Shown here piece after piece: positions 1 through 56,602 of a stretch of DNA of 56,602 bases. Source of the DNA: Oscillospiraceae bacterium (GTDB lineage: Bacteria; Bacillota; Clostridia; Oscillospirales; Oscillospiraceae); NCBI GenBank assembly GCA_017506735.1, contig JAFVMW010000075.1:1-56602 (forward strand), given 5' to 3'. The notes under the pieces are model-generated. The model worked only from the letters and a program-made list of their open reading frames with translations. It was not told the origin of the DNA and made no database searches. Numbering within the stretch: the first letter of the stretch is position 1; each line of letters starts with the position of its first letter. The position numbers and the translations under genes were made by a program.

Positions 1-137
1 AAGACCTTTCAACTTCCAAAATCCGGCTTTCTTCAGATTCCGCCTCACGACGGACACCCTTGCCTTTGGCTAACCCTTCCCGCTACCGGGCGGATTCGGG
101 ACTTTCACCCTATAGAACGTGCGCTCACCGGGCGCAC
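1..137 (-). mobile_element. Group IIC intron, 5' part (runs off the window)
   Basis: On the minus strand the sequence begins GTGCGCCCGG at 137 and continues with typical domain I blocks: GGGTGAAAGTCCCGAA, then GTTAGCC..GGCAAGGGTGTCCG and GGCGGAATCTGAAG. The order and wording of these blocks match what I recall of the Oceanobacillus iheyensis IIC ribozyme. Only domain I is inside the window, so the reverse transcriptase and domains V/VI would lie to the left. The 5' end is 10 nt past the stem of an intrinsic terminator, the usual target of class C introns. A plus-strand reading frame over this region is a shadow. Confidence 0.85.
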
Positions 138-146
138 ATAATAAAT

Positions 147-181
147 CCCGAAAAGTTGTTGCGCCGCAACGACCTTTCGGG
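147..181 (-). terminator. Terminator hairpin of the SDR/OYE operon; intron target
   Basis: Arms 147-163 and 165-181 form a 17-bp stem with one mismatch and one G-U pair. On the minus strand it follows the SDR gene and is followed by ATTTATTAT and then the intron 5' end. On the plus strand it is followed by TTTCGTTTTT, so it could work in both directions. Confidence 0.75.
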
Positions 182-202
182 TTTCGTTTTTAATATGACA
201 TC

Positions 203-213
203 ATTCCCACTCG
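203..213. repeat. 11-bp match to the guaA 3'-end core
   Basis: ATTCCCACTCG here is identical to 10269-10279 and 37394-37404; the last copy is the 3' end of guaA. It could be the outer attachment core of a second, tandem element, or a chance match. No flanking similarity beyond the 11 bases was seen. Confidence 0.3.
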
Positions 214-270
214 CCGGACGGCAACGCATTCCAAGCAATCAGAAAAACCGGCCAGCATGATCAGCAGATA

Positions 271-1098
271 TTATACGTCCTTTTTGGTCTGCTTTGCCTT
301 TGCTGCTGCCAGCACTTCAAAATTGTAGCGCATCTTTTTCTGCTCCATAGACCAGAATATCTTGCGGGCAAAGCCACAGTTATTCATAATGGGCCACAGC
401 ATTCTCCATGCATGGGGATAGATTTCCTTCTTGTTTTCAGCCATGCCTTTGACCATCAGCTTTGCGATGTATTCAGGCTTTTGGATGGGCCAGGGCTTCT
501 TGATCTCTACATTGTCAGAACCTGCCGCGAAGAAGTTCGTGTCAGTACCCACAGGGTACAGGCAGGTCAGCTTCAGGTTATCAGGCAGTTCCAGGCGGAT
601 TGCCTGCTGGAAACCGTGGAGGCCGAATTTTGCGCCGGTATACAGTGCATAGCCGGGCAGCGCCATCTTGCCGATGCAGCTGATGGTGTAGCACAGATGA
701 CCGGGGCGGCCATTCAGATGCTTCAGATACTTGGGGTACATATAGATGGGGCCCAGGGTATTGCCCTTGAAGATATACTCCACACGGTCCCAATTCAGAT
801 AGTTGTAGTTTTCCACATAGGGGAAACCGGCGTTGTTATAGAAAATATCGATCTTGTCGAAGATGGATTCTGCCTTTGCGAAAATGCCGTCGATGGAGTC
901 CTTGCTGGAAATATCGGCATTGAAGGGGATCACATTGGGGGCGAAGCCGGCCAGCTTCTGCTCGGATGTACGGGAAACGGCCAAAATGGTGTTGTGCAGC
1001 GCAGGATCTGCAAGCAGCTTCAGCAGTTCATAGCCAATACCGCTGGATGCGCCGGTCAGAACGATTTTCTTGTTGGAAATGTTTTCGATACCTTTCAT
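271..1098 (-). CDS. Short-chain dehydrogenase/reductase (SDR)
   Basis: A 275-residue NAD(P)-dependent oxidoreductase of the classical SDR fold, presumably cytosolic. Visible motifs are the nucleotide-binding TGASSGIG (residues 15-22), NNAG (about 87-90), a catalytic Ser in LCYTISCIG, and YTGAK as the YxxxK pair. The C-terminus is longer than in a minimal 250-residue SDR and ends in a basic tail. It starts 14 bp after the stop of the OYE-type reductase, so the two are co-transcribed. The pairing suggests successive reduction of an unsaturated ketone, but the substrate cannot be read from sequence. A terminator follows at 147-181. Confidence 0.85.
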   Translation of the reverse strand: MKGIENISNKKIVLTGASSGIGYELLKLLADPALHNTILAVSRTSEQKLAGFAPNVIPFNADISSKDSIDGIFAKAESIFDKIDIFYNNAGFPYVENYNYLNWDRVEYIFKGNTLGPIYMYPKYLKHLNGRPGHLCYTISCIGKMALPGYALYTGAKFGLHGFQQAIRLELPDNLKLTCLYPVGTDTNFFAAGSDNVEIKKPWPIQKPEYIAKLMVKGMAENKKEIYPHAWRMLWPIMNNCGFARKIFWSMEQKKMRYNFEVLAAAKAKQTKKDV

Positions 1099-1112
1099 AG
1101 TGATTCTCCTTC

Positions 1113-3188
1113 TTATTTGATCGTCATGGCGGCTTCGTGGGCGCTGTGGCAGGCACTTGCGATGGTGCCGCTCTTCACAGCATCGCCCACGGTGATCACT
1201 TTGGTTTTGCCGTTTAATTCTGCGGCAAGATGGTTGATGGGCCGCACGCCCATCGACAGTACCACATAATCAGCAGGAATGGTTTCGGTGGCCCTGGATG
1301 CCAGGTTTTCCACTTCCACAGTGGTTTCGTGAATGTGCAGCAGCTTTGCGGAGCATTTGAAGGTGGTTGCCTCATGGTTAATCCGTGTGAGCTCGTCATC
1401 GACGATCTGATGCCAGCCTCCGGGGGCGATTTCTTTGCCCATCTCCAAAACGGTGATCCTGTTACCCCTTTCACCCAGGATTTCCGCAGTCTCCAGACCG
1501 GTGATGCCGGAGCCCACGACCACCACATTGGCATTGGCGATGGTTTTTTCACCCATGATGATCTGCGGTGCCGTAAACACATGGCTTTGGTCGATACCGG
1601 GGATACTCCTGGGGCGCAGGGCCTCACCGCCGGTGGCAACCACGACCGCATAGGGCTTCATTGCCAGGACGCTGTCAGCGGTGGCCTCCGTGTTCAGCCG
1701 AACTTCCACACCAAGCTTTTGGATGCCCACCATCAAGTCTTCAATGGACCAGTAGAGCTTCTCCTTTGTGGGGCAGGCGGCTGCGGTGATCACCTGTCCG
1801 CCGGCCTTCTCACCCTTTTCCAGAACGACTACCCTGAAACCACGCATCGCCAGGGTATTTGCGGCAGTCAGACCTGCAGGACCTGCACCCACAACCACAA
1901 CCAGCCGGTCCCTGCCTTCTTTGGGCATATTGAAGTATTCTTCTTCGTGGGCAACCCCCACGTTCAGGGCGCATTTTGCGTGGTCACCGTACAGTGCGGC
2001 TTCGGTTACCATGGAGCGCATGCAGTTGACGCAGCCAATGCAGCGGCGAATCTCTTCAGGACACCCATTTTCAACCTTTGCCATCCAATGGGGATCACAG
2101 ATCCAGTTACGGGAGGAGCCGATAAAGTCCTGACAGCCCTCCCGGAGCTGTGCTTCAGCCTGTTCGGGGGAACGCACATAGTTTACAGCGATGACGGGAA
2201 TGGATACCCGGGCTTTGATGGCCTTGGCCAGATGCTTTCGCCAGCCGGGCTCAAAAGAGGCGGTTTCCAGCCAATAGTTATAGGCATCGTAACTGCCGCT
2301 GGAAACATTCAGGGCATCCACACCCTGCTTCTCCAGGTGCCTAGCGATTTCAATGCCGGTATCCAGGCCAAAGCCCACGCCGGGACGGCCGATACGATCA
2401 TACATCTCATCACCGCTGATGCGCACGATGATGGGGAAATCCTTACCGCAGCGCTGGCGGATTCCCTGAATGATCTCATCAATGAAGCGCATACGGTTTT
2501 CAAAGCTGCCGCCGTATTCGTCCGTACGCTTATTGGTATGAGGAGACATAAACTGCTGCAGCAGATATCCGTGGGTGCCATGGAGTTCAACGGCATCCAC
2601 TCCTGCTTTTTGGCAGCGAACAGCAGCTTCAATAAAGTTTTGGATCTGCTTTTTGATCTCTCGTTTTGTCATGGCACGGATCCGGGTTCCGGCATGCTTG
2701 GAGATCTCGCCCTTCGAGGGTGCCTGGAGCGCAAAACCGATCCCTTTTTGCTCCAGTCCCATCAATGCCGGGGCGCATTTGAACAGCAGCTTTGCAGAGG
2801 AGGGGATGGCCTTTACCAGCGGAATCACCAGAGGAATGGAGTTGTTACAGCAGCCGTAGCCCTGACGGCCTGCATGGTGCAGCTGCACGCACAGCTTGGC
2901 ACCGTGCCTGTGGACGCGGTTTACCAGCTCCCGCACAGAGGGAATCTGGTAATCGTGGGTCATAGCCAGCTGCGTAAAGGAGGCCGGGTTCATGTCATCC
3001 ACACGGCAGCAGCCGGTGATGATCATACCAACACCGCCTTTGGCCCTTTCCTCGTAATAATCCATCATCATTTCGGTGGCTTCGCCGTTGATCTGGCCCA
3101 AGCTGAGTTCGGCAGCGGTCATGACTGTGCGATTTTTGATGGTGAGATTACCGATGTTCATGGGAGAACGCAACAGTTCGTATAACAT
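1113..3188 (-). CDS. Old-Yellow-Enzyme/FAD reductase (2,4-dienoyl-CoA reductase / BaiCD-BaiH type)
   Basis: A 691-residue flavin/iron-sulfur reductase. The N-terminal TIM barrel (about 1-340) has OYE motifs such as VQLHHAGRQG and ELHGTHGYLLQQFMSP. A cysteine cluster CIGCVNC...C follows for a 4Fe-4S centre. The C-terminal half has an FAD Rossmann motif (VVVGAGPAGLTAAN) and an NAD motif (VVVGSGITGLETAE). Known members reduce C=C bonds in enoyl-CoAs, bile acids, steroids or aromatic enoates. I chose the ATG at 3188 because AAAGGG lies 11 bases upstream and homologues start MxYxxLxxPxxIGNLxIKNR; a longer in-frame start at 3293 would run through the promoter region. It is the first gene of an operon with the SDR and is divergent from a TetR gene. 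Confidence 0.88.
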   Translation of the reverse strand: MLYELLRSPMNIGNLTIKNRTVMTAAELSLGQINGEATEMMMDYYEERAKGGVGMIITGCCRVDDMNPASFTQLAMTHDYQIPSVRELVNRVHRHGAKLCVQLHHAGRQGYGCCNNSIPLVIPLVKAIPSSAKLLFKCAPALMGLEQKGIGFALQAPSKGEISKHAGTRIRAMTKREIKKQIQNFIEAAVRCQKAGVDAVELHGTHGYLLQQFMSPHTNKRTDEYGGSFENRMRFIDEIIQGIRQRCGKDFPIIVRISGDEMYDRIGRPGVGFGLDTGIEIARHLEKQGVDALNVSSGSYDAYNYWLETASFEPGWRKHLAKAIKARVSIPVIAVNYVRSPEQAEAQLREGCQDFIGSSRNWICDPHWMAKVENGCPEEIRRCIGCVNCMRSMVTEAALYGDHAKCALNVGVAHEEEYFNMPKEGRDRLVVVVGAGPAGLTAANTLAMRGFRVVVLEKGEKAGGQVITAAACPTKEKLYWSIEDLMVGIQKLGVEVRLNTEATADSVLAMKPYAVVVATGGEALRPRSIPGIDQSHVFTAPQIIMGEKTIANANVVVVGSGITGLETAEILGERGNRITVLEMGKEIAPGGWHQIVDDELTRINHEATTFKCSAKLLHIHETTVEVENLASRATETIPADYVVLSMGVRPINHLAAELNGKTKVITVGDAVKSGTIASACHSAHEAAMTIK

Positions 3189-3219
3189 AAAGAACAGCCC
3201 TTTCCGTATGGTTTTATCT

Positions 3220-3266
3220 ATATAAAAATAGTTTATATCAAAGGCAGGACAGTTGCAATAAGCAAC
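3220..3266. promoter_or_regulatory. Two small inverted repeats, candidate TetR operators
   Basis: ATATAAA-N5-TTTATAT (3220-3238) and GTTGC-N5-GCAAC (3252-3266) lie between the divergent reductase operon and the TetR gene. The first overlaps a plausible leftward -10/-35 region. Their use as operators is inference from position and symmetry. Confidence 0.4.
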
Positions 3267-3329
3267 ATAACAATCTACTTTTTGCATATTCAAACGGGTA
3301 ATTTATCGGCAACAATTATCGACAAGTGT

Positions 3330-3358
3330 TTGACTCTTTTGCAGCATGATGATATACT
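3330..3358 (+). promoter_or_regulatory. Sigma-A type promoter of the TetR gene
   Basis: TTGACT (3330-3335), a 17-bp spacer, and TATACT (3353-3358), 42 bp before the TetR start. Confidence 0.65.
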
Positions 3359-3400
3359 GTCTATTAGAATTGGACACATGTACGAAAGCGAGTGACGGCT

Positions 3401-4018
3401 ATGGCAAAAGAAAAAACAGCAGTGGCAAACTCCAGGAACAGCGGGAAAATTGTGGCGGCGGCACGGGAATTGATCAAGGAGAAAGGATACCTGGAAGTCA
3501 GTGTCCGGGATATTTGCCAGCGTGCCGATGTATCCCGTTCCTCGTTTTACAGTGTTTTTTCCGGAAAGGATGCTGTGGTTGTGCAGATGATTCGCTCGCT
3601 GAAAGATGATGTGGGCGACGTGCTGAACCATATCATTGCGGCGGAAAATGATTTGGAACGGATATGGTGCCTATATGATAACTACATAACTGTGGCACTG
3701 GAATTCGGACCCGATGTGATGGGTTCGCTGCTTTTTGTGGATATGCAAAGCGGAATCGGTTTCATGGAACAGTTTTATTTGTACAATGATTGGTTCTGTC
3801 CCCTTGTGAAAAACTGTCAGCAAAAGGGAATCATTCAAAACCAAAATGGACATAAGGAACTGGTGGATGCGGCAGTCAATTCGGCCTTTGGAATCATGCT
3901 TGAATGGTGCCGCAAGCATGGCTCCTTTGACTTGCGGAAACACGCTTTTACTGCACATGAAGCAATCTACAATGTCCATCCCGACTACCGGGGTTTGTGG
4001 AAAAAGCAGAAAACATAA
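3401..4018 (+). CDS. TetR/AcrR family transcriptional regulator
   Basis: A 205-residue one-component regulator. Residues about 12-60 form the TetR helix-turn-helix (KIVAAARELIKEKGYLEVSV...CQRADVSRSSFYSVF), and the rest is an all-helical ligand domain. The ATG at 3401 is preferred over a GTG at 3392 because a weak AAGCGAG site is spaced for it. The gene is divergent from the OYE/SDR operon, so by the usual logic it represses that operon and is released by a substrate-like ligand. Ligand and operator are not known. A strong terminator follows at 4143-4169. Confidence 0.85.
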   Translation: MAKEKTAVANSRNSGKIVAAARELIKEKGYLEVSVRDICQRADVSRSSFYSVFSGKDAVVVQMIRSLKDDVGDVLNHIIAAENDLERIWCLYDNYITVALEFGPDVMGSLLFVDMQSGIGFMEQFYLYNDWFCPLVKNCQQKGIIQNQNGHKELVDAAVNSAFGIMLEWCRKHGSFDLRKHAFTAHEAIYNVHPDYRGLWKKQKT

Positions 4019-4142
4019 CAGGCTATGCTTTTCTTTATTGTGCCAGCGCAATTGTCACTGTACAAGCATCACTTACTCCACTTCTGTCGGCTTTTGGATA
4101 AAAAGGCCGCAAAGCACCCAATTCTTCTTACTTACGAACGAA

Positions 4143-4169
4143 GCCCGATACCGTCAAGCGGTATCGGGC
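4143..4169. terminator. Bidirectional terminator between convergent genes
   Basis: A perfect 11-bp stem (4143-4153 with 4159-4169) and a 5-nt loop. It is followed on the plus strand by a T5 run at 4176-4180. It separates the TetR gene from the LRR/SLH gene that converges on it. Confidence 0.75.
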
Positions 4170-4199
4170 CGTCAGTTTTTCAAAAACGATATCGGTGGC

Positions 4200-7100
4200 T
4201 TATTTCGCCATGGCCCGGTACAGGAAGGTCACCACCTGGCCTCTGGTGCAGAAATTGCCGGGCGAGAACCGGCCTGCGCCGGTGCCGGCAGTGATTCCGT
4301 TTTCCACAGCCCACAGGACGGAGGTGTAAAAATAGTCGGAAGCCGCCACATCGTCAAAGGGATTTTCACCGTTGGCAGGCTCCGCCTTGCCCATGGCACG
4401 CCACAGGAAGGTGACCACCTGACCCCGGGTGCAGGCATCATCGGGGCTGAATCTGCCGTTGCCGGTGCCGGAGGTGATGCCGTTCTCCACGGCCCACAGC
4501 ACTGCGTCGAAGAAGTAGTCGCCGGGCTTCACATCGGAGAAGGGATTTTCGTCAGACTCCGGTGCCGGTTTGCCCATGGCGCGCCACAGGAAGGTGACTA
4601 CCTGGGCACGGGTACAGGTCTGGTTGGGGGAGAATTTGCCTGCGCCGGTGCCGGAAGTGATGCCATACTCCACCGCCCACAGGACAGGCTCCAGGAAGTA
4701 ATCCCCTTCCTTCACATCCTCAAAGGGGTTTTCGGGCTTCTCGGGTTCCTGGGGAGGCTGGTAATCCGGATCTGCTTCGCCGCAGCGGATGCATTTGCCC
4801 TCCCGGAAATCATGGCCCAGGGGATCGGTGAAGGAATCGGTGTATTCCAGGTCGCACCGGGAGCAGCGGTGTCTGGTACTGCCGCCCTCGGTACAGGTGG
4901 GCTCGGTGACATGGCTGATGATGTTATGACCCAGTGCAGGCACCTCATCTGCCCGGTAGGTATCGCCGCAGATGCAGGTATAGACGGTATAGCCCTCGCA
5001 CTCGCAGGCAGGATGGAATACCTGCTTGCTGTATTCGTGGGTATGGGGTTCCGTTCTGGTCATGCCGCAGTCGGCGCAGGTGATGCAGATCACCCCGTCC
5101 ACCAGCTCGCCCTCGTTCCAGCTGTGCTCCTGCCGGGTCTCGCTGCACCAGCAGTGGAGGACCGCGTCGCACTCCTGCATCTGGAAGCCGAAGGTGCGGA
5201 AGATGGCCCAGGTGCCGTTGAAGTAGAGATTCTCAAGATTCGTGCAGCCGCGGAAGGCACCATCGTCCAGTCCGGTCAGCGTGCCGGGCAGTTCCAGGGA
5301 CGCAAGGCCGGTGCAGTTTCCGAATACGTCGCCGCCGATCCAGTTCAGTCCCTCCGGAAGGGTCACATCAGACAGGGCTGTACAGTCCCGGAACATCCCT
5401 CCGGGCAGTTCCGTCACGCTCTGGGGGATCACGATGGAAGTAAGACCCGTGCAGTCTGAGAAAACGGCACTTCCCAAGGTGATCAGACCTTCCGGCAGGA
5501 TGATCTCCGTCAGCGCAGAACAGCCGGAGAAGGCCTCCTGGTCGATCCGGTTCACGCCCTCCGGGATGGTGACGCTTTCCAGACTCCGGCAGTTGTGGAA
5601 GAAATAGCCTCCGATCCGGGTCATATCCGCCGGCAGCACCACCTGTTTCAGACTGGTACAGCCGGAGAACAAACCGGCACAGTCATCGGCAAGGCCGGAG
5701 GCCAGCACCATTTCTGTCAGACTGGCGCAGTCCTGGAAGGCAAACTCGCCGATCCGGGTCACTGCCTCGGGGATGGCGCATTCCGTCAGCGAGCAGCAGC
5801 CGGAGAAGGCACTGTCCCCGATTCGGGTGACGGACTGGGGCAGCTGGATCTGCTTCAGACTGGTGCAGCCAAAGAAGGTATTGTCCTCAATGGAGCTGAT
5901 GCCCTCGGGAAGGTTGATCCGTTCCAGGGCCAAGCAGCCGGAGAACACGCCGCCTACCATATGGGCATCCATGATGGAATTGCTGGGCTTCACACCCAGG
6001 CTGGTCACACCGGCAGGGAGAAGGATCTGCTTCAGGCTGGAGCAGTCCCGAAAGGCCTGGTAATCGATGCGCTTCAGAGATTCGGGCAGCTGAATCTCCT
6101 CCAGGCCGGTGCAGCCGGAGAAGACGTTGCCCTTCAGCCGGATCGTTCCTTCCCCGATGGCGACGCTGCTCAGAGCGGCGCAGTTCTGGAAAACCGATTC
6201 CTCCAGAATGCTGATGGTTCCGGGGATCCAGATTTCGGTCAATCCGGTATTGTAGAAGGCATACTGCCCCAGATGATTCAGACCTTCGGAAAGGTTGATG
6301 CCGGTCAGCTCGGTGCAGCCCCGGAAGGCGTATTCTCCGATCCGGGTGACGCTTTCGGGCAGGGTCAGCGCAGGCAGATTTTCACAATGGGAGAAGGCAT
6401 GGTCGCCAATGGCGGTCAGGGCCGCAGGGATATTGATGTCGGACAGGTTTGTGCAGTCCTCAAAGGCCTGTCCGCCGATCTCCTGCAGGCCCTCGGGCAG
6501 TCGGATGCTGCGCAGGCTGACGCAGCTGTCGAAGGTGCCCCCAATCTTTGTCAGGGTTTCCGGCAGGGTCACATCGGTCAGATTGGGGCAGTTATAAAAT
6601 ACGCCGCTCAACTGGGTGATGCCCTCTTCCACCACAGCAGTGGTCAGATTCTCGCAGTTTCCGAAGGCATAGCTGCCGATGGAGGTCACCGTGCCGGGGA
6701 TCGTCACGGAGGTCAGACCGCTGCAGCCGGAGAAAGCGGCACTGCCGATGGTGCGGACAGATTCGGGGATGACAACTTCCGTAAAACCGGTACAGCCGGC
6801 GAAGGCGTCTTTTCCGATGGTGATGATGCCCTCGGAGATGGGCAGCTCCGTCAGACCGGTACAGTTTTCAAAAGCACCGTGATCCAGGTGCACCAGGGCT
6901 TCGGGCAGGGTGATGCTGCGCAGGGCAGTGCAGCCGTAGAAGGTGCCGTAGAGGGCGGTGAGGGTTTCCGGCAGCTTCACATCCGTCAGACTGGTACAGC
7001 CGGAAAACAGACCATAAAGTTCGCTTCTGCCCTCTTCCACCACCACGCTGGTCAGACCGGTACATCCAGCGAAGGCGCTGTCGCCAATGGTTTCCGCGGT

Positions 7101-7730
7101 GGAGGGAATGACCAGGGTGGTCAGTCCGGTACAGACGGAGAAGGCGTGCTCTTCAATGGTGTCGATGGTGTGGGGAATGGTCAGACTGGTCAGGCCGGTA
7201 CAGCCGGTAAAGGCGCTGTCGCTGATGGTCTGCAGGCTTTCCGGAAAGGAAATTTCCTTCAGACCCGAGCAGTCGCTGAATGCGGCGGTTCCCAGCTTCG
7301 ACAGTTGGCTGGGCAGCCGGATCTCAGCCAGGCTGCTGCAGCCCATGAAGGCTCTTTGCCCGATCTCCGTCAGACTTTCCGGCAGGTTGATGCTGACCAG
7401 ATCGGTGCAGTCGGAGAATGCCTCATAGGAGATGGTGACGATGGTTTCCGGCAGGGTCACATGGGTCACGTCCTCGTTGTCCTCAAAGGCACGCAGGCCG
7501 ATCTCCATGACCCGCAGGTCGTCCAGCTGTGCCGGGATCACAACCTCCGGGGAATCGCCCTGGTAGCCGCAGATCCGGATGTAGGGGCCGGTGCTACCTG
7601 CGGTCACGACCTCGTACTCCAGGCCCTCCGGGGTGACGCGCACCTCCGCCGACGCGTTCAGCAGCGTCAGCGGCAGCACCAGAAGCAGTACCAGAAGCGC
7701 CGTCAGGATTCTTTGTTTCGTCAGTTTCAT
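4200..7730 (-). CDS. Secreted BspA-type leucine-rich-repeat protein with three SLH domains
   Basis: A 1176-residue surface protein. An N-terminal signal peptide (basic start, LLVLLLVLPLTLL, cleavage near ASA) is followed by roughly 30 LRR_5 repeats of about 23 residues (pattern AFxxCTxLxxIxLPExxxxIG), to about residue 830. A cysteine-rich stretch with EPTCTEGG and C-x2-C pairs comes next. Three S-layer homology domains at about 1008-1176 start NPFxDV and end FLWRAMGK or FLYRAMAK. SLH triplets bind pyruvylated wall polymers, so the LRR part should be displayed outside the cell, probably for adhesion. RBS AGGAGG precedes the ATG. The last SLH is complete, so the gene is intact. The Cys-rich module recurs in the surface protein at 53186. 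Confidence 0.9.
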   Translation of the reverse strand: MKLTKQRILTALLVLLLVLPLTLLNASAEVRVTPEGLEYEVVTAGSTGPYIRICGYQGDSPEVVIPAQLDDLRVMEIGLRAFEDNEDVTHVTLPETIVTISYEAFSDCTDLVSINLPESLTEIGQRAFMGCSSLAEIRLPSQLSKLGTAAFSDCSGLKEISFPESLQTISDSAFTGCTGLTSLTIPHTIDTIEEHAFSVCTGLTTLVIPSTAETIGDSAFAGCTGLTSVVVEEGRSELYGLFSGCTSLTDVKLPETLTALYGTFYGCTALRSITLPEALVHLDHGAFENCTGLTELPISEGIITIGKDAFAGCTGFTEVVIPESVRTIGSAAFSGCSGLTSVTIPGTVTSIGSYAFGNCENLTTAVVEEGITQLSGVFYNCPNLTDVTLPETLTKIGGTFDSCVSLRSIRLPEGLQEIGGQAFEDCTNLSDINIPAALTAIGDHAFSHCENLPALTLPESVTRIGEYAFRGCTELTGINLSEGLNHLGQYAFYNTGLTEIWIPGTISILEESVFQNCAALSSVAIGEGTIRLKGNVFSGCTGLEEIQLPESLKRIDYQAFRDCSSLKQILLPAGVTSLGVKPSNSIMDAHMVGGVFSGCLALERINLPEGISSIEDNTFFGCTSLKQIQLPQSVTRIGDSAFSGCCSLTECAIPEAVTRIGEFAFQDCASLTEMVLASGLADDCAGLFSGCTSLKQVVLPADMTRIGGYFFHNCRSLESVTIPEGVNRIDQEAFSGCSALTEIILPEGLITLGSAVFSDCTGLTSIVIPQSVTELPGGMFRDCTALSDVTLPEGLNWIGGDVFGNCTGLASLELPGTLTGLDDGAFRGCTNLENLYFNGTWAIFRTFGFQMQECDAVLHCWCSETRQEHSWNEGELVDGVICITCADCGMTRTEPHTHEYSKQVFHPACECEGYTVYTCICGDTYRADEVPALGHNIISHVTEPTCTEGGSTRHRCSRCDLEYTDSFTDPLGHDFREGKCIRCGEADPDYQPPQEPEKPENPFEDVKEGDYFLEPVLWAVEYGITSGTGAGKFSPNQTCTRAQVVTFLWRAMGKPAPESDENPFSDVKPGDYFFDAVLWAVENGITSGTGNGRFSPDDACTRGQVVTFLWRAMGKAEPANGENPFDDVAASDYFYTSVLWAVENGITAGTGAGRFSPGNFCTRGQVVTFLYRAMAK

Positions 7731-7818
7731 GTAGAAAACCTCCTTGTATCTTCAGAGAAAGCATCTGCAGCACCGGCTCCGGGAACAGGACAATGCCATC
7801 ATGCCGCGGTGGCTTTTG

Positions 7819-8126
7819 TCACAGGGATTCCGGTTTCTTTACATAGATTACACCCTGATCTTCCCGGGTGCAGCTGTTTCGGTTCCAGTCCTCCGCAAAG
7901 GGATACCGGTAGAAAACATGCTGAATACCCCCGGTCCGGATCCATTCAAAGTTCACATGAAAAGATTCCATCATATCGTATTCCCATTCCCAGCGGCCGT
8001 CGCCCCATCCTGGCGACGGTCAAACAGGCCCACGAGCTTCATCTGGGTGATTTCACCGAAGCCGCTTTCGGAATACATGGCGTATACTTCCTGCCGGGAA
8101 TAGGTAATACCTTCATAGACAGCCAT
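7819..8126 (-). pseudogene. Small frameshifted gene of unknown function
   Basis: The minus strand encodes MAVYEGITYSRQEVYAMYSE..., which reads naturally to ...FDRRQDG and would then stop early. Moving to another frame at the GGGG run near 8005-8010 restores a sensible continuation (DGRWEWEYDMMESFHVNFEW...VKKPESL) ending at TGA 7819-7821. The 308-bp length fits a single lost base in a G5 run, giving an ancestral protein of about 102 residues. I do not recognise the family. It lies 88 bp upstream of the LRR/SLH gene on the same strand. The start is uncertain because no good RBS precedes it. A sequencing error at the G run is possible. Confidence 0.45.
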
Positions 8127-8647
8127 ATCGGGCCCTGCTTCTGCTTGTATGTCATATATGGTATATATTACCACAATATGTACCAAAATGCAACATAAGG
8201 ACTGCCCCCCCTGATCTTTCCATTCCGGACTTTGCCACTTACTAAAAAATAGGAGGGGTATATCACACTTGAAACTGAAATTCAACGTAAAATACGTCGG
8301 ATTATAGAGTATAACTGATAAAAATATGATTAACGCAAAATTATCAAACATATCCAAAATAAGAAAGGGAGACCGCAACACCGCAGTGCCGCTTGTCTCC
8401 CTTTTTGAGTGACTGGTTTTTCTGTTGTCCGCCAACGCTCAGGTCTTTACCCCCTGCATCACATCGGATTTTAGGTGCCAGCCACACCGACAGGATAGTA
8501 GAATTATCCGAAGCTCGTGAATGATGGTGCTGAAACATCATCCAATTCCAGGTGATAGTATTGTGAATTACACATTTCCTCTGCCTCCAGTAAATTGCTC
8601 AATGGATTCAAAGTCATGGAACAGGAAGTGCATTTTTGCACAAGATA
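8127..8647. other. AT-rich intergenic stretch with no convincing gene
   Basis: It holds only short overlapping reading frames, and none has both an RBS and protein-like composition. The one clear structure is the hairpin at 8364-8404. The drop in GC suggests foreign or decayed DNA. Confidence 0.5.
8364..8404. terminator. Hairpin with T/A flanks
   Basis: AAAGGGAGAC (8364-8373) pairs with GTCTCCCTTT (8395-8404) and is followed by a T run. No obvious gene is served, so it may be a leftover of deleted DNA. Confidence 0.4.
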
Positions 8648-8676
8648 TTGACTTTTTACCCATCATAATATAAAAT
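8648..8676 (+). promoter_or_regulatory. Promoter of the HTH-DUF3990 pair
   Basis: TTGACT (8648-8653), a 17-bp spacer, and TAAAAT (8671-8676), 32 bp before the start codon. Confidence 0.6.
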
Positions 8677-8708
8677 AAAATCACCAACAGATGATAGGTG
8701 GTGCAACG

Positions 8709-9560
8709 ATGAAAGAACTTATCAGAATGATTCGCGCCAAGGCAAATATGAACCAGGAGCAGTTTGCTTCTGCGCTGGGCACTACCGCCGTGTCCATCAA
8801 CAGATGGGAAAATGGCAAGGCAGTACCCAATCAGATGGCGCAAACAAATTTACATCAGTTCTGCAAAAACCAGGGCATTGATGTTGCTGATCTTGTGACT
8901 GAAATGCTCCATTATGAGCATACTGCTGATGATAGCAGGAATATCTTTTATCATGGCTCCAAGAAGGGAATTGTCGGTGCCATTGCCCCCATCAGCCGTG
9001 CTGAGTGCGACTTTGGTCAGGGCTTCTATATGGGCACTGCAACCCTGCAGCCTTTGACCTTGGTGTGCGCCGAAGATAAGCCCAAGTTTTATACGGTGGA
9101 GTTCGACCTGTCCGGGCTGAAGGTTCTTGAGGTTGAGATCGGCATGGACTGGGCTATGATGATCGCATACTGCCGTAAGCAAATGGAAAAAGTGAAGGGC
9201 ACTCCAATCTACGAGAAGTATGCCCACTTTGCAGACGGCTATGATGTCATCGTGGGCTATATTGCCAATGACCGTATGTACACAGAGCTTGCCCGGTTCT
9301 TCAACGGAACCATCACCGATGTGGCGCTGCTCAAGTGCCTGTCTGTGCTTGATCTCGGCAAGCAGTATGTCGCCATCACTCAGAAAGCATGTGACCAAAT
9401 CAAAATTCTCGAAGAACGGGATCTGCATCTTCTGGAACGCCTTGCCTTGCAGGACAAGAGTGTGGCAAGACGTGCAGAGGGCATCGCTCTGGCAGATGAA
9501 GTCGTGAAGCAGTATCGCAGAGAGGGGCAGTTCTTCGATGAAATTCTGGGAGGGATTTGA
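8709..9560 (+). CDS. HTH (XRE) fused to a DUF3990 domain; putative toxin-like protein
   Basis: A 283-residue protein. Residues about 1-55 form a Cro/C1-type helix-turn-helix (MNQEQFASALGTTAVSINRW). After a linker, residues about 78-230 match my recollection of DUF3990: YHGSKKGI, then DFGQGFYMGT and a conserved TVEFDL core. Such domains have been likened to ADP-ribosyltransferases and often occur with small partner genes. The ATG at 8709 has AGGTGG seven bases upstream. It is followed two bases later by a small gene, as in toxin-antitoxin operons. Having the DNA-binding domain on this protein suggests that it also autoregulates the operon. Catalysis is inferred, not shown. Confidence 0.65.
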   Translation: MKELIRMIRAKANMNQEQFASALGTTAVSINRWENGKAVPNQMAQTNLHQFCKNQGIDVADLVTEMLHYEHTADDSRNIFYHGSKKGIVGAIAPISRAECDFGQGFYMGTATLQPLTLVCAEDKPKFYTVEFDLSGLKVLEVEIGMDWAMMIAYCRKQMEKVKGTPIYEKYAHFADGYDVIVGYIANDRMYTELARFFNGTITDVALLKCLSVLDLGKQYVAITQKACDQIKILEERDLHLLERLALQDKSVARRAEGIALADEVVKQYRREGQFFDEILGGI

Positions 9561-9562
9561 TT

Positions 9563-9985
9563 ATGAACGAATCTCTGAAACTCGCTTTATGCGAAATGCA
9601 GGCACAGCTGTTTGTCCATTCTCAGGAGAAGGGCTATGCCAGCGAAGCCTTTATTAAGGCATTCATGAACTCGGATATTGCCGAAGATCTTGATATGCCG
9701 TTCAATCACATGCAGTGGGCCGGCACGCATTACCTGATGTCCCGCATGGAGGAAGAACATGCGGATGAGCTTATTCAAGGTGAGTGCTACGATACTGAGA
9801 CGCTTTACTGGGCGGGTTATCTCTATCGCTACTGGCACATCTACAACGGCGACAGCAGCCGTGAAATACTCAAACAGGCATCTGCAAAGACGATGCGGAT
9901 CGTCTATCTCATGTATCATACGATGAGTCCGGAGATGGCGATTGACCGACTGAAAGAATCATATCTGGAAAAGCGCAAGAAGTAA
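9563..9985 (+). CDS. Small partner of the HTH-DUF3990 protein, putative antitoxin
   Basis: A 140-residue, helix-rich, mildly acidic cytosolic protein with no signal peptide and many aromatic residues (ETLYWAGYLYRYWHIYNGD). ATG at 9563 has GGGAGGG upstream and sits 2 bp after the upstream stop, so translation is probably coupled. A strong terminator 10 bp after the stop closes the two-gene unit. I recall similar small proteins beside DUF3990 genes but cannot name the family with certainty. An antitoxin or accessory role is inferred from the gene order. Confidence 0.5.
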   Translation: MNESLKLALCEMQAQLFVHSQEKGYASEAFIKAFMNSDIAEDLDMPFNHMQWAGTHYLMSRMEEEHADELIQGECYDTETLYWAGYLYRYWHIYNGDSSREILKQASAKTMRIVYLMYHTMSPEMAIDRLKESYLEKRKK

Positions 9986-9995
9986 TATAGTGCTA

Positions 9996-10020
9996 TGCAC
10001 CCTGCTGGTAGCAGGGTGCA
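9996..10020 (+). terminator. Terminator of the HTH-DUF3990 operon
   Basis: A perfect 11-bp stem (9996-10006 with 10010-10020), a 3-nt loop and T5. Confidence 0.85.
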
Positions 10021-10079
10021 TTTTTGCTTGCCTACATTAACAGAACCTCAGCTGCATAATCCTCGGCATCAGGCTTGAG

Positions 10080-10139
10080 CTAAGGAACCTCTGAATAAAT
10101 CGTCTGCGGCAGCTGACGATTTATTCAGAGGTTCCTTAG
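10080..10139. mobile_element. 60-bp perfect palindrome, IS-end or MITE relic
   Basis: 25-bp arms (10080-10104 and 10115-10139) are exact inverted repeats around a 10-bp centre. The arms contain GGAACCTCTGAATAAATCG, which is also the left end of the element at 12841. It is flanked by TA on both sides, which suits a TA target duplication. It interrupts the terminator stem that is intact in the other copy of the 144-bp repeat (37237-37274). Confidence 0.7.
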
Positions 10140-10279
10140 ATTTGAGAGCGATGAGATGCTTCGGCATTATTCATGCATAGAGGAGCTTTATCCTCATTTT
10201 GTCCGCAAAAACGGCTTTGGGATGCCGAAAACCATTGGTATTACAGCACTTTTCCGTTTCTGTGGATTATTCCCACTCG
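10136..10279. repeat. Left 144-bp direct repeat, attachment-site-like (ends with the guaA 3' core)
   Basis: It matches 37261-37404 in the same orientation with 4 mismatches. The last 13 bases correspond to the end of guaA (minus strand ..CGAGTGGGAATAA). Similarity stops exactly there; the guaA coding sequence does not continue. This is what one boundary of an element integrated in the guaA 3' end would look like. Confidence 0.75.
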
Positions 10280-10488
10280 TTGCCGGGACTTGCATCTTAA
10301 ACAATTTTGTTGAGAAGATGTTGTGCCTGCTGTTCTGATTATTTTGATTGCCCATATTGTCTTAGCTGTACGATGGATGCTTATCAAAATCTTATCAGTG
10401 GTGATAAACCACCATGGGACGGTCATAAAAGTTGTTTCGGGTGGTTGTCACCCTAACAGTAGCATTATACGCAAAACCGACCGAAAAA
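10280..10488. other. Non-coding stretch at the left island edge
   Basis: No gene, strong hairpin or recombinase remnant was seen between the repeat and the MATE gene. Confidence 0.5.
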
Positions 10489-11799
10489 TCAAGATATTGA
10501 CTGTTTCTTTTTCATACAAACAGTCGCTATTATCGCTACAGCAAACTCTGCAACGGGCATCGTAAACCACAATGCACTGTTGCCGAACAGAACGGGAAGC
10601 AGGAAGATAAGAATGCCGCTAAGAACCAGTCCTCGACCGAGAGAAACAGCCATCGAAACGCTTGCCTGTGCAACAGACTGGAAGTAATAGGTGGAGAACA
10701 TATTAAACGGCATTAGAATGAACGAAATGCCGTAGGCACGCATGATTGCAGGAGCAATCGTCAAGACCGCTTCTGTCGGTTTCATAAAGAAGCCCACAAT
10801 CGTGTTCGGAATCAAAAACAATACCGTTGTAAAGATAACACCAAATGCAAAAGACGTAGCAGCGGCATATTTGCGTGTCTCCATAACACGGTCTGTTTTT
10901 CCTGCGCCGTAATTGATGGACAGGATCGGCTGTGCTGCCTGTCCGGCACTATACGCACAACTCATCAGCACCAAGCTGTAATTTGCAATAACACCGTACA
11001 CCGCCAGAGCGTCTGTTCCCAGCAGGCGAAGCACCTGATAGTTGAACATAACCGTTAAAACACCGGGCGCAAAGTCTGTGAGGAACGCAGAGAAACCATT
11101 GATAAAGATGCTGCCTGCTTTCTTCGCAAAACCGTTAAATCGTGTCAGCTTTAAGGTGCATTTCTTTGTCGCAAAGTGAGTCAGCAAAAGCACAAAGGAT
11201 AAAACTGCACCGGAAGCCGTAGCCAGACCGGCTCCGAATATGCCCATATCCAATGCAAACACAAAGAACCAGTCACCAAATATATTGAATACACCACCGG
11301 CAACGATTGCGACAGAAGCTAAACCCGGAGCGTTGTCATTTCTCAAAAAGGATGCCAGCATATTATTAATCACAAATGCAGGAACAGCAAATTTGATAGC
11401 ACCCAGATAGTCCACCGCCATATCCAACAAAGTGCCATCTGCGCCGAGCAAATGCAGAATCGGTCTGTTAAACACAAAGACCACAAACCACGCAAGCAAC
11501 GCAATGATAGCATTGAAAACGATGGATGCTGTGAAATACTGGTTTTCATCGCCTGATTGTTGTCCTCTCTTTTGGCTGTAAAGGACAGCACCACCGACAC
11601 CTGCAAACATAGCAAGACTGTAAATAAACGATACGATAGGCATTGCCATAGACATAGCAGCCGTACCAATCGGACCGTAATACTGCCCAACCATTGCCAT
11701 ATCCACCAAAGTGTAAATACATTGCAGCATACAGCTACCAAAGGATATAGCAACATATTTGAAATAAACGCTTCTGATTTTTCCATTAAGTAAATCCAC
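10489..11799 (-). CDS. MATE family multidrug/cation antiporter
   Basis: A 436-residue integral membrane protein with about 12 hydrophobic segments in two halves. It is typical of MATE exporters, which expel drugs or metabolites in exchange for Na+ or H+. The start is set at the GTG at 11799: AGGAGG lies 7 bases upstream and the sequence then reads VDLLNGKIRSVYFKYVAISF, the usual MATE opening. A longer in-frame start at 11886 (TTG) would lie inside the leader hairpin. The gene is lower in GC than its neighbours, which suggests transfer. It is preceded by a 160-base leader with a terminator, so expression is probably induced by ribosome-directed antibiotics. Confidence 0.88.
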   Translation of the reverse strand: MDLLNGKIRSVYFKYVAISFGSCMLQCIYTLVDMAMVGQYYGPIGTAAMSMAMPIVSFIYSLAMFAGVGGAVLYSQKRGQQSGDENQYFTASIVFNAIIALLAWFVVFVFNRPILHLLGADGTLLDMAVDYLGAIKFAVPAFVINNMLASFLRNDNAPGLASVAIVAGGVFNIFGDWFFVFALDMGIFGAGLATASGAVLSFVLLLTHFATKKCTLKLTRFNGFAKKAGSIFINGFSAFLTDFAPGVLTVMFNYQVLRLLGTDALAVYGVIANYSLVLMSCAYSAGQAAQPILSINYGAGKTDRVMETRKYAAATSFAFGVIFTTVLFLIPNTIVGFFMKPTEAVLTIAPAIMRAYGISFILMPFNMFSTYYFQSVAQASVSMAVSLGRGLVLSGILIFLLPVLFGNSALWFTMPVAEFAVAIIATVCMKKKQSIS

Positions 11800-11815
11800 A
11801 GAATCCTCCTGCAAA

Positions 11816-11960
11816 ACAAAAAACGCCGGATAAGATCTGCTACACAATAGCAACTGTCTTAATCCAGCATTCACAGTACGCTGCAAATGCCCTCCAACAG
11901 AAGGTTTGTATAGGAAATCTTATCCGGCGTTGTAATTACGGTTTACATTGCCTCCGAAAT
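11816..11960 (-). promoter_or_regulatory. Leader attenuator with an AUG-stop mini-ORF upstream of the MATE gene
   Basis: The minus-strand transcript should start near 11961. It carries GGAGG (11955-11951) and, two bases on, ATGTAA (11948-11943), a start codon directly followed by a stop. The arm 11931-11917 then pairs perfectly over 15 bp with 11836-11822 and is followed by a T-rich run, an intrinsic terminator with a large loop. A ribosome held on the mini-ORF would sit next to the first arm and could block the terminator. The mechanism is inferred; the elements are visible. Confidence 0.65.
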
Positions 11961-11967
11961 TTTTGGA

Positions 11968-11996
11968 ATTATATCACATATTATGAAAAAAAGCAA
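11968..11996 (-). promoter_or_regulatory. Promoter of the MATE leader
   Basis: On the minus strand: TTGCTT (11996-11991), a 17-bp spacer, and TATAAT (11973-11968) with an upstream TG (extended -10). Confidence 0.75.
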
Positions 11997-12014
11997 GGAG
12001 ATAAAAGAAAAAAA

Positions 12015-12044
12015 GCCGCCCGCAGGATTTCTCCCACGGGCGGC
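12015..12044 (-). terminator. Terminator of the SGNH hydrolase gene
   Basis: GCCGCCCG (12015-12022) pairs with CGGGCGGC (12037-12044). On the minus strand it is followed by a run of T. Confidence 0.8.
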
Positions 12045-12103
12045 GTATGGTCAGCTATCCAAAGGCTTGTATTCGGTTACGGTTTTCAGATAGGTTGGCG
12101 AGG

Positions 12104-12781
12104 TCATTTCATATTGGTGCTACAGGGGAAAGAACTGTTTTGATCTTTTGGCTGTTCATCTGGAATGCGGTCGAAGATCCGCTTCCATTCCCGCGCAACG
12201 AGACCGTGGCCAACGATAGTGGGGTGAACACCGTCCCGGACATAATAGGTCTGGGGAGCGTTCTCGAAGTTTTGCTCAAAAATTTCCTGAAGCCTTATGC
12301 AGGGAATCTTGATATCCTGGGCGATTCTACGGACTGCTTCTGCACGTTTGGGAACTTCCTTGGAAATGAAGCCCCAGTTTTGTGCTGTGGAGGAACCCAG
12401 GAAAACGAAAGGCTCCATAAGGATAATCTTCGTGGTGGGAAGTTCCTCCTGGATCTCTTTCAACATAATCCTTAGCACCTTTTCGAATTTTTCCGCGCTG
12501 ACACCGTTGCTGTAGGCGGCTTCATAGAGTACATCGTTGACCCCTATGAGGATACTCAGATAATCTGGACGAAGATTGATGCAGTCCGATTTAATCCTCG
12601 CATACAGGTCTACCACCCGATCACCACTAATTCCACGATTCAGGAATTCATATTCACCCGGATGTTCCAAACCAATCTGAGCGGCCAGAAGGGCTACATA
12701 GCCCGAACCGAGCCAGTCCTCCTCTTCTCTTGAACGGCGTGCGTCAGTGATAGAGTCTCCCCAAAAAAGAATGCGTTTCAC
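12104..12781 (-). CDS. SGNH/GDSL-type esterase
   Basis: A 225-residue hydrolase without a signal peptide, so cytosolic. The SGNH blocks are clear: FWGDSIT (block I, catalytic Ser in GDS, residues 8-10), NRGISGD (block II, Gly), IGVND (block III, Asn) and DGVHPT (block V, Asp and His). Relatives remove acetyl groups from sugars and xylan oligomers or act as lysophospholipases. Beside a hexosamine locus, an O-deacetylase acting on imported glycans is plausible but not proven. RBS GGAGG precedes the ATG. It is a single-gene unit with its own terminator. Confidence 0.85.
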   Translation of the reverse strand: MKRILFWGDSITDARRSREEEDWLGSGYVALLAAQIGLEHPGEYEFLNRGISGDRVVDLYARIKSDCINLRPDYLSILIGVNDVLYEAAYSNGVSAEKFEKVLRIMLKEIQEELPTTKIILMEPFVFLGSSTAQNWGFISKEVPKRAEAVRRIAQDIKIPCIRLQEIFEQNFENAPQTYYVRDGVHPTIVGHGLVAREWKRIFDRIPDEQPKDQNSSFPCSTNMK

Positions 12782-12840
12782 ATAAATTCCTCCTTAATGA
12801 TTAGCGTAAATACAAGGTTTGCCATCATATGATGAAACTA

Positions 12841-13001
12841 GGGAACCTCTGAATAAATCGTCTGCGGCAGCTGACGGATCTTTTGACCCAACTTTTCAGT
12901 TTGAAAACCGGGAAATACACAAAGTATTCCTCCGCTTTCCAAACTTCAATTTGGGCCAAATCTCTCGCCATCTGCTCTTGCCGATTGAATCAGAGCTTCC
13001 C
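12841..13001. mobile_element. MITE-like element, about 161 bp
   Basis: The ends are 20-bp inverted repeats with 17 matches (GGGAACCTCTGAATAAATCG and GGGAAGCTCTGATTCAATCG), flanked by TA on each side. The interior is also an imperfect palindrome, so the whole element would fold into one long hairpin. There is no coding capacity. The first 37 bases are nearly the same as one half of the palindrome at 10080-10139. Confidence 0.7.
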
Positions 13002-13078
13002 TAGACTGTAGCTCTCTCTACGCAATTTTAGGGAAAGTTACAGCGGCTTTCTTTACGATGGGCGAGAGCCATAATAAC

Positions 13079-13114
13079 AAAGCGCTGATGCGTTGTCATG
13101 CACATCAGCGCTTT
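13079..13114 (-). terminator. Terminator of the nag operon
   Basis: AAAGCGCTGATG (13079-13090) pairs with CATCAGCGCTTT (13103-13114). It lies 20 bp past the nagB stop on the minus strand, with a T-rich tail. Confidence 0.75.
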
Positions 13115-13133
13115 CAGGTTTCTTATAGAATAA

Positions 13134-13895
13134 TCACAGCTTTGCAGCGCTGTCGGGCTCAATGTAGAGGATTGCGTGGGGGTGGTTGCGCATGGCGGTG
13201 GCAGGGCAATGCTCACCCACGGGACCGTTGACGGTGGCTGCCACAGCATCTGCCTTGGTGGGGGCAGGCACTACGCAGTACAGCTCCTTACCGGCCATCA
13301 GGGCAGGAACGGTGAGGGTCAGCGCATGGGTAGGAACCAGATCAATGGAGGCGAAGCATCCGTCGTTGACCTGCTGCTGGCGGCAGATGGGGTCCAGCGG
13401 AACGGGCTTGATCAGAACGGGATCAGCGAAATCAGCCACAGGGGGATCATTGAAGGCCACATGACCGTTCTCGCCGATGCCCAGCACCACGATATCCGTG
13501 GGATATTTGGTCAGAAGGGCGGTATAGCGGGCACACTCAGCCTCGATATCAGCGGCATTGCCGTTGATGTAATTGACACTGCGCCAAGGGGCATGGTCAA
13601 ACAGTGCCCGGCGGAGGAAATTGCCGAAGGCCTGGGGGGCATCCCCGGGCAGACCGATGTACTCGTCCATGTGGAATGCGTTGATCCGGGTGAAGTCGAT
13701 GGATCTATCGGCCACAATGGAAGCCAACACCTCATTCTGGGAGGGGGCTGCGGCAAAGATCATGTTGCAGACTTCTTTTTCAGCCAGCACGCGTTTGATG
13801 GCATCGGAGATGTCGGCAGCAGCAGCCTTGCCCATCTCGCTCCGGTTCTCGTAAATATTGACCTGCAACAGGTCGGCAGCAAAGGTTTTCAGCAT
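13134..13895 (-). CDS. nagB: Glucosamine-6-phosphate deaminase
   Basis: A 253-residue cytosolic enzyme converting glucosamine-6-phosphate to fructose-6-phosphate and ammonia, the last step of hexosamine catabolism. NagB family motifs are present: AFHMDEYIGL (substrate Asp), VLGIGENGHVAFNDP (catalytic Asp/His region) and RQQQVNDGCF. The length is usual for Firmicute NagB without an allosteric extension. It is the last gene of the leftward operon and starts 12 bp after nagA. It acts directly on the NagA product. Confidence 0.93.
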   Translation of the reverse strand: MLKTFAADLLQVNIYENRSEMGKAAAADISDAIKRVLAEKEVCNMIFAAAPSQNEVLASIVADRSIDFTRINAFHMDEYIGLPGDAPQAFGNFLRRALFDHAPWRSVNYINGNAADIEAECARYTALLTKYPTDIVVLGIGENGHVAFNDPPVADFADPVLIKPVPLDPICRQQQVNDGCFASIDLVPTHALTLTVPALMAGKELYCVVPAPTKADAVAATVNGPVGEHCPATAMRNHPHAILYIEPDSAAKL

Positions 13896-13907
13896 GGTAT
13901 GATCTCC

Positions 13908-15083
13908 TCAATTCTCAAAACGGATGATTCCATCCGTCCAAACTGTTTTCACGTTGATATTTTCATCGAACAGTACCAGATCTGCCTTCCGTCCAGGAGC
14001 GACGGTTCCGGTGATATGGCTTCTTCCGATAATACGGGCGGGGGTGGCGGTGACCATTTCCACCGCATCAGGCAGACTTGTTCCGGCGAGCTGGACCATG
14101 TTTCGTACCAGACGGTCGGTGGTGGCCACAGAACCGGCGAAGGCTTTGCGGTCGGGCATCTTGGCGACACCGTCCTCGATGATTACTTTCTGACCATTTT
14201 CCAGACTTCCCAAAATGCTCTCACCACTGGTCTGACCGGCACCACGCATGGCATCGGTGATCAGGCACAGACGCTTAGGGCCGATAAACCGATATGCCAT
14301 CTGAAGTAATTCTCCAGGCAGATGACAGCCGTCGGCGATGATCTCACTGGTCAGCTCATCCAGCACGTAGGCTGCTTCCACAATGCCGCCCCGGCGGAAG
14401 CCACCTACCCGGGTGATGGTGGAGCAGCCTGAGTACAGATGAGTCACATGGGTGAATCCGGCGGCCAATGCATCCTTTACTTCAGCGTAAGTGGCATCAG
14501 AATGTCCGATGGAGGCAAGCACACCCCGGTTTGTCAGTTCCCGGCCCATATCCAGCGCACCGGGCAATTCCGGAGCCAGGGACCAACGGACAATATCCGG
14601 ACAGGCCTCAAGCATCAGTGCGGCTTCTTCCGCATCGGGATCACGCATCTGGCTTGGGTCCTGGGCTCCGGCCTGAGCGTGGGAGAAATAGGGCCCCTCC
14701 AGATGAAGACCCAACATCCGGCAGCCGTCCTGAATGTCGTCTCGACACCGGTAGAAGATCTCGAATGCCCGCAGAAGTTCTTCACGGGTGGCAGACAGGG
14801 TTGTGGGGGTCATGCAGGTGGTTCCGTGGGTCAGGTGGAGCCGTGCGGCAGTGCGCCAGGCATCTTCTGTACCGTCCATAAAGTCTGCGCCACCGCCTCC
14901 GTGACAGTGGATATCGATGAAACCATGGGACAGATACAACCCCTGTCCGTCGAATCCGGCCAGCGAAGGATCGGCGGTACCGACAGGCAAAATCGCCTCT
15001 ACCAGATCATCACAAAGCACGATGTCGCTTGGAGTGATGACACCATCCTGTACCAGACGAATGTTGCGAATCACACTTCTCAT
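13908..15083 (-). CDS. nagA: N-acetylglucosamine-6-phosphate deacetylase
   Basis: A 391-residue amidohydrolase-superfamily enzyme that removes acetate from GlcNAc-6-phosphate in the cytosol. Visible features are IDIHCHGGGG (the metal HxH), HLTHGTTCMTPT, an HLEGPYFS segment with the metal-binding Glu, ASIGHSDA, HLYSGCSTI and an LITDAMRGAG region with the catalytic Asp. The length is typical. The start overlaps the end of the isomerase gene by 4 bp (ATGA), and nagB follows after 12 bp, so the genes form one translationally coupled unit. Confidence 0.92.
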   Translation of the reverse strand: MRSVIRNIRLVQDGVITPSDIVLCDDLVEAILPVGTADPSLAGFDGQGLYLSHGFIDIHCHGGGGADFMDGTEDAWRTAARLHLTHGTTCMTPTTLSATREELLRAFEIFYRCRDDIQDGCRMLGLHLEGPYFSHAQAGAQDPSQMRDPDAEEAALMLEACPDIVRWSLAPELPGALDMGRELTNRGVLASIGHSDATYAEVKDALAAGFTHVTHLYSGCSTITRVGGFRRGGIVEAAYVLDELTSEIIADGCHLPGELLQMAYRFIGPKRLCLITDAMRGAGQTSGESILGSLENGQKVIIEDGVAKMPDRKAFAGSVATTDRLVRNMVQLAGTSLPDAVEMVTATPARIIGRSHITGTVAPGRKADLVLFDENINVKTVWTDGIIRFEN

Positions 15084-15946
15084 GCTAGCGCCTCCTTTAC
15101 GATCCGACGCAGAGCCTCAGCACTTTCAGCAGTGGCACCAAGACCACCCTCGGAGAAGGCGGCACCGCCGGGGCGGGTCATCAGTTCCTCGCTGATTTCA
15201 GAACCTACCCGGTAATGGGTTTCCAGACTCATCCAGCCGTCGTAGCCGTCACGATTCAGCGCCCGGATCAGGCCGGGATAATCTACCCAACCGGTTCCGA
15301 TGCAGACGCAGTAAGACTCGTCCAGTTCATTTCGCACTGCATCTTTGATGTGGACATGACGCACCCATTTTTTGACGGCTTCATAGCCGTCGGGATAGGG
15401 TACCTCCCGGAACATATCGTAGATATCATTACCCGGATCGTAGATCGCACCTACCACATCCGAGCCGATTTGCTCCAGCAGGGCTGCCAGAGCGGCATGG
15501 TTGGTGGTGTTCACAGAGGGGTCTGCCTCCAGCAGAAGGGTTTTTCCCCGTGCTTTCAGAATTTCGATGGCAGGCGTAAAAGCCTGAACGATTTCATCGG
15601 TGATTTCCGGGCCGCATTCCCCGGCGAAGAACGCAAAGCCCCGGATGGTGCCGCAGTCCAGAATGTCAGCAGCATCGCAGAGTCTGCGGAGCTTTTCCAG
15701 TTCGCCTGCCACCTCATGGGGAAAGCATTTATAGAAGGAACTTGCCAGATTGCAGACAGTCAGTCCGGCATCATCCAGCAGATGTTTGTACTCAGTCAGT
15801 TTTTCGGCAGAGATCCGGTCGATAGGGGTGTCCTCCACGCTTCGTAACTCCACTCCGGAAAAACCGTGGGCCTTGGCGAAGGCGATGGCTTCTTTCAAAT
15901 CCTGAGTAGCTTCGTCGGTGATGAAAGACAGTTTGATCTCACTCAT
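15080..15946 (-). CDS. Sugar phosphate isomerase/epimerase-like TIM-barrel protein
   Basis: A 288-residue xylose-isomerase-like (AP endonuclease family 2) barrel. Likely metal ligands are a Glu in LLLEADPS, Asp in GAIYDPGND, His in VRHVHIKD and Glu in MSLETHYR. Relatives isomerise or epimerise free or keto sugars, or act with Gfo/Idh partners in oxidised-sugar elimination. It overlaps by 4 bp both the upstream Gfo/Idh gene and the downstream nagA. Such tight coupling suggests that it handles the product of the oxidoreductase before the Nag steps. The exact reaction is not determinable. Confidence 0.8.
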   Translation of the reverse strand: MSEIKLSFITDEATQDLKEAIAFAKAHGFSGVELRSVEDTPIDRISAEKLTEYKHLLDDAGLTVCNLASSFYKCFPHEVAGELEKLRRLCDAADILDCGTIRGFAFFAGECGPEITDEIVQAFTPAIEILKARGKTLLLEADPSVNTTNHAALAALLEQIGSDVVGAIYDPGNDIYDMFREVPYPDGYEAVKKWVRHVHIKDAVRNELDESYCVCIGTGWVDYPGLIRALNRDGYDGWMSLETHYRVGSEISEELMTRPGGAAFSEGGLGATAESAEALRRIVKEALA

Positions 15947-16974
15947 CCAATCATCACCGGCTTTCCCTGTCGGCTGGATTCGTAGATGCCGCAGATGACC
16001 TTCACCGCCAGCGCAGCCTCCTGGGGGGGCAGCATGGGGGTTCTGCCATCACGGACCGCTTCGGCGATGTCCCGGAGCAGGCAGATATGGCCGTAGATGC
16101 CGATGTCGATGGGATTCTTCGCACCGCCTACTGCTTCGCCCAGATCGGGCCGCTGGGGTGCGTTTTCCTTGTCGATGAACTCCCAGGCAATGATGTGCTG
16201 ATCGTCAAAGGAGACAGTGCCCATGTCGCCATAGATGGTGAAAGTGCTGCTGAAGCCTGGATAGGCGGTGGTGGCACCCTCAATGATTACCATAGCACCG
16301 GATTTCATCTGAATCAGTGCCGCAGCGGTGTCTTCCACCGGAATATCCCGGGACATGGTCTTTGCCTTACCGTAGACTGTGTCAATCTGATCGCCCAGCA
16401 TCCACAGAATCAGATCAATTCCGTGGACACCCTGATTCATCAGTGCGCCGCCGCCGTCCAGGTCCCAGGTGCCACGCCAGCCGGCGGAATTATAGTAAGC
16501 CTGATCCCGGTAGTAGTTGAGCCGTGCTTCTGCCATACAGATCCGGCCAAGTTTGCCCTCCTGCACCAGCTGCCGCAGGGCGATGGCCACGGGCATCAGC
16601 CGCCGCTGGAAGATGCACTGCATGGTGGTGTTGTTTTTCTGAACAACCTCGATGACCTGATCCACCTTCTCCGGGGTGATTTCCATGGGCTTTTCGCAGA
16701 CAATAGCCTTGCCTGCATTGGATGCATCGATGACTACCTGACCGTGAAGTCCACTGGGCACACATACACAGACGATGTCCACATTGGGATCTGCCAACAG
16801 CTCATGGTAGTCATAGTACACCTTCTCAAAGCCGTGATCGGCGGCATACTGATCCGCCTTTTCGGGGATGATGTCACAGCAGGCATAACGTTTGCAGCCT
16901 TCTCCCTCCAGCTGTTTCAGGGCGCTGGCATGGGTGAATGCGATGATACCGCATCCAATGATACCAAAATTCAT
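15943..16974 (-). CDS. Gfo/Idh/MocA family oxidoreductase (leftward operon)
   Basis: A 343-residue NAD(P)-dependent sugar dehydrogenase. The N-terminal Rossmann motif is FGIIGCGIIAFTHA, EKPME carries the catalytic Lys, and the C-terminal substrate domain contains GGGALMNQGVHGIDL with the His/Asp pair. ATG at 16974 was chosen because GGAGGAGC precedes it; an upstream in-frame ATG lacks this. It shares unusual segments (YYxSxxWRGTWxxDGGGALMNQG) with the enzyme at 20317, so the two are close paralogues in the two arms of the locus. It probably oxidises a ring hydroxyl of a hexosamine-type sugar. Confidence 0.85.
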   Translation of the reverse strand: MNFGIIGCGIIAFTHASALKQLEGEGCKRYACCDIIPEKADQYAADHGFEKVYYDYHELLADPNVDIVCVCVPSGLHGQVVIDASNAGKAIVCEKPMEITPEKVDQVIEVVQKNNTTMQCIFQRRLMPVAIALRQLVQEGKLGRICMAEARLNYYRDQAYYNSAGWRGTWDLDGGGALMNQGVHGIDLILWMLGDQIDTVYGKAKTMSRDIPVEDTAAALIQMKSGAMVIIEGATTAYPGFSSTFTIYGDMGTVSFDDQHIIAWEFIDKENAPQRPDLGEAVGGAKNPIDIGIYGHICLLRDIAEAVRDGRTPMLPPQEAALAVKVICGIYESSRQGKPVMIG

Positions 16975-17004
16975 ATGTTTGCTCCTCCTCGTTCTGTCCA
17001 TAAA

Positions 17005-17874
17005 TCAGCAGTTCTGTAAATCCACCGTATCCGACTGCACAGGTACACGGTAGGTAAAGTAGTAGTTCCTCGAGTATCTCTGCCGGTATTCTACCGGCGA
17101 CAGACTTTCATTGCTCTTGAAATAGCGACTGAAATAGTGCAGGCTCTGGAAACCAACCATCTCCGATATTTCGCTGATGCTGGAATCTGTATTCAATAGA
17201 AGTGCCTTTGCTTTCTCAAGCCGAATCCGGTTGATGTATTTGATGGGCGTGGTGTCAAATGCCAGCTTAAAGGCCTGGATCAGGGTGCTCTTGCTGACGA
17301 TGGCAACGTGGGCCAGATCCTCCAGAGAGATGGGGGAGGCATAATTTTGATGGATAAATTGGGTTACCTTCTGGATGTCCACACCACCTACAGATTTCAC
17401 CGGGGCGTCCTCCGGGGTGGCGGCAGGTCTCGGAGCTGGTGCCGCAGTTCCCGAGCGGAGGATTCCGGTGAGAGCAAGGCCGAAATACATACAAATCCGT
17501 TCGTAGCTGTAAGGCAGCTTCTCCTCGCTCTCCTTCAGAATTCGGTCGAAATAATACTGAAATCGGGGGAACACCGCATCATCCAGACGGTTTGGCAGAA
17601 GCATGGCATCCTGCGCCAGTGGACCGTCAGCAAGTGTGAATTTCAGATCCATCATCTGAGGCTGTTCTGACGGGCTGTTTCTCAGGATCGCATGGGGAAC
17701 ATAGGGTCGGATCAGATATGTACTCCGCTCTGTCAGGGAGAACTGTTCTTCCCCAATGCGGATCGTTCCGCCGCCCTTCAGTACGGAGATAATCTGCCAG
17801 TAGCTGTGACTGTGAAGTTCGTTTTCCCAGTGCTGGTAATACTTGCCCGACCACAAAACCACATATTCGTGCAA
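17005..17874 (-). CDS. AraC family regulator of the leftward operon
   Basis: A 289-residue regulator. An N-terminal cupin-like sensor (about 1-130; LHSHSYWQIISVLKGGGTI) is joined by a Pro/Ala-rich linker to a C-terminal pair of helix-turn-helix motifs (about 170-265; ISLEDLAHVAIVSKSTLIQ and ISEISEMVGFQSLHYFSRYF). The start is assigned to TTG at 17874 because GGGAGGT lies ideally before it; an earlier ATG at 17919 lacks one. It is first in the leftward operon, 30 bp before the Gfo/Idh gene, and divergent from the dehydrogenase operon. It probably senses the sugar and activates both directions. Confidence 0.85.
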   Translation of the reverse strand: MHEYVVLWSGKYYQHWENELHSHSYWQIISVLKGGGTIRIGEEQFSLTERSTYLIRPYVPHAILRNSPSEQPQMMDLKFTLADGPLAQDAMLLPNRLDDAVFPRFQYYFDRILKESEEKLPYSYERICMYFGLALTGILRSGTAAPAPRPAATPEDAPVKSVGGVDIQKVTQFIHQNYASPISLEDLAHVAIVSKSTLIQAFKLAFDTTPIKYINRIRLEKAKALLLNTDSSISEISEMVGFQSLHYFSRYFKSNESLSPVEYRQRYSRNYYFTYRVPVQSDTVDLQNC

Positions 17875-17974
17875 GGGGCTGCACCTCCCTTCTTGGTGAT
17901 GGGGTTTATTATAGCACAAGCAGAACTCCTTTGTGTGAATCTTTCAACTCTTTGATCGATTTATCAATTTTATT

Positions 17975-18029
17975 GTGCAAATTGCAAAAAATATCGGGCA
18001 AAGCAATTTGATTTTCCGTATGCTATACT
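17975..18029 (+). promoter_or_regulatory. Candidate AraC operator and -10 element of the rightward operon
   Basis: GTGCAAATTGCAAAAA (17975-17990) differs at only 2 of 16 bases from 28502-28517 before the binding-protein gene. TATACT (18024-18029) is a good -10 without a good -35, as expected for an activator-dependent promoter. Confidence 0.45.
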
Positions 18030-18076
18030 GATACACAGAGAAAGACTGGAATACCAGTATACGGAGGAAAAAAACT

Positions 18077-19060
18077 ATGAAAATTGCAATGCTTTTAGAT
18101 CAAATCGTGTTTCCCCAGGTCATCAATCCCAAGACGCTGGAGAAGTTCCACGCACTGGGTGAGGTGTCCATCAACCAGACCCAGGGCAATGATGTGGACA
18201 ATGCCATGTCCCTGATTGAGGGTGCGGACTTCGCGGTCACCAGCTGGGGCAGTCCCGCAATGACCAAAGAAATCCTGGACAAGTGCCCCAACCTGAAGTT
18301 GATCGTCCATGCTGCCGGCTCTGTCAAGAGCATTGTCACCGATGAAATGTACGCCCGGGGCATCCGGATCGTCTCCGCTGCGCAGGTGCTGAGCACCGGC
18401 GTGTCTGAGACCGCTCTGGGACTGACCATTGCCAGTGTTAAGAATTTCTTTGCTCTGAACGCCGAGACTCACGCAGGCGGATGGTCCCACGATGGCATCA
18501 CCGAGATGTATGACATCACCATCGGTATCATCGGCTTTGGTCTGGCAGGCAAGCACTACGCGGAACTCCTGCAGCCCTTTGCTGTGGATGTTATCGCCTA
18601 TGATCCCGGCGTTAGTGCAGAGGCTATGGCAGAAATCGGTGTGAAGAAGGCAACGCTGGAGGAGGTTTTTGCCCAGAGTGATGTGTTGAGTCTCCATGCC
18701 CCTGAGCTGCCCAGCACCCGGCATATCGTAAACCGGGAAACCCTTGCCTCCATGAAAGATGGTGCCATCCTGATCAACACAGCTCGCGGCAGTTTGGTGG
18801 ATGAGGAAGCACTGGTGGAGGCTCTGGAAAATGGAAAACTGAAGTGCGCCTGTCTGGACGTGACTGACCCCGAGCCTCCTGTGGCGGATTCTCCTCTGCG
18901 GAAGCTCCCTAACTGCATTCTGACACCTCATCTGGCCGGTCAGGCTGCCAATGGCCTGAAGAAGCTGGGAGATCACTGCTACCAGCAGATTATCAACTAC
19001 TTGGAGGGCAAGCCTCTGTCCGGTGAGATCAGACAGGAATCCCTCTCCACCATCGCCTGA
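18077..19060 (+). CDS. D-isomer-specific 2-hydroxyacid dehydrogenase
   Basis: A 327-residue NAD-dependent dehydrogenase related to phosphoglycerate and hydroxypyruvate dehydrogenases. The NAD motif IGFGLAGKHYAE is near residue 155. The catalytic triad is visible as Arg in INTARGS, Glu in DPEPP and His in TPHLAG. The RBS is ACGGAGG. It is the first gene of the rightward operon, 4 bp before the enolase-superfamily gene. It could reduce a 2-keto acid produced by that neighbour. The role in serine synthesis is unlikely given the context. Confidence 0.82.
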   Translation: MKIAMLLDQIVFPQVINPKTLEKFHALGEVSINQTQGNDVDNAMSLIEGADFAVTSWGSPAMTKEILDKCPNLKLIVHAAGSVKSIVTDEMYARGIRIVSAAQVLSTGVSETALGLTIASVKNFFALNAETHAGGWSHDGITEMYDITIGIIGFGLAGKHYAELLQPFAVDVIAYDPGVSAEAMAEIGVKKATLEEVFAQSDVLSLHAPELPSTRHIVNRETLASMKDGAILINTARGSLVDEEALVEALENGKLKCACLDVTDPEPPVADSPLRKLPNCILTPHLAGQAANGLKKLGDHCYQQIINYLEGKPLSGEIRQESLSTIA

Positions 19061-19063
19061 GCT

Positions 19064-20320
19064 ATGGGAAAGATCCTTTCCACGTCCATGACCTACCGGC
19101 CGGAGCCACTGAAACACAGCTTCGGCTTCAAGGGCGGTGCCCTGACAGAGCTGTGGCAAGTGTATGTGACCCTCACGATGGACAATGGTACCAGCGCAAA
19201 GGGAGAGAGCATCCAGAGCGTTCTTTGGAGCGACAGTCGGGTCTTTGCCGAACAGGGGCAACAGATGGGCAATGAGCTGATGCTCAAAGTCACCGTCAGG
19301 GCTCTGGAGCTGCTGGAGGGTATGGAGCTTTCGTATCCTCCTCAAATGTTGGATGCGCTGCTGCCTCAGCTTCTGGATTATGGCAGAGAGATCACCGGAA
19401 ATCCGGAGCTTCGGACAACATTTGTGCTGAATGCCATGACCGGTGTGGATTTTGCTCTGTGGAAGCTGTGGCGGAAGTCACAGGGAGAACCGGACTTCGA
19501 TACCCTGTTCCATATGGACATCCACCAGCCCAAACTGGGCCTGATTCCTCTGCTGACCTACGATACCTCGGAAGCGCAAATCCGCTCCCTCGCGGAGGAT
19601 GGATGCTTCCTGTTCAAGATCAAAATCGGTTCCAATCCCGGCGGCCGGAATGACCCGGAAGAGATGCTTCAATGGGATTGCCAACGGCTCAGCCAGATCC
19701 ATCGAATCCTCTCCGGGCTGGAGACCCCCTGGACAAAATGCGGTCATCCCCTGTATTATATTGATGCAAATGGACGCTACGATAGCCGGGCCAGGCTGGA
19801 ACGGTTCCTTGCTCATGCGGAATCCATCGGCGCAAAGGAGCGGATCGTCCTGCTGGAAGAACCCTTTGCGGAGGATAATCTTCAGGACGTTCGGAATCTG
19901 GGAATCCTGATTGCTGCTGATGAAAGTGCCCACTGCGCAAGTGACGCACGACATCTTATGGATGAATATGGCTACAGTGCCATGGCCCTGAAGCCGATTG
20001 CCAAGACTTTGTCCGTAAGTCTTCAGGTGCTGGAGGAGGCACGGAAACGGAATGTACCCTGCTTCTGCGCTGACCTGACGGTGAACCCTACGATGGTTGA
20101 GCTGAACAAGCGATTCGCTGCGGGCCTTGCCTCTCTGCCCGGTGTAAAAATCGGTGTGTTTGAGACCAATGGCGCACAAAATTATGTCAACTGGGATCGG
20201 CTCCGGGCTATGTCTCCTGCCCATGGAACATCCTGGGCAGATCCGGAAAATAGTTGCTATCATCTGAATGAAGAATATTTTAGCAATGACGGAAACCTCT
20301 GGAAGGAGGAGAACACTTGA
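19064..20320 (+). CDS. Enolase-superfamily (mandelate racemase/muconate lactonising) enzyme
   Basis: A 418-residue two-domain protein: an N-terminal capping domain and a C-terminal barrel. The barrel shows the KxK base motif (FKIKIG), metal ligands in YIDANG (Asp), LLEEPF (Glu) and IAADES (Asp/Glu), and a Lys in MALKP. Members abstract the proton alpha to a carboxylate, giving dehydration of sugar acids or epimerisation. It is somewhat longer than standard dehydratases. It overlaps the next Gfo/Idh gene by 4 bp. With the 2-hydroxyacid dehydrogenase it suggests that a sugar acid is an intermediate. The substrate is unknown. Confidence 0.75.
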   Translation: MGKILSTSMTYRPEPLKHSFGFKGGALTELWQVYVTLTMDNGTSAKGESIQSVLWSDSRVFAEQGQQMGNELMLKVTVRALELLEGMELSYPPQMLDALLPQLLDYGREITGNPELRTTFVLNAMTGVDFALWKLWRKSQGEPDFDTLFHMDIHQPKLGLIPLLTYDTSEAQIRSLAEDGCFLFKIKIGSNPGGRNDPEEMLQWDCQRLSQIHRILSGLETPWTKCGHPLYYIDANGRYDSRARLERFLAHAESIGAKERIVLLEEPFAEDNLQDVRNLGILIAADESAHCASDARHLMDEYGYSAMALKPIAKTLSVSLQVLEEARKRNVPCFCADLTVNPTMVELNKRFAAGLASLPGVKIGVFETNGAQNYVNWDRLRAMSPAHGTSWADPENSCYHLNEEYFSNDGNLWKEENT

Positions 20321-21342
20321 AACAAATCGGATATGCGATCATCGGCTGCGGCATGATCTCTCAGTTCCATGCTACGGCCATCGCTGAAACACCCAACGCC
20401 CGTCTGGTGGGTGTCTATGATGCCATGCCCTACCGGTGTGAGCAGTTTGTAATCCTCAACGGGGGAAAGGTGTATGAATCTCTGGATCATGTCTGGGCGG
20501 ATGTAGAAGTGGATGCCGTGTGCATTTGCACCCCCAGCGGTCTGCATTTCCCTCAGGCACTGGCTGCGCTGGAGCATGGAAAGCATGTTCTGGTGGAGAA
20601 GCCCATGGCGTTGAATCTGGCGGACTGCGATACGCTGATTGACATCGCGAAGGAACGGAACTTGACTCTTGGTGTGGTCAGCCAGATGCGCTTTTCTCCG
20701 GGAATTCAGCAGGTGAAGCAGGCCATGGATGCAAAAATCCTGGGCAAACTGATCTGTGCCGATCTGTACATGAAGTTCCATCGGAGCCAGGACTATTACG
20801 ATTCCTCTGACTGGCGGGGAACCTGGGCCATGGACGGCGGCGGTGCTCTGATGAATCAGGGTATCCATGGTGTCGATCTGCTGCAGTACTTGGCCGGTCC
20901 TGTGGACAATGTGTTCGCACGAGCCAAAACACTGGCCAGAAAAATCGAGGTGGAGGACACTTTGAGTGCCATTACTGAGTTTGAAAGCGGTGCCATCGGC
21001 GTGATTCAGGCCACCACCAGTCTCCATTCCGGTTTCTCCCGGCGCATCGAGCTGTGCGGCGAGAAGGGAACCATCATTCTGGAGGAGGATAAGATTCTGC
21101 TATGGGATGTGGCCGACGATGAGGGACTCGACCTCGACACGCAGGGTGCTTCGGAGGTCCGCAGCAGCTCCGATCCCAGCCAGATCAGCTCCAATGGCCA
21201 TGCCCGGCAGATCGGTAACTTCACCGCTGCCATTCTGGGCAAAGAGACTATTCTCATCGACGGTAATGAGGGCCGAAAGGCTGTTCAGATTATCCTCAGC
21301 GCCTATCAGTCCAGCCGGGAGAACCGCCCTGTTACCCTGTAA
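20317..21342 (+). CDS. Gfo/Idh/MocA family oxidoreductase (paralogue of 15943)
   Basis: A 341-residue sugar dehydrogenase with Rossmann motif YAIIGCGMISQFHA, VEKPM with the catalytic Lys, and GGGALMNQGIHGVDL. It shares long segments with the enzyme at 15943, including DWRGTW before the GGG motif. It overlaps the preceding enolase-superfamily gene by 4 bp and is followed 14 bp later by the GH20 gene with RBS AAAGGAG. The pair of paralogues in opposite operons could catalyse the forward and reverse oxidations at one sugar carbon, as in keto-sugar pathways. Confidence 0.85.
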   Translation: MKQIGYAIIGCGMISQFHATAIAETPNARLVGVYDAMPYRCEQFVILNGGKVYESLDHVWADVEVDAVCICTPSGLHFPQALAALEHGKHVLVEKPMALNLADCDTLIDIAKERNLTLGVVSQMRFSPGIQQVKQAMDAKILGKLICADLYMKFHRSQDYYDSSDWRGTWAMDGGGALMNQGIHGVDLLQYLAGPVDNVFARAKTLARKIEVEDTLSAITEFESGAIGVIQATTSLHSGFSRRIELCGEKGTIILEEDKILLWDVADDEGLDLDTQGASEVRSSSDPSQISSNGHARQIGNFTAAILGKETILIDGNEGRKAVQIILSAYQSSRENRPVTL

Positions 21343-21355
21343 AGGAGAAAAGCCT

Positions 21356-23227
21356 ATGAATCAAATTTCTGTAACGGGCAATACGCCACTCCGTTTCTGG
21401 GAGGGCTTTACCTGTCTGAAGGAAGAACTGGGATTGGAAAATCAGGATCAGGGATTCCCTGTTTTCTTTGAGCAGGCACCTTCCTTCGGCTTGATTATCA
21501 CAAAGAATTCTGCAACCATTCGGTGGAACAAACCCAGCCAGTGCTACCGGGGTCTGTCCCTGCTGAGCCAGCACTGGGGCACCTGCCAGGAGATTCACCA
21601 GCCCATGGCTTTTGAAACCGCCGGTATCATGTTTGATGTGTCCCGGAATGCAGTGCTGAAGCCGGAAACCATCCGGTTCCTGCTTCGGAAGATGGCCATG
21701 CTGGGCCTGAACCTTGGCATGATGTATACTGAGGACACCTATGAGGTGGAGGAGTATCCCTACTTCGGCTACCTCCGGGGAAAATACTCCAAAGCACAGC
21801 TCCGGGAGCTGGATGATTATGCCGATGCACTGGGCATTGAGCTGGTGCCCTGCATCCAGACCTTGGCCCATCTGAACCGTGCCCTCCACTGGCCGGCTAT
21901 GGCCCATATGAAGGATACCGAGGAAGTCCTGCTTGTGGAGGATGAGGCGGCACTGGAATTCATCCGTGCCATGATCCGAAATGCCACCGAGCCATACAGG
22001 ACCAAGCGCATCCACATTGGCATGGATGAGGCTCATTTCCTGGGCCTGGGCGGTTACTTAAGAAAACACGGATACACAGACCCCTTCACCATTATGGAGC
22101 GACATCTGAAAAATGTCAGCGGTATCATCCGGGAAATGGGCCTGGATGCCATGATGTGGAGTGATATGTACTTCCGTCTGGCATCTCCCACCGGCGGCTA
22201 TTATGATGCTCCCTTCATCCCGGAGGAGGTCATGGCGAAAGCCCCTGCCGACATTGACCTCGTCTATTGGGACTACTACCAAATGGACGAGTCTGTCTAT
22301 GAGCGGATGATGGAGATGCATGCCAAATTCCCGGCAAAGACCGCCTTCGCCTGCGGAATCTGGACCTGGACCGGACCTGCTCCCCATCCCCAGAGGGCGC
22401 TGGATACCATCCTGCCGGGTCTGCGCCAGGCGAAGAAGTACGGAGTGCCCCTGACCTTTACCACCGGCTGGGGCGACAATGGCGCGGAATGTCCCATGGT
22501 GGCCGGCCTGTACCCCATTGTAGTCTACGGCGAGATGTGCTACAACGACGAGTATGACGCGGCGGCCTGTGCTGCACGGTTCCGTGCTGTGGCAGGGGCA
22601 GATGCAGATGCGTTTATCGATCTGACCCGGTTCAACCAGCTTCCCGGGATCAATGACTGGTCGTTGCGTCCGGTGAATGCGGCCAAGTTCCTGCTGTATC
22701 AAGACCCCATCGTACCTCTGTATGATGACGACCTGAAGGGCGTGGACACGCAGGCGCATTACAACACACTGGAGTTGGACTACCGTCGGTATCAGCAGGA
22801 AAATCCTGAATACGATCTGCTCCTGGGCTTCTATGCCCAGTTGGCCCGTACATTGAAATATAAGTGCGCCTTCCATCTCCGGGCAGGAACCTGCATCCGG
22901 GAAGGAAATCGGGACGGTGCGGCCATATGTGCCGCCATTGCCTGGGCTGCCGCAAAGGAGCTGAACAGGCTCCGCGAGATCTGGCGGGATGTTTGGTACC
23001 ACTATAACCGAGTCTATGGCTTCGAGATCATTGATGTACGCATCGGTGGTGTGGCAGCCCGGATGGAGTCCGCTGCCCGGCTGATGGAGGACTTCGCCGA
23101 CGGGCGGATCGATACCATTGAACCACTGGCGGAGGAGCCGCTGCCCTACACGAATCTGCCCGGCGGAGCATTGCGAGGCAGCTATGCCTGGGGAGAGATC
23201 GTATCTGCCTGCAAAGCGGATCTGTAA
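21356..23227 (+). CDS. GH20 beta-N-acetylhexosaminidase, cytosolic type
   Basis: A 623-residue glycoside hydrolase. The catalytic Asp-Glu pair lies in IHIGMDEAH (about residue 224), and aromatic subsite residues follow (VYWDYYQMD, WTWTGPAPHP). There is no signal peptide, so it acts inside on imported oligosaccharides. Size and layout resemble the pneumococcal GH20C type (about 626 residues). It should release terminal beta-GlcNAc or GalNAc, which after phosphorylation enters NagA and NagB. No kinase is seen here. ATG 21356 has AAAGGAG 8 bases upstream; a longer in-frame start would overlap the previous gene. Confidence 0.85.
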   Translation: MNQISVTGNTPLRFWEGFTCLKEELGLENQDQGFPVFFEQAPSFGLIITKNSATIRWNKPSQCYRGLSLLSQHWGTCQEIHQPMAFETAGIMFDVSRNAVLKPETIRFLLRKMAMLGLNLGMMYTEDTYEVEEYPYFGYLRGKYSKAQLRELDDYADALGIELVPCIQTLAHLNRALHWPAMAHMKDTEEVLLVEDEAALEFIRAMIRNATEPYRTKRIHIGMDEAHFLGLGGYLRKHGYTDPFTIMERHLKNVSGIIREMGLDAMMWSDMYFRLASPTGGYYDAPFIPEEVMAKAPADIDLVYWDYYQMDESVYERMMEMHAKFPAKTAFACGIWTWTGPAPHPQRALDTILPGLRQAKKYGVPLTFTTGWGDNGAECPMVAGLYPIVVYGEMCYNDEYDAAACAARFRAVAGADADAFIDLTRFNQLPGINDWSLRPVNAAKFLLYQDPIVPLYDDDLKGVDTQAHYNTLELDYRRYQQENPEYDLLLGFYAQLARTLKYKCAFHLRAGTCIREGNRDGAAICAAIAWAAAKELNRLREIWRDVWYHYNRVYGFEIIDVRIGGVAARMESAARLMEDFADGRIDTIEPLAEEPLPYTNLPGGALRGSYAWGEIVSACKADL

Positions 23228-23242
23228 GAAAGAAGGAATTTC

Positions 23243-24529
23243 ATGTCCAAGAAAATAACTGTTGCCATCTGCGGCATGGGTATCCGTGGTGCGGAGGCCT
23301 ATGCCAGCTATCAGAACCTCCGACCGGAGGAAATGGAGATTGTTGCCGTTGCCGATCCCAGACCGGAGCGCCGGGATCTGGCTGTTCGGGAATATGGTGT
23401 GAAGCCGGAGCTCTGTTATGAAAGCGGCGAAGAACTGCTGGCACAGGAAAGAATTGCCGATGTGCTGATCATCGCCACCCAGGACACCGACCACATCCGT
23501 TACGCACTGCCCGCACTGGAGAAGGGCTACCACCTGCTGTTGGAAAAGCCTATTTCTCCCAATCTGGATGAATGCATTGCGCTGAGAGAAAAGGCCCATG
23601 AATGCGGGAAAGTCGTTATTGTGTGCCACGTGCTCCGCTATACCCAGTTTTATCAGAAGATCCACGATCTGCTCCGGGAGGGAACCATCGGTAAGATTCA
23701 GGCTCTCCATGCTACCGAGAACATCGCCTATTGGCATTTCGCCCATAGCTATGTCCGGGGAAATTGGCGCAGATCCGATCTGTCCAGTCCTGTGATTCTG
23801 GCGAAGTCCTGCCATGATATGGACATCATCCGCTGGCTGGTGGGCAGTCCCTGCATCCGGGTTTCCAGCTTCGGTAGTCTGGACTGGTTCCGGGGGGAGA
23901 ATGCTCCTGCGGGCTGCGGCGAACGGTGTCTTGATTGTGGCGCAAAGACCGACTGTCCCTACGATGCGGAGAAAATCTATCTGGAAAACAAAAAGAGCGG
24001 TTACCGCTCCGGTACCCGTCAGTGGCCGCTCACCGTGCTGACCAGCGACGTAACCGAGGAAAACCTGTACGAAGCGCTGGGAACTGGCCCCTATGGTAGA
24101 TGCGTCTATCACTGCGACAATGATGTTTGCGACCATCAGGTGGTGAATCTGGAGTTTGAAAACGGTGTTACCGCTTCCTTCACCATGTCTGCCTTCACTC
24201 AGGACTGCTACCGCACTGTGAAGGTCATGGGTGCGCTGGGCGAGATTGAGGGCAACCTGGAGGAAAACGTGGTCTATGTCCGCCGGTTCGGAAAGCCGGA
24301 GGAGAAGATCGTTTTGGACCCGGTGAGCGACGAGTTTGCCGGTCATGGCGGCGGTGACTCCCGGATGATGGAATACCTGTGTAAGGTTATCTCCGGTGGT
24401 GAGGGTAATGCCCTGACCAGCGTGGACGCATCCGTTGAAAGCCATGTGATGGCCCTTGCCGCTGAGGAAAGCCGGAAACACGAGGGCGCATCTATTACAC
24501 TGAAAGAATTTGAGGTGAATCACAAATGA
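23243..24529 (+). CDS. Gfo/Idh/MocA family oxidoreductase with Cys-rich insert
   Basis: A 428-residue member, longer than its neighbours. It has an N-terminal Rossmann motif (VAICGMGIRGAEA), LLEKPIS with the catalytic Lys, and a CHDMDIIRWL segment in the substrate domain. An insert with four cysteines (CGERCLDCGAKTDCPYD, about residues 231-247) could bind a metal. Such longer Gfo proteins are common in Firmicute glycan loci. It overlaps the following short Gfo/Idh gene by 4 bp. The substrate is unknown. Confidence 0.82.
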   Translation: MSKKITVAICGMGIRGAEAYASYQNLRPEEMEIVAVADPRPERRDLAVREYGVKPELCYESGEELLAQERIADVLIIATQDTDHIRYALPALEKGYHLLLEKPISPNLDECIALREKAHECGKVVIVCHVLRYTQFYQKIHDLLREGTIGKIQALHATENIAYWHFAHSYVRGNWRRSDLSSPVILAKSCHDMDIIRWLVGSPCIRVSSFGSLDWFRGENAPAGCGERCLDCGAKTDCPYDAEKIYLENKKSGYRSGTRQWPLTVLTSDVTEENLYEALGTGPYGRCVYHCDNDVCDHQVVNLEFENGVTASFTMSAFTQDCYRTVKVMGALGEIEGNLEENVVYVRRFGKPEEKIVLDPVSDEFAGHGGGDSRMMEYLCKVISGGEGNALTSVDASVESHVMALAAEESRKHEGASITLKEFEVNHK

Positions 24530-25467
24530 TCCGAATTGGTGCTGTGAATATTGATACTTCCCATCCTTTGGGTTTTGCCGAGGTGATGGAGAAGAGTGAC
24601 CGTGCCCGCTATGTGGGCGTGTACAACGATTCCTTCCGTAATGATGCTGAAGTAGAGGGCTTCATCCGCCGGTTTGGTCTGAAAAAGCGGTGTGATACCC
24701 TGGAGGAACTGGCCGAGATGTGCGACATTGGCTTCATTCAGGGCTGCGACTGGGATGACCACATCCGTTGCGCTATGCCTTTTATTGAACGGGGCAAGCC
24801 TGTATTTTTGGACAAGCCTATGGTGGGCAATCTCCGGGATCTGAAAAAGCTGGAAGAGCTGGTGGCGAATGGTGCCGTGATCCTGGGTTCATCCTCTGCC
24901 CGGTATTGCTACGAGGTGCAGGAGTTCCTGGCCATTCCCGAGGAAGAACGGGGTAAGATCGTCAACGTGTTCGGTACTGCCGGTGTGGACGAGTTCAACT
25001 ACGGCGTACATATTGCTGAGCTGATCGGCGGCCTGCTGGGTACCGGGGCTCAGGAAGTGAAGTCCCTGGGCATGGGACAGGCAGACGGTAAGTATTCCGA
25101 GAGCTACTACGTTCAGTTCCCGGAGGCCAGTGCCATGTTTAACACCTTCACTGGTGCATGGCAGCCCTTCGTGGTCACCATTATGACCACCAAAACTACT
25201 TACCAGTTCAAGGTGGACTCCGGCAAGCTCTACGCTGCCCTGATTGAGCAGATCTGCAATTATATGGAGGGAAAATCCCACATTCTTGCGGATATGAATA
25301 CTCTGGCAGAGTCCATCAGAATCATGCTGGCTGCTGCCCAGTCCCGGGCAGAGGGCGGCAAAACTGTGAAGATCTCTGAACTGACCGAGGATGGTGCCTG
25401 CTACGACGGAAAAGCCTTCTGCGCCGGCTACGGTGCGGCAGCAGGTCCCATGTATTCTGCCCTGTAA
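24526..25467 (+). CDS. Gfo/Idh/MocA-like oxidoreductase, short form
   Basis: A 313-residue protein that opens IRIGAVNIDTSHPLGFAEV in place of the canonical GxGxxG. The nucleotide-binding fold is recognisable from LDKPMVG (catalytic Lys) and the layout, but the glycine motif is weak, so cofactor binding may differ. A VDEFNYGVHIAEL segment occupies the place of the family's GxHxxD motif. It is the fourth Gfo/Idh protein of the locus and overlaps the third by 4 bp. It may be a partner subunit or a distinct activity. Confidence 0.7.
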   Translation: MIRIGAVNIDTSHPLGFAEVMEKSDRARYVGVYNDSFRNDAEVEGFIRRFGLKKRCDTLEELAEMCDIGFIQGCDWDDHIRCAMPFIERGKPVFLDKPMVGNLRDLKKLEELVANGAVILGSSSARYCYEVQEFLAIPEEERGKIVNVFGTAGVDEFNYGVHIAELIGGLLGTGAQEVKSLGMGQADGKYSESYYVQFPEASAMFNTFTGAWQPFVVTIMTTKTTYQFKVDSGKLYAALIEQICNYMEGKSHILADMNTLAESIRIMLAAAQSRAEGGKTVKISELTEDGACYDGKAFCAGYGAAAGPMYSAL

Positions 25468-25478
25468 AGGGGAAGCCC

Positions 25479-26402
25479 ATGAAGTCCCCCGTTTTCATGA
25501 CGCAGGAGCTGTTTTTTGTCAAATGCAGCTTCTGTAATGTATTTGAGGTTACCGATGAGAAGCCCTCCGGAGATATCCTCCACGCCCACGATTATGCGCA
25601 GATCTGGTATGTAACCCGGGGACAGTGCGATCATTACGTGGAGAATCAGCTGTATCTGATGACTGCGGGAGATACCTTCCTGATTCCACCTATGGTGGAA
25701 CATGAGACGGTTTTGGCTCCCGGATCTGCCGCAATCAGCGTGGAGTTTTCGTTGGAGGATCTGTTTCCCACTCCGTGCGGTGCTGCACAGACGGAAATCA
25801 GGAGCTATCTGGATCGGATGAGTGTTATGGGCTTTTTGCAGGACTCCAAAACCCGTCAGCCCCGGTTCCGGTTCCGTCCGGAGGCGATGCCGAAACTGGA
25901 TCGGCTGATGCGGGAAATTCTCGAGGAATTTCGGGAGGAGAAGCACTGTTATCAGGATATGCTCCGGGTGAAATTGCAGGAACTTCTGCTGCTGTATATC
26001 CGGGAATATCTCACATCACCGGAAAGCCGCTCCACCGATCTGACGTATGAACGGTATCAGGCGCTGATGAACAAGGCCATTGCCCATATCGACGAACACT
26101 ATAATGAGAGCATCTCACTGGAGGATGTGTGCCGGATTTCCACGTTATCCAAGACCTATTTCTGCTATCTGTTCAAGCTGATGACCCAAAAAACCTTCGT
26201 GGAGTACATCACGGAGCGTCGGGTTCAGGGGGCTATGCGCCTTTTGCAAAATACCACCATGTCCATTCAGGCGGTGAGCGAGCAGACAGGCTTCCATGAT
26301 GCGGCCAATTTTTCCAGAACCTTCCGGAAAGCCGTGGGGATTTCTCCCAGGGATTACCGGAAAATGCGTTTTCCTGCCAGAGAAGGAGGAAACAATGAGT
26401 AA
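25479..26402 (+). CDS. AraC family regulator of the rightward operon
   Basis: A 307-residue regulator with a cupin-like N-terminal sensor (HAHDYAQIWYVTRGQCDHYV) and a C-terminal tandem helix-turn-helix (about 200-300; ISLEDVCRISTLSKTYFCYLF and IQAVSEQTGFHDAANFSRTF). It lies inside the operon, 11 bp after a Gfo/Idh gene, and overlaps the serine hydrolase start by 8 bp. Two AraC proteins in one locus suggest two sugar signals, or separate control of the catabolic genes and the transporter, whose upstream region carries a similar motif (28502-28517). Confidence 0.86.
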   Translation: MKSPVFMTQELFFVKCSFCNVFEVTDEKPSGDILHAHDYAQIWYVTRGQCDHYVENQLYLMTAGDTFLIPPMVEHETVLAPGSAAISVEFSLEDLFPTPCGAAQTEIRSYLDRMSVMGFLQDSKTRQPRFRFRPEAMPKLDRLMREILEEFREEKHCYQDMLRVKLQELLLLYIREYLTSPESRSTDLTYERYQALMNKAIAHIDEHYNESISLEDVCRISTLSKTYFCYLFKLMTQKTFVEYITERRVQGAMRLLQNTTMSIQAVSEQTGFHDAANFSRTFRKAVGISPRDYRKMRFPAREGGNNE

Positions 26403-27531
26403 CTTTACGGAACTTACCCAATATCTCGACAGCCTTGCCGGGCGATTCGGTATACCCGGCTGTGACTGCGTTGTGACCGTAGATGGAAAGCTTATATACC
26501 GGCACAGCGCAGGATTTCGTGATGAAGAAAAGCAAATCCCAGTAACCTCCAATGATACCTACTGGATCTATTCTGCAACCAAGCTGTTCACCTGCACCGC
26601 TGCACTCCAGCTGATGGAGCAGGGAAGGCTATCCCTTTCCGATCCGGTGTCTAAGTATCTGCCAGAATTTGGCCGATTGACGGTCTGCAATGACGATGGT
26701 ACAATCTCTTTCGTGGAGGAAAACCTTACCATCCATCATCTGATGACCATGACAGGAGGTCTGGACTACGATCTGGAGCGACCTGCCCTGCGTAAAGCCA
26801 TTTACTCCGGCTGCGAAAGGACCCGGGAACTGGTGGCTACGCTTGCGGTCGATCCGCTGCGGTTTCGGCCGGGAGAACACTTCCTTTACAGCCTGTGTCA
26901 CGATGTGCTGGGAGCAGTGATTGAGGTGGTCAGCGGAATGTCCCTTTCTGATTATGTCCGCAGATCTATCACGGAGCCACTGGGAATGACCGACACCACC
27001 TTCCATCCTTCTGAGGATCAGCTGAACCGGCTTGCCACCCAATATGCCCATCTGGACGGAAATGGCACCCATAAACCCGTCGGACAGACCAACAAATTCC
27101 GGTTTTCGGAAATCTATGACTCCGGCGGAGCGGGATTACTCTCCACTGTGGATGATTATATCCGGCTGGCGACGGCTCTTGCACTGGGTGGAGTTTCTCC
27201 GGAGGGTGTGCGCATTCTGTCACGAGAGAGTGTGGATTTGATGAAAACCCCTGCTTTGGATCAGGTTCAGCTGGCTGACTATCTTGCCAGAAGTCCTGCA
27301 GCGAAGGGGTACAGTTACGGTTTGGGTGTCCGGGTGTTGACAGAACCGCTCCCTTCCGGTGTTCCGGTGGGCGAGTTTGGCTGGGACGGTGCTGCCGGAG
27401 CATATGTACTCATTGATACGGAAAACCGGCTTGCGCTGTTTTACGCCCAGCAGGTGTGCAACTCCTATATCACCTATCAGTATCTCCACCCGGAACTCCG
27501 GGATACCCTCTATCGCTGTATCGGGAGGTGA
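26395..27531 (+). CDS. Serine hydrolase of the beta-lactamase/esterase family
   Basis: A 378-residue class C-like hydrolase. The catalytic SxxK is SATK (Ser60, Lys63). The usual YxN motif is replaced by the LYSLCHD segment, and a late G-W-D-G motif stands where KTG-like motifs occur. There is no signal peptide, so it is a cytosolic esterase or amidase rather than a resistance enzyme. ATG 26395 has AGGAGG 5 bases upstream and overlaps the regulator's 3' end. In this context it may remove acyl groups from imported sugars. Confidence 0.82.
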   Translation: MSNFTELTQYLDSLAGRFGIPGCDCVVTVDGKLIYRHSAGFRDEEKQIPVTSNDTYWIYSATKLFTCTAALQLMEQGRLSLSDPVSKYLPEFGRLTVCNDDGTISFVEENLTIHHLMTMTGGLDYDLERPALRKAIYSGCERTRELVATLAVDPLRFRPGEHFLYSLCHDVLGAVIEVVSGMSLSDYVRRSITEPLGMTDTTFHPSEDQLNRLATQYAHLDGNGTHKPVGQTNKFRFSEIYDSGGAGLLSTVDDYIRLATALALGGVSPEGVRILSRESVDLMKTPALDQVQLADYLARSPAAKGYSYGLGVRVLTEPLPSGVPVGEFGWDGAAGAYVLIDTENRLALFYAQQVCNSYITYQYLHPELRDTLYRCIGR

Positions 27532-27535
27532 AAAG

Positions 27536-28423
27536 ATGGAACTGAAAATAGACGGAACCTGGTTTGAGTTTTTTCACCACAGCAAGGTGGAAGGTGAATT
27601 CTGGAATCAGAAATGCCGCTCTTATACGGAAGCTGACTGGCGAAGCGTGCTACAGAGCATTGCAGGCCGAGGAATGGAATACGTTGTGCTCATGTGCGGA
27701 AGCCTTTGCTATTCAGACTATGCCGAATCCTATTTTCCAGGCGGACCCTATCCTTTCCCGGAAGAGATGGTGTGCAAAAATCCCATGGAAGTGCTGATGG
27801 ACGAAACAAGCCGTCTGGGACTGAAGGTATTTATGAGCTGCGGCTTCTACGGTGACTGGACCCATGCCCGGGACAATATGCGTGATCCGGAGGTTCGAGG
27901 CAGAGCCTTTGCCTCCATGGAACGTCTGACGGAACTGTACGGTCATTATCCCAGCTTCTACGGCTGGTATCTTCCGGATGAAATCGGCATTGATGGTCAT
28001 TTTCCCCAGTTCTTTATCGATTATGTGAATGACTACAGAGCATTTATCCGTCAACTTACCCCAGAGAAGCCCCTTTTGATCGCACCTTATGGTGTGGCGA
28101 AGATTACCTTTGACGAGGTGTTTGTGGATCAGCTCCGTCAGCTGGACTGCGAATTCATTGCTTATCAGGATGGTGTGGGTATTGCCAACGGTGGTGTTGA
28201 GACCGCGGAGGAGGCCTTCCGAAAACTCCGGATCGCCCATGATCAGGCAGGCCGTTCTCGGTTGTGGGCAGATATGGAGGTATTCCGTTTTGCGGGAAAT
28301 GCCTACCGATCTGCCCTGATCCCGGCGGAGGCAGACAGAATTCATGCCCAGCTGAAGGCGATTACACCTTACGTGGAGAAAGTGCTGATCTATCAGTATC
28401 AAGGATGTTTAGAGCATCTGTGA
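27536..28423 (+). CDS. DUF4434-like TIM-barrel protein
   Basis: A 295-residue cytosolic protein that opens IDGTWFEFFHHSKVEGEFW. It contains the GWYLPDEIG segment (about residues 145-153) and repeated barrel strands, which I associate with DUF4434. The fold resembles glycoside hydrolases, and the Asp-Glu in LPDE could be catalytic. The RBS is GGGAGG. It is the last gene of the rightward catabolic operon, 4 bp after the serine hydrolase. Hydrolysis of an oligosaccharide is plausible; no activity is established to my knowledge. Confidence 0.65.
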   Translation: MELKIDGTWFEFFHHSKVEGEFWNQKCRSYTEADWRSVLQSIAGRGMEYVVLMCGSLCYSDYAESYFPGGPYPFPEEMVCKNPMEVLMDETSRLGLKVFMSCGFYGDWTHARDNMRDPEVRGRAFASMERLTELYGHYPSFYGWYLPDEIGIDGHFPQFFIDYVNDYRAFIRQLTPEKPLLIAPYGVAKITFDEVFVDQLRQLDCEFIAYQDGVGIANGGVETAEEAFRKLRIAHDQAGRSRLWADMEVFRFAGNAYRSALIPAEADRIHAQLKAITPYVEKVLIYQYQGCLEHL

Positions 28424-28446
28424 TCAGTAAAGTGAATACCCAAAAT

Positions 28447-28570
28447 GTACATTTGAATATAAATAGTGCATAAACGTTCTGAAGACTTGGGTTATATTTA
28501 TGTACAATTTGCAAAAAGCCTGAAATAATCTGCAAAGACTTTCAAGGAAGTATCTGTTAAACTTTATACT
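28447..28570 (+). promoter_or_regulatory. Regulatory region of the ABC transporter operon
   Basis: GTACAT-N4-ATATAA (28447-28462) is mirrored by TTATAT-N2-ATGTAC (28492-28505). GTACAATTTGCAAAAA at 28502-28517 resembles the site at 17975. TATACT (28565-28570) is a good -10 without a clear -35, consistent with activation by an AraC protein. Confidence 0.45.
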
Positions 28571-28621
28571 AACGGAATGGTAATAATCCATTCCAAAATA
28601 AACAAATCAGGAGGAACAAAA

Positions 28622-30073
28622 ATGAAAAAGCTGATTGCTCTGCTGCTGGCTATGGTCATGGTTCTGTCTCTCGCTGCCTGTGGCAACGACACCCCCGAGA
28701 CCACCGGTCCTAAGGAAACTAAGCCCGCAGTCAACAACGATCCCGTTGAGACCCAGCCCGTTGCCAAGGAGCCTGTTGAGGTTACCATCTGGCACCTGTT
28801 CGGCGAATCTCTGGAGAACGGCGCACCTCATATGTACTATGTTGAGTGGGCCGAGCGGTTCAATGCTTCTCAGGACGAGATCCATGTCACCGTTCTGGGC
28901 GGCAAGTCCGCTACCGACATCCAGACTGCTATCGCAGCCGGTGAGACTCCCGACATCTTCATGAACTACTGGAACAACGCTGCTCAGTGGGCAAATGCCG
29001 GCGCTCTGCTGGATCTGACCCCCTACTACGAGGCTGACACCGCATGGAACTACAAGGATATCATGCCCGGTGCTCTGGCTCTGTCCCAGTACGACGGCAA
29101 GTTCTACTCCGTCCCCAACTCCTACTCCACCACCTTCATGTTCTACAACGCTGACATCCTGTCCGCCGCTGGCTGGGATACCTTCCCCACCACCACCGAC
29201 GAGCTGATGCAGTGCATCAAGGACACCACCGTCGCCAACGAGGACGGCTCCATCAAGACCCTGGGCCTGCTGCCCAACATGCCTTGGCTGGATACCGAAA
29301 TGTGGGCTGCTGCTTTCAACGCTAACTGGATTAGCGAGGATGGCAAGACTTCCACCGCTACCGATCCCGCCAACAAGGCTATGTTCCAGTTCATCCTGGA
29401 CATCTACAAGTTCTACGAGGAAGAGTTCGGTTGGGATGCCCTGGCCATCAATGACTTCGGCGATACCGTCCGTGGCAACCGTGCTACCGCTAATGACCCC
29501 GTGCTGACCGGTGAGGTCGCAATGCGTTGGAACTCCGAGAACCTGGCTGCTACTCTGGCCGTCCACGGTAAGGACGTCAACTGGAAGATGGCATGGTTCC
29601 CCAATGTTGAGGGTGGCGAGGCTCGTGCCCTGCTGACCTCCAATGTCTGGCAGATCAATGCCAAGTCCGCTAACCCCGATGCTGCATGGAAGGCTCTGGC
29701 CGATCTGACCTCCGCTGAGAACCAGAAGATCATGGCTGTCGGCGAGAACAACAACGGTTACTTCTACGCTCGCCGCTCCGTCCTGGAGTACATGAACGAC
29801 ACTCTGGCTGACGAGCTGGGTGCTGCCAAGGAAGACCCCGCCACCGGCGCTAAGGTCACTGAGAACCTGAAGGTTATCACCGAGGCTATGCTGAACGGCA
29901 ACCTGCAGGCATTCCCCAACTTCGCATACGTCAATGAGTATCTGAACGCCATCTCCAACTACGGCGGCCTGATCTTCACCGGCGATATGACTGTGGACGA
30001 GGCTATGCAGGCTGTGGTTGACGAGATTCAGCCTCTGCTGGACGAGTCTCCCTACGTTCCCTACGAGGGCTGA
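28622..30073 (+). CDS. Extracellular sugar-binding lipoprotein of an ABC transporter
   Basis: A 483-residue family 1 solute-binding protein. The signal peptide ends in the lipobox LSLAAC (Cys near residue 20), so it is lipid-anchored outside the membrane. A Thr/Pro-rich linker follows, then the binding domain (VTIWHLFGES, IAAGETPDIFMNYWNNA). Codon use is strongly biased (GCT, AAG, CTG), as in highly expressed genes. The RBS is AGGAGG. An intercistronic hairpin after the stop should keep this protein in excess over the permeases. It probably imports the amino-sugar oligosaccharide used by the locus. Confidence 0.9.
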   Translation: MKKLIALLLAMVMVLSLAACGNDTPETTGPKETKPAVNNDPVETQPVAKEPVEVTIWHLFGESLENGAPHMYYVEWAERFNASQDEIHVTVLGGKSATDIQTAIAAGETPDIFMNYWNNAAQWANAGALLDLTPYYEADTAWNYKDIMPGALALSQYDGKFYSVPNSYSTTFMFYNADILSAAGWDTFPTTTDELMQCIKDTTVANEDGSIKTLGLLPNMPWLDTEMWAAAFNANWISEDGKTSTATDPANKAMFQFILDIYKFYEEEFGWDALAINDFGDTVRGNRATANDPVLTGEVAMRWNSENLAATLAVHGKDVNWKMAWFPNVEGGEARALLTSNVWQINAKSANPDAAWKALADLTSAENQKIMAVGENNNGYFYARRSVLEYMNDTLADELGAAKEDPATGAKVTENLKVITEAMLNGNLQAFPNFAYVNEYLNAISNYGGLIFTGDMTVDEAMQAVVDEIQPLLDESPYVPYEG

Positions 30074-30111
30074 TTCCGGTAATCAATACCGTCTGACCTG
30101 ATAACACGCAA

Positions 30112-30136
30112 GCGGGTGGGAGATCCTCCCACCCGC
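30112..30136 (+). terminator. Intercistronic hairpin after the binding-protein gene
   Basis: A perfect 11-bp GC-rich stem (30112-30122 with 30126-30136), a 3-nt loop and T5. It probably terminates part of the transcripts or protects the upstream mRNA, so that the permeases are expressed less. Confidence 0.8.
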
Positions 30137-30167
30137 ATTTTTAACTATTCCGAAAGGATGTGGAAGT

Positions 30168-31124
30168 ATGCCGGAAAATACGCTGGCTCCCAACCTCGCC
30201 CATAATAAGAAAACCAGCCGCCAGCAGAAACGATTCTTCTGGATCGGCCTGGCCTTCGCATCTCCCTGGATCATCGGCTTCCTGCTGTTCAAGGTCTATC
30301 CGATCTGCAGCGCCATCTATTTCTCCTTCACCAAGTATAATATGTTCAAGCCCCCTGAGTGGATCGGCCTGGACAACTATAAGGAACTTTTCACTGACCC
30401 CTATGTGAAGAAGAGTTTCGCTAATACCACCTACATGGTCATTGTGGGTCTGCCAATCAGTTTGTCCTTCGCCATGGTCATGGCTATGATCATGAATCTG
30501 CGGGCAAAGGGTATGCCCCTGTTCCGGACCATCCTGTATCTGCCCAGTGTGGTGCCCAGTATGGCCAGTGCACTGCTGTTCCTGTGGGTCATGAATTCCC
30601 GCTACGGTATCGTGAACAACATGATCAGCTTCATTGGACTGAAAGGACCCTCCTGGCTGAATGATCCGGACTGGACCAAACCGACTTTGATTATTATGGG
30701 CTGCTGGGGCTGCGGCGGTACTGCCGTGATCTTCCTTGCTGCCTTGAAAAGTGTTCCCACCCATCTGTATGAGGCTGCCCGACTGGACGGTGCCGGTAAA
30801 TGGCGCCAGTTCTGGACCATCACAATTCCCATGATCTCTCCCACCATTCAGTTCCAGTTCATCATGGGTATCAACAGCATGTTCCAGTACTTCACTCAGG
30901 CCTTCGTGTTTAATATGTTTACAGGCTCTGCCGGACAGGTCACCGGCGGTGGACCGGCAAACTCGATGCTGTTCTATAGTATCAACCTATACCGGGAAGC
31001 CTTTGACTATTTGAACATGGGCTACGCCAGTGCACTGGCTATGGTGCTGTTTATAATCATTCTGGTGGTCACCTTTGTGGCCATGCGTGTCAGCGACCGG
31101 ATGGTCAACTACGATGTGGAATAA
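30168..31124 (+). CDS. Sugar ABC transporter permease (UgpA/LacF type)
   Basis: A 318-residue membrane protein with about six transmembrane segments. The EAA loop that contacts the ATPase is EAARLDGAGKWRQFWTITIP (near residue 203). A polar N-terminus precedes the first segment (FFWIGLAFASPWIIGFLLF). It follows the binding-protein gene behind a hairpin and precedes the second permease by 12 bp. No ATP-binding gene is present, so a shared MsmK/UgpC-like ATPase encoded elsewhere is expected. Confidence 0.9.
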   Translation: MPENTLAPNLAHNKKTSRQQKRFFWIGLAFASPWIIGFLLFKVYPICSAIYFSFTKYNMFKPPEWIGLDNYKELFTDPYVKKSFANTTYMVIVGLPISLSFAMVMAMIMNLRAKGMPLFRTILYLPSVVPSMASALLFLWVMNSRYGIVNNMISFIGLKGPSWLNDPDWTKPTLIIMGCWGCGGTAVIFLAALKSVPTHLYEAARLDGAGKWRQFWTITIPMISPTIQFQFIMGINSMFQYFTQAFVFNMFTGSAGQVTGGGPANSMLFYSINLYREAFDYLNMGYASALAMVLFIIILVVTFVAMRVSDRMVNYDVE

Positions 31125-31136
31125 GGAGGTATGGCT

Positions 31137-31991
31137 ATGAACAAGAATACCAACACCTTGGCTGTGGCCAAAAATGTCTCCGGCTCCATCATTAAGTATG
31201 CCTTCCTGATCGGTCTGTCCTGCATCTTCATCATGCCTCTGGTATGGATGGTTTCCACCTCTCTGAAGCCCAATCAGGGCCTGTTCGTATTCCCCATTGA
31301 GTGGATTCCCAAGGAGCCCCAGTGGCACAATTACAGCCGGGTCTTTGAGCGTGTGGATTTTGCAGGCTACATCAAAAACACACTGATCACCTCCCTGACC
31401 CCTGTTGTGGGTACCCTGCTTGTTACTCCCATGGTTGCCTACTCCATTTCCATGGTCCCCTGGAAGGGCGCAAAGATCATCTTCCCCATCATCCTCGCCA
31501 CCATGATGATCCCTGGCCAGGTTACTCAGATCCCCATGTACATCACCTGGTCCAAGCTGGGTTTCATCAACACCTATGTTCCTCTGATTCTGCCCTATTT
31601 TGTGGGTACACCCTATTATATCTATCTGATGCGCCAGTTTATGAAGAGTCTGCCCAACTCTCTGGTAGAGGCAGCCCGTATCGATGGCGCTGGTGATGTG
31701 CGGATTCTGTTCCAGATCATCTATCCTCTGTGTCGTCCCGTGCTGACCACCATCGGTGTGCTGGTGTTTATCGCCTGCTGGAACGACCTGAATGGTCCTC
31801 TGATCTATCTGCAGGACAGCTCCAAGTACACCATTGCTGTTGGTCTGAAGAGCTTCATGCTCTCTGCCAAGACTGACTGGGAGCTGCTGATGGCCGCCAA
31901 CACCATTTTTACACTGCCTCTGATTATCATTTTCTTCCTGGCGCAGAAGCAGTTCCTGGGTGGTATCTCCACCACTTCCGGCCTGAAATAA
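31137..31991 (+). CDS. Sugar ABC transporter permease (UgpE/MalG type)
   Basis: A 284-residue membrane protein with about six transmembrane segments and the EAA loop EAARIDGAGDVRILFQIIYP. ATG 31137 is chosen over ATG 31131 because AGGAGGT ends at 31130 and only the later start has normal spacing. It forms the heterodimeric channel with the preceding permease. It is the last gene of the transporter trio; the acetyltransferase follows 78 bp later. Confidence 0.9.
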   Translation: MNKNTNTLAVAKNVSGSIIKYAFLIGLSCIFIMPLVWMVSTSLKPNQGLFVFPIEWIPKEPQWHNYSRVFERVDFAGYIKNTLITSLTPVVGTLLVTPMVAYSISMVPWKGAKIIFPIILATMMIPGQVTQIPMYITWSKLGFINTYVPLILPYFVGTPYYIYLMRQFMKSLPNSLVEAARIDGAGDVRILFQIIYPLCRPVLTTIGVLVFIACWNDLNGPLIYLQDSSKYTIAVGLKSFMLSAKTDWELLMAANTIFTLPLIIIFFLAQKQFLGGISTTSGLK

Positions 31992-32069
31992 TTCTCCTCT
32001 CGGCTCTCCAGTCCTGTCTTGTGCGATTCCAGGGCTGGGGAGCCATATTATCATGGAAAGGAGCATTCT

Positions 32070-32648
32070 ATGCTTGATTTGTCCGTTCCCTTTTATCCGG
32101 TAATGATGATTTGCCGGGAGCCAAAAGAATATGCCTGTAATCTTCCAGAGGGAATCACCCTTCGTTTCTGGGAACCGGGGATGGAAGAAGCCTGGGGCAG
32201 AGTCCACATGGCAGCTGGTCAGTTGGGTACCATGGAGAAGGCCCTGCGTATTTTTCATCAGGAGTTTGCCCCCTATCCCGATGAACTGAAAAAGCGGATG
32301 TTCTTTCTATATGAAGGCGACCGTCCTGTGGCTACCATGACTGTGTGGTTTGGCAATGACCTGGGATACCCCGCGACCCGGCTTCACTGGCTCAGCTGTG
32401 TTCCGGATTGCCAGGGAAAGGGGTTGGGTAAGCTGACCATGGACATCTCCCTGTGGCTGTATCGCCAGCTTGGTTGCACCGGTCCACTGTATCTCACCAG
32501 CCAGACCAGCAGTTATGTGGGCATTAATATTTACAAAAAATACGGCTTCGAGCCCTACCTCGGTCCCATGCCGGACAATGGAGTCCAATGGGACAATGAA
32601 AAGGCATGGGCTATCATCAATGAGAAATTGGCAGCATATCGGAAGTGA
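32070..32648 (+). CDS. GNAT family N-acetyltransferase
   Basis: A 192-residue protein. The acetyl-CoA binding motif is QGKGLGKLTM (about residues 114-123), after the beta-strand region WLSCVPDCQ. A C-terminal IYKKYGFE segment is typical of GNAT enzymes. RBS AAAGGAG precedes the ATG at 32070. It probably acetylates an amine of a small molecule, possibly an amino sugar given the neighbours; the substrate is unknown. Confidence 0.85.
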   Translation: MLDLSVPFYPVMMICREPKEYACNLPEGITLRFWEPGMEEAWGRVHMAAGQLGTMEKALRIFHQEFAPYPDELKKRMFFLYEGDRPVATMTVWFGNDLGYPATRLHWLSCVPDCQGKGLGKLTMDISLWLYRQLGCTGPLYLTSQTSSYVGINIYKKYGFEPYLGPMPDNGVQWDNEKAWAIINEKLAAYRK

Positions 32649-32677
32649 TTGCTCCAGTTTTCCAGCTGTGCTATAAT
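32649..32677 (+). promoter_or_regulatory. Promoter of the yesL-like/amidohydrolase operon
   Basis: TTGCTC (32649-32654), a 17-bp spacer, and consensus TATAAT (32672-32677), 33 bp before the ATG. Confidence 0.75.
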
Positions 32678-32709
32678 CCAATCATCCCAATTCTAGTAAG
32701 GTGATTAAC

Positions 32710-33423
32710 ATGTCTTTGTTCTCCAAGCAAAAAACTCCGCCCCCACCTCCAAATGGTACGGAGGAGTACCATCCCATCTGGTCAAATTTTGAATTTCTGT
32801 TCCTGACTAATTTTAAGCTGATCCCCTTCTTTCTGCCCAGCATCGTTGCCATGGGCCTGTTTCTCGCCTTTGGGGGCGGTCTGTTTCTGCTGGCAGCTAT
32901 GGTGCTCCTGCTTCCTGCTGGACCGGCGGTGTGCGCCATGTATGATGTGAGCTATCAGCTCTGCCGTGAGGTGCCAAAGCATGAACGTCGGGGCTTTTTT
33001 GCCAGTTACCGGTTGAATCTGAAACAGGGCATTTCCACTATGGCGGTGCAGCTTCCTGTGATCTTCCTGCTGCTGATGCTTCTGCTGATTCAGGGAGAGA
33101 AGCCTCTGTGGGTGACACTGTGTCTGATTCTGGGTAGTGTGATTCTACTGGCGTTTTCCATTCTGGCGTTCTCGCAGACGGCACTGGTGGAACTTCCGCT
33201 GCTTCAGATCTGGAATAATGCTTTGTTTTTGATCCCGCTGACTCATTGGAGGAGTCTTGTTCCTGCTGTGGTGCATCTGCTGTATCTGGCGGTACTGTAT
33301 CAGTGGCTGGGATGGGCATTTCTGCTATTCCTGTTTCTTGGCCCAGCTATGCTTATTGCATGGAGCGCCAATACTCTGTGGCCCGGGCTGGAGCCGATCC
33401 TGATCCGGGGAGATGATCAATGA
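32710..33423 (+). CDS. YesL-like (DUF624) membrane protein
   Basis: A 237-residue protein with about five hydrophobic segments. A Pro-rich cytoplasmic start (KTPPPPPNG) precedes LLTNFK-like and AGPA..AMYDVSYQLCRE segments that recall DUF624/YesL. YesL-type proteins accompany sugar ABC transporters in Firmicutes and have no defined activity. ATG 32710 has AAGGTG 6 bases upstream; GTG 32701 overlaps that RBS. It overlaps the following amidohydrolase gene by 4 bp. Confidence 0.7.
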   Translation: MSLFSKQKTPPPPPNGTEEYHPIWSNFEFLFLTNFKLIPFFLPSIVAMGLFLAFGGGLFLLAAMVLLLPAGPAVCAMYDVSYQLCREVPKHERRGFFASYRLNLKQGISTMAVQLPVIFLLLMLLLIQGEKPLWVTLCLILGSVILLAFSILAFSQTALVELPLLQIWNNALFLIPLTHWRSLVPAVVHLLYLAVLYQWLGWAFLLFLFLGPAMLIAWSANTLWPGLEPILIRGDDQ

Positions 33424-34166
33424 GTCCCTTGATCGATGTTCACGCCCATATTTGGCTCGGGCAGGAAGCGGAAAATGCCCGAGCTATGACCAGGGCAGCC
33501 AGAGAATATGGCATTGAAAAGATTCTGATCTCACCACTGGGTTCTCATCAGCCAGACAGAGCGGAAATCTGTCAGTTGAATCGCAGGGCACGGGAACTCT
33601 GCGAAGGAGATCCTCTCTTTTCCCGATATGTGACCGTTGCTCCGGAGCAGGAGAACGCTCTGTCTGTGCTGGAGGAGGGACTCCAAACCGGCGCTGTGGG
33701 TATGAAGCTGTGGGTGTCCTGTCTGTGCGACGATCCCCGATGCGATGCGCTGTATGAACGGTGCGCGGAGGAGTCGGTTCCCGTGCTGATCCATACCTTT
33801 TCCAAAACGGTGGGGCAGCTTCCCGGAGAATCCACCGCAGTTCATCTGCACCGGGCGGCGCTGTGTCATCCAGACACCGTATTCATAATGGCCCATCTGG
33901 GAGGAAATTGCTATCACGGCATTCCGCTAATTCGAGATCTCGGGAATGTATACACAGACTTTTCTGGCTCCGGCAGCCGTCGGGATGATCTTCCCTATGC
34001 GTTGGAGCAGTTAGGCGCTGAGAGAATCCTGTTTGGTACCGATATGCCGGGTTCCTTTTCCATGAGCTGGGGACAGGTGCTGTCCGCAGGATTGACGAAA
34101 CGGGAGAAAACGCTGATCTGCCGGGAAAACGCCCAGCGGCTGTTCCCGACTCTGAGGAATATGTGA
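33420..34166 (+). CDS. Metal-dependent amidohydrolase (family 2)
   Basis: A 248-residue barrel enzyme. The metal ligands are in place: HxH in IDVHAHIW (near residue 8), His in VLIHTFSK, His in IMAHLGGN and Asp in LFGTDMPG. Relatives hydrolyse lactones or decarboxylate and hydrate small acids. Its stop overlaps the start of a homologous gene (TGATG), and it follows the YesL-like gene with a 4-bp overlap. A lactonase step after sugar oxidation would fit the locus, but this is inference. Confidence 0.8.
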   Translation: MSPLIDVHAHIWLGQEAENARAMTRAAREYGIEKILISPLGSHQPDRAEICQLNRRARELCEGDPLFSRYVTVAPEQENALSVLEEGLQTGAVGMKLWVSCLCDDPRCDALYERCAEESVPVLIHTFSKTVGQLPGESTAVHLHRAALCHPDTVFIMAHLGGNCYHGIPLIRDLGNVYTDFSGSGSRRDDLPYALEQLGAERILFGTDMPGSFSMSWGQVLSAGLTKREKTLICRENAQRLFPTLRNM

Positions 34167-34903
34167 TGAACTATGATCTTTCCGCGTTCTGCGGACACTG
34201 GCCTTTCCGAAAACTACGGCGTGCGTCTTTACCTGAGCAGCTGGAGGAATATGCCCATCTGGGCTTTTTCGGAGGCTGTATGTCCAGTCTGGACGCGATT
34301 TTTTACAACGATCCATGGGAGGCTGACGAACCGCTGCTGAATGCGCTGGAGGGCACCGGGTGGCATCCTGCTATTTGCGTTAACCCACTTCTTCCATGGT
34401 GGGAGATGACTACGGAAAAGGCGCGCCGCCGTGGAGTGCGCCATCTGCGGCTCTATCCGGGGATTCATCGGTATGATGTGAAGATGGCAGAACCGGTGTT
34501 TCAGCTTGCAGAGACACTGGGGATGGTCGTGATCGTTACAGCCCGTATGGAGGATGACCGTCTATGTTACCTTCTGGAGCAGCAGCCAGTGGATCTGTCC
34601 GAATATGCGGAAATATGCAGACAATATTCTTCGGTTCCGGTGCTGTTCTCCGGCTGCTATGCAGGGGAGCTGACTGCACTGAAGGATGTTCCAACGAATC
34701 TCTGGACGGATACTTCCGGGCTTTGCCACGGACTCTGGCCCATAGAGGAGCTGATCCGAAATGGGTTTTCGGCAGAGCGAATCGTTTTTGGTTCCCTGTC
34801 GCCACTGCAATGTGTGCATAGTCATATGCAAAATCTGCCGAAAACAGAGACGGATGCCATTCTAGTTCACAATCCCAAACGTTTTTTGGAGGAAATGCCA
34901 TGA
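34166..34903 (+). CDS. Amidohydrolase-fold protein lacking the metal ligands
   Basis: A 245-residue homologue of the preceding gene. Aligned by eye, the HxH becomes CGH (SAFCGHWPF), the third ligand His becomes Thr (VIVTARMED), the fourth becomes Gly (LFSGCYAG), and the Asp motif FGTDMP becomes FGSLSP. The barrel landmarks LWTDTSG and ERIVFG remain. It is therefore probably not a canonical metalloenzyme, and may be a regulatory or structural partner of 33420. Start and stop overlap its neighbours by 1 and 4 bp, so it is under selection rather than decayed. Confidence 0.7.
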   Translation: MNYDLSAFCGHWPFRKLRRASLPEQLEEYAHLGFFGGCMSSLDAIFYNDPWEADEPLLNALEGTGWHPAICVNPLLPWWEMTTEKARRRGVRHLRLYPGIHRYDVKMAEPVFQLAETLGMVVIVTARMEDDRLCYLLEQQPVDLSEYAEICRQYSSVPVLFSGCYAGELTALKDVPTNLWTDTSGLCHGLWPIEELIRNGFSAERIVFGSLSPLQCVHSHMQNLPKTETDAILVHNPKRFLEEMP

Positions 34904-36237
34904 TTAACTACGGTGAACTGCCCGTTCTGGCAGAAAGTGATGTGGTTGTCTGCGGTGGTGGTACCGCAGGTGTATTTGCTGCGGTCGCAGCGGCAGAGCA
35001 GGGAGCCAGAGTGCTCCTTCTGGAACAAACCGGCTGTGTAGGAGGCACTGCTGTCGCAGGCCTTGTGACACCTATGATGAGCCTGCGCCTACCGGAGGAT
35101 GTACACTGCTCTTATCTGAGCCGCAGAATGGGAACAGAGCGGAACAACGATCCTCTGGTACTGGGATGGAAACTGGAACGGATGTGTGTTAAGGCCGGTG
35201 TAGAAATTTTGTACCATGTGACCCTATGCGGTGCAGTTCGGGAACGGGAACAGATTCGTGAGGTTATTCTCGCTACCAAGCAGGGCCTTGCTCGTGTACA
35301 GGGACAGGTATTCATCGATGCCAGCGGTGACGGGGATCTGTGTGTATTCGCAGGTGCAGAATATGACCATGGCAATCCGTATACCGGAGCAAATCAGCCC
35401 ATGTCCTTGCGATATCTTCTGGGTGGCGTGGATGTGGCACGATTGGGTGGTTATTTTCAGGAACTTGGACAGACGCTTGGTCCGTCGCACACCGCAAAAG
35501 CTGGCGATGAATACCATCAGATCTATGCGGCCGTCATGTCCACCGGTGACTGGGCACTGAAGTCCCTGTTTACTCATGCCGTCGAGACAGGGGAACTGAA
35601 GCAGGAGGACATGGCCTACTGGCAGCTTTTTGGTGTGCCCGGGCGACAAGACACAGTGACACTGAACAACCCGGAGTTTTTCGATCTGACCGACGCCACG
35701 GACCCATTCCAGCTGACCCAGGTGCAGATTCGGGGCAGAGAGGCGATTTTCCGTCAGCTGGCATTTTATCGCAGACATTTCCCCGGCTGTGAAAACGCAT
35801 ATGTCGCCCAGATTGCCCCCATGGTGGGGGTCAGGGAAAGCCGCAGAATCCATACACGATGTCGGCTTACAGGGCTGGATCTGGCTGCCCGTCGTAAATA
35901 TCCAGACCGGATCGCTCAGTCCAATTATCCAGTGGATATCCACGGTCTGCCGCTGGATGCGCAAGGGACCTATCAACCCGACCCTCGTCCGTGGTTTGAA
36001 GTGCCGTTCCAGTGCCTTGTCCCTGTTGGTTTTGATAACCTGCTGGTTGCAGGACGGTGTATCGGCGCGGATTTTGTGGCCCAGTCGGCACTGCGAATCC
36101 AATTGACCTGTCGTTCTATGGGTGAAGCTGCCGGTATTGCCGCAGCCATGGCGCTGAAAAGCGGAGAAATGATTTCCTCGCTGGACGGAAAAGCGGTTGC
36201 AGAATGCATGGTTGACTTGGGTGCGGAATTTCTTTGA
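34900..36237 (+). CDS. FAD-dependent oxidoreductase (FAD_oxidored family)
   Basis: A 445-residue flavoprotein. The dinucleotide motif VVVCGGGTAGVFAAVAAAEQG lies near residue 15, followed by LLEQTGCVGGTAVAGLV, the family signature. VFIDASGDGDLCVFAGAEY and a C-terminal GRCIGADFVAQSALRIQ complete the FAD site. Members oxidise or reduce cyclic hydroxy and keto compounds and occur in sugar loci. It overlaps the metal-less amidohydrolase by 4 bp and is the last gene of the operon; the terminator lies about 260 bp downstream. Confidence 0.8.
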   Translation: MINYGELPVLAESDVVVCGGGTAGVFAAVAAAEQGARVLLLEQTGCVGGTAVAGLVTPMMSLRLPEDVHCSYLSRRMGTERNNDPLVLGWKLERMCVKAGVEILYHVTLCGAVREREQIREVILATKQGLARVQGQVFIDASGDGDLCVFAGAEYDHGNPYTGANQPMSLRYLLGGVDVARLGGYFQELGQTLGPSHTAKAGDEYHQIYAAVMSTGDWALKSLFTHAVETGELKQEDMAYWQLFGVPGRQDTVTLNNPEFFDLTDATDPFQLTQVQIRGREAIFRQLAFYRRHFPGCENAYVAQIAPMVGVRESRRIHTRCRLTGLDLAARRKYPDRIAQSNYPVDIHGLPLDAQGTYQPDPRPWFEVPFQCLVPVGFDNLLVAGRCIGADFVAQSALRIQLTCRSMGEAAGIAAAMALKSGEMISSLDGKAVAECMVDLGAEFL

Positions 36238-36346
36238 TGTAATTCGCCAAATGGGATGAATAGAAAAATGTGATTATCTGCTTGAATCAGCAGTATGCCA
36301 CCTATTTGAGCGAAGCTGAAACAAAAACATTGGGAGGTTGATTACT

Positions 36347-36466
36347 ATGTACTATGATGGTAGTAATTCTGTAAAACATTTATGAGGCACAGACAGCGGC
36401 GGTAACGAGTGCGCTGACTTTGGTTATGAGATTGTTTCCTATAGAGCAAAACCTGACAGACAGTAA
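36347..36466 (+). pseudogene. Short reading frame with one in-frame TGA
   Basis: After TGGGAGG, ATG at 36347 opens MYYDGSNSVKHL, then TGA (36383-36385), and the same frame runs on as GTDSGGNECADFGYEIVSYR to TAA at 36464. The RBS and protein-like composition on both sides suggest a 39-residue peptide broken by a point mutation. Selenocysteine is unlikely, as no SECIS-like hairpin directly after the TGA is evident. Confidence 0.3.
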
Positions 36467-36499
36467 TGTGCTCTGAAATCTTCCTGCTTTGCAAATGTA

Positions 36500-36531
36500 C
36501 CCCCTTGTGTAGTATTTTCTGCACAAGGGGG
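36500..36531 (+). terminator. Terminator downstream of the FAD oxidoreductase operon
   Basis: CCCCCTTGTG (36500-36509) pairs with CACAAGGGGG (36522-36531) and is followed by TTGTGTATTTTT. Confidence 0.75.
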
Positions 36532-36606
36532 TTGTGTATTTTTGAATTTATTGATGGCGTTCGATTCTGGGATAAATTGTTATCTTTCTCTGCGGGATTG
36601 CGGTAG

Positions 36607-37121
36607 TTCGTCAACAGAATAAACATTCAATTCAGAGATCTCTTGAAATCATCGAAGTATGAAGCACTTGTGGGTGAGTTGATGAATAAGTCCCAGGTCG
36701 TATTTCCACATAGCTATGCCCATCAAGAAGATCAGTCTGCCGGACAGTGTGACTATCTGATTCGTCTACCGGGGAGAAGTTTGATGTCAAACTGCCGTTA
36801 AGCTCAAAGGATGGAAAACAAATCGGAAGCAGGAAGGGTAATGTGGGCAACTTTTCAAAAATAATGTATCAGGAAGTTGCCGAGTTTGCGATTAGTCCTG
36901 GAAAGAAGGCGAATCATGATGCAATGGTCATGGATTTGAGCCTATATAAGACTATGAAGAATCTAATTTCCAAGACGAATCCGGACGAGCATGTCATATT
37001 CTTCATTCCATATCCAATCGTGCTTGACTTCACAAATTTTCCATTATCTGGTGCGATAGATATCTTAAAAGCCATATATCGGTTACTTAACAAGGAACTG
37101 AATTTCGGAGAGAAAGGTTAA
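36607..37121 (+). pseudogene. Frameshifted gene remnant, possibly nuclease-like
   Basis: One frame from 36607 reads RDLLKSSKYEALVGELMNKS...CDYLIR. Near 36763-36770 it must change frame, after which TGEKFDVKLPLSSKDGKQIG and NFSKIMYQEVAEFAISPGKK run on to a stop at 37121. The joined product is about 170 residues without a clear start. The spacing of the Asp in CDYLIR and FDVK resembles a PD-(D/E)xK nuclease core, but this is a weak guess. Decayed genes are expected at an island edge. Confidence 0.4.
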
Positions 37122-37162
37122 GTCCTTTCACTGATTCGGAATCAAGAAAGAGAAAAATCAAC

Positions 37163-37321
37163 GTCCTCAGCTGTCCTCAGCGCAAAAATTTGATTTTCTC
37201 CTGTCCTCAGAGACATGTGAGAAAAGAATAAAAAAAGCTCTCAAATCTAACCGGTAAAAGTTAGATTTGAGAGCGATGAGATGCTTCGGTATCATTCATG
37301 CATAGAGGAGCTTTGTCCTCA
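37163..37321. repeat. Four direct GTCCTCA repeats, candidate recombinase arm sites
   Basis: GTCCTCA occurs at 37163-37169, 37173-37179, 37203-37209 and 37315-37321, all in one orientation, within 240 bp of the guaA core. Phage-type tyrosine recombinases use such short repeated arm sites beside their core. The left 144-bp repeat has ATCCTCA at the fourth position. Confidence 0.5.
37237..37274 (-). terminator. Terminator of guaA
   Basis: A perfect 15-bp stem (37237-37251 with 37260-37274) and an 8-nt loop. On the minus strand it is followed by T7. Part of this stem is inside the 144-bp repeat; in the left copy it is broken by the palindrome. Confidence 0.8.
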
Positions 37322-37404
37322 TTTTGTCCGCAAAAACGGCTTTGGGGTGCCGAAAACCATTGGTATTACAGCACTTTTCCGTTTCTGTGGATTATTCCCA
37401 CTCG
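37261..37404. repeat. Right 144-bp direct repeat, overlapping the guaA 3' end
   Basis: The copy of 10136-10279 with 4 differences. Bases 37392-37404 are the last codons of guaA. Everything left of the core to 37261 is shared with the left copy, so this arm belongs to the integrated DNA or to an earlier element at the same site. Confidence 0.75.
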
Positions 37405-38393
37405 ATGGTGCCGGTGGGCTTGGGGGTCAGGTCGTAGAGGACGCGGTTGATGCCGGGGACCTCGGAGGTGATGCGGGCAGTGACCTTGTGCAGGACTGCG
37501 TAGGGGATCTCCTCGATGGTGGCGGACATGGCGTCCTTGGTGTTTACAGCACGGATGATGGCAGGCCAGCCCTCGTAGCGGCTCTCGTCCTTCACGCCGA
37601 CGGACTTGATGTCGGGCACGGCGATGAAGTACTGCCACACCTTCTCAGCAAGGCCGGACTTGTCGAACTCCTCCCGGAGGATGGCATCAGCCTCACGCAG
37701 CGCGTTCAGCCGGTCACGGGTGATGGCACCCAGGCAGCGCACGCCCAGGCCGGGGCCGGGGAAGGGCTGACGGTAGACCATGGCGTGGGGCAGACCCAGA
37801 GCCTCGCCCACCACACGGACCTCGTCCTTGAACAGCAGCTTGATGGGCTCCACCAGCTCAAACTTCAGATCCTCAGGCAGACCGCCCACGTTGTGGTGGG
37901 ACTTGACGGCCTTCTTGCCCTCGGCAGCCTTGATGGACTCCAGGATGTCGGGGTAGATGGTGCCCTGTGCCAGGAAGGTAATGTCCTCCAGCTTCCGGGC
38001 CTCGTCGGCAAACACGGTGATGAACTCCTTGCCGATGATCTTGCGCTTGCGCTCGGGGTCGGACACGCCGGCCAGCAGATCCAGGAAGTGATCGGTGGCA
38101 TCCACGTAGATCAGGTTGGCATCCAGGCCTTCCTTGAACATCTTGATGACGCTCTCGGACTCGTCCTTGCGCATCAGACCGTGGTTGACATGGACGCAGA
38201 CCAGCTGCTTGCCGATCGCCTTGATCAGCAGGGCGGCAACAACGGAAGAGTCCACGCCGCCGGACAGGGCCAGCAGCACCTTCTTGTCGCCAACCTGCTC
38301 ACGGACAGCGGCGATCTGCTCTTCAATGAACGCATTGGCCAGCTCAAAGGTGGTGATGCGCTCCATGGTTTCGGGTCTAACATTGGGATTCAT
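37392..38393 (-). CDS. guaA: GMP synthase ATP-pyrophosphatase subunit (no glutaminase domain)
   Basis: A 333-residue protein that converts XMP to GMP with ATP. The PP-loop is LALSGGVDSSVVA (about residues 41-53). The C-terminal dimerisation domain carries FPGPGLGVRCLG and the conserved ending PTGTIEWE. Usual bacterial GuaA is about 510 residues with an N-terminal class I glutamine amidotransferase. Here the protein starts just before the pyrophosphatase domain, and no amidotransferase is encoded upstream or elsewhere in the window. ATG 38393 has GAGGAGG upstream and its own promoter, so it looks like a true split subunit. It would use free ammonia or a separate subunit. Its 3' end serves as an integration site. 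Confidence 0.9.
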   Translation of the reverse strand: MNPNVRPETMERITTFELANAFIEEQIAAVREQVGDKKVLLALSGGVDSSVVAALLIKAIGKQLVCVHVNHGLMRKDESESVIKMFKEGLDANLIYVDATDHFLDLLAGVSDPERKRKIIGKEFITVFADEARKLEDITFLAQGTIYPDILESIKAAEGKKAVKSHHNVGGLPEDLKFELVEPIKLLFKDEVRVVGEALGLPHAMVYRQPFPGPGLGVRCLGAITRDRLNALREADAILREEFDKSGLAEKVWQYFIAVPDIKSVGVKDESRYEGWPAIIRAVNTKDAMSATIEEIPYAVLHKVTARITSEVPGINRVLYDLTPKPTGTIEWE

Positions 38394-38460
38394 TGTCTGT
38401 TCCTCCTCATAAAAACGGGAATGTGGAATGAATATTGTTTAGTATTGGTACGATATCCCT

Positions 38461-38489
38461 ATTTTACTCCAAGTATCCGGTCAAATCAA
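38461..38489 (-). promoter_or_regulatory. Promoter of guaA
   Basis: On the minus strand: TTGATT (38489-38484), a 17-bp spacer, and TAAAAT (38466-38461), about 68 bp before the start codon. Confidence 0.6.
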
Positions 38490-38616
38490 TCATAAATTAT
38501 GAAAAAAGCAAAGAGATATTGGAAGCGGAAATTGTAAAAAATGCAATAGAGCCGGGTGCGAACGTTCCGGAAGCATAAGTGTCAGAGAAAAATGTGAATA
38601 AACTATGTCTGATTCG

Positions 38617-38646
38617 TTGACAAAGTATGACAGAAAATGTTACAAT
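38617..38646 (+). promoter_or_regulatory. Promoter of the Tad pilus locus
   Basis: TTGACA (38617-38622), an 18-bp spacer, and TACAAT (38641-38646). The first start codon is 83 bp downstream. No riboswitch was recognised in the 228 bp upstream of the promoter. Confidence 0.7.
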
Positions 38647-38728
38647 AACGCAAATGACAATGGCATTTTATACTGTGTGAAGCGATTTTTACAGTATTAC
38701 CAATAAAAAAATGGGAGAGAGCCTGATT

Positions 38729-39787
38729 ATGAAGATTAAACTTGCGATTCTGGACCGGGACAAGACCTATCTGATGCGGATGGTATCCACCTTCGGCGTG
38801 AAATATGCGGACAAGCTGGAGTTGTATTCTTTTACGGATGCGGACAACGCTGTCCGTACGGTGACGGATGCAAGAATCGATGTTCTGCTGTCCGGCGACA
38901 CCGATTTTGACTGCAGCCGGCTGCCCAGCCGGTGCGCCTTTGCCTACCTGGTGGATTCCATGGGCATTGATAGCCTGAAGGAGCAGCAGGCCATCTGCAA
39001 ATTCCAGAAGGGCGACCTGATTTACAAGCAGATTCTGGGCGTATATTCTGAGAAGGCAAGCACGATTACCGGTTTTTCTTCCGATGGCGATTCCGGTGCC
39101 GTCATCGCCTTCTGTTCCGCCAGCGGCGGCGTGGGCAGCTCTACCATGGCAGCGGCCTGCGCGGTCCACTTCGCCATGCAGAAGAAAAAGACCCTGTACC
39201 TGAATCTGGAGAAATTCGGCTCTGCGGAGCTGTTCTTTTCCGGCCCCGGTCAGTCCGATATGAGCGACGTGATCTTCGCTCTGAAGAGCAAGAAGACAAA
39301 CCTGGCCCTGAAACTCACCGGCTGTGTCAAGCAGGATGAGACCGGCGTGTTCTTCTTTGATCAGACGAAGATCGCCCTGGATATGCTGGAACTGACTACC
39401 GAGGATGTGCTGCGGCTGATCTCCGAGCTGAAGCTGATGGGTGAGTATGACTATATCATCCTGGATCTGGACTTTGCGCTGGACCGGGAGAGCCTGTCTG
39501 TGCTGCGTCAGGCTCAGTCCATCATACTGGTAGGCGACGGCTCCGCCGCCTCCAACCTGAAGACCCAGCGTGCCTATGCCGCCCTGACCGAGCTGGAGCG
39601 GAATCAGGACGCCCCCCTGACCAACCGGCTGACCTTTGCATATAACAAGGTCAGCAGCAAGAACGGCGCTTCCCTGAATGTGGCCGGCCTGCGGGTGCTG
39701 GGCGGCGCTCCGGTGTATTCCGGTGCCACTGCCCGGCAGCTCATCGGAGAACTGGCTTCCCTGAAGGCGTTTGACGAAGTATTATAA
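38729..39787 (+). CDS. tadZ: TadZ/CpaE-like MinD-family ATPase
   Basis: A 352-residue protein. Residues about 1-120 form a receiver-like domain (LAILDRDKTYLMRMV). The rest is a ParA/MinD-type domain with the deviant P-loop SASGGVGSST, in which the signature lysine is absent. TadZ and CpaE proteins mark the pole or site where the Tad machine is assembled. ATG 38729 with GGGAGAG upstream is chosen over ATG 38711. It is the first gene of the pilus operon, 18 bp before tadA. Confidence 0.78.
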   Translation: MKIKLAILDRDKTYLMRMVSTFGVKYADKLELYSFTDADNAVRTVTDARIDVLLSGDTDFDCSRLPSRCAFAYLVDSMGIDSLKEQQAICKFQKGDLIYKQILGVYSEKASTITGFSSDGDSGAVIAFCSASGGVGSSTMAAACAVHFAMQKKKTLYLNLEKFGSAELFFSGPGQSDMSDVIFALKSKKTNLALKLTGCVKQDETGVFFFDQTKIALDMLELTTEDVLRLISELKLMGEYDYIILDLDFALDRESLSVLRQAQSIILVGDGSAASNLKTQRAYAALTELERNQDAPLTNRLTFAYNKVSSKNGASLNVAGLRVLGGAPVYSGATARQLIGELASLKAFDEVL

Positions 39788-39805
39788 TAGTAGGACGGTG
39801 CGGAT

Positions 39806-41044
39806 ATGGATTACGAGCAGGAACAGAAGCTGATCCAGGAGATCAGACGATATGTGACCGACACCCTTCCCCTGAGCCACATGAGCGATGAGGAGCTGGA
39901 AGAGAAGGTGGAGCAGATCGTTGCCCAGCGGACCGCCGGACGGTATCTGTCCATCCAGCAGCGGCTGGACATCATTCAGCAGGTCTACAGTTCCATCCGT
40001 GGCCTGGGCATTCTGGACAGCATTATGAACGATGACTCCATCACGGAAGTGATGATCAACGGCCATGAGAACATCTTTATCGAAAAGAACGGCAGACTCA
40101 TCAAGCTGGATCAGCAGTTTGAGAGCCAGCGGAGACTGGAGGATGTGATCCAGCGGATCGTGGGCCTTGCGGGCCGTGAGGTCAACCAGGCCAACCCCAT
40201 CTGTGACACCCGTCTGGCCGACGGCTCCCGTGTCAATGTGGTGCTGCCTCCCATCGCTCTGTGCGGCCCCACCCTGACCATCCGAAAATTCTCCAAGACC
40301 CCCATGACCATTGAGAAGCTGATCCAGTACGGTTCCATCACCCGGGAGATCGCCGATGTGCTGGAGTTGCTGGTCAAGGCGAAATACAACATTTTTATCG
40401 CTGGCGGTACCGGCTCCGGTAAGACCACCTTCCTCAACGCCCTGTCCAACTACATTCCCAAAGACGAGCGTATCATCACCATCGAGGACTCTGCTGAGCT
40501 GCAGATCACCGGTGTGGAAAACCTGGTCAGCCTGGAAACCAGAAACGCCAACGCCTCCGGCGCCGGTGAGATCACCATCCGGGACCTGATTAAATCCTCC
40601 CTGCGTATGCGTCCTGAGCGGATCGTGGTTGGCGAGGTCCGTGGTGGCGAGGCGCTGGATATGCTGCAGGCCATGAACACCGGCCATGACGGCTCTCTGT
40701 CCACCGGCCACGCCAACTCCACCGAGGATATGCTGAGCCGACTGGAAACCATGGTCCTGCAGGGTTCCGCCGGTCTGCCTCTGGAGGCAATCCGCCAGCA
40801 GATCGCCTCTGCAGTGGACATCATCATCCACCTGTCCCGACTCCGTGACAAGTCCAGAAAGACCATGGAGATCACTGAGGTGGTGGGCTACGAGAACGGC
40901 CAGATTGTTCTGAATCCGCTCTACCAGTTTGTGGAGGACGAGAAGAGTACCCTGACCAAGGTTTCCGGTTCCCTGAAGCGGACGGAAAACAAAATGATCA
41001 ACACCAACAAGCTGCGGCTTTCCGGTATTTACAGAGAAATTTGA
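39806..41044 (+). CDS. tadA: TadA/CpaF-type pilus assembly ATPase
   Basis: A 412-residue hexameric secretion ATPase that powers pilus extension. The Walker A motif is GGTGSGKTT (about 198-206). It is followed by an Asp/Glu box (ITIEDSAELQI), a Walker B region (PERIVVGEVRGGEALDML) and the His box GHDGSLSTGHANS. The N-terminal domain with LSIQQRLDIIQQVYSSIRG is typical of CpaF. Length is normal. It is followed 10 bp later by tadB. Confidence 0.93.
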   Translation: MDYEQEQKLIQEIRRYVTDTLPLSHMSDEELEEKVEQIVAQRTAGRYLSIQQRLDIIQQVYSSIRGLGILDSIMNDDSITEVMINGHENIFIEKNGRLIKLDQQFESQRRLEDVIQRIVGLAGREVNQANPICDTRLADGSRVNVVLPPIALCGPTLTIRKFSKTPMTIEKLIQYGSITREIADVLELLVKAKYNIFIAGGTGSGKTTFLNALSNYIPKDERIITIEDSAELQITGVENLVSLETRNANASGAGEITIRDLIKSSLRMRPERIVVGEVRGGEALDMLQAMNTGHDGSLSTGHANSTEDMLSRLETMVLQGSAGLPLEAIRQQIASAVDIIIHLSRLRDKSRKTMEITEVVGYENGQIVLNPLYQFVEDEKSTLTKVSGSLKRTENKMINTNKLRLSGIYREI

Positions 41045-41054
41045 GGTGAGCCCC

Positions 41055-41942
41055 ATGGCAAAAAAGGAAAAAAAGCAACCCAAACCACAGAAACGGCGCA
41101 AGCCCAAAAAGGAGCAGCCCCAGCAGTATCTGCTTTCGCCGCTGAACAACCCCATGCTCAACTACCGGGTCTATGTCATGGGCAAGTCGGAAAAAACACT
41201 TGTCCGGCTGGTGGCTTTCCTTCTGGGCGGCATCGTGGGGCTGGTGTTCTACGGCAACCTGTTTATGCGGGACGGCGTGCCAACCACTATGACCCATATC
41301 TCCAATGGGGCGGTGTTTGTGATCCTGGGTTTGCTGGCAAACAAATTCGTTTTGCCCATCTATGTGGAGAACCGGCTGACTGCCCGGAGCAATATCCTGA
41401 AGCAGCAGTTCCGCAGTATGCTGGAGTCCCTGACCTCATCCTTCTCCACCGGCAGCAATGTGCAGAATGCCTTTGCCTCCGCCCTGGAAGATCTGAAAAT
41501 GCAGTACAGCGAGAATGATTTCATCGTGCAGGAAATGCAGGAGATCATCAACGGCACCCGACAGAACATCAGCATTGAGATGATGCTCCGGGATTTCGCC
41601 CAGCGCAGCGGCAATGAGGACATCGCCAGCTTTGCAGATGTTTTTGAGGTTTGCTACCGAAAGGGCGGCAATATGAATTTTGTAATTCACAGAACCCATA
41701 CGGTTATGAGTGACAAAATGGCTGTGGCGGATGAAATCGAAACCAAGCTGACCTCCAATAAGCTTCAGCACAATGTGATGAGTATCATGCCCATCATTGT
41801 GGTGCTGATGCTTCGAACCACCAATGAGGCCTTCGCCGTCAACTTCGCCACTCCCGTAGGCGTGCTGGCCAATACGGTGGCCATCGGCATTTTCGTTGGT
41901 TCTTACATCTACGGCAACAAGATCGTTGCGATAAAGGAGTGA
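41055..41942 (+). CDS. tadB: TadB-type inner-membrane platform protein
   Basis: A 295-residue type II secretion F family protein. A basic Lys/Pro-rich start precedes two hydrophobic segments (LVAFLLGGIVGLVFYG; GAVFVILGLLANKFVL), the F domain (about 110-240) and C-terminal membrane segments. ATG 41055 has GAGGTGAG upstream; the earlier in-frame GTG lies inside that RBS. It forms the platform with TadC above the TadA ATPase. Confidence 0.82.
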   Translation: MAKKEKKQPKPQKRRKPKKEQPQQYLLSPLNNPMLNYRVYVMGKSEKTLVRLVAFLLGGIVGLVFYGNLFMRDGVPTTMTHISNGAVFVILGLLANKFVLPIYVENRLTARSNILKQQFRSMLESLTSSFSTGSNVQNAFASALEDLKMQYSENDFIVQEMQEIINGTRQNISIEMMLRDFAQRSGNEDIASFADVFEVCYRKGGNMNFVIHRTHTVMSDKMAVADEIETKLTSNKLQHNVMSIMPIIVVLMLRTTNEAFAVNFATPVGVLANTVAIGIFVGSYIYGNKIVAIKE

Positions 41943-41948
41943 TCGGCC

Positions 41949-42818
41949 ATGATTCGAGTGATTCTGCTTATCATCGCCACGGCAGCTACCCTGCTGTTCC
42001 TGCTGGGAATGATAAAGGGCAGGGGAATGGCAGAAATGGTGGAGGGTCTGGACGAATCAGAGTATTTTCTGAAGGATCTGTATATCGTTGGCTTGGGACT
42101 GAGTGAAATGGACCTGTTTGCCCTGAAAGGAAAGCTGGAGCGGGATCTGAAGAAAAACACCAAGCTGATGCTGGATAACATTTACTATGAGTATTTCGCC
42201 CATATTGCCTGGGCCCAGTTTCTGACACTTTCCCTGCTGGCGGTTTCCGTGGGCTGCACCTTCAGCGCCCTGATCGGCGGCTCCGGCGCGCTGATGTTCT
42301 TCCTGATGGCGCTGCTGCTGGTTGCCGCCATCTGGGATATGACCATGTCCAAGGCAAAGGATTTTGTCAAGGCAAGAACCACTGCCTGCATGGCGGAGTT
42401 TCCCAACATGGTTTCCAAGCTGTCCCTGCTGCTGAGCTCCGGCATGGTACTGCGGGAGGCCTGGTATCTGGTAGCAAACGGCAAGGAAGGCCCTCTGTAC
42501 GACCTGATGAAGCGTGCCTGCTACTATATGGAAAACGGCGAATCAGAGGTTTCCTCCATCTACAAATTTGGCGTTCTGACCGACTCCGTTGAGATCAAGA
42601 AATTCACCAGCGCCATGGTCCAGGGCATTGAGAAGGGCAATAGCGAGCTGGCGACCTTCCTGATGGGCCAGGTGGCAGAGCTGTGGGCCCACAAGCGTCA
42701 GCTGGCCCTCCAGGCCGGTGAGGTAGCAGCAGGCAAACTGCTGATCCCTCTGGCGCTGACCTTCATCGGCATTATCATCATCATTGTTTCTGCGGCAATG
42801 CAGAGCATGTCTTTCTGA
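41949..42818 (+). CDS. tadC: TadC-type inner-membrane platform protein
   Basis: A 289-residue type II secretion F family protein with an N-terminal anchor (VILLIIATAATLLFLLGMI), a central membrane pair and a C-terminal anchor (LALTFIGIIIIIVSAAM). The F domain contains MVSKLSLLLSSGMVLREAW. It lies 6 bp after tadB and partners with it. Confidence 0.82.
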   Translation: MIRVILLIIATAATLLFLLGMIKGRGMAEMVEGLDESEYFLKDLYIVGLGLSEMDLFALKGKLERDLKKNTKLMLDNIYYEYFAHIAWAQFLTLSLLAVSVGCTFSALIGGSGALMFFLMALLLVAAIWDMTMSKAKDFVKARTTACMAEFPNMVSKLSLLLSSGMVLREAWYLVANGKEGPLYDLMKRACYYMENGESEVSSIYKFGVLTDSVEIKKFTSAMVQGIEKGNSELATFLMGQVAELWAHKRQLALQAGEVAAGKLLIPLALTFIGIIIIIVSAAMQSMSF

Positions 42819-42874
42819 TTTATACGCCATCCGGTGTGTAAATATATCCATTACTTAAGAAAGGAGATACGGCT

Positions 42875-43114
42875 ATGAATATGATTCAGAAGATCGATTT
42901 CTTCATGTTCTCCGCCAAGGCTGCCATTGAGCGCAAGGTCAAGGAGTTCCTGTACGATGAGAAGGGTGACACCAACTTCATCTCCATCCTGGTGCTGCTG
43001 GGCATTGGTCTGGCACTGGCAGGTGTGTTCCTGACCTTCAAGAACCAGATCCTCAACTGGGTGGATACCGCAATCGGTGATTTCTTTAACCAACCCGCGG
43101 GCAGAGGAGGCTAA
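42875..43114 (+). CDS. Flp-like major pilin candidate
   Basis: A 79-residue protein with a 30-residue charged leader ending EKG, then a hydrophobic stretch (FISILVLLGIGLALAGVFLTF). Cleavage after Gly (EKG-DTNF) would suit the prepilin peptidase encoded next. The canonical Glu5-Tyr6 of Flp pilins is missing; position 5 would be Ile. A strong RBS (AAAGGAG) suggests high expression. I read it as a Firmicute Flp1-like subunit. Confidence 0.7.
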   Translation: MNMIQKIDFFMFSAKAAIERKVKEFLYDEKGDTNFISILVLLGIGLALAGVFLTFKNQILNWVDTAIGDFFNQPAGRGG

Positions 43115-43190
43115 TCAAGACAGCTTGGCAAGGGGGGCTTTCCGACAAAAAGGGGCAGGCCTCCCTTTGTCCAATATGGGAGATGGAAAT

Positions 43191-43862
43191 ATGGAATACC
43201 TGTGGGGAGCAGCCTTCGGCGTACTGTCTGTGCCGGTGGTGTTGCTCATGAAAGAAAATACAAACAAACGGATCCGGGAAATCTCTGCCGACGAGCAGGA
43301 GAAGCCTTCCCCCTATCCGGAAAACAATAGAATGTGTAGCATTCTGGCGGTCTTTGTAGTGATCTCCTGGCTGTGGGGCAGTCAGGTGGTGCGCTACGGT
43401 GTTTCAGCCATGGCTGTGCTCAAGCTGAGCTTATGTTATTATGCGATTCTGGCAGCTGCGGTCATAGACTTCAAGCTGCATATTATTCCAAACTTGATTC
43501 CGATCATTCTGATTGGTGCCAGTGCGCTGATCTTTGTATATGAGCTGCTGTTTGGAGCAGGAACCCTGGCAAGGGCACTGCTGTCGCTGAGTGGCTGCTT
43601 GATTTTTGGGCTTTGTCTGCTTGTCGGCAATCGGATCTCCGGAGGCGGCATCGGTCTTGGCGATGTGAAGCTTTTGTCTGCGGTGTGCCTTTTGGGCGGC
43701 ATAGGACTGGCGTTTAGTACGATGGTGTTTGCGCTGATTTGCTGCAGCCTGTTTGCTGCGGTGGTGCTGCTTTCGAAGAAAATGTCTATCCGGCAGTCCG
43801 TACCCTTCGGCCCCTTTATTTACTTGGGCTTTGTGATTATGTGTCTGACAAGATTGTTTTAA
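43191..43862 (+). CDS. Type IV prepilin peptidase (TadV/CpaA-like, A24)
   Basis: A 223-residue membrane aspartyl protease. The two catalytic aspartates are in AAVIDFKLHIIPN (about residue 94) and the GxGD motif GGGIGLGDVKLL. About six transmembrane segments are seen. It should cleave the Flp-like pilin and the TadE-type pseudopilins. The start at ATG 43191 follows GGGAGATGG; ATG 43176 is an alternative. Confidence 0.85.
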   Translation: MEYLWGAAFGVLSVPVVLLMKENTNKRIREISADEQEKPSPYPENNRMCSILAVFVVISWLWGSQVVRYGVSAMAVLKLSLCYYAILAAAVIDFKLHIIPNLIPIILIGASALIFVYELLFGAGTLARALLSLSGCLIFGLCLLVGNRISGGGIGLGDVKLLSAVCLLGGIGLAFSTMVFALICCSLFAAVVLLSKKMSIRQSVPFGPFIYLGFVIMCLTRLF

Positions 43863-43883
43863 CTGTTGACAGGGAGAATCGGT

Positions 43884-45203
43884 ATGAAAAAGAAGAATCT
43901 TTTGGTTGTGGCAATTATGATTGCGCTGTTGGCACTGGGATGGGTTTCTACACTTTCCGGTTCCGTCAGCCAGAGACTGGACTACCGGCGCTGCATCAAA
44001 CAAGCGGAATCCAGTGTGGAGGAAGGCCTGTATGAGCAGGCCATCGAGTTCTACAAGGAAGCCCTGACTTACGGCCAAAAGGAAGAAATCTGGCTGGCAA
44101 TCCGGGATGTGTATGAAATCCTCTACGCTGAGGAACACATTACCTTTTTCCGCAACTGCTACATTGACGATATGGCCCTGGCTGCCCAGGCCTTCCCGGA
44201 TAATGAGCTGTTCTGGGTGACTCAGGCCAACCTGTATCTGGAAACGCAAAATTACTCCAACGCTTTTAAGGTGGTGCAGCACGCAAGAAACCTGGGTGTC
44301 AGAGGCGAAACGCTGGATGCCCTGCATCATGAGCTGATCTACCGGGTGAAGGTGGATTTCAAATGCTACGAGGGTATCAAAACCGCGCTGAACGGCTATC
44401 ACACAGTTTTGGATGGTGACAGCTGGCGGGTGCTGGATGACTTGGGCGAAGCCGTTACCAGTTCCTACCGGTTCATCGGACTCATCAATGACAGCGGCTG
44501 GGGTCTGTACACCAATAATATCGACACCCGGTTTTTGGACAGCACAGAGGTCACCCGTGCAAGGTATGACTTTGAAGTCGAGGAAGCAGGTTATTACCAT
44601 GCAAGCCTGGATCTGATTCCGGTGAAAGTGAACGATAGCTGGAAGTATATGAAGTTTAGCGGCGAGTATCTGCCCGGTGCGTTCGAAGTGGCAGGCAGCT
44701 ATTACAATAACCAGGCAGTTGCCCGAACCGGCGGCAAATGGGTGCTGCTGGACGAGAAGGGCAACCAGACCGATCTGTCCCGGTTTGAGGACATCGTGCT
44801 GGATCTGTATGTATGCCACATCCAGGGAGAAGTGATCCTGGCAAAGGAGAACGGCAAATACCACCTGTACGACACCAGTTTCAAACAGATCGGCGATTTC
44901 GCCGCTGACGATGTAGACATCTGCGTCAACAGTGGCTATATTGCTTTTCAGCAGAACGGCAAGTGGGGCTTTGTGGATACCAAGGGCAATGTGGTGCTGG
45001 AACCTCAGTATGCCAATGCAAAAAGCTTTGCCAACGGTTATGCCGCCGTGTGCAATGACGAGGGCTTGTGGGGCTTTATTACCGATGACTTCGAGCTGGT
45101 GATCGATTATGCCTATGTGGATGCCCTGTACTTCACGGCTGCCGAAACCTGCTGGGTTAGTCTGGAGGAAGGCACATTCCAGCTGCTGAAGTTCGTGTTC
45201 TGA
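43884..45203 (+). CDS. WG-repeat protein with N-terminal anchor
   Basis: A 439-residue protein. A single N-terminal hydrophobic segment (LLVVAIMIALLALGWV) is followed by a TPR-like helical part (about 35-160; EEGLYEQAIEFYKEALTYG). The C-terminal part has WG-type beta repeats (GKWGFVDTKGNVVLEPQY and LWGFITDDFELVIDYAYV). It is anchored with the bulk outside. WG-repeat proteins are of unknown role; inside the pilus operon it may be a surface scaffold or assembly factor. The RBS is AGGGAG. Confidence 0.75.
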   Translation: MKKKNLLVVAIMIALLALGWVSTLSGSVSQRLDYRRCIKQAESSVEEGLYEQAIEFYKEALTYGQKEEIWLAIRDVYEILYAEEHITFFRNCYIDDMALAAQAFPDNELFWVTQANLYLETQNYSNAFKVVQHARNLGVRGETLDALHHELIYRVKVDFKCYEGIKTALNGYHTVLDGDSWRVLDDLGEAVTSSYRFIGLINDSGWGLYTNNIDTRFLDSTEVTRARYDFEVEEAGYYHASLDLIPVKVNDSWKYMKFSGEYLPGAFEVAGSYYNNQAVARTGGKWVLLDEKGNQTDLSRFEDIVLDLYVCHIQGEVILAKENGKYHLYDTSFKQIGDFAADDVDICVNSGYIAFQQNGKWGFVDTKGNVVLEPQYANAKSFANGYAAVCNDEGLWGFITDDFELVIDYAYVDALYFTAAETCWVSLEEGTFQLLKFVF

Positions 45204-45217
45204 GGAAGGGGAAACGT

Positions 45218-45688
45218 ATGAATCAGGATCTTATCACTGTACTGACCTTGATGGTCACCGTTCCTGTGAGCATCGGCTATTATAAAAAGGTAATGGCCGG
45301 AAATTCGAAGCAGGATAAGCTCATGAAACGGGCAAAACGAAAAGGCTCCGTTGCCACCGGTGTCTGTGTCAAGACGGAATATCTGCTGGGTGACCGGGAT
45401 GCTTCCTCTCTGGAGGAACGCAGCCCTACCATGGAGGTAACCTACGAGTATACGGTCCACGGTGTGCAGTATTACCGGAGAATACACTTCCAGAGCCAGG
45501 CAAGCAGACGGATCCATTATCCGGCGCAGATCACCATCTACTATGATCCGGACAATCCCAGAAAAGCAATTACCGCGGAGGAATTCCCCGCAGCGGCCAG
45601 ACGGACGAAGGGCTGCCTGGGTGCTGCTGTGATCTGGCTGATCCTTTCCATTATTCTGGCCAATGGACTGAAGCTGCTTCTGGGGTGA
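45218..45688 (+). CDS. Small membrane protein, DUF3592-like
   Basis: A 156-residue protein with hydrophobic segments at both ends (LITVLTLMVTVPVSIGYY; GAAVIWLILSIILANGL). Between them is a soluble part with VTYEYTVHGVQYYRRIHF and ITIYYDPDNPRKA, which recalls DUF3592. The function is unknown. It is tightly packed between the WG-repeat and pseudopilin genes. Confidence 0.6.
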   Translation: MNQDLITVLTLMVTVPVSIGYYKKVMAGNSKQDKLMKRAKRKGSVATGVCVKTEYLLGDRDASSLEERSPTMEVTYEYTVHGVQYYRRIHFQSQASRRIHYPAQITIYYDPDNPRKAITAEEFPAAARRTKGCLGAAVIWLILSIILANGLKLLLG

Positions 45689-45693
45689 TAAAA

Positions 45694-46347
45694 ATGGTGA
45701 AACCGAAGAACAGAAAAAACAGCGAAAGCGGTGCGCTGATGCTGGAGGCATGGATCGTATATCCCATCACGATGTTCCTTCTCTTTTTCGTTCTGGCGAT
45801 TTTTTCTGTGCTCTACCAGCGATGGAATCTGCAAACCGTGGCCAATGAAGCAACTATGCGTATGGCCCAGACCTATCGGCTGTCCATGGCTGAGGAGGGC
45901 AGCGGCTATGTAAGCCAGGATGACTATTCAGCGGTCGGTACCTACCGCTATGTAGCCAATACCTTCACAAAGGACATGGAAGAATCCGTGGAGCAGAGAA
46001 TCAAGGACTACGCTGGCTGGCGTCTGTCCAAAACCACCTATGCCATCAATGTGATCGAGCCCCAATGCGTGGTGGAGGTGGTGTCTGACGCCCTGGGCAG
46101 GCGACATCTGGAAACCACCATTACAGGCGTGTATGCTGTGCCTCTTGGTGAGGCCCTGCACTTTTTTGGATTCAACTGGCTCATCACATACGAGGTCCAT
46201 GCCTATGCGGACTGCCTGGACATCATTGACTACATCAACATCGTGGACTACACGGATTCTCAAGCGAGCCTGAAACAGCTGGATTCCGCGATCATTGACT
46301 TTATTGATTCCATTATCAGTTTGTACAATACCATTGTAAATGAGTAA
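45694..46347 (+). CDS. TadE-like pseudopilin
   Basis: A 217-residue protein with a type IV prepilin-like start: basic leader, then ESG-ALMLEA with Glu at +5 and a long hydrophobic helix (WIVYPITMFLLFFVLAIF). It should be cleaved by the prepilin peptidase. The C-terminal domain is extracytoplasmic. ATG 45694 has GGGGTG upstream. It resembles TadE minor pilins. Confidence 0.75.
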   Translation: MVKPKNRKNSESGALMLEAWIVYPITMFLLFFVLAIFSVLYQRWNLQTVANEATMRMAQTYRLSMAEEGSGYVSQDDYSAVGTYRYVANTFTKDMEESVEQRIKDYAGWRLSKTTYAINVIEPQCVVEVVSDALGRRHLETTITGVYAVPLGEALHFFGFNWLITYEVHAYADCLDIIDYINIVDYTDSQASLKQLDSAIIDFIDSIISLYNTIVNE

Positions 46348-46402
46348 TGACCGTCCTTGTCCGGGAAAACCCTGCAGAGGATAAGAGAAGAGGGATGTTT
46401 GA

Positions 46403-49228
46403 ATGAACAAAAAGAAGAAGCCGCTGGCCTGTATCAACGGCGTAAAGGGTGCCATTTCCCTGATCATGGCGGTTCTGATGACCCCGTTTCTGACCATTGC
46501 GATGCTTCTGGTGGAGACGGGCAGATACAACAGCACTGTGTCCCTGCTGGATGAGGCGCTGGGCGTGTCTGCAGTATCTCTGCTGGCGGACTACGACCCA
46601 TATCTGCAGAACCGATGGGGTCTGCTGGCCTTGTCCCAGGAAGCGGATTTGGATAAGGAAATCGTTGCCCTGATGGATACCAACACTTCTTTCATGGGCG
46701 GCAGCTTCAGCCTGAGCAATACCAGAGCCGAGGGAATGTATTCCCTGGCGGAAACCGATGTGCTGCGGTTTCAGGTGCTGGAGTACAGCAAGCTGAATGC
46801 CCCAACCAAGCTGGCTTCGGAGCTGATATCCACCGTTACCAGCATGCTGAAATTTGTAGAGAAGCTGAAAGATAAGGTCCAGATCTTTGAAAAGGGTGTG
46901 GAAACCCTGACCTCCGGCGTCAAGATCCTGGACAGTGCCCTCGAACTGACAAAGAAAACCGAAGAGCTGGAAAAAAGCGCCAATACATTGGATGCACTGG
47001 CCGGGGAATACGAATCGGACTACGCTACTTTTGAAAGCAAGGTCAATACCCTGATCGACAACCTTAAGTCTGTGGAAAGCCTTCAGGACGAACTGGACGC
47101 GCTGGAAGAAGAGCTGGCAGATCTCCAGGAAGAGCTGGATGAGCTGCTGGGTATTGACAAAGATGATCCCACCGCGCCTACCAATCCGGAAAACGATGAG
47201 ATCCGTGCGAAACGGAAGGAAATCGAGGAGAAGGAAGAGGATATCAAAGAAAAAAACACGGAACTGACCAGGGCAAAGAACAAGCTGAGTCCTGCCATTA
47301 CTGCCGCAAAACAAGCAAAGACCGATTATGCCGACGTGGTTGGCCGGATTGCCGCTGAACTGAAAAACTTCCGGGAACTGGCTGCCGAGGTACTGAGCAC
47401 ACTGAAGGATCTCAATGATAACATTCTCAGCGGCGTGGGCAATGCCATTGATCTGACTGCCACTGTAACGGAAAAACGGAAGAATCTGGAGGAGAAGGAA
47501 GAGAAGCTGAAGACCGTCAAGGAGGAGGTAGCCGCTATGGAGGACCAGGGCTACGACGAGGACGATTCTGCTTACCGGGAAAAACAGAAAGAAAAGGCCA
47601 CGCTGGAAGAGGAAGTCCAGTCTATCCAGGAAGAAACATCGGCGCTGGAAACAGAACTGGCTCTGGCGGAAGCGACCAACAACAGCCTTGGCGAGATGCA
47701 TGAGGAGCTGGGAGAAACCTTTGAAGATTACAGCGAGCATGCCATCACTGTGGTGGAAAACGGCTTCACAAACCTGAAAACCAAGATCCAGAACCTGAAC
47801 ATCGACGGCCTGAAGCACTCCTCTCGCAAGATCACCCGAAGCGAATATCACGGCCCCAAGGTCGAAGGCTATATGCCTGCGGAAGAGATCCACAAGTACA
47901 TCGAGGAGCAGGAAAAGGAACTGAAGGAAGGTACCCTGAGTGCGGTGATGGATGCACTGACTACGCTGTACAATTCCATCATGGGTACCAGTCTGTTCTT
48001 TGTGGATGACCTGTCCGCAGTGTTGGATCTGAGTTATTTCGAAGAGAATTTTGACGGACTCCCCGGCGGAACCAATACCACCGGTGATGTGATCTCGCTG
48101 GTCACATCTCTTGGAAGCGCCCTGAAGGACGCTGCGACACTGACCGCGAATCTCCAAGGCTATCGTTTCTGGGAGATTCTGGATACCCTGTCCCGTCTTG
48201 GCCACGACCTGATCGATCTGTTCATAGCCATTGTGGAATTCCTCAAAACCGTCGTGTCCAACATTGGCGAACTGCTGATGGGTCCTGATCGGATTCTGCT
48301 GAGCACCTATTGCACATACAACCTGACCTGCAGAACAGATTTCAATACATCCAAAAGTGAGATGTCCCTGATAACTCTGACAGGCTACTCCGTGGGCAAG
48401 GATTCCTTCCCCGAAAACACGAACAAGGCCCAGATTCCGGTTTTCGGAGAGTTTTACCAATTGGTCAATACAATCACGCAGTGCATGAATGGCACAGGCG
48501 CAGACCGTACCTTCTCCGGTGCGGAGCTGGAGTATGTACTCTTTGGCAGCAACAGTGAGGTGGCGAACCAGCTGTATGTATTCTGCGCCCTGTATATCAT
48601 CCGGGCGGTGCTGTGCATCCCCGCCATCACCGGCAACGCAGAGGTTCAGTCCCTGGCAGCGGCGGCCACTTTGGGCTACCCGGTGGTTATGGGTCTGTAC
48701 TACTTGCTGGAGCCGCTGGTGCAGACCATTCTGCTGGCAAACGGCAAAGATCAGCCCATGATCCCCACCACCGTATATCTTTCTCCCTCCGGTATTCCCA
48801 AGCTGCTGGCAGAACTGGTGAAATTCCTAAAGTTCACAGACAAGGAAAAGGAAGATATCAAATCAAAGATGATCAAAGCCATTGACGGTTCCCAGGAGAA
48901 TTACGATTACAATGCCAAACTCTACGAATATACCAATTCCCCGGAGTACGATGCCATCGATACGCCGGATTTCTCCTACCGGGATTTCTGTCTGGTTTTG
49001 ATGATCATGACGGTTCGTCAGGAACGGATGGTGGAACGTCTGGCCAATGTGATCCAGATGGAAACCCTGTGCTACTACACCAATGAGGAAGAGCCCTTTA
49101 CCTTCGACCTGCGAAAGAGTTTCACATATGTACAAGCGGAGACCGACGCAACAGTGAGCCAGATCATTCCGGATCTGATCGAATCGTCCATCTTCAACGT
49201 ACACCGGGAACAGTATAGGGGGTATTGA
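46403..49228 (+). CDS. TadG-like protein with very long coiled coil (DUF5702-like)
   Basis: A 941-residue protein. A leader with GVKGAISLIMAVLMTPFL gives one N-terminal membrane helix. Residues about 150-470 are a Glu/Lys/Leu-rich coiled coil (SLQDELDALEEELADLQEEL). The C-terminal half is globular with hydrophobic stretches (LYVFCALYIIRAVLCIPAI). It recalls DUF5702 proteins of Firmicute Tad loci. It is far larger than proteobacterial TadG. It may span the thick wall or guide the pilus. The next gene starts one base after its stop codon. Confidence 0.7.
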   Translation: MNKKKKPLACINGVKGAISLIMAVLMTPFLTIAMLLVETGRYNSTVSLLDEALGVSAVSLLADYDPYLQNRWGLLALSQEADLDKEIVALMDTNTSFMGGSFSLSNTRAEGMYSLAETDVLRFQVLEYSKLNAPTKLASELISTVTSMLKFVEKLKDKVQIFEKGVETLTSGVKILDSALELTKKTEELEKSANTLDALAGEYESDYATFESKVNTLIDNLKSVESLQDELDALEEELADLQEELDELLGIDKDDPTAPTNPENDEIRAKRKEIEEKEEDIKEKNTELTRAKNKLSPAITAAKQAKTDYADVVGRIAAELKNFRELAAEVLSTLKDLNDNILSGVGNAIDLTATVTEKRKNLEEKEEKLKTVKEEVAAMEDQGYDEDDSAYREKQKEKATLEEEVQSIQEETSALETELALAEATNNSLGEMHEELGETFEDYSEHAITVVENGFTNLKTKIQNLNIDGLKHSSRKITRSEYHGPKVEGYMPAEEIHKYIEEQEKELKEGTLSAVMDALTTLYNSIMGTSLFFVDDLSAVLDLSYFEENFDGLPGGTNTTGDVISLVTSLGSALKDAATLTANLQGYRFWEILDTLSRLGHDLIDLFIAIVEFLKTVVSNIGELLMGPDRILLSTYCTYNLTCRTDFNTSKSEMSLITLTGYSVGKDSFPENTNKAQIPVFGEFYQLVNTITQCMNGTGADRTFSGAELEYVLFGSNSEVANQLYVFCALYIIRAVLCIPAITGNAEVQSLAAAATLGYPVVMGLYYLLEPLVQTILLANGKDQPMIPTTVYLSPSGIPKLLAELVKFLKFTDKEKEDIKSKMIKAIDGSQENYDYNAKLYEYTNSPEYDAIDTPDFSYRDFCLVLMIMTVRQERMVERLANVIQMETLCYYTNEEEPFTFDLRKSFTYVQAETDATVSQIIPDLIESSIFNVHREQYRGY

Positions 49229-49229
49229 T

Positions 49230-49844
49230 ATGAAAAGTGATTCACAGCGTGGTATGATTACGCTGGAAGCCTGTATTTCTGTACTGACCTTTATCCTGCT
49301 GATGCTGTTCTTTTCCAGCTTTTTCGTGCTGTTCATGGTGCAGAATATGACAGCTCACGCCATCCTGCAAACGTCCCAAAGCCTTTCCCTGGACGTCTAC
49401 CGTACCGAACAGCTGATCAAGGAGGATGACGGAAAGGTTGGGTCGGTCAGTGACTACTTTACACAGTTCGTAACAAAACTCTTCGGCTCCGCTGAGGACA
49501 GCCCCTATTTTGTTTCCGATAACTACTGGCATAAGCTGAAGGAGCCAAAACGGGGAGAAGAACAGGTGGTGGATGAATCCGAAAAAACGGAGGTAGCAGA
49601 CGCGGTAAAGCTCCGCTTTATCGGCTACTTCGCCAGCGGCGATGAAGAAGAGGCGGACTACCTTCTGGAATACATGAATGTGGTAGACGGTCTGGATGGT
49701 CTTGACTTTTCAGAGTCCTATGTAGAAAATGACACCCTGTATATTGTCCTGCGGTATGAACTGACCTATGATTTTGACATCTGGGGCGTGAGCAACCTGT
49801 CGGTGGAGCAGAAAGCCTGCTCAAAACTATGGAAATCGAAATAA
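49230..49844 (+). CDS. TadE/TadF-like pseudopilin
   Basis: A 204-residue prepilin-like protein: SQRG-MITLEA gives a cleavage Gly and Glu at +5, followed by CISVLTFILLMLFFSSFFVL. The C-terminal part is acidic and extracytoplasmic. It starts one base after the stop of the coiled-coil gene. It probably acts as a minor pilin that primes assembly. Confidence 0.75.
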   Translation: MKSDSQRGMITLEACISVLTFILLMLFFSSFFVLFMVQNMTAHAILQTSQSLSLDVYRTEQLIKEDDGKVGSVSDYFTQFVTKLFGSAEDSPYFVSDNYWHKLKEPKRGEEQVVDESEKTEVADAVKLRFIGYFASGDEEEADYLLEYMNVVDGLDGLDFSESYVENDTLYIVLRYELTYDFDIWGVSNLSVEQKACSKLWKSK

Positions 49845-49862
49845 AAATGAGTGAGGGACTGA

Positions 49863-51566
49863 ATGATGAAATTTACATTTGAAAATCAAGGAACCAGTAC
49901 ATTTCTGGTTTACGAAGTGGCCCCGGAGGATGAGCTGGACAGCATGGGTCTGGGAATGCTGACGAATAATAAGATCGACGGCTTTGCTCCCGCATCTTTC
50001 ATGCAGATCGATTCTACCCGCTACATCAAGTACAATGTTTCTGCCAAGGTCTCTGCTGCACAGCTGCTCAGCGGCACCGTCAACAAGAAGCGTCTGCTGG
50101 GCGTGTTCTCTGGCGTCATCAAGGCCATACTGTCCGCAGAGGACTATATGCTGGATGTGAGCTCTCTGGTGCTGGATCTGGATTACATCTTTACCGATGT
50201 ATCTACTTGTGAAACCGTTCTGGTTTCACTTCCTGTGCTGAACCGGGCAGAGGAAAATCCTGAGCTGTTGACGTTCTTCAAAAATATCATTTTCAACGCT
50301 CAGTTTGACCAGACCGAGAACTGCGGCCATGTGGCTCAGATTCTGAACCACCTGAACAGTACTCCCACTTTGGCACCTGTTGAATTCCAGGAGCTGCTGG
50401 ATAAGCTGGCAGACCAGGCAGAGCCTGCGGTCAAGGCTCAGTCTGCCGCGGCAGAGTTGCCCTCCAAGCCTGTTCAGCCTGAGGCGAAGCCTGCGTCTCC
50501 CGATCCCAAGCCCAAGGTGCAGGCGACTCCCACTCCGGAGCAGCCCAAGAATCCTACTCCCAACAAGCTGCCTTCTACTCCGGAGAAGTACAAGAATCTG
50601 CAGTTTGGTTCCAATTATCCCTCCGGCGGCCAGAAGGATGTGTCCGATAAGGGAAACAAGCCAGCGGAGGCTGAGTCGGAGGAAAAGGAAATCAGCATGT
50701 TCTACCTGCTGCAGCACTACAATAAGGAGAATGCTGCCCTATACAAGGCCCAGAAGGAAGCAAAGAAGGCCAAGAAGAAGGGTATGGACGCTCCGAATGC
50801 AAACTATGCCACTCCCGTCAAGCAGCCTGAAGCCCCTGCCGGCTATCCCGTGCCTGGCAAGCAGCCCGCTGCCCCCGGCAGCTATCCTATGCCCGGCAAG
50901 CAGCCTGCTGCCCCCGGCGGCTATCCCGTGCCCGGCAAGCAGCCTGCTGCCCCCGGCGGCTATTCCATGCCCGGCAAGCAGCCTGCTGCCCCCGGCGGCT
51001 ATCCCGTGCCCGGCAAGCAGCCTGCTGCCCCCGGCGGCTATCCCATGCCCGGCAAGCAGCCTGCTGTGCCCGGCGGCTATCCCATGCCCGGCAAACAGCC
51101 TGCTGTGCCCGGCGGTTATGAGCAGCCTGCCCAGAAGCCCGTTGAGTATCCTCCCTATCAGCCCCAGCCTGCGACCCCTGCCAAGCCCATCAGCTTCGGC
51201 AGCACCGTGGTAATGGGTGCGCCCATCGGCCCCACCACAGTGCTGATTGATGCCCCTGTGCAGGAAAAGTCCGAAGCCTATCTGATCCGCCAGTCTACAC
51301 AGGAAAAGACTCTGGTGAACAAGGCGCTGTTCCGGATCGGCAAGGAGCAGTCCTATGTGGATTACTGCATTTCCAACAACTCTGCCATCAGCAGAAGCCA
51401 CGCTACCATCCTGAAGAAGGGTGAGGATTACTTTATTGTGGATACCAACTCCACCAACCACACCTATGTCAACGGCAAAATGATCCAGAGCAATGTGGAA
51501 ACCAGACTCAGCCACGGCGACACGGTCAGACTAGCCAACGAAGATTTTGAATTCGGTCTGTACTGA
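49863..51566 (+). CDS. FHA-domain protein with DUF6382-like N-terminus and Pro-rich repeats
   Basis: A 567-residue cytosolic protein. Residues about 1-165 resemble DUF6382. A Pro/Lys linker follows, then seven 13-residue repeats (consensus PGKQPAAPGGYPV, residues 331-421). The C-terminal FHA domain (about 470-567) shows RIGKEQSYVDY, SRSHA and NSTNHTYVNGK, the phosphothreonine-binding loops. FHA proteins read Ser/Thr kinase signals. The PP2C gene follows 55 bp later. No kinase is encoded here. Confidence 0.85.
   Translation: MMKFTFENQGTSTFLVYEVAPEDELDSMGLGMLTNNKIDGFAPASFMQIDSTRYIKYNVSAKVSAAQLLSGTVNKKRLLGVFSGVIKAILSAEDYMLDVSSLVLDLDYIFTDVSTCETVLVSLPVLNRAEENPELLTFFKNIIFNAQFDQTENCGHVAQILNHLNSTPTLAPVEFQELLDKLADQAEPAVKAQSAAAELPSKPVQPEAKPASPDPKPKVQATPTPEQPKNPTPNKLPSTPEKYKNLQFGSNYPSGGQKDVSDKGNKPAEAESEEKEISMFYLLQHYNKENAALYKAQKEAKKAKKKGMDAPNANYATPVKQPEAPAGYPVPGKQPAAPGSYPMPGKQPAAPGGYPVPGKQPAAPGGYSMPGKQPAAPGGYPVPGKQPAAPGGYPMPGKQPAVPGGYPMPGKQPAVPGGYEQPAQKPVEYPPYQPQPATPAKPISFGSTVVMGAPIGPTTVLIDAPVQEKSEAYLIRQSTQEKTLVNKALFRIGKEQSYVDYCISNNSAISRSHATILKKGEDYFIVDTNSTNHTYVNGKMIQSNVETRLSHGDTVRLANEDFEFGLY
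50853..51125 (+). repeat. Seven 39-bp tandem repeats in the FHA protein gene
   Basis: Each unit encodes a variant of PGKQPAAPGGYPV. Several adjacent units are nearly identical in DNA, so copy number is likely to vary. Confidence 0.9.
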
Positions 51567-51621
51567 TCGGAGTGGTATTTGATTCCCGGAAGAATCCGGG
51601 ATTGCAAAGGGTGAATCACAG

Positions 51622-52389
51622 ATGAATTTCATCATTTCTGCCAATACGGATATTGGCATTTCAAAAAGCACCAATCAGGACAGTCTGACCTCCATGGTTC
51701 TGAGAACGCCTCTTGGCAAAATGGTGTTCAGCGTGCTCTGTGACGGAATGGGCGGTCTGGAGAAGGGGGAAGTGGCAAGCGCCTCCATGATCCGGGCATT
51801 CCGGGCCTGGGCTCTGGAAGAACTTCCCGGGCTGTGCAAGGCTCCGCTGGAGGATGGAACAATCCGCCGTCAATGGGATCGGATCATTCAGGAGCAAAAC
51901 CGGAAGATCGGTGCCTATGGCGCTGCTCACGGCGTTCGGCTGGGCACCACGGTGGTTGCCATGCTTCTGACCCAGGACAGATATTACATTCTGAATGTGG
52001 GTGACTCCAGAGCCTATGAGATCGGAACGGAGCTGCGCCAGATCACCGTGGATCAGACACTGGTCCAGCGTGAAGTAATGCTTGGCAATCTGACCCAGGA
52101 GGAAGCCCAGGTGGACTCCCGGCGAAATATCCTGTTGCAGTGCGTGGGCGCGTCCCGGGAGGTACGGCCGGAGCTGTTCTCCGGGCCGGTGCTGCAGAAT
52201 GGGGTCTATCTGCTCTGCTCTGATGGCTTCGTCCATGAGATCACTCCGGAGGAGGTCTTTGAGAAGCTCCAGCCCGGCGTGCTGTTCGACGAGCACATGA
52301 TGCACAACAACACCCGCAGCCTCATCGAGCGGAACAAGCAACGACTGGAACAGGACAATATTTCCGTTGTCCTGGTCAGAACCTTCTAA
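51622..52389 (+). CDS. PP2C-type serine/threonine phosphatase
   Basis: A 255-residue metal-dependent phosphatase. The conserved acidic motifs are NQDSL, LCDGMGG, NVGDSRAY and CSDGF, which hold the two metal ions. It should dephosphorylate proteins marked by a Ser/Thr kinase encoded elsewhere and oppose binding to the FHA protein. It is part of the pilus operon, 15 bp before the last gene. Confidence 0.9.
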   Translation: MNFIISANTDIGISKSTNQDSLTSMVLRTPLGKMVFSVLCDGMGGLEKGEVASASMIRAFRAWALEELPGLCKAPLEDGTIRRQWDRIIQEQNRKIGAYGAAHGVRLGTTVVAMLLTQDRYYILNVGDSRAYEIGTELRQITVDQTLVQREVMLGNLTQEEAQVDSRRNILLQCVGASREVRPELFSGPVLQNGVYLLCSDGFVHEITPEEVFEKLQPGVLFDEHMMHNNTRSLIERNKQRLEQDNISVVLVRTF

Positions 52390-52404
52390 GGAGTGAGCCT
52401 ACTA

Positions 52405-52914
52405 ATGGGGACAGAATCCCGTTCTGAATATCTTCAGAAGCAGCAGAAAAAGGTGACCATCTTCTTTATCACCGTAATCGTGACCCTGGCGCTGGCCAAC
52501 CTGTCTGTGGCAAGCTATATTGCCTCCGTCTGTCTGGCAAAAGAAGTCGGCGGCGAGCCCTGGCTGACCGTATGCCTGGGTACCGGCATCGGAGCCGCTC
52601 TGGGTGGTGTTGGCATTCTGGCGCTGTTTTTCGGGTGGAATGTTTTACGTGCCATGAAGGAACTACGCAAGGATGCCCCTGCGGAACAGACCTGTGTGCC
52701 TGCTCAGCCCCAGGAGGAATCCACTGATGAAAGTTGGCGAGAGATCACCCGGCGGCTAAGCCCGGAGGAAAACGCATCCTCCCAGCCTGTGGTCACAACA
52801 CTGACCCTTGCAAAGCCCGCACCGGAGGAAGCTCCTGCCGAGAGGGAATCCGGGTTGGATTTCGAAGTGGAGTATGAAATCACCTATATCCACACGGATG
52901 AGTGGATCGAGTAA
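52405..52914 (+). CDS. Membrane protein with acidic cytoplasmic tail
   Basis: A 169-residue protein with two N-terminal transmembrane segments (IFFITVIVTLALANLSVASY; GIGAALGGVGILALFFGW) and a Pro/Glu-rich tail ending EVEYEITYIHTDEWIE. ATG 52405 follows AAGGAG at 11 bases; the in-frame GTG 52393 overlaps that site. I do not recognise the family. It is the last gene of the locus. Confidence 0.65.
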   Translation: MGTESRSEYLQKQQKKVTIFFITVIVTLALANLSVASYIASVCLAKEVGGEPWLTVCLGTGIGAALGGVGILALFFGWNVLRAMKELRKDAPAEQTCVPAQPQEESTDESWREITRRLSPEENASSQPVVTTLTLAKPAPEEAPAERESGLDFEVEYEITYIHTDEWIE

Positions 52915-52937
52915 CTGTTTCTGACAAAAGAAATACA

Positions 52938-52973
52938 AAAGGAAGCCTGATGCAGATGTGTCAGGTTTCCTTT
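52938..52973 (+). terminator. Terminator of the Tad locus
   Basis: AAAGGAAGCCTGA (52938-52950) pairs with TCAGGTTTCCTTT (52961-52973), with one G-U pair. It is followed by a T run. Confidence 0.8.
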
Positions 52974-53058
52974 TTTATATAAATTGTAGAGAACCCGGCA
53001 TATTTTCCACTTGCGTTTTGCCGGAGTTTCCCCTCTATGTGGGATACAGGACCCATTT

Positions 53059-53130
53059 AGGCTGCTGCTCCGCCCCTCCGGCACCGAGCCGGTGATCCGA
53101 ATTCTTGCGGAAGCGGAATCTTGCCATTGA
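53059..53130 (+). pseudogene. Relic of a phosphoglucosamine-mutase-like 3' end
   Basis: One frame reads RLLLRPSGTEPVIRILAEAE and then a stop at 53128-53130. This is the conserved phosphate-loop end of GlmM-type mutases. Nothing upstream in any frame continues the enzyme, so only about 23 codons remain. The tail overlaps the promoter of the next gene. Confidence 0.65.
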
Positions 53131-53149
53131 GAAAATTGTTTGATATACT
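53121..53149 (+). promoter_or_regulatory. Promoter of the second LRR surface protein
   Basis: TTGCCA (53121-53126), a 17-bp spacer, and TATACT (53144-53149), 36 bp before the start codon. Confidence 0.7.
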
Positions 53150-53185
53150 GATAAAGTAAGGAAATACACACAGGAGGAATGTGCC

Positions 53186-56100
53186 ATGAAACGATTTTGG
53201 GCAATGCTCGTGACGCTGGCGCTGTTGGCCGGCTGCCTGCCGATGACCGTCTTTGGATCGGAAGCCCCCACTTCCGGCATCTGCGGCGACGGTCTTCACT
53301 GGGTTCTGGATGAGGAGGGCACTTTAACGGTTTCCGGGCAGGGTCAGATGGAGGATTACTGGTACTCTGGCCCCAATGCGCCCTGGTATCCCCACGCAGA
53401 CCGGATAGAGCGCATCGTGGTGGAGGAGGGCGTGACCCGGATCGGTGTTTATGCCTTTTTTGAGTGCGCGGCCCAGGAAATCTCTCTGCCGGATACCCTG
53501 AAAACCATCGGTATGGGTGCCTTTGACCACTGCACCGGGCTGAAAGCGATCTCCATTCCCGACAGCGTGACCGAGCTGGGAACGGAAGCTTTTGCCGATT
53601 GCGAAAGCCTGGCGGATGTGGATCTGGGCCAGGGCGTTCCGGCCCTGGGAAGCCATACCTTCTATCAGTGCCTTGCCCTGAAGGAGATCACCGTTCCTGC
53701 CTCCGTCAAGACCGTTGGATATCTTTGCTTCTACCGGTGCACCGGTCTGGAACGGGTGGAGCTGGAAAGCGGTGTGACTCTCATTGAGGAGAACGCCTTC
53801 CGGGACTGCTCCGCCCTGAAACGAATCGTCCTGTCCCCTACGGTGCAGGTGCTGGAAAAAGAGGCCTTCGCCAACTGTACCGCTCTGGAAGAGGTGGTGC
53901 TGCCCTCTGCGCTGGAAGAGATCCAGGGCAATCCCTTTGTGGGCTGTACAGCCTTAAAGCAGCTGGTGATCCCCGAAAGTGTCCGGAGCATCAGCCAACG
54001 CCTTTTGTCGGATCCGGCGGTTTTGCCGGTGATCCATTTTCTGGGCGATGCTCCGGAGTTGTCCGGCACCTTGGCGCCGGAAAATCCGGTTACAGTGGTG
54101 TATGAGCAGGGTCGGGCAGGCTGGGACGATGCTGTCTGGCAGAATACCCGGCTCATTCCTGCGGAGTATACAATTTCCCGGCAGCAAAATTGCCAGACCG
54201 GCGGCACCGAACAGATCTCCTGCGCCCATTGCGGTCTGACCGAAACCAGACAACTGCCTGCCAGCCATGCCTTCGGTCCCTGGCGGATGGAACAGGAAGC
54301 CACCGCCGAGGCCCCCGGCTGCTTTGCCCGGAGCTGCACCGTCTGCGGTGAATCGGAGCGCATCGAGATCCCTGCCGCGGTTCAGGCCCCTGCCTCCTCT
54401 GATAACCTGCACGACCAGAATTACGGCATATGGGGTTCTACGGTCAACTCCTGGCTGGTGGGCACCCCGGAGGGCGTCACCCGGATCGAAGCGCTGGAAG
54501 AGGGCGTGACGGTGGAACACTACGATGAGAGCTTCCAGTTCCTGTCCCGGCGGATGCTGCCCCGGGAACTGGATCTGTTTGGCGGCTTCCACGAGGGCGA
54601 GGACTATTACTATCTGGTCTTCGGTCAGACCAATCCGGAGGAGGATGACTTCCGAGAAGTGATCCGGGTGGTGTACTACAGCAAGGACTGGATCCGACTG
54701 GGCCATGTGAGCATGCTGGGTGACGGAACCACAATACCCTTTGACGGCGGCTCCTGCCGGATGCTGGAGGCCCGTGGGCGGCTGTATGTGTATACCTGCC
54801 GGGAGATCTATTCGCTGGACGGTCTGAACCACCAGACCAATGTGATGTTCTCCGTGAAGCTGGATCAGATCGCCGGCGCCGGGGGAGAAACGCTGAAGAT
54901 ACCCGGTGTGGATATGTGGAATTTCACCGTCAGCCACTCCTTCAATCAGTTCATCCAGCCCGACGGCGATCGGTTCGTCACCCTGGACCATGGCGACGGC
55001 AATCCCCGGGCCGCGGTGATCGGATTCTCGGATTCCCTGGAAACCCATAAGATCATGACCTTCTTCGGCGGAGACGGCGATAATCTCACAGGAGCCAGCC
55101 TTGGCGCATTCCTGGTGTCGGACAGCAGCTACCTCACTGCCGGCAACTCCATCCGGCAGGACGGGACCGTATCCACGTATGGTCAGCGGAATCTCTTCCT
55201 GGGTATCACCTCCAAAGCAGAGAACGTCCAGGACATGACTTCCCGGATCCGGTGGCTCACCGCCCATTCCGATGACGCGCAGGTGGAGGTTTCCACACCC
55301 CACATGGTGGCCCTGGGCAATGACCGGTTCCTGGTGCTGTGGAACGAATGGCCCAAGGGAGACCAGGAGCAGCGGACGCTGTACTGGGTGACGGTGAACG
55401 GCGCAGGAGAGTCCCTGGGGGATGTCTGCCGGAAGGAACATATCTCCCTGTCCGACTGTCCGCCCATTCTGACGGAGGGCAGGGTCTGCTGGTATGTCAC
55501 CGACGGTGCGGAGCCGGTGTTCTTCTCCATTGAGGCATCGGATCCTACGGAACTTCAGATCCATTCCCCGGAGTTTACCATTACCCTCCACCCCAACGGC
55601 GGTGAGCTGGAGCAGGAAACGGTCACCGTCCGGTTCGGTGAGCCGGTGGGCGCGCTGCCCCTGCCCCAGCGGAAGGGCGCCTATGAATTCCTGGGCTGGA
55701 AATGGCAGTACCCGATGGAGCTTGTAACAGAGGATACCATTTACCTCTGGATGCATGATATGGAATGCACCGCCCATTGGCAGTACTGGGAGCATGAACA
55801 CGAATACGAAGCGGTGTCCGTCACCCCCGGAAACTGCACCACTCCGGAATGCACCAGAATGGAATGCATATACTGCGGCTCCGGCTACAATTCCTACCAG
55901 GGCTCCCCGGTTCACCAATGGGATGAAGGCACGCTGATCACCCCGGTCAGCTGTACCAGCGACGGCCTGATCCGCTACTGCTGCACCCTGTGCGAAGCGG
56001 AACGGGAGGAACAGCTGCCGAAAACGGGCCATAGCTACACCACCGAAGTCACCGCCCCCACCTGTACGGAAAAGGGCTTCACCACCTATACCTGTCCCTG

Positions 56101-56602
56101 CGGTGACAGCTACATTGCGGACGAAACAGCCCCCCTGGGCCACAACTTCGGCAACTGGTATGTGACTGAGGAAGCCACCGAGGAAGCCGAGGGCGAAGAA
56201 CGCCGGGACTGCTCCCGTTGCGACGCATTCGAAACCCGTTCCATCCCTAAGTTGGCACATACCCATAAATACACCTCCGCCGTCACGGATCCCACCTGTA
56301 CGGAAAAGGGCTTCACCACCTATACCTGTCCCTGCGGTGACAGCTACATTGCGGACGAAACAGCCCCCCTGGGCCACGATTTCGGCAACTGGTATGTGAC
56401 TGAGGAAGCCACCGAGGAAGCCGAGGGCGAAGAACGCCGGGACTGTGACCGCTGTGACGAATCTGAAACCCGTTCCATCCCCAAACTGGCACATACCCAC
56501 AAGTACACATCCGATGTCACCTCTCCCACCTGTACGGAAAAGGGCTTCACTACCTACACCTGTCCCTGCGGTGACAGCTACATTGCGGACGAAACAGCCC
56601 CC
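53186..56602 (+). CDS. BspA-type LRR surface protein, 3' end outside the window
   Basis: At least 1139 residues, open at the window edge. The signal sequence ends LALLAGC, a possible lipobox (Cys17); signal peptidase I cleavage after VFG is the alternative. LRR_5 repeats (about 60-290; AFxxCTxLxxIxIPDSV) are followed by a Cys-containing part. A middle domain of about 400 residues (from about 400) has no family I recognise. An InlB-like strand region (FTITLHPNGGELEQETVTV) comes next, then tandem 78-residue Cys-rich modules containing TCTEKGFTTYTCPCGDSYIA. An anchor such as SLH is likely beyond the window. RBS AGGAGG precedes the ATG. It shares LRR and Cys modules with 4200-7730. Confidence 0.85.
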   Translation, partial: MKRFWAMLVTLALLAGCLPMTVFGSEAPTSGICGDGLHWVLDEEGTLTVSGQGQMEDYWYSGPNAPWYPHADRIERIVVEEGVTRIGVYAFFECAAQEISLPDTLKTIGMGAFDHCTGLKAISIPDSVTELGTEAFADCESLADVDLGQGVPALGSHTFYQCLALKEITVPASVKTVGYLCFYRCTGLERVELESGVTLIEENAFRDCSALKRIVLSPTVQVLEKEAFANCTALEEVVLPSALEEIQGNPFVGCTALKQLVIPESVRSISQRLLSDPAVLPVIHFLGDAPELSGTLAPENPVTVVYEQGRAGWDDAVWQNTRLIPAEYTISRQQNCQTGGTEQISCAHCGLTETRQLPASHAFGPWRMEQEATAEAPGCFARSCTVCGESERIEIPAAVQAPASSDNLHDQNYGIWGSTVNSWLVGTPEGVTRIEALEEGVTVEHYDESFQFLSRRMLPRELDLFGGFHEGEDYYYLVFGQTNPEEDDFREVIRVVYYSKDWIRLGHVSMLGDGTTIPFDGGSCRMLEARGRLYVYTCREIYSLDGLNHQTNVMFSVKLDQIAGAGGETLKIPGVDMWNFTVSHSFNQFIQPDGDRFVTLDHGDGNPRAAVIGFSDSLETHKIMTFFGGDGDNLTGASLGAFLVSDSSYLTAGNSIRQDGTVSTYGQRNLFLGITSKAENVQDMTSRIRWLTAHSDDAQVEVSTPHMVALGNDRFLVLWNEWPKGDQEQRTLYWVTVNGAGESLGDVCRKEHISLSDCPPILTEGRVCWYVTDGAEPVFFSIEASDPTELQIHSPEFTITLHPNGGELEQETVTVRFGEPVGALPLPQRKGAYEFLGWKWQYPMELVTEDTIYLWMHDMECTAHWQYWEHEHEYEAVSVTPGNCTTPECTRMECIYCGSGYNSYQGSPVHQWDEGTLITPVSCTSDGLIRYCCTLCEAEREEQLPKTGHSYTTEVTAPTCTEKGFTTYTCPCGDSYIADETAPLGHNFGNWYVTEEATEEAEGEERRDCSRCDAFETRSIPKLAHTHKYTSAVTDPTCTEKGFTTYTCPCGDSYIADETAPLGHDFGNWYVTEEATEEAEGEERRDCDRCDESETRSIPKLAHTHKYTSDVTSPTCTEKGFTTYTCPCGDSYIADETAP
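56030..56602 (+). repeat. 234-bp tandem repeats in the surface protein gene
   Basis: Units begin at 56030 (shorter by 6 bp), 56258 and 56492, with a 234-bp period (78 residues). The second and third are almost identical in DNA, which suggests recent duplication. The array continues past the window. Confidence 0.88.

Follow-up and report, generated by a model that had tools for sequence, protein, structure and literature searches.

A 27-kb, probably composite segment lacking mobility genes at the 3' end of guaA in an Oscillospiraceae genome

Known elements at guaA and the repeats bounding the segment

The 3' end of guaA is targeted by several IMEs, including ATE-1, the Brucella IncP island and GIsul2 (PMC5704250), as well as IMEs of the streptococcal Tyr_3 family (PMC5357655). 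GIsul2, together with the CR2-sul2 unit, provides three att sites at guaA (attL, attLR and attR), and excision of smaller units between these sites was shown experimentally (PMC9376610). Tandem islands also occur at ssrA of Dehalococcoides, 15 of them without an integration module (PMC3146451). The locus described here, carried by a 56,602-nt stretch of DNA (the window) of a metagenome-assembled genome (MAG), shares its target gene with the guaA-specific IMEs, and its intact relatives, which are Mob_Pre/NikA-type elements of Clostridia, likewise encode a tyrosine integrase; in contrast, neither an integrase nor a relaxase was detected in the window segment. The GIsul2 core GAGTGGGA (PMC9376610) falls within the core ATTCCCACTCG of the window.

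An earlier note on this DNA had reported two same-orientation 144-bp repeats with 4 mismatches, one holding the true end of guaA and the other stopping at the core, and both statements were borne out (Table 1). Base-by-base comparison of the two copies placed the mismatches at left-copy positions 10165, 10168, 10190 and 10222 and the first further differences at 10280 and 10283, while an unprompted repeat scan recovered the same pair as a direct repeat (D7) of 147 nt (10136-10282 and 37261-37407; 97%). Both copies end in ATTCCCACTCG on the same strand. The guaA ORF (minus strand) ends at 37392, and the right core is therefore the guaA 3' end; in the left copy, similarity stops directly after the core. 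Dispersal of the 144-bp sequence at many sites, a possibility raised in the same note, was also checked: the MAG (2.31 Mb, 81% complete) contains two copies only, and the stretch 37130-37391 has matches at E≤0.001 in 4 of 198 other relatives (one of 134 nt at 78%, three of 27-35 nt), so the sequence is not a dispersed repeat.

Table 1. Features of the window discussed in the text
Feature	Coordinates	Strand	Evidence or remark
Third att-like core ATTCCCACTCG, tentative far-left att site	203..213	+	Exact 11-mer; no arm repeats on right side
Left segment: SDR, BspA-type LRR/SLH surface protein, HTH-DUF3990 and partner	214..10135	.	Pfam
60-bp palindrome (MITE-like) adjoining left repeat	10080..10139	.	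One half recurs at 12838-12876
Left copy of 144-bp repeat, apparent right end of older element, and core	10136..10279	+	Base-by-base alignment; arm register ATCCTCA / GTCCGCA
Left att core ATTCCCACTCG	10269..10279	+	Exact core match
Apparent left end of CTTATCA-arm integrative element	10280..10495	+	92.5% to L035; 90.7% in L160
Left arm-type pair CTTATCA-N4-CTTATCA	10380..10397	+	11-bp spacing
MATE-family exporter	10489..11886	-	Pfam PF01554, E 1.3e-35
3' end of DUF6061 gene and terminator-like hairpin, putative element backbone remnant and junction marker	12016..12096	-	Similarity to L035 and G136:C6
GDSL-like esterase	12104..12781	-	Pfam PF13472
Hexosamine locus, leftward: NagB-like, NagA-like, TIM barrel, Gfo/Idh, AraC regulator	13134..17919	-	Pfam; synteny
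Hexosamine locus, rightward: 2-hydroxyacid DH, enolase-like, Gfo/Idh, GH20C hexosaminidase, Gfo/Idh	18077..24529	+	Pfam; synteny
Gfo/Idh, AraC, beta-lactamase-fold protein, DUF4434, SBP and two ABC permeases (first part of a gene run continued in the next row)	24526..36237	+	Pfam
GNAT, DUF624-like, two amidohydrolases, FAD oxidoreductase (remainder of the same run)	24526..36237	+	Pfam; DUF624 below curated cut-off
Terminator-like hairpin, 15-bp arms	37237..37274	.	Right half inside 144-bp repeat
Right copy of 144-bp repeat, apparent right end of GTCCTCA-arm element, and core	37261..37404	+	Related right ends adjoin guaA in G133 and G238
Right arm-type pair GTCCTCA-N4-GTCCGCA	37315..37332	+	11-bp spacing
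Right att core, guaA 3' end	37394..37404	+	Exact core match
guaA, 333-aa GMP synthase ATP-pyrophosphatase and C-terminal part	37392..38393	-	Pfam PF00958, E 9.3e-35

Element ends and arm words at guaA

Tandem cores were found in related genomes as well. Across 136 same-genus genomes there were 65 matches to a 13-mer core versus 6 for the reversed control, and two exact 13-mer cores on one contig occurred in 8 genomes (that of the window included), on the same strand in all 8; in four of these (G098, G028, G123 and G089) the fetched stretch contained no guaA. Eighty named guaA loci carried 14 extra same-strand cores (≤1 mismatch; 9 of them exact) versus 5 on the opposite strand, and genome G138, whose guaA is more distantly related (53% identity), has three cores delimiting two segments. 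The commonest gene downstream of guaA encodes an integrase (14 of 65 regions, the window included and a few genomes represented twice); a host flank common to these 65 regions was not apparent, and none of the window ORFs of at least 100 aa has a partner (E 1e-20, 60% coverage) in the 64 others.

The left end of the segment (10269-10495) is 92.5% identical to positions 4716-4942 of locus L035, the left end of an element of genome G051 that sits between two cores at guaA and bears both an integrase (Int) and a relaxase; the same left end is found in the named MAG locus L160, and a 235-bp left-end query gave matches at E≤0.001, partial in some cases, in 12 of 198 other relatives. The approximately 130 bp of the repeat preceding the core resemble right ends of guaA-targeting elements. 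In genome G238 this right-end type lies about 0.4 kb from an N-terminal Int fragment (53-64% identity over 45-64 residues). No complete element with such a right end was observed; in both G133 and G238 the contig breaks off close to it. The internal core thus has a right-end type to its left and a left-end type to its right. Because of the resemblance of the 130 bp to element right ends, and the match of the left side to an Int-bearing element, both segment boundaries look like true element ends.

Cores at guaA are flanked, at fixed distances, by paired 7-bp arm repeats. Both cores of the window segment have arm pairs at the usual positions, and their words differ (CTTATCA on the left, GTCCTCA on the right), which makes the segment look composite. 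The comparison set comprised 28 segments between two same-strand cores, including L160, for which a left core was assumed just before the contig start, and 13 of them, L160 not among these, had scorable arm pairs at both ends. In the third version of the scoring, which allowed register sliding and whose scored places were chosen post hoc, 9 of the 13 carried an identical 7-mer at both ends (shuffled mean 2.35; 0 of 5000 shuffles reached 9), and with one mismatch allowed the count was also 9 (shuffled mean 4.58; 35 of 5000 reached 9). The earlier versions without register sliding gave 4/11 and 4/14, counts that shuffling reached too often for a clear excess (in 257 of 2000 and 930 of 5000 cases, respectively); L228, a duplicate of L157, was left out of the last two scorings. 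Differing arms were found in the window segment (in all three versions), L103 3250-7867, L107 and L168. L107 has an integrase match, yet its arms differ, and differing ends therefore need not mean decay. The Int of L103 contains an Arm-DNA-bind_4 domain. The fixed spacing of arm words from the core is a candidate rule for recognizing where elements end, and which blocks are chimeric, when metagenome assemblies are fragmented.

A further exact ATTCCCACTCG, absent from the earlier note, is located near the start of the window (203-213) on the same strand as the other two; the array thus has two, perhaps three, same-strand cores, the third having no arm pair on its right. It is preceded by a CCCGAAAAG...CTTTCGGG hairpin, as in some element right ends, and the core array may extend left to about position 203. 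Since segment 203-10279 has no arm repeats at its left end, the third core may also be chance or flank. The intervening DNA is putatively a decayed older segment or flank; its last two genes were identified by PADLOC as PDC-M42A/B.

Cargo genes, a probable internal junction and mobility functions

The cargo had been described in the earlier note as mostly a hexosamine-glycan locus plus a MATE exporter, with no surviving recombinase. Pfam analysis confirmed both cargo components, to which an ABC uptake locus has to be added; most of the cargo genes are predicted to act in sugar processing. The gene order of the hexosamine core is kept in 6 same-genus genomes without an att core in the fetched stretches (one genome split over two fetched loci; the last gene found in 5 of the 6). 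The cargo was therefore rejected as a native part of the element, and the hexosamine core looks captured.

An 81-bp stretch between the MATE and esterase genes is 96% identical to L035 8202-8282, where it forms the end of a DUF6061 gene, and 94% identical to G136:C6. This truncated gene end appears to mark an internal junction at about 12.1 kb, its placement being based on this one shared stretch.

As for mobility functions, tblastn of 10 element proteins against the whole window revealed no integrase, relaxase or MobC homologue (best E = 0.095), in agreement with the earlier note, and no mobility-type Pfam domain was found in the island proteins scanned. A search of the MAG for integrases gave two matches only, at 26-27% identity, neither of them close. 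Neither Rfam families at gathering scores nor tRNA genes were found in the window. A phage origin was considered and rejected: the right-end arm pattern matched a single sequence in viral_contigs (L248), which carries neither a core (≤1 mismatch) nor any match to GuaA or a mobility protein and was treated as chance, while the left-arm pattern had no viral match.

Proposed origin and comparison with known systems

Judged from its sequence, the 27-kb segment probably arose through successive integrations at the guaA 3' end and a subsequent loss of mobility genes, which would have left an integrase-less, chimeric, CIME-like block. The earlier note had preferred accretion to one simple event, a choice supported by the element right-end type of the approximately 130 bp, by the left end shared with an Int-bearing element and by the tandem cores of relatives. 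The 27-kb island of that note is bounded at guaA as stated, but does not look like one element, given the different arm words and the junction at about 12.1 kb.

Single integration of one 27-kb element with its own end sequence, whose integrase was lost later and whose left 130 bp are former guaA-adjacent DNA, is unlikely. Such an event would fit a block bounded like one element, with both ends at the usual distances from the cores; the integrase could have been deleted, and the Int-bearing L107 likewise has differing arms. However, the 130 bp resemble an element right end in other genomes rather than ordinary host DNA, the two ends carry different words, the family of the left end shows CTTATCA as the arm word of both its ends in L035 and L103 7867-18103, and it is the integrase, not any host flank, that is most shared downstream of guaA.

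Less probable still is an assembly artefact, in which the contig would fuse DNA of different strains or loci through the 144-bp repeat. The MAG is incomplete and consists of 117 contigs, this contig opens with a 141-bp repeat with which two other contigs of the MAG also start, and 19 of 80 named contigs end <400 bp from guaA; against this, the two copies differ at four places, each joins biologically expected sequence (an element left end and guaA), and similar tandem arrangements were assembled in other genomes. Homologous or IS-mediated duplication of the repeat through the adjoining palindrome, half of which recurs within the segment, is very improbable, as the end of the repeat coincides with the att core, the point at which other guaA loci likewise switch to foreign DNA, an element left end follows on the far side of the left core, and the palindrome lies at the opposite end of the repeat from the core.

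Under the preferred reading of accretion and decay, an element with a GTCCTCA-type right end would first have occupied guaA, the guaA core would next have received a CTTATCA-type element that brought in the MATE gene, another GTCCTCA-type element (or the catabolic cargo of one) would then have arrived, and a deletion from about 12.1 kb rightward would finally have joined the remnants. An empty site or a same-species genome was sought and none was found, so that we only infer this order. The block would be movable only with outside help: the integrase of a new arrival could excise or move it through the identical cores, but any one integrase would be expected to bind well to only one of the two arm sets. 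The segment also points to a way in which a cluster of metabolic genes that has no integrase itself could become part of a mobile array.

More tentatively, the guaA 3' end in these gut Clostridia might act as a cassette rack, holding stacked elements with interchangeable, 11-bp-spaced arm words at one core and small cassettes of 0.5-5 kb, often of just one or two genes and with no integrase, riding with matching words, while recombination between elements would generate chimeric blocks and hand cargo between integrase families. If this is true, integrase-less guaA cassettes would amount to a large, unannotated reservoir of mobile genes in the gut Clostridia. Among the titles and abstract starts listed from open-licence literature, a search that covered these hosts only loosely, there was no paper on arm-word geometry or Oscillospiraceae guaA arrays, which is a weak negative.

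The segment is most similar to a CIME formed by ICE/IME accretion, which, as characterized in PMC5704250, is att-flanked, lacks integration and transfer genes, occupies a conserved gene 3' end and adjoins an apparent element end. By sequence, attL and attR are kept (both cores with arm pairs), the 10 element proteins have no match below E 0.095, descent from an ICE/IME is indicated for the left part by the L035-like end and the DUF6061 remnant, and an element end lies on each side of the internal core; neither of the two genetic hallmarks of an IME, its own integrase and relaxase/mobilization genes, was detected. The segment differs from such a CIME in the different arm words of its ends and in that its mobilization is only predicted, and it is larger than the other closed segments of this analysis (0.5-14.6 kb). 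With the Dehalococcoides islands it shares the tandem arrangement, metabolic cargo and direct repeats of a gene 3' end; these involve a serine recombinase and ssrA, whereas the window is associated with tyrosine integrases, guaA and differing end types (PMC3146451). GIsul2, as presented in PMC9376610, has a different host and cargo, and the window is known from sequence alone. Accretion is an already known process, of which the window segment is likely a further example.

Repeats, cores and cargo of the segment

A base-by-base comparison bore out the 144-bp direct repeat of the earlier note at its coordinates (4 differences; both copies end in ATTCCCACTCG), and also its claims that the right core (att-like 11-mer) is the guaA 3' end and that similarity of the left copy to the right one stops directly past the core. 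Two copies of the repeat occur in the source MAG (2.31 Mb, 81% complete, 117 contigs, with the window as contig C97). The GuaA protein has only 333 aa and lacks the glutamine amidotransferase part. GuaA of 80 named loci (MAGs titled Oscillospiraceae, Clostridia and a few other names; 80 kept of at least 576 confirmed; 85-92% identical to that of the window) aligns over about the same 333 residues. Among three GATase-family matches in the 81% complete MAG none was recognised as a GuaA-type GATase subunit; one reads as HisH by its neighbour genes.

Features of the window, by position
Feature	Position	Remark
Dispersed repeat	1-141	contigs C68 and C86 also begin with it in this MAG; present in other same-genus genomes
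Exact core	203-213	hairpin ahead
HTH-DUF3990 gene and partner	8691-9985	last two genes of the left segment
60-bp palindrome	10080-10139	half copy at 12838-12876; MITE- or IS-end-like
Left repeat copy	10136-10279
Left core	10269-10279
Element left-end match	10269-10495
DUF6061 stretch	12016-12096	cut
GDSL gene stop end	12104	within 8 bp of the DUF6061 stretch
ABC uptake and oxidoreductase set	24.5-36.2 kb	remaining cargo
Right repeat copy	37261-37404
guaA ORF	37392-38393	minus strand
Right core	37394-37404
Tandem 39-bp and 234-bp repeats	50765-51193 and 56029-56602	right part of the window

From its protein families, the cargo is predicted to act in hexosamine-glycan use. Its gene order (NagB-like, NagA-like, TIM barrel, Gfo/Idh, AraC, 2-hydroxyacid dehydrogenase, enolase-like, Gfo/Idh, GH20C, Gfo/Idh) is kept at 55-78% identity in six same-genus genomes, the last gene being found in five of them, and no core occurs within the stretches fetched around these loci. 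GH20C relatives of any degree were present in 80 of 199 genomes, the source MAG included. When four integrases, two relaxases and four further element proteins were searched against the window, no match was better than E 0.095, which for the integrases agrees with the claim that no recombinase survives. In the MAG as a whole, the integrase of L103 (locus of relative G138) has only two distant matches (26-27% identity).

Probable element ends at both boundaries

The approximately 130 bp ahead of the right core resemble the guaA-adjoining right end in G133 (78% over 134 nt) and in G238, a member of another genus of the same order (76% over 94 nt), whose contig encodes an integrase N-terminus about 0.4 kb from this end (53-64% identity over 45-64 residues). 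On this evidence, an element end is the best reading of the extra shared sequence. Among 394 genomes of the order, counting the source MAG, the right end was matched in 4, three of these being others: the G238 locus has both core and guaA, L246 has guaA (88%) and no core by scan, and L247 has no core.

Past the left core, the window shares 92.5% identity over 227 nt with G051 contig C11 (L035 4716-4942), the start of an element bounded by cores at 4716 and 14697, of which the latter coincides with the guaA end. ORFs of this element resemble a relaxase, an AAA protein, a small MobC-like protein, a tyrosine integrase and an HTH protein; Pfam typing identified a relaxase (Mob_Pre) and a DUF6061 gene in L035, and relaxase, AAA_25, NikA-like, integrase and HTH genes in L103. 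The left end was matched in 13 of 199 relatives (own genome included; E<=0.001), several only partially. With a sequence of the right-end type to the left of the left core and one of the left-end type to its right, the accretion at the guaA 3' end proposed earlier is well supported; the order of integration events and any present-day mobility we infer.

The DUF6061 stretch shares 96% identity with L035 8202-8282, the 3' end of the DUF6061 gene of that element, and 94% with G136 contig C6. Since the stretch is cut in the window, a single element appears to have left behind the left end, the MATE gene and this remnant; judging from that one boundary, the catabolic genes farther right would be other DNA.

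Stretch 203-10279 may be an older segment with a right end of the same type, as the exact core at 203-213 and its preceding hairpin suggest, but no arm pair was found at its left end. Its HTH-DUF3990 gene and partner match PADLOC PDC-M42A/PDC-M42B, a candidate defence system; PDC-M13 models score higher for the former.

Putative arm words and tandem cores

In two-core segments, near-identical 7-8-mers often form pairs with 11-bp spacing, about 100 bp past the left core and about 79 bp short of the right one. Of the named guaA loci (80 kept of at least 576), 67 extend 140 bp or more downstream; in 23 of these a pair of this kind (8-mers, up to 1 mismatch) starts at 76-84 bp, other 9-bp bins having 0 to 5. 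The L103 integrase carries an Arm-DNA-bind_4 domain, so these pairs are probably its arm-type sites. Pairs were scorable at both ends in 13 of 28 closed segments, 12 of them from sources with guaA or a homologue (the stretch of L107 shows none). An arm 7-mer is identical at both ends in 9/13 (2.35 expected by shuffling; 0/5000 shuffles reach 9), and again in 9/13 with one mismatch allowed (4.58 expected; 35/5000 reach it); two prior scorings in a fixed register gave 4/11 and 4/14, reached by 257/2000 and 930/5000 shuffles. In the window segment the left arm word is CTTATCA and the right one GTCCTCA, with 3 mismatches between them in each of the three scoring versions, so the two ends appear to stem from different families.

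The 13-mer TTATTCCCACTCG occurs 65 times in 136 same-genus genomes (reversed control, 6), with two copies on one contig, always same-strand, in eight, that of the window included. The fetched stretch contains guaA in two-core genomes G063, G102 and G138 and does not in G098, G028, G123 and G089. In G138 the cores lie at 3250, 7867 and 18103; the core at 18103 has one mismatch and is found at a GuaA homologue 53% identical to that of the window. Of the two G138 segments, one has an integrase that looks full, together with matching arms; in the other, the integrase is truncated and the arms differ.

Extra same-strand cores (14, 9 exact) were found in 13 of the 80 named loci, and in 6 of the 37 with at least 5 kb downstream, five further cores in the 80 being on the other strand; the 10-kb limit of these counts favours short segments. 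Several of these closed segments span 1-2.5 kb and contain one or two genes. None of the 13 loci gave an integrase match with the four queries, which would miss unlike integrases. Many of the 80 titles point to the hindgut of cattle, sheep, goat, deer, buffalo or yak, while SIG-series titles give no source; the window probably belongs among these loci. Downstream of guaA, short att-bounded cassettes in L179 and L188 share almost the same gene close to the right end, which might help keep cassettes in place; Pfam identifies the L188 copy as ToxN-like (type III toxin-antitoxin). An inverted stretch resembling the guaA tail (..IEW.) and oriented opposite to guaA occurs no more than about 170 bp from that gene in L157, L210 and L219. 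Nineteen of the 80 contigs stop 60-400 bp past guaA, which would be expected if assembly broke off at a repeated element end.

Comparison with known systems

Published accounts describe guaA as an ICE target (PMC4701971), three att sites of GIsul2 at guaA (PMC9376610), ssrA arrays (PMC3146451), accretion in streptococci (PMC5357655) and a three-step origin of CIMEs, cis-mobilizable elements that keep att sites without integration and transfer genes (PMC5704250). Judged from its sequence, the 27-kb segment is a large, probably composite, CIME-like block at guaA, known in kind and informative in detail: it is of the kind that these accounts describe, with unlike ends.
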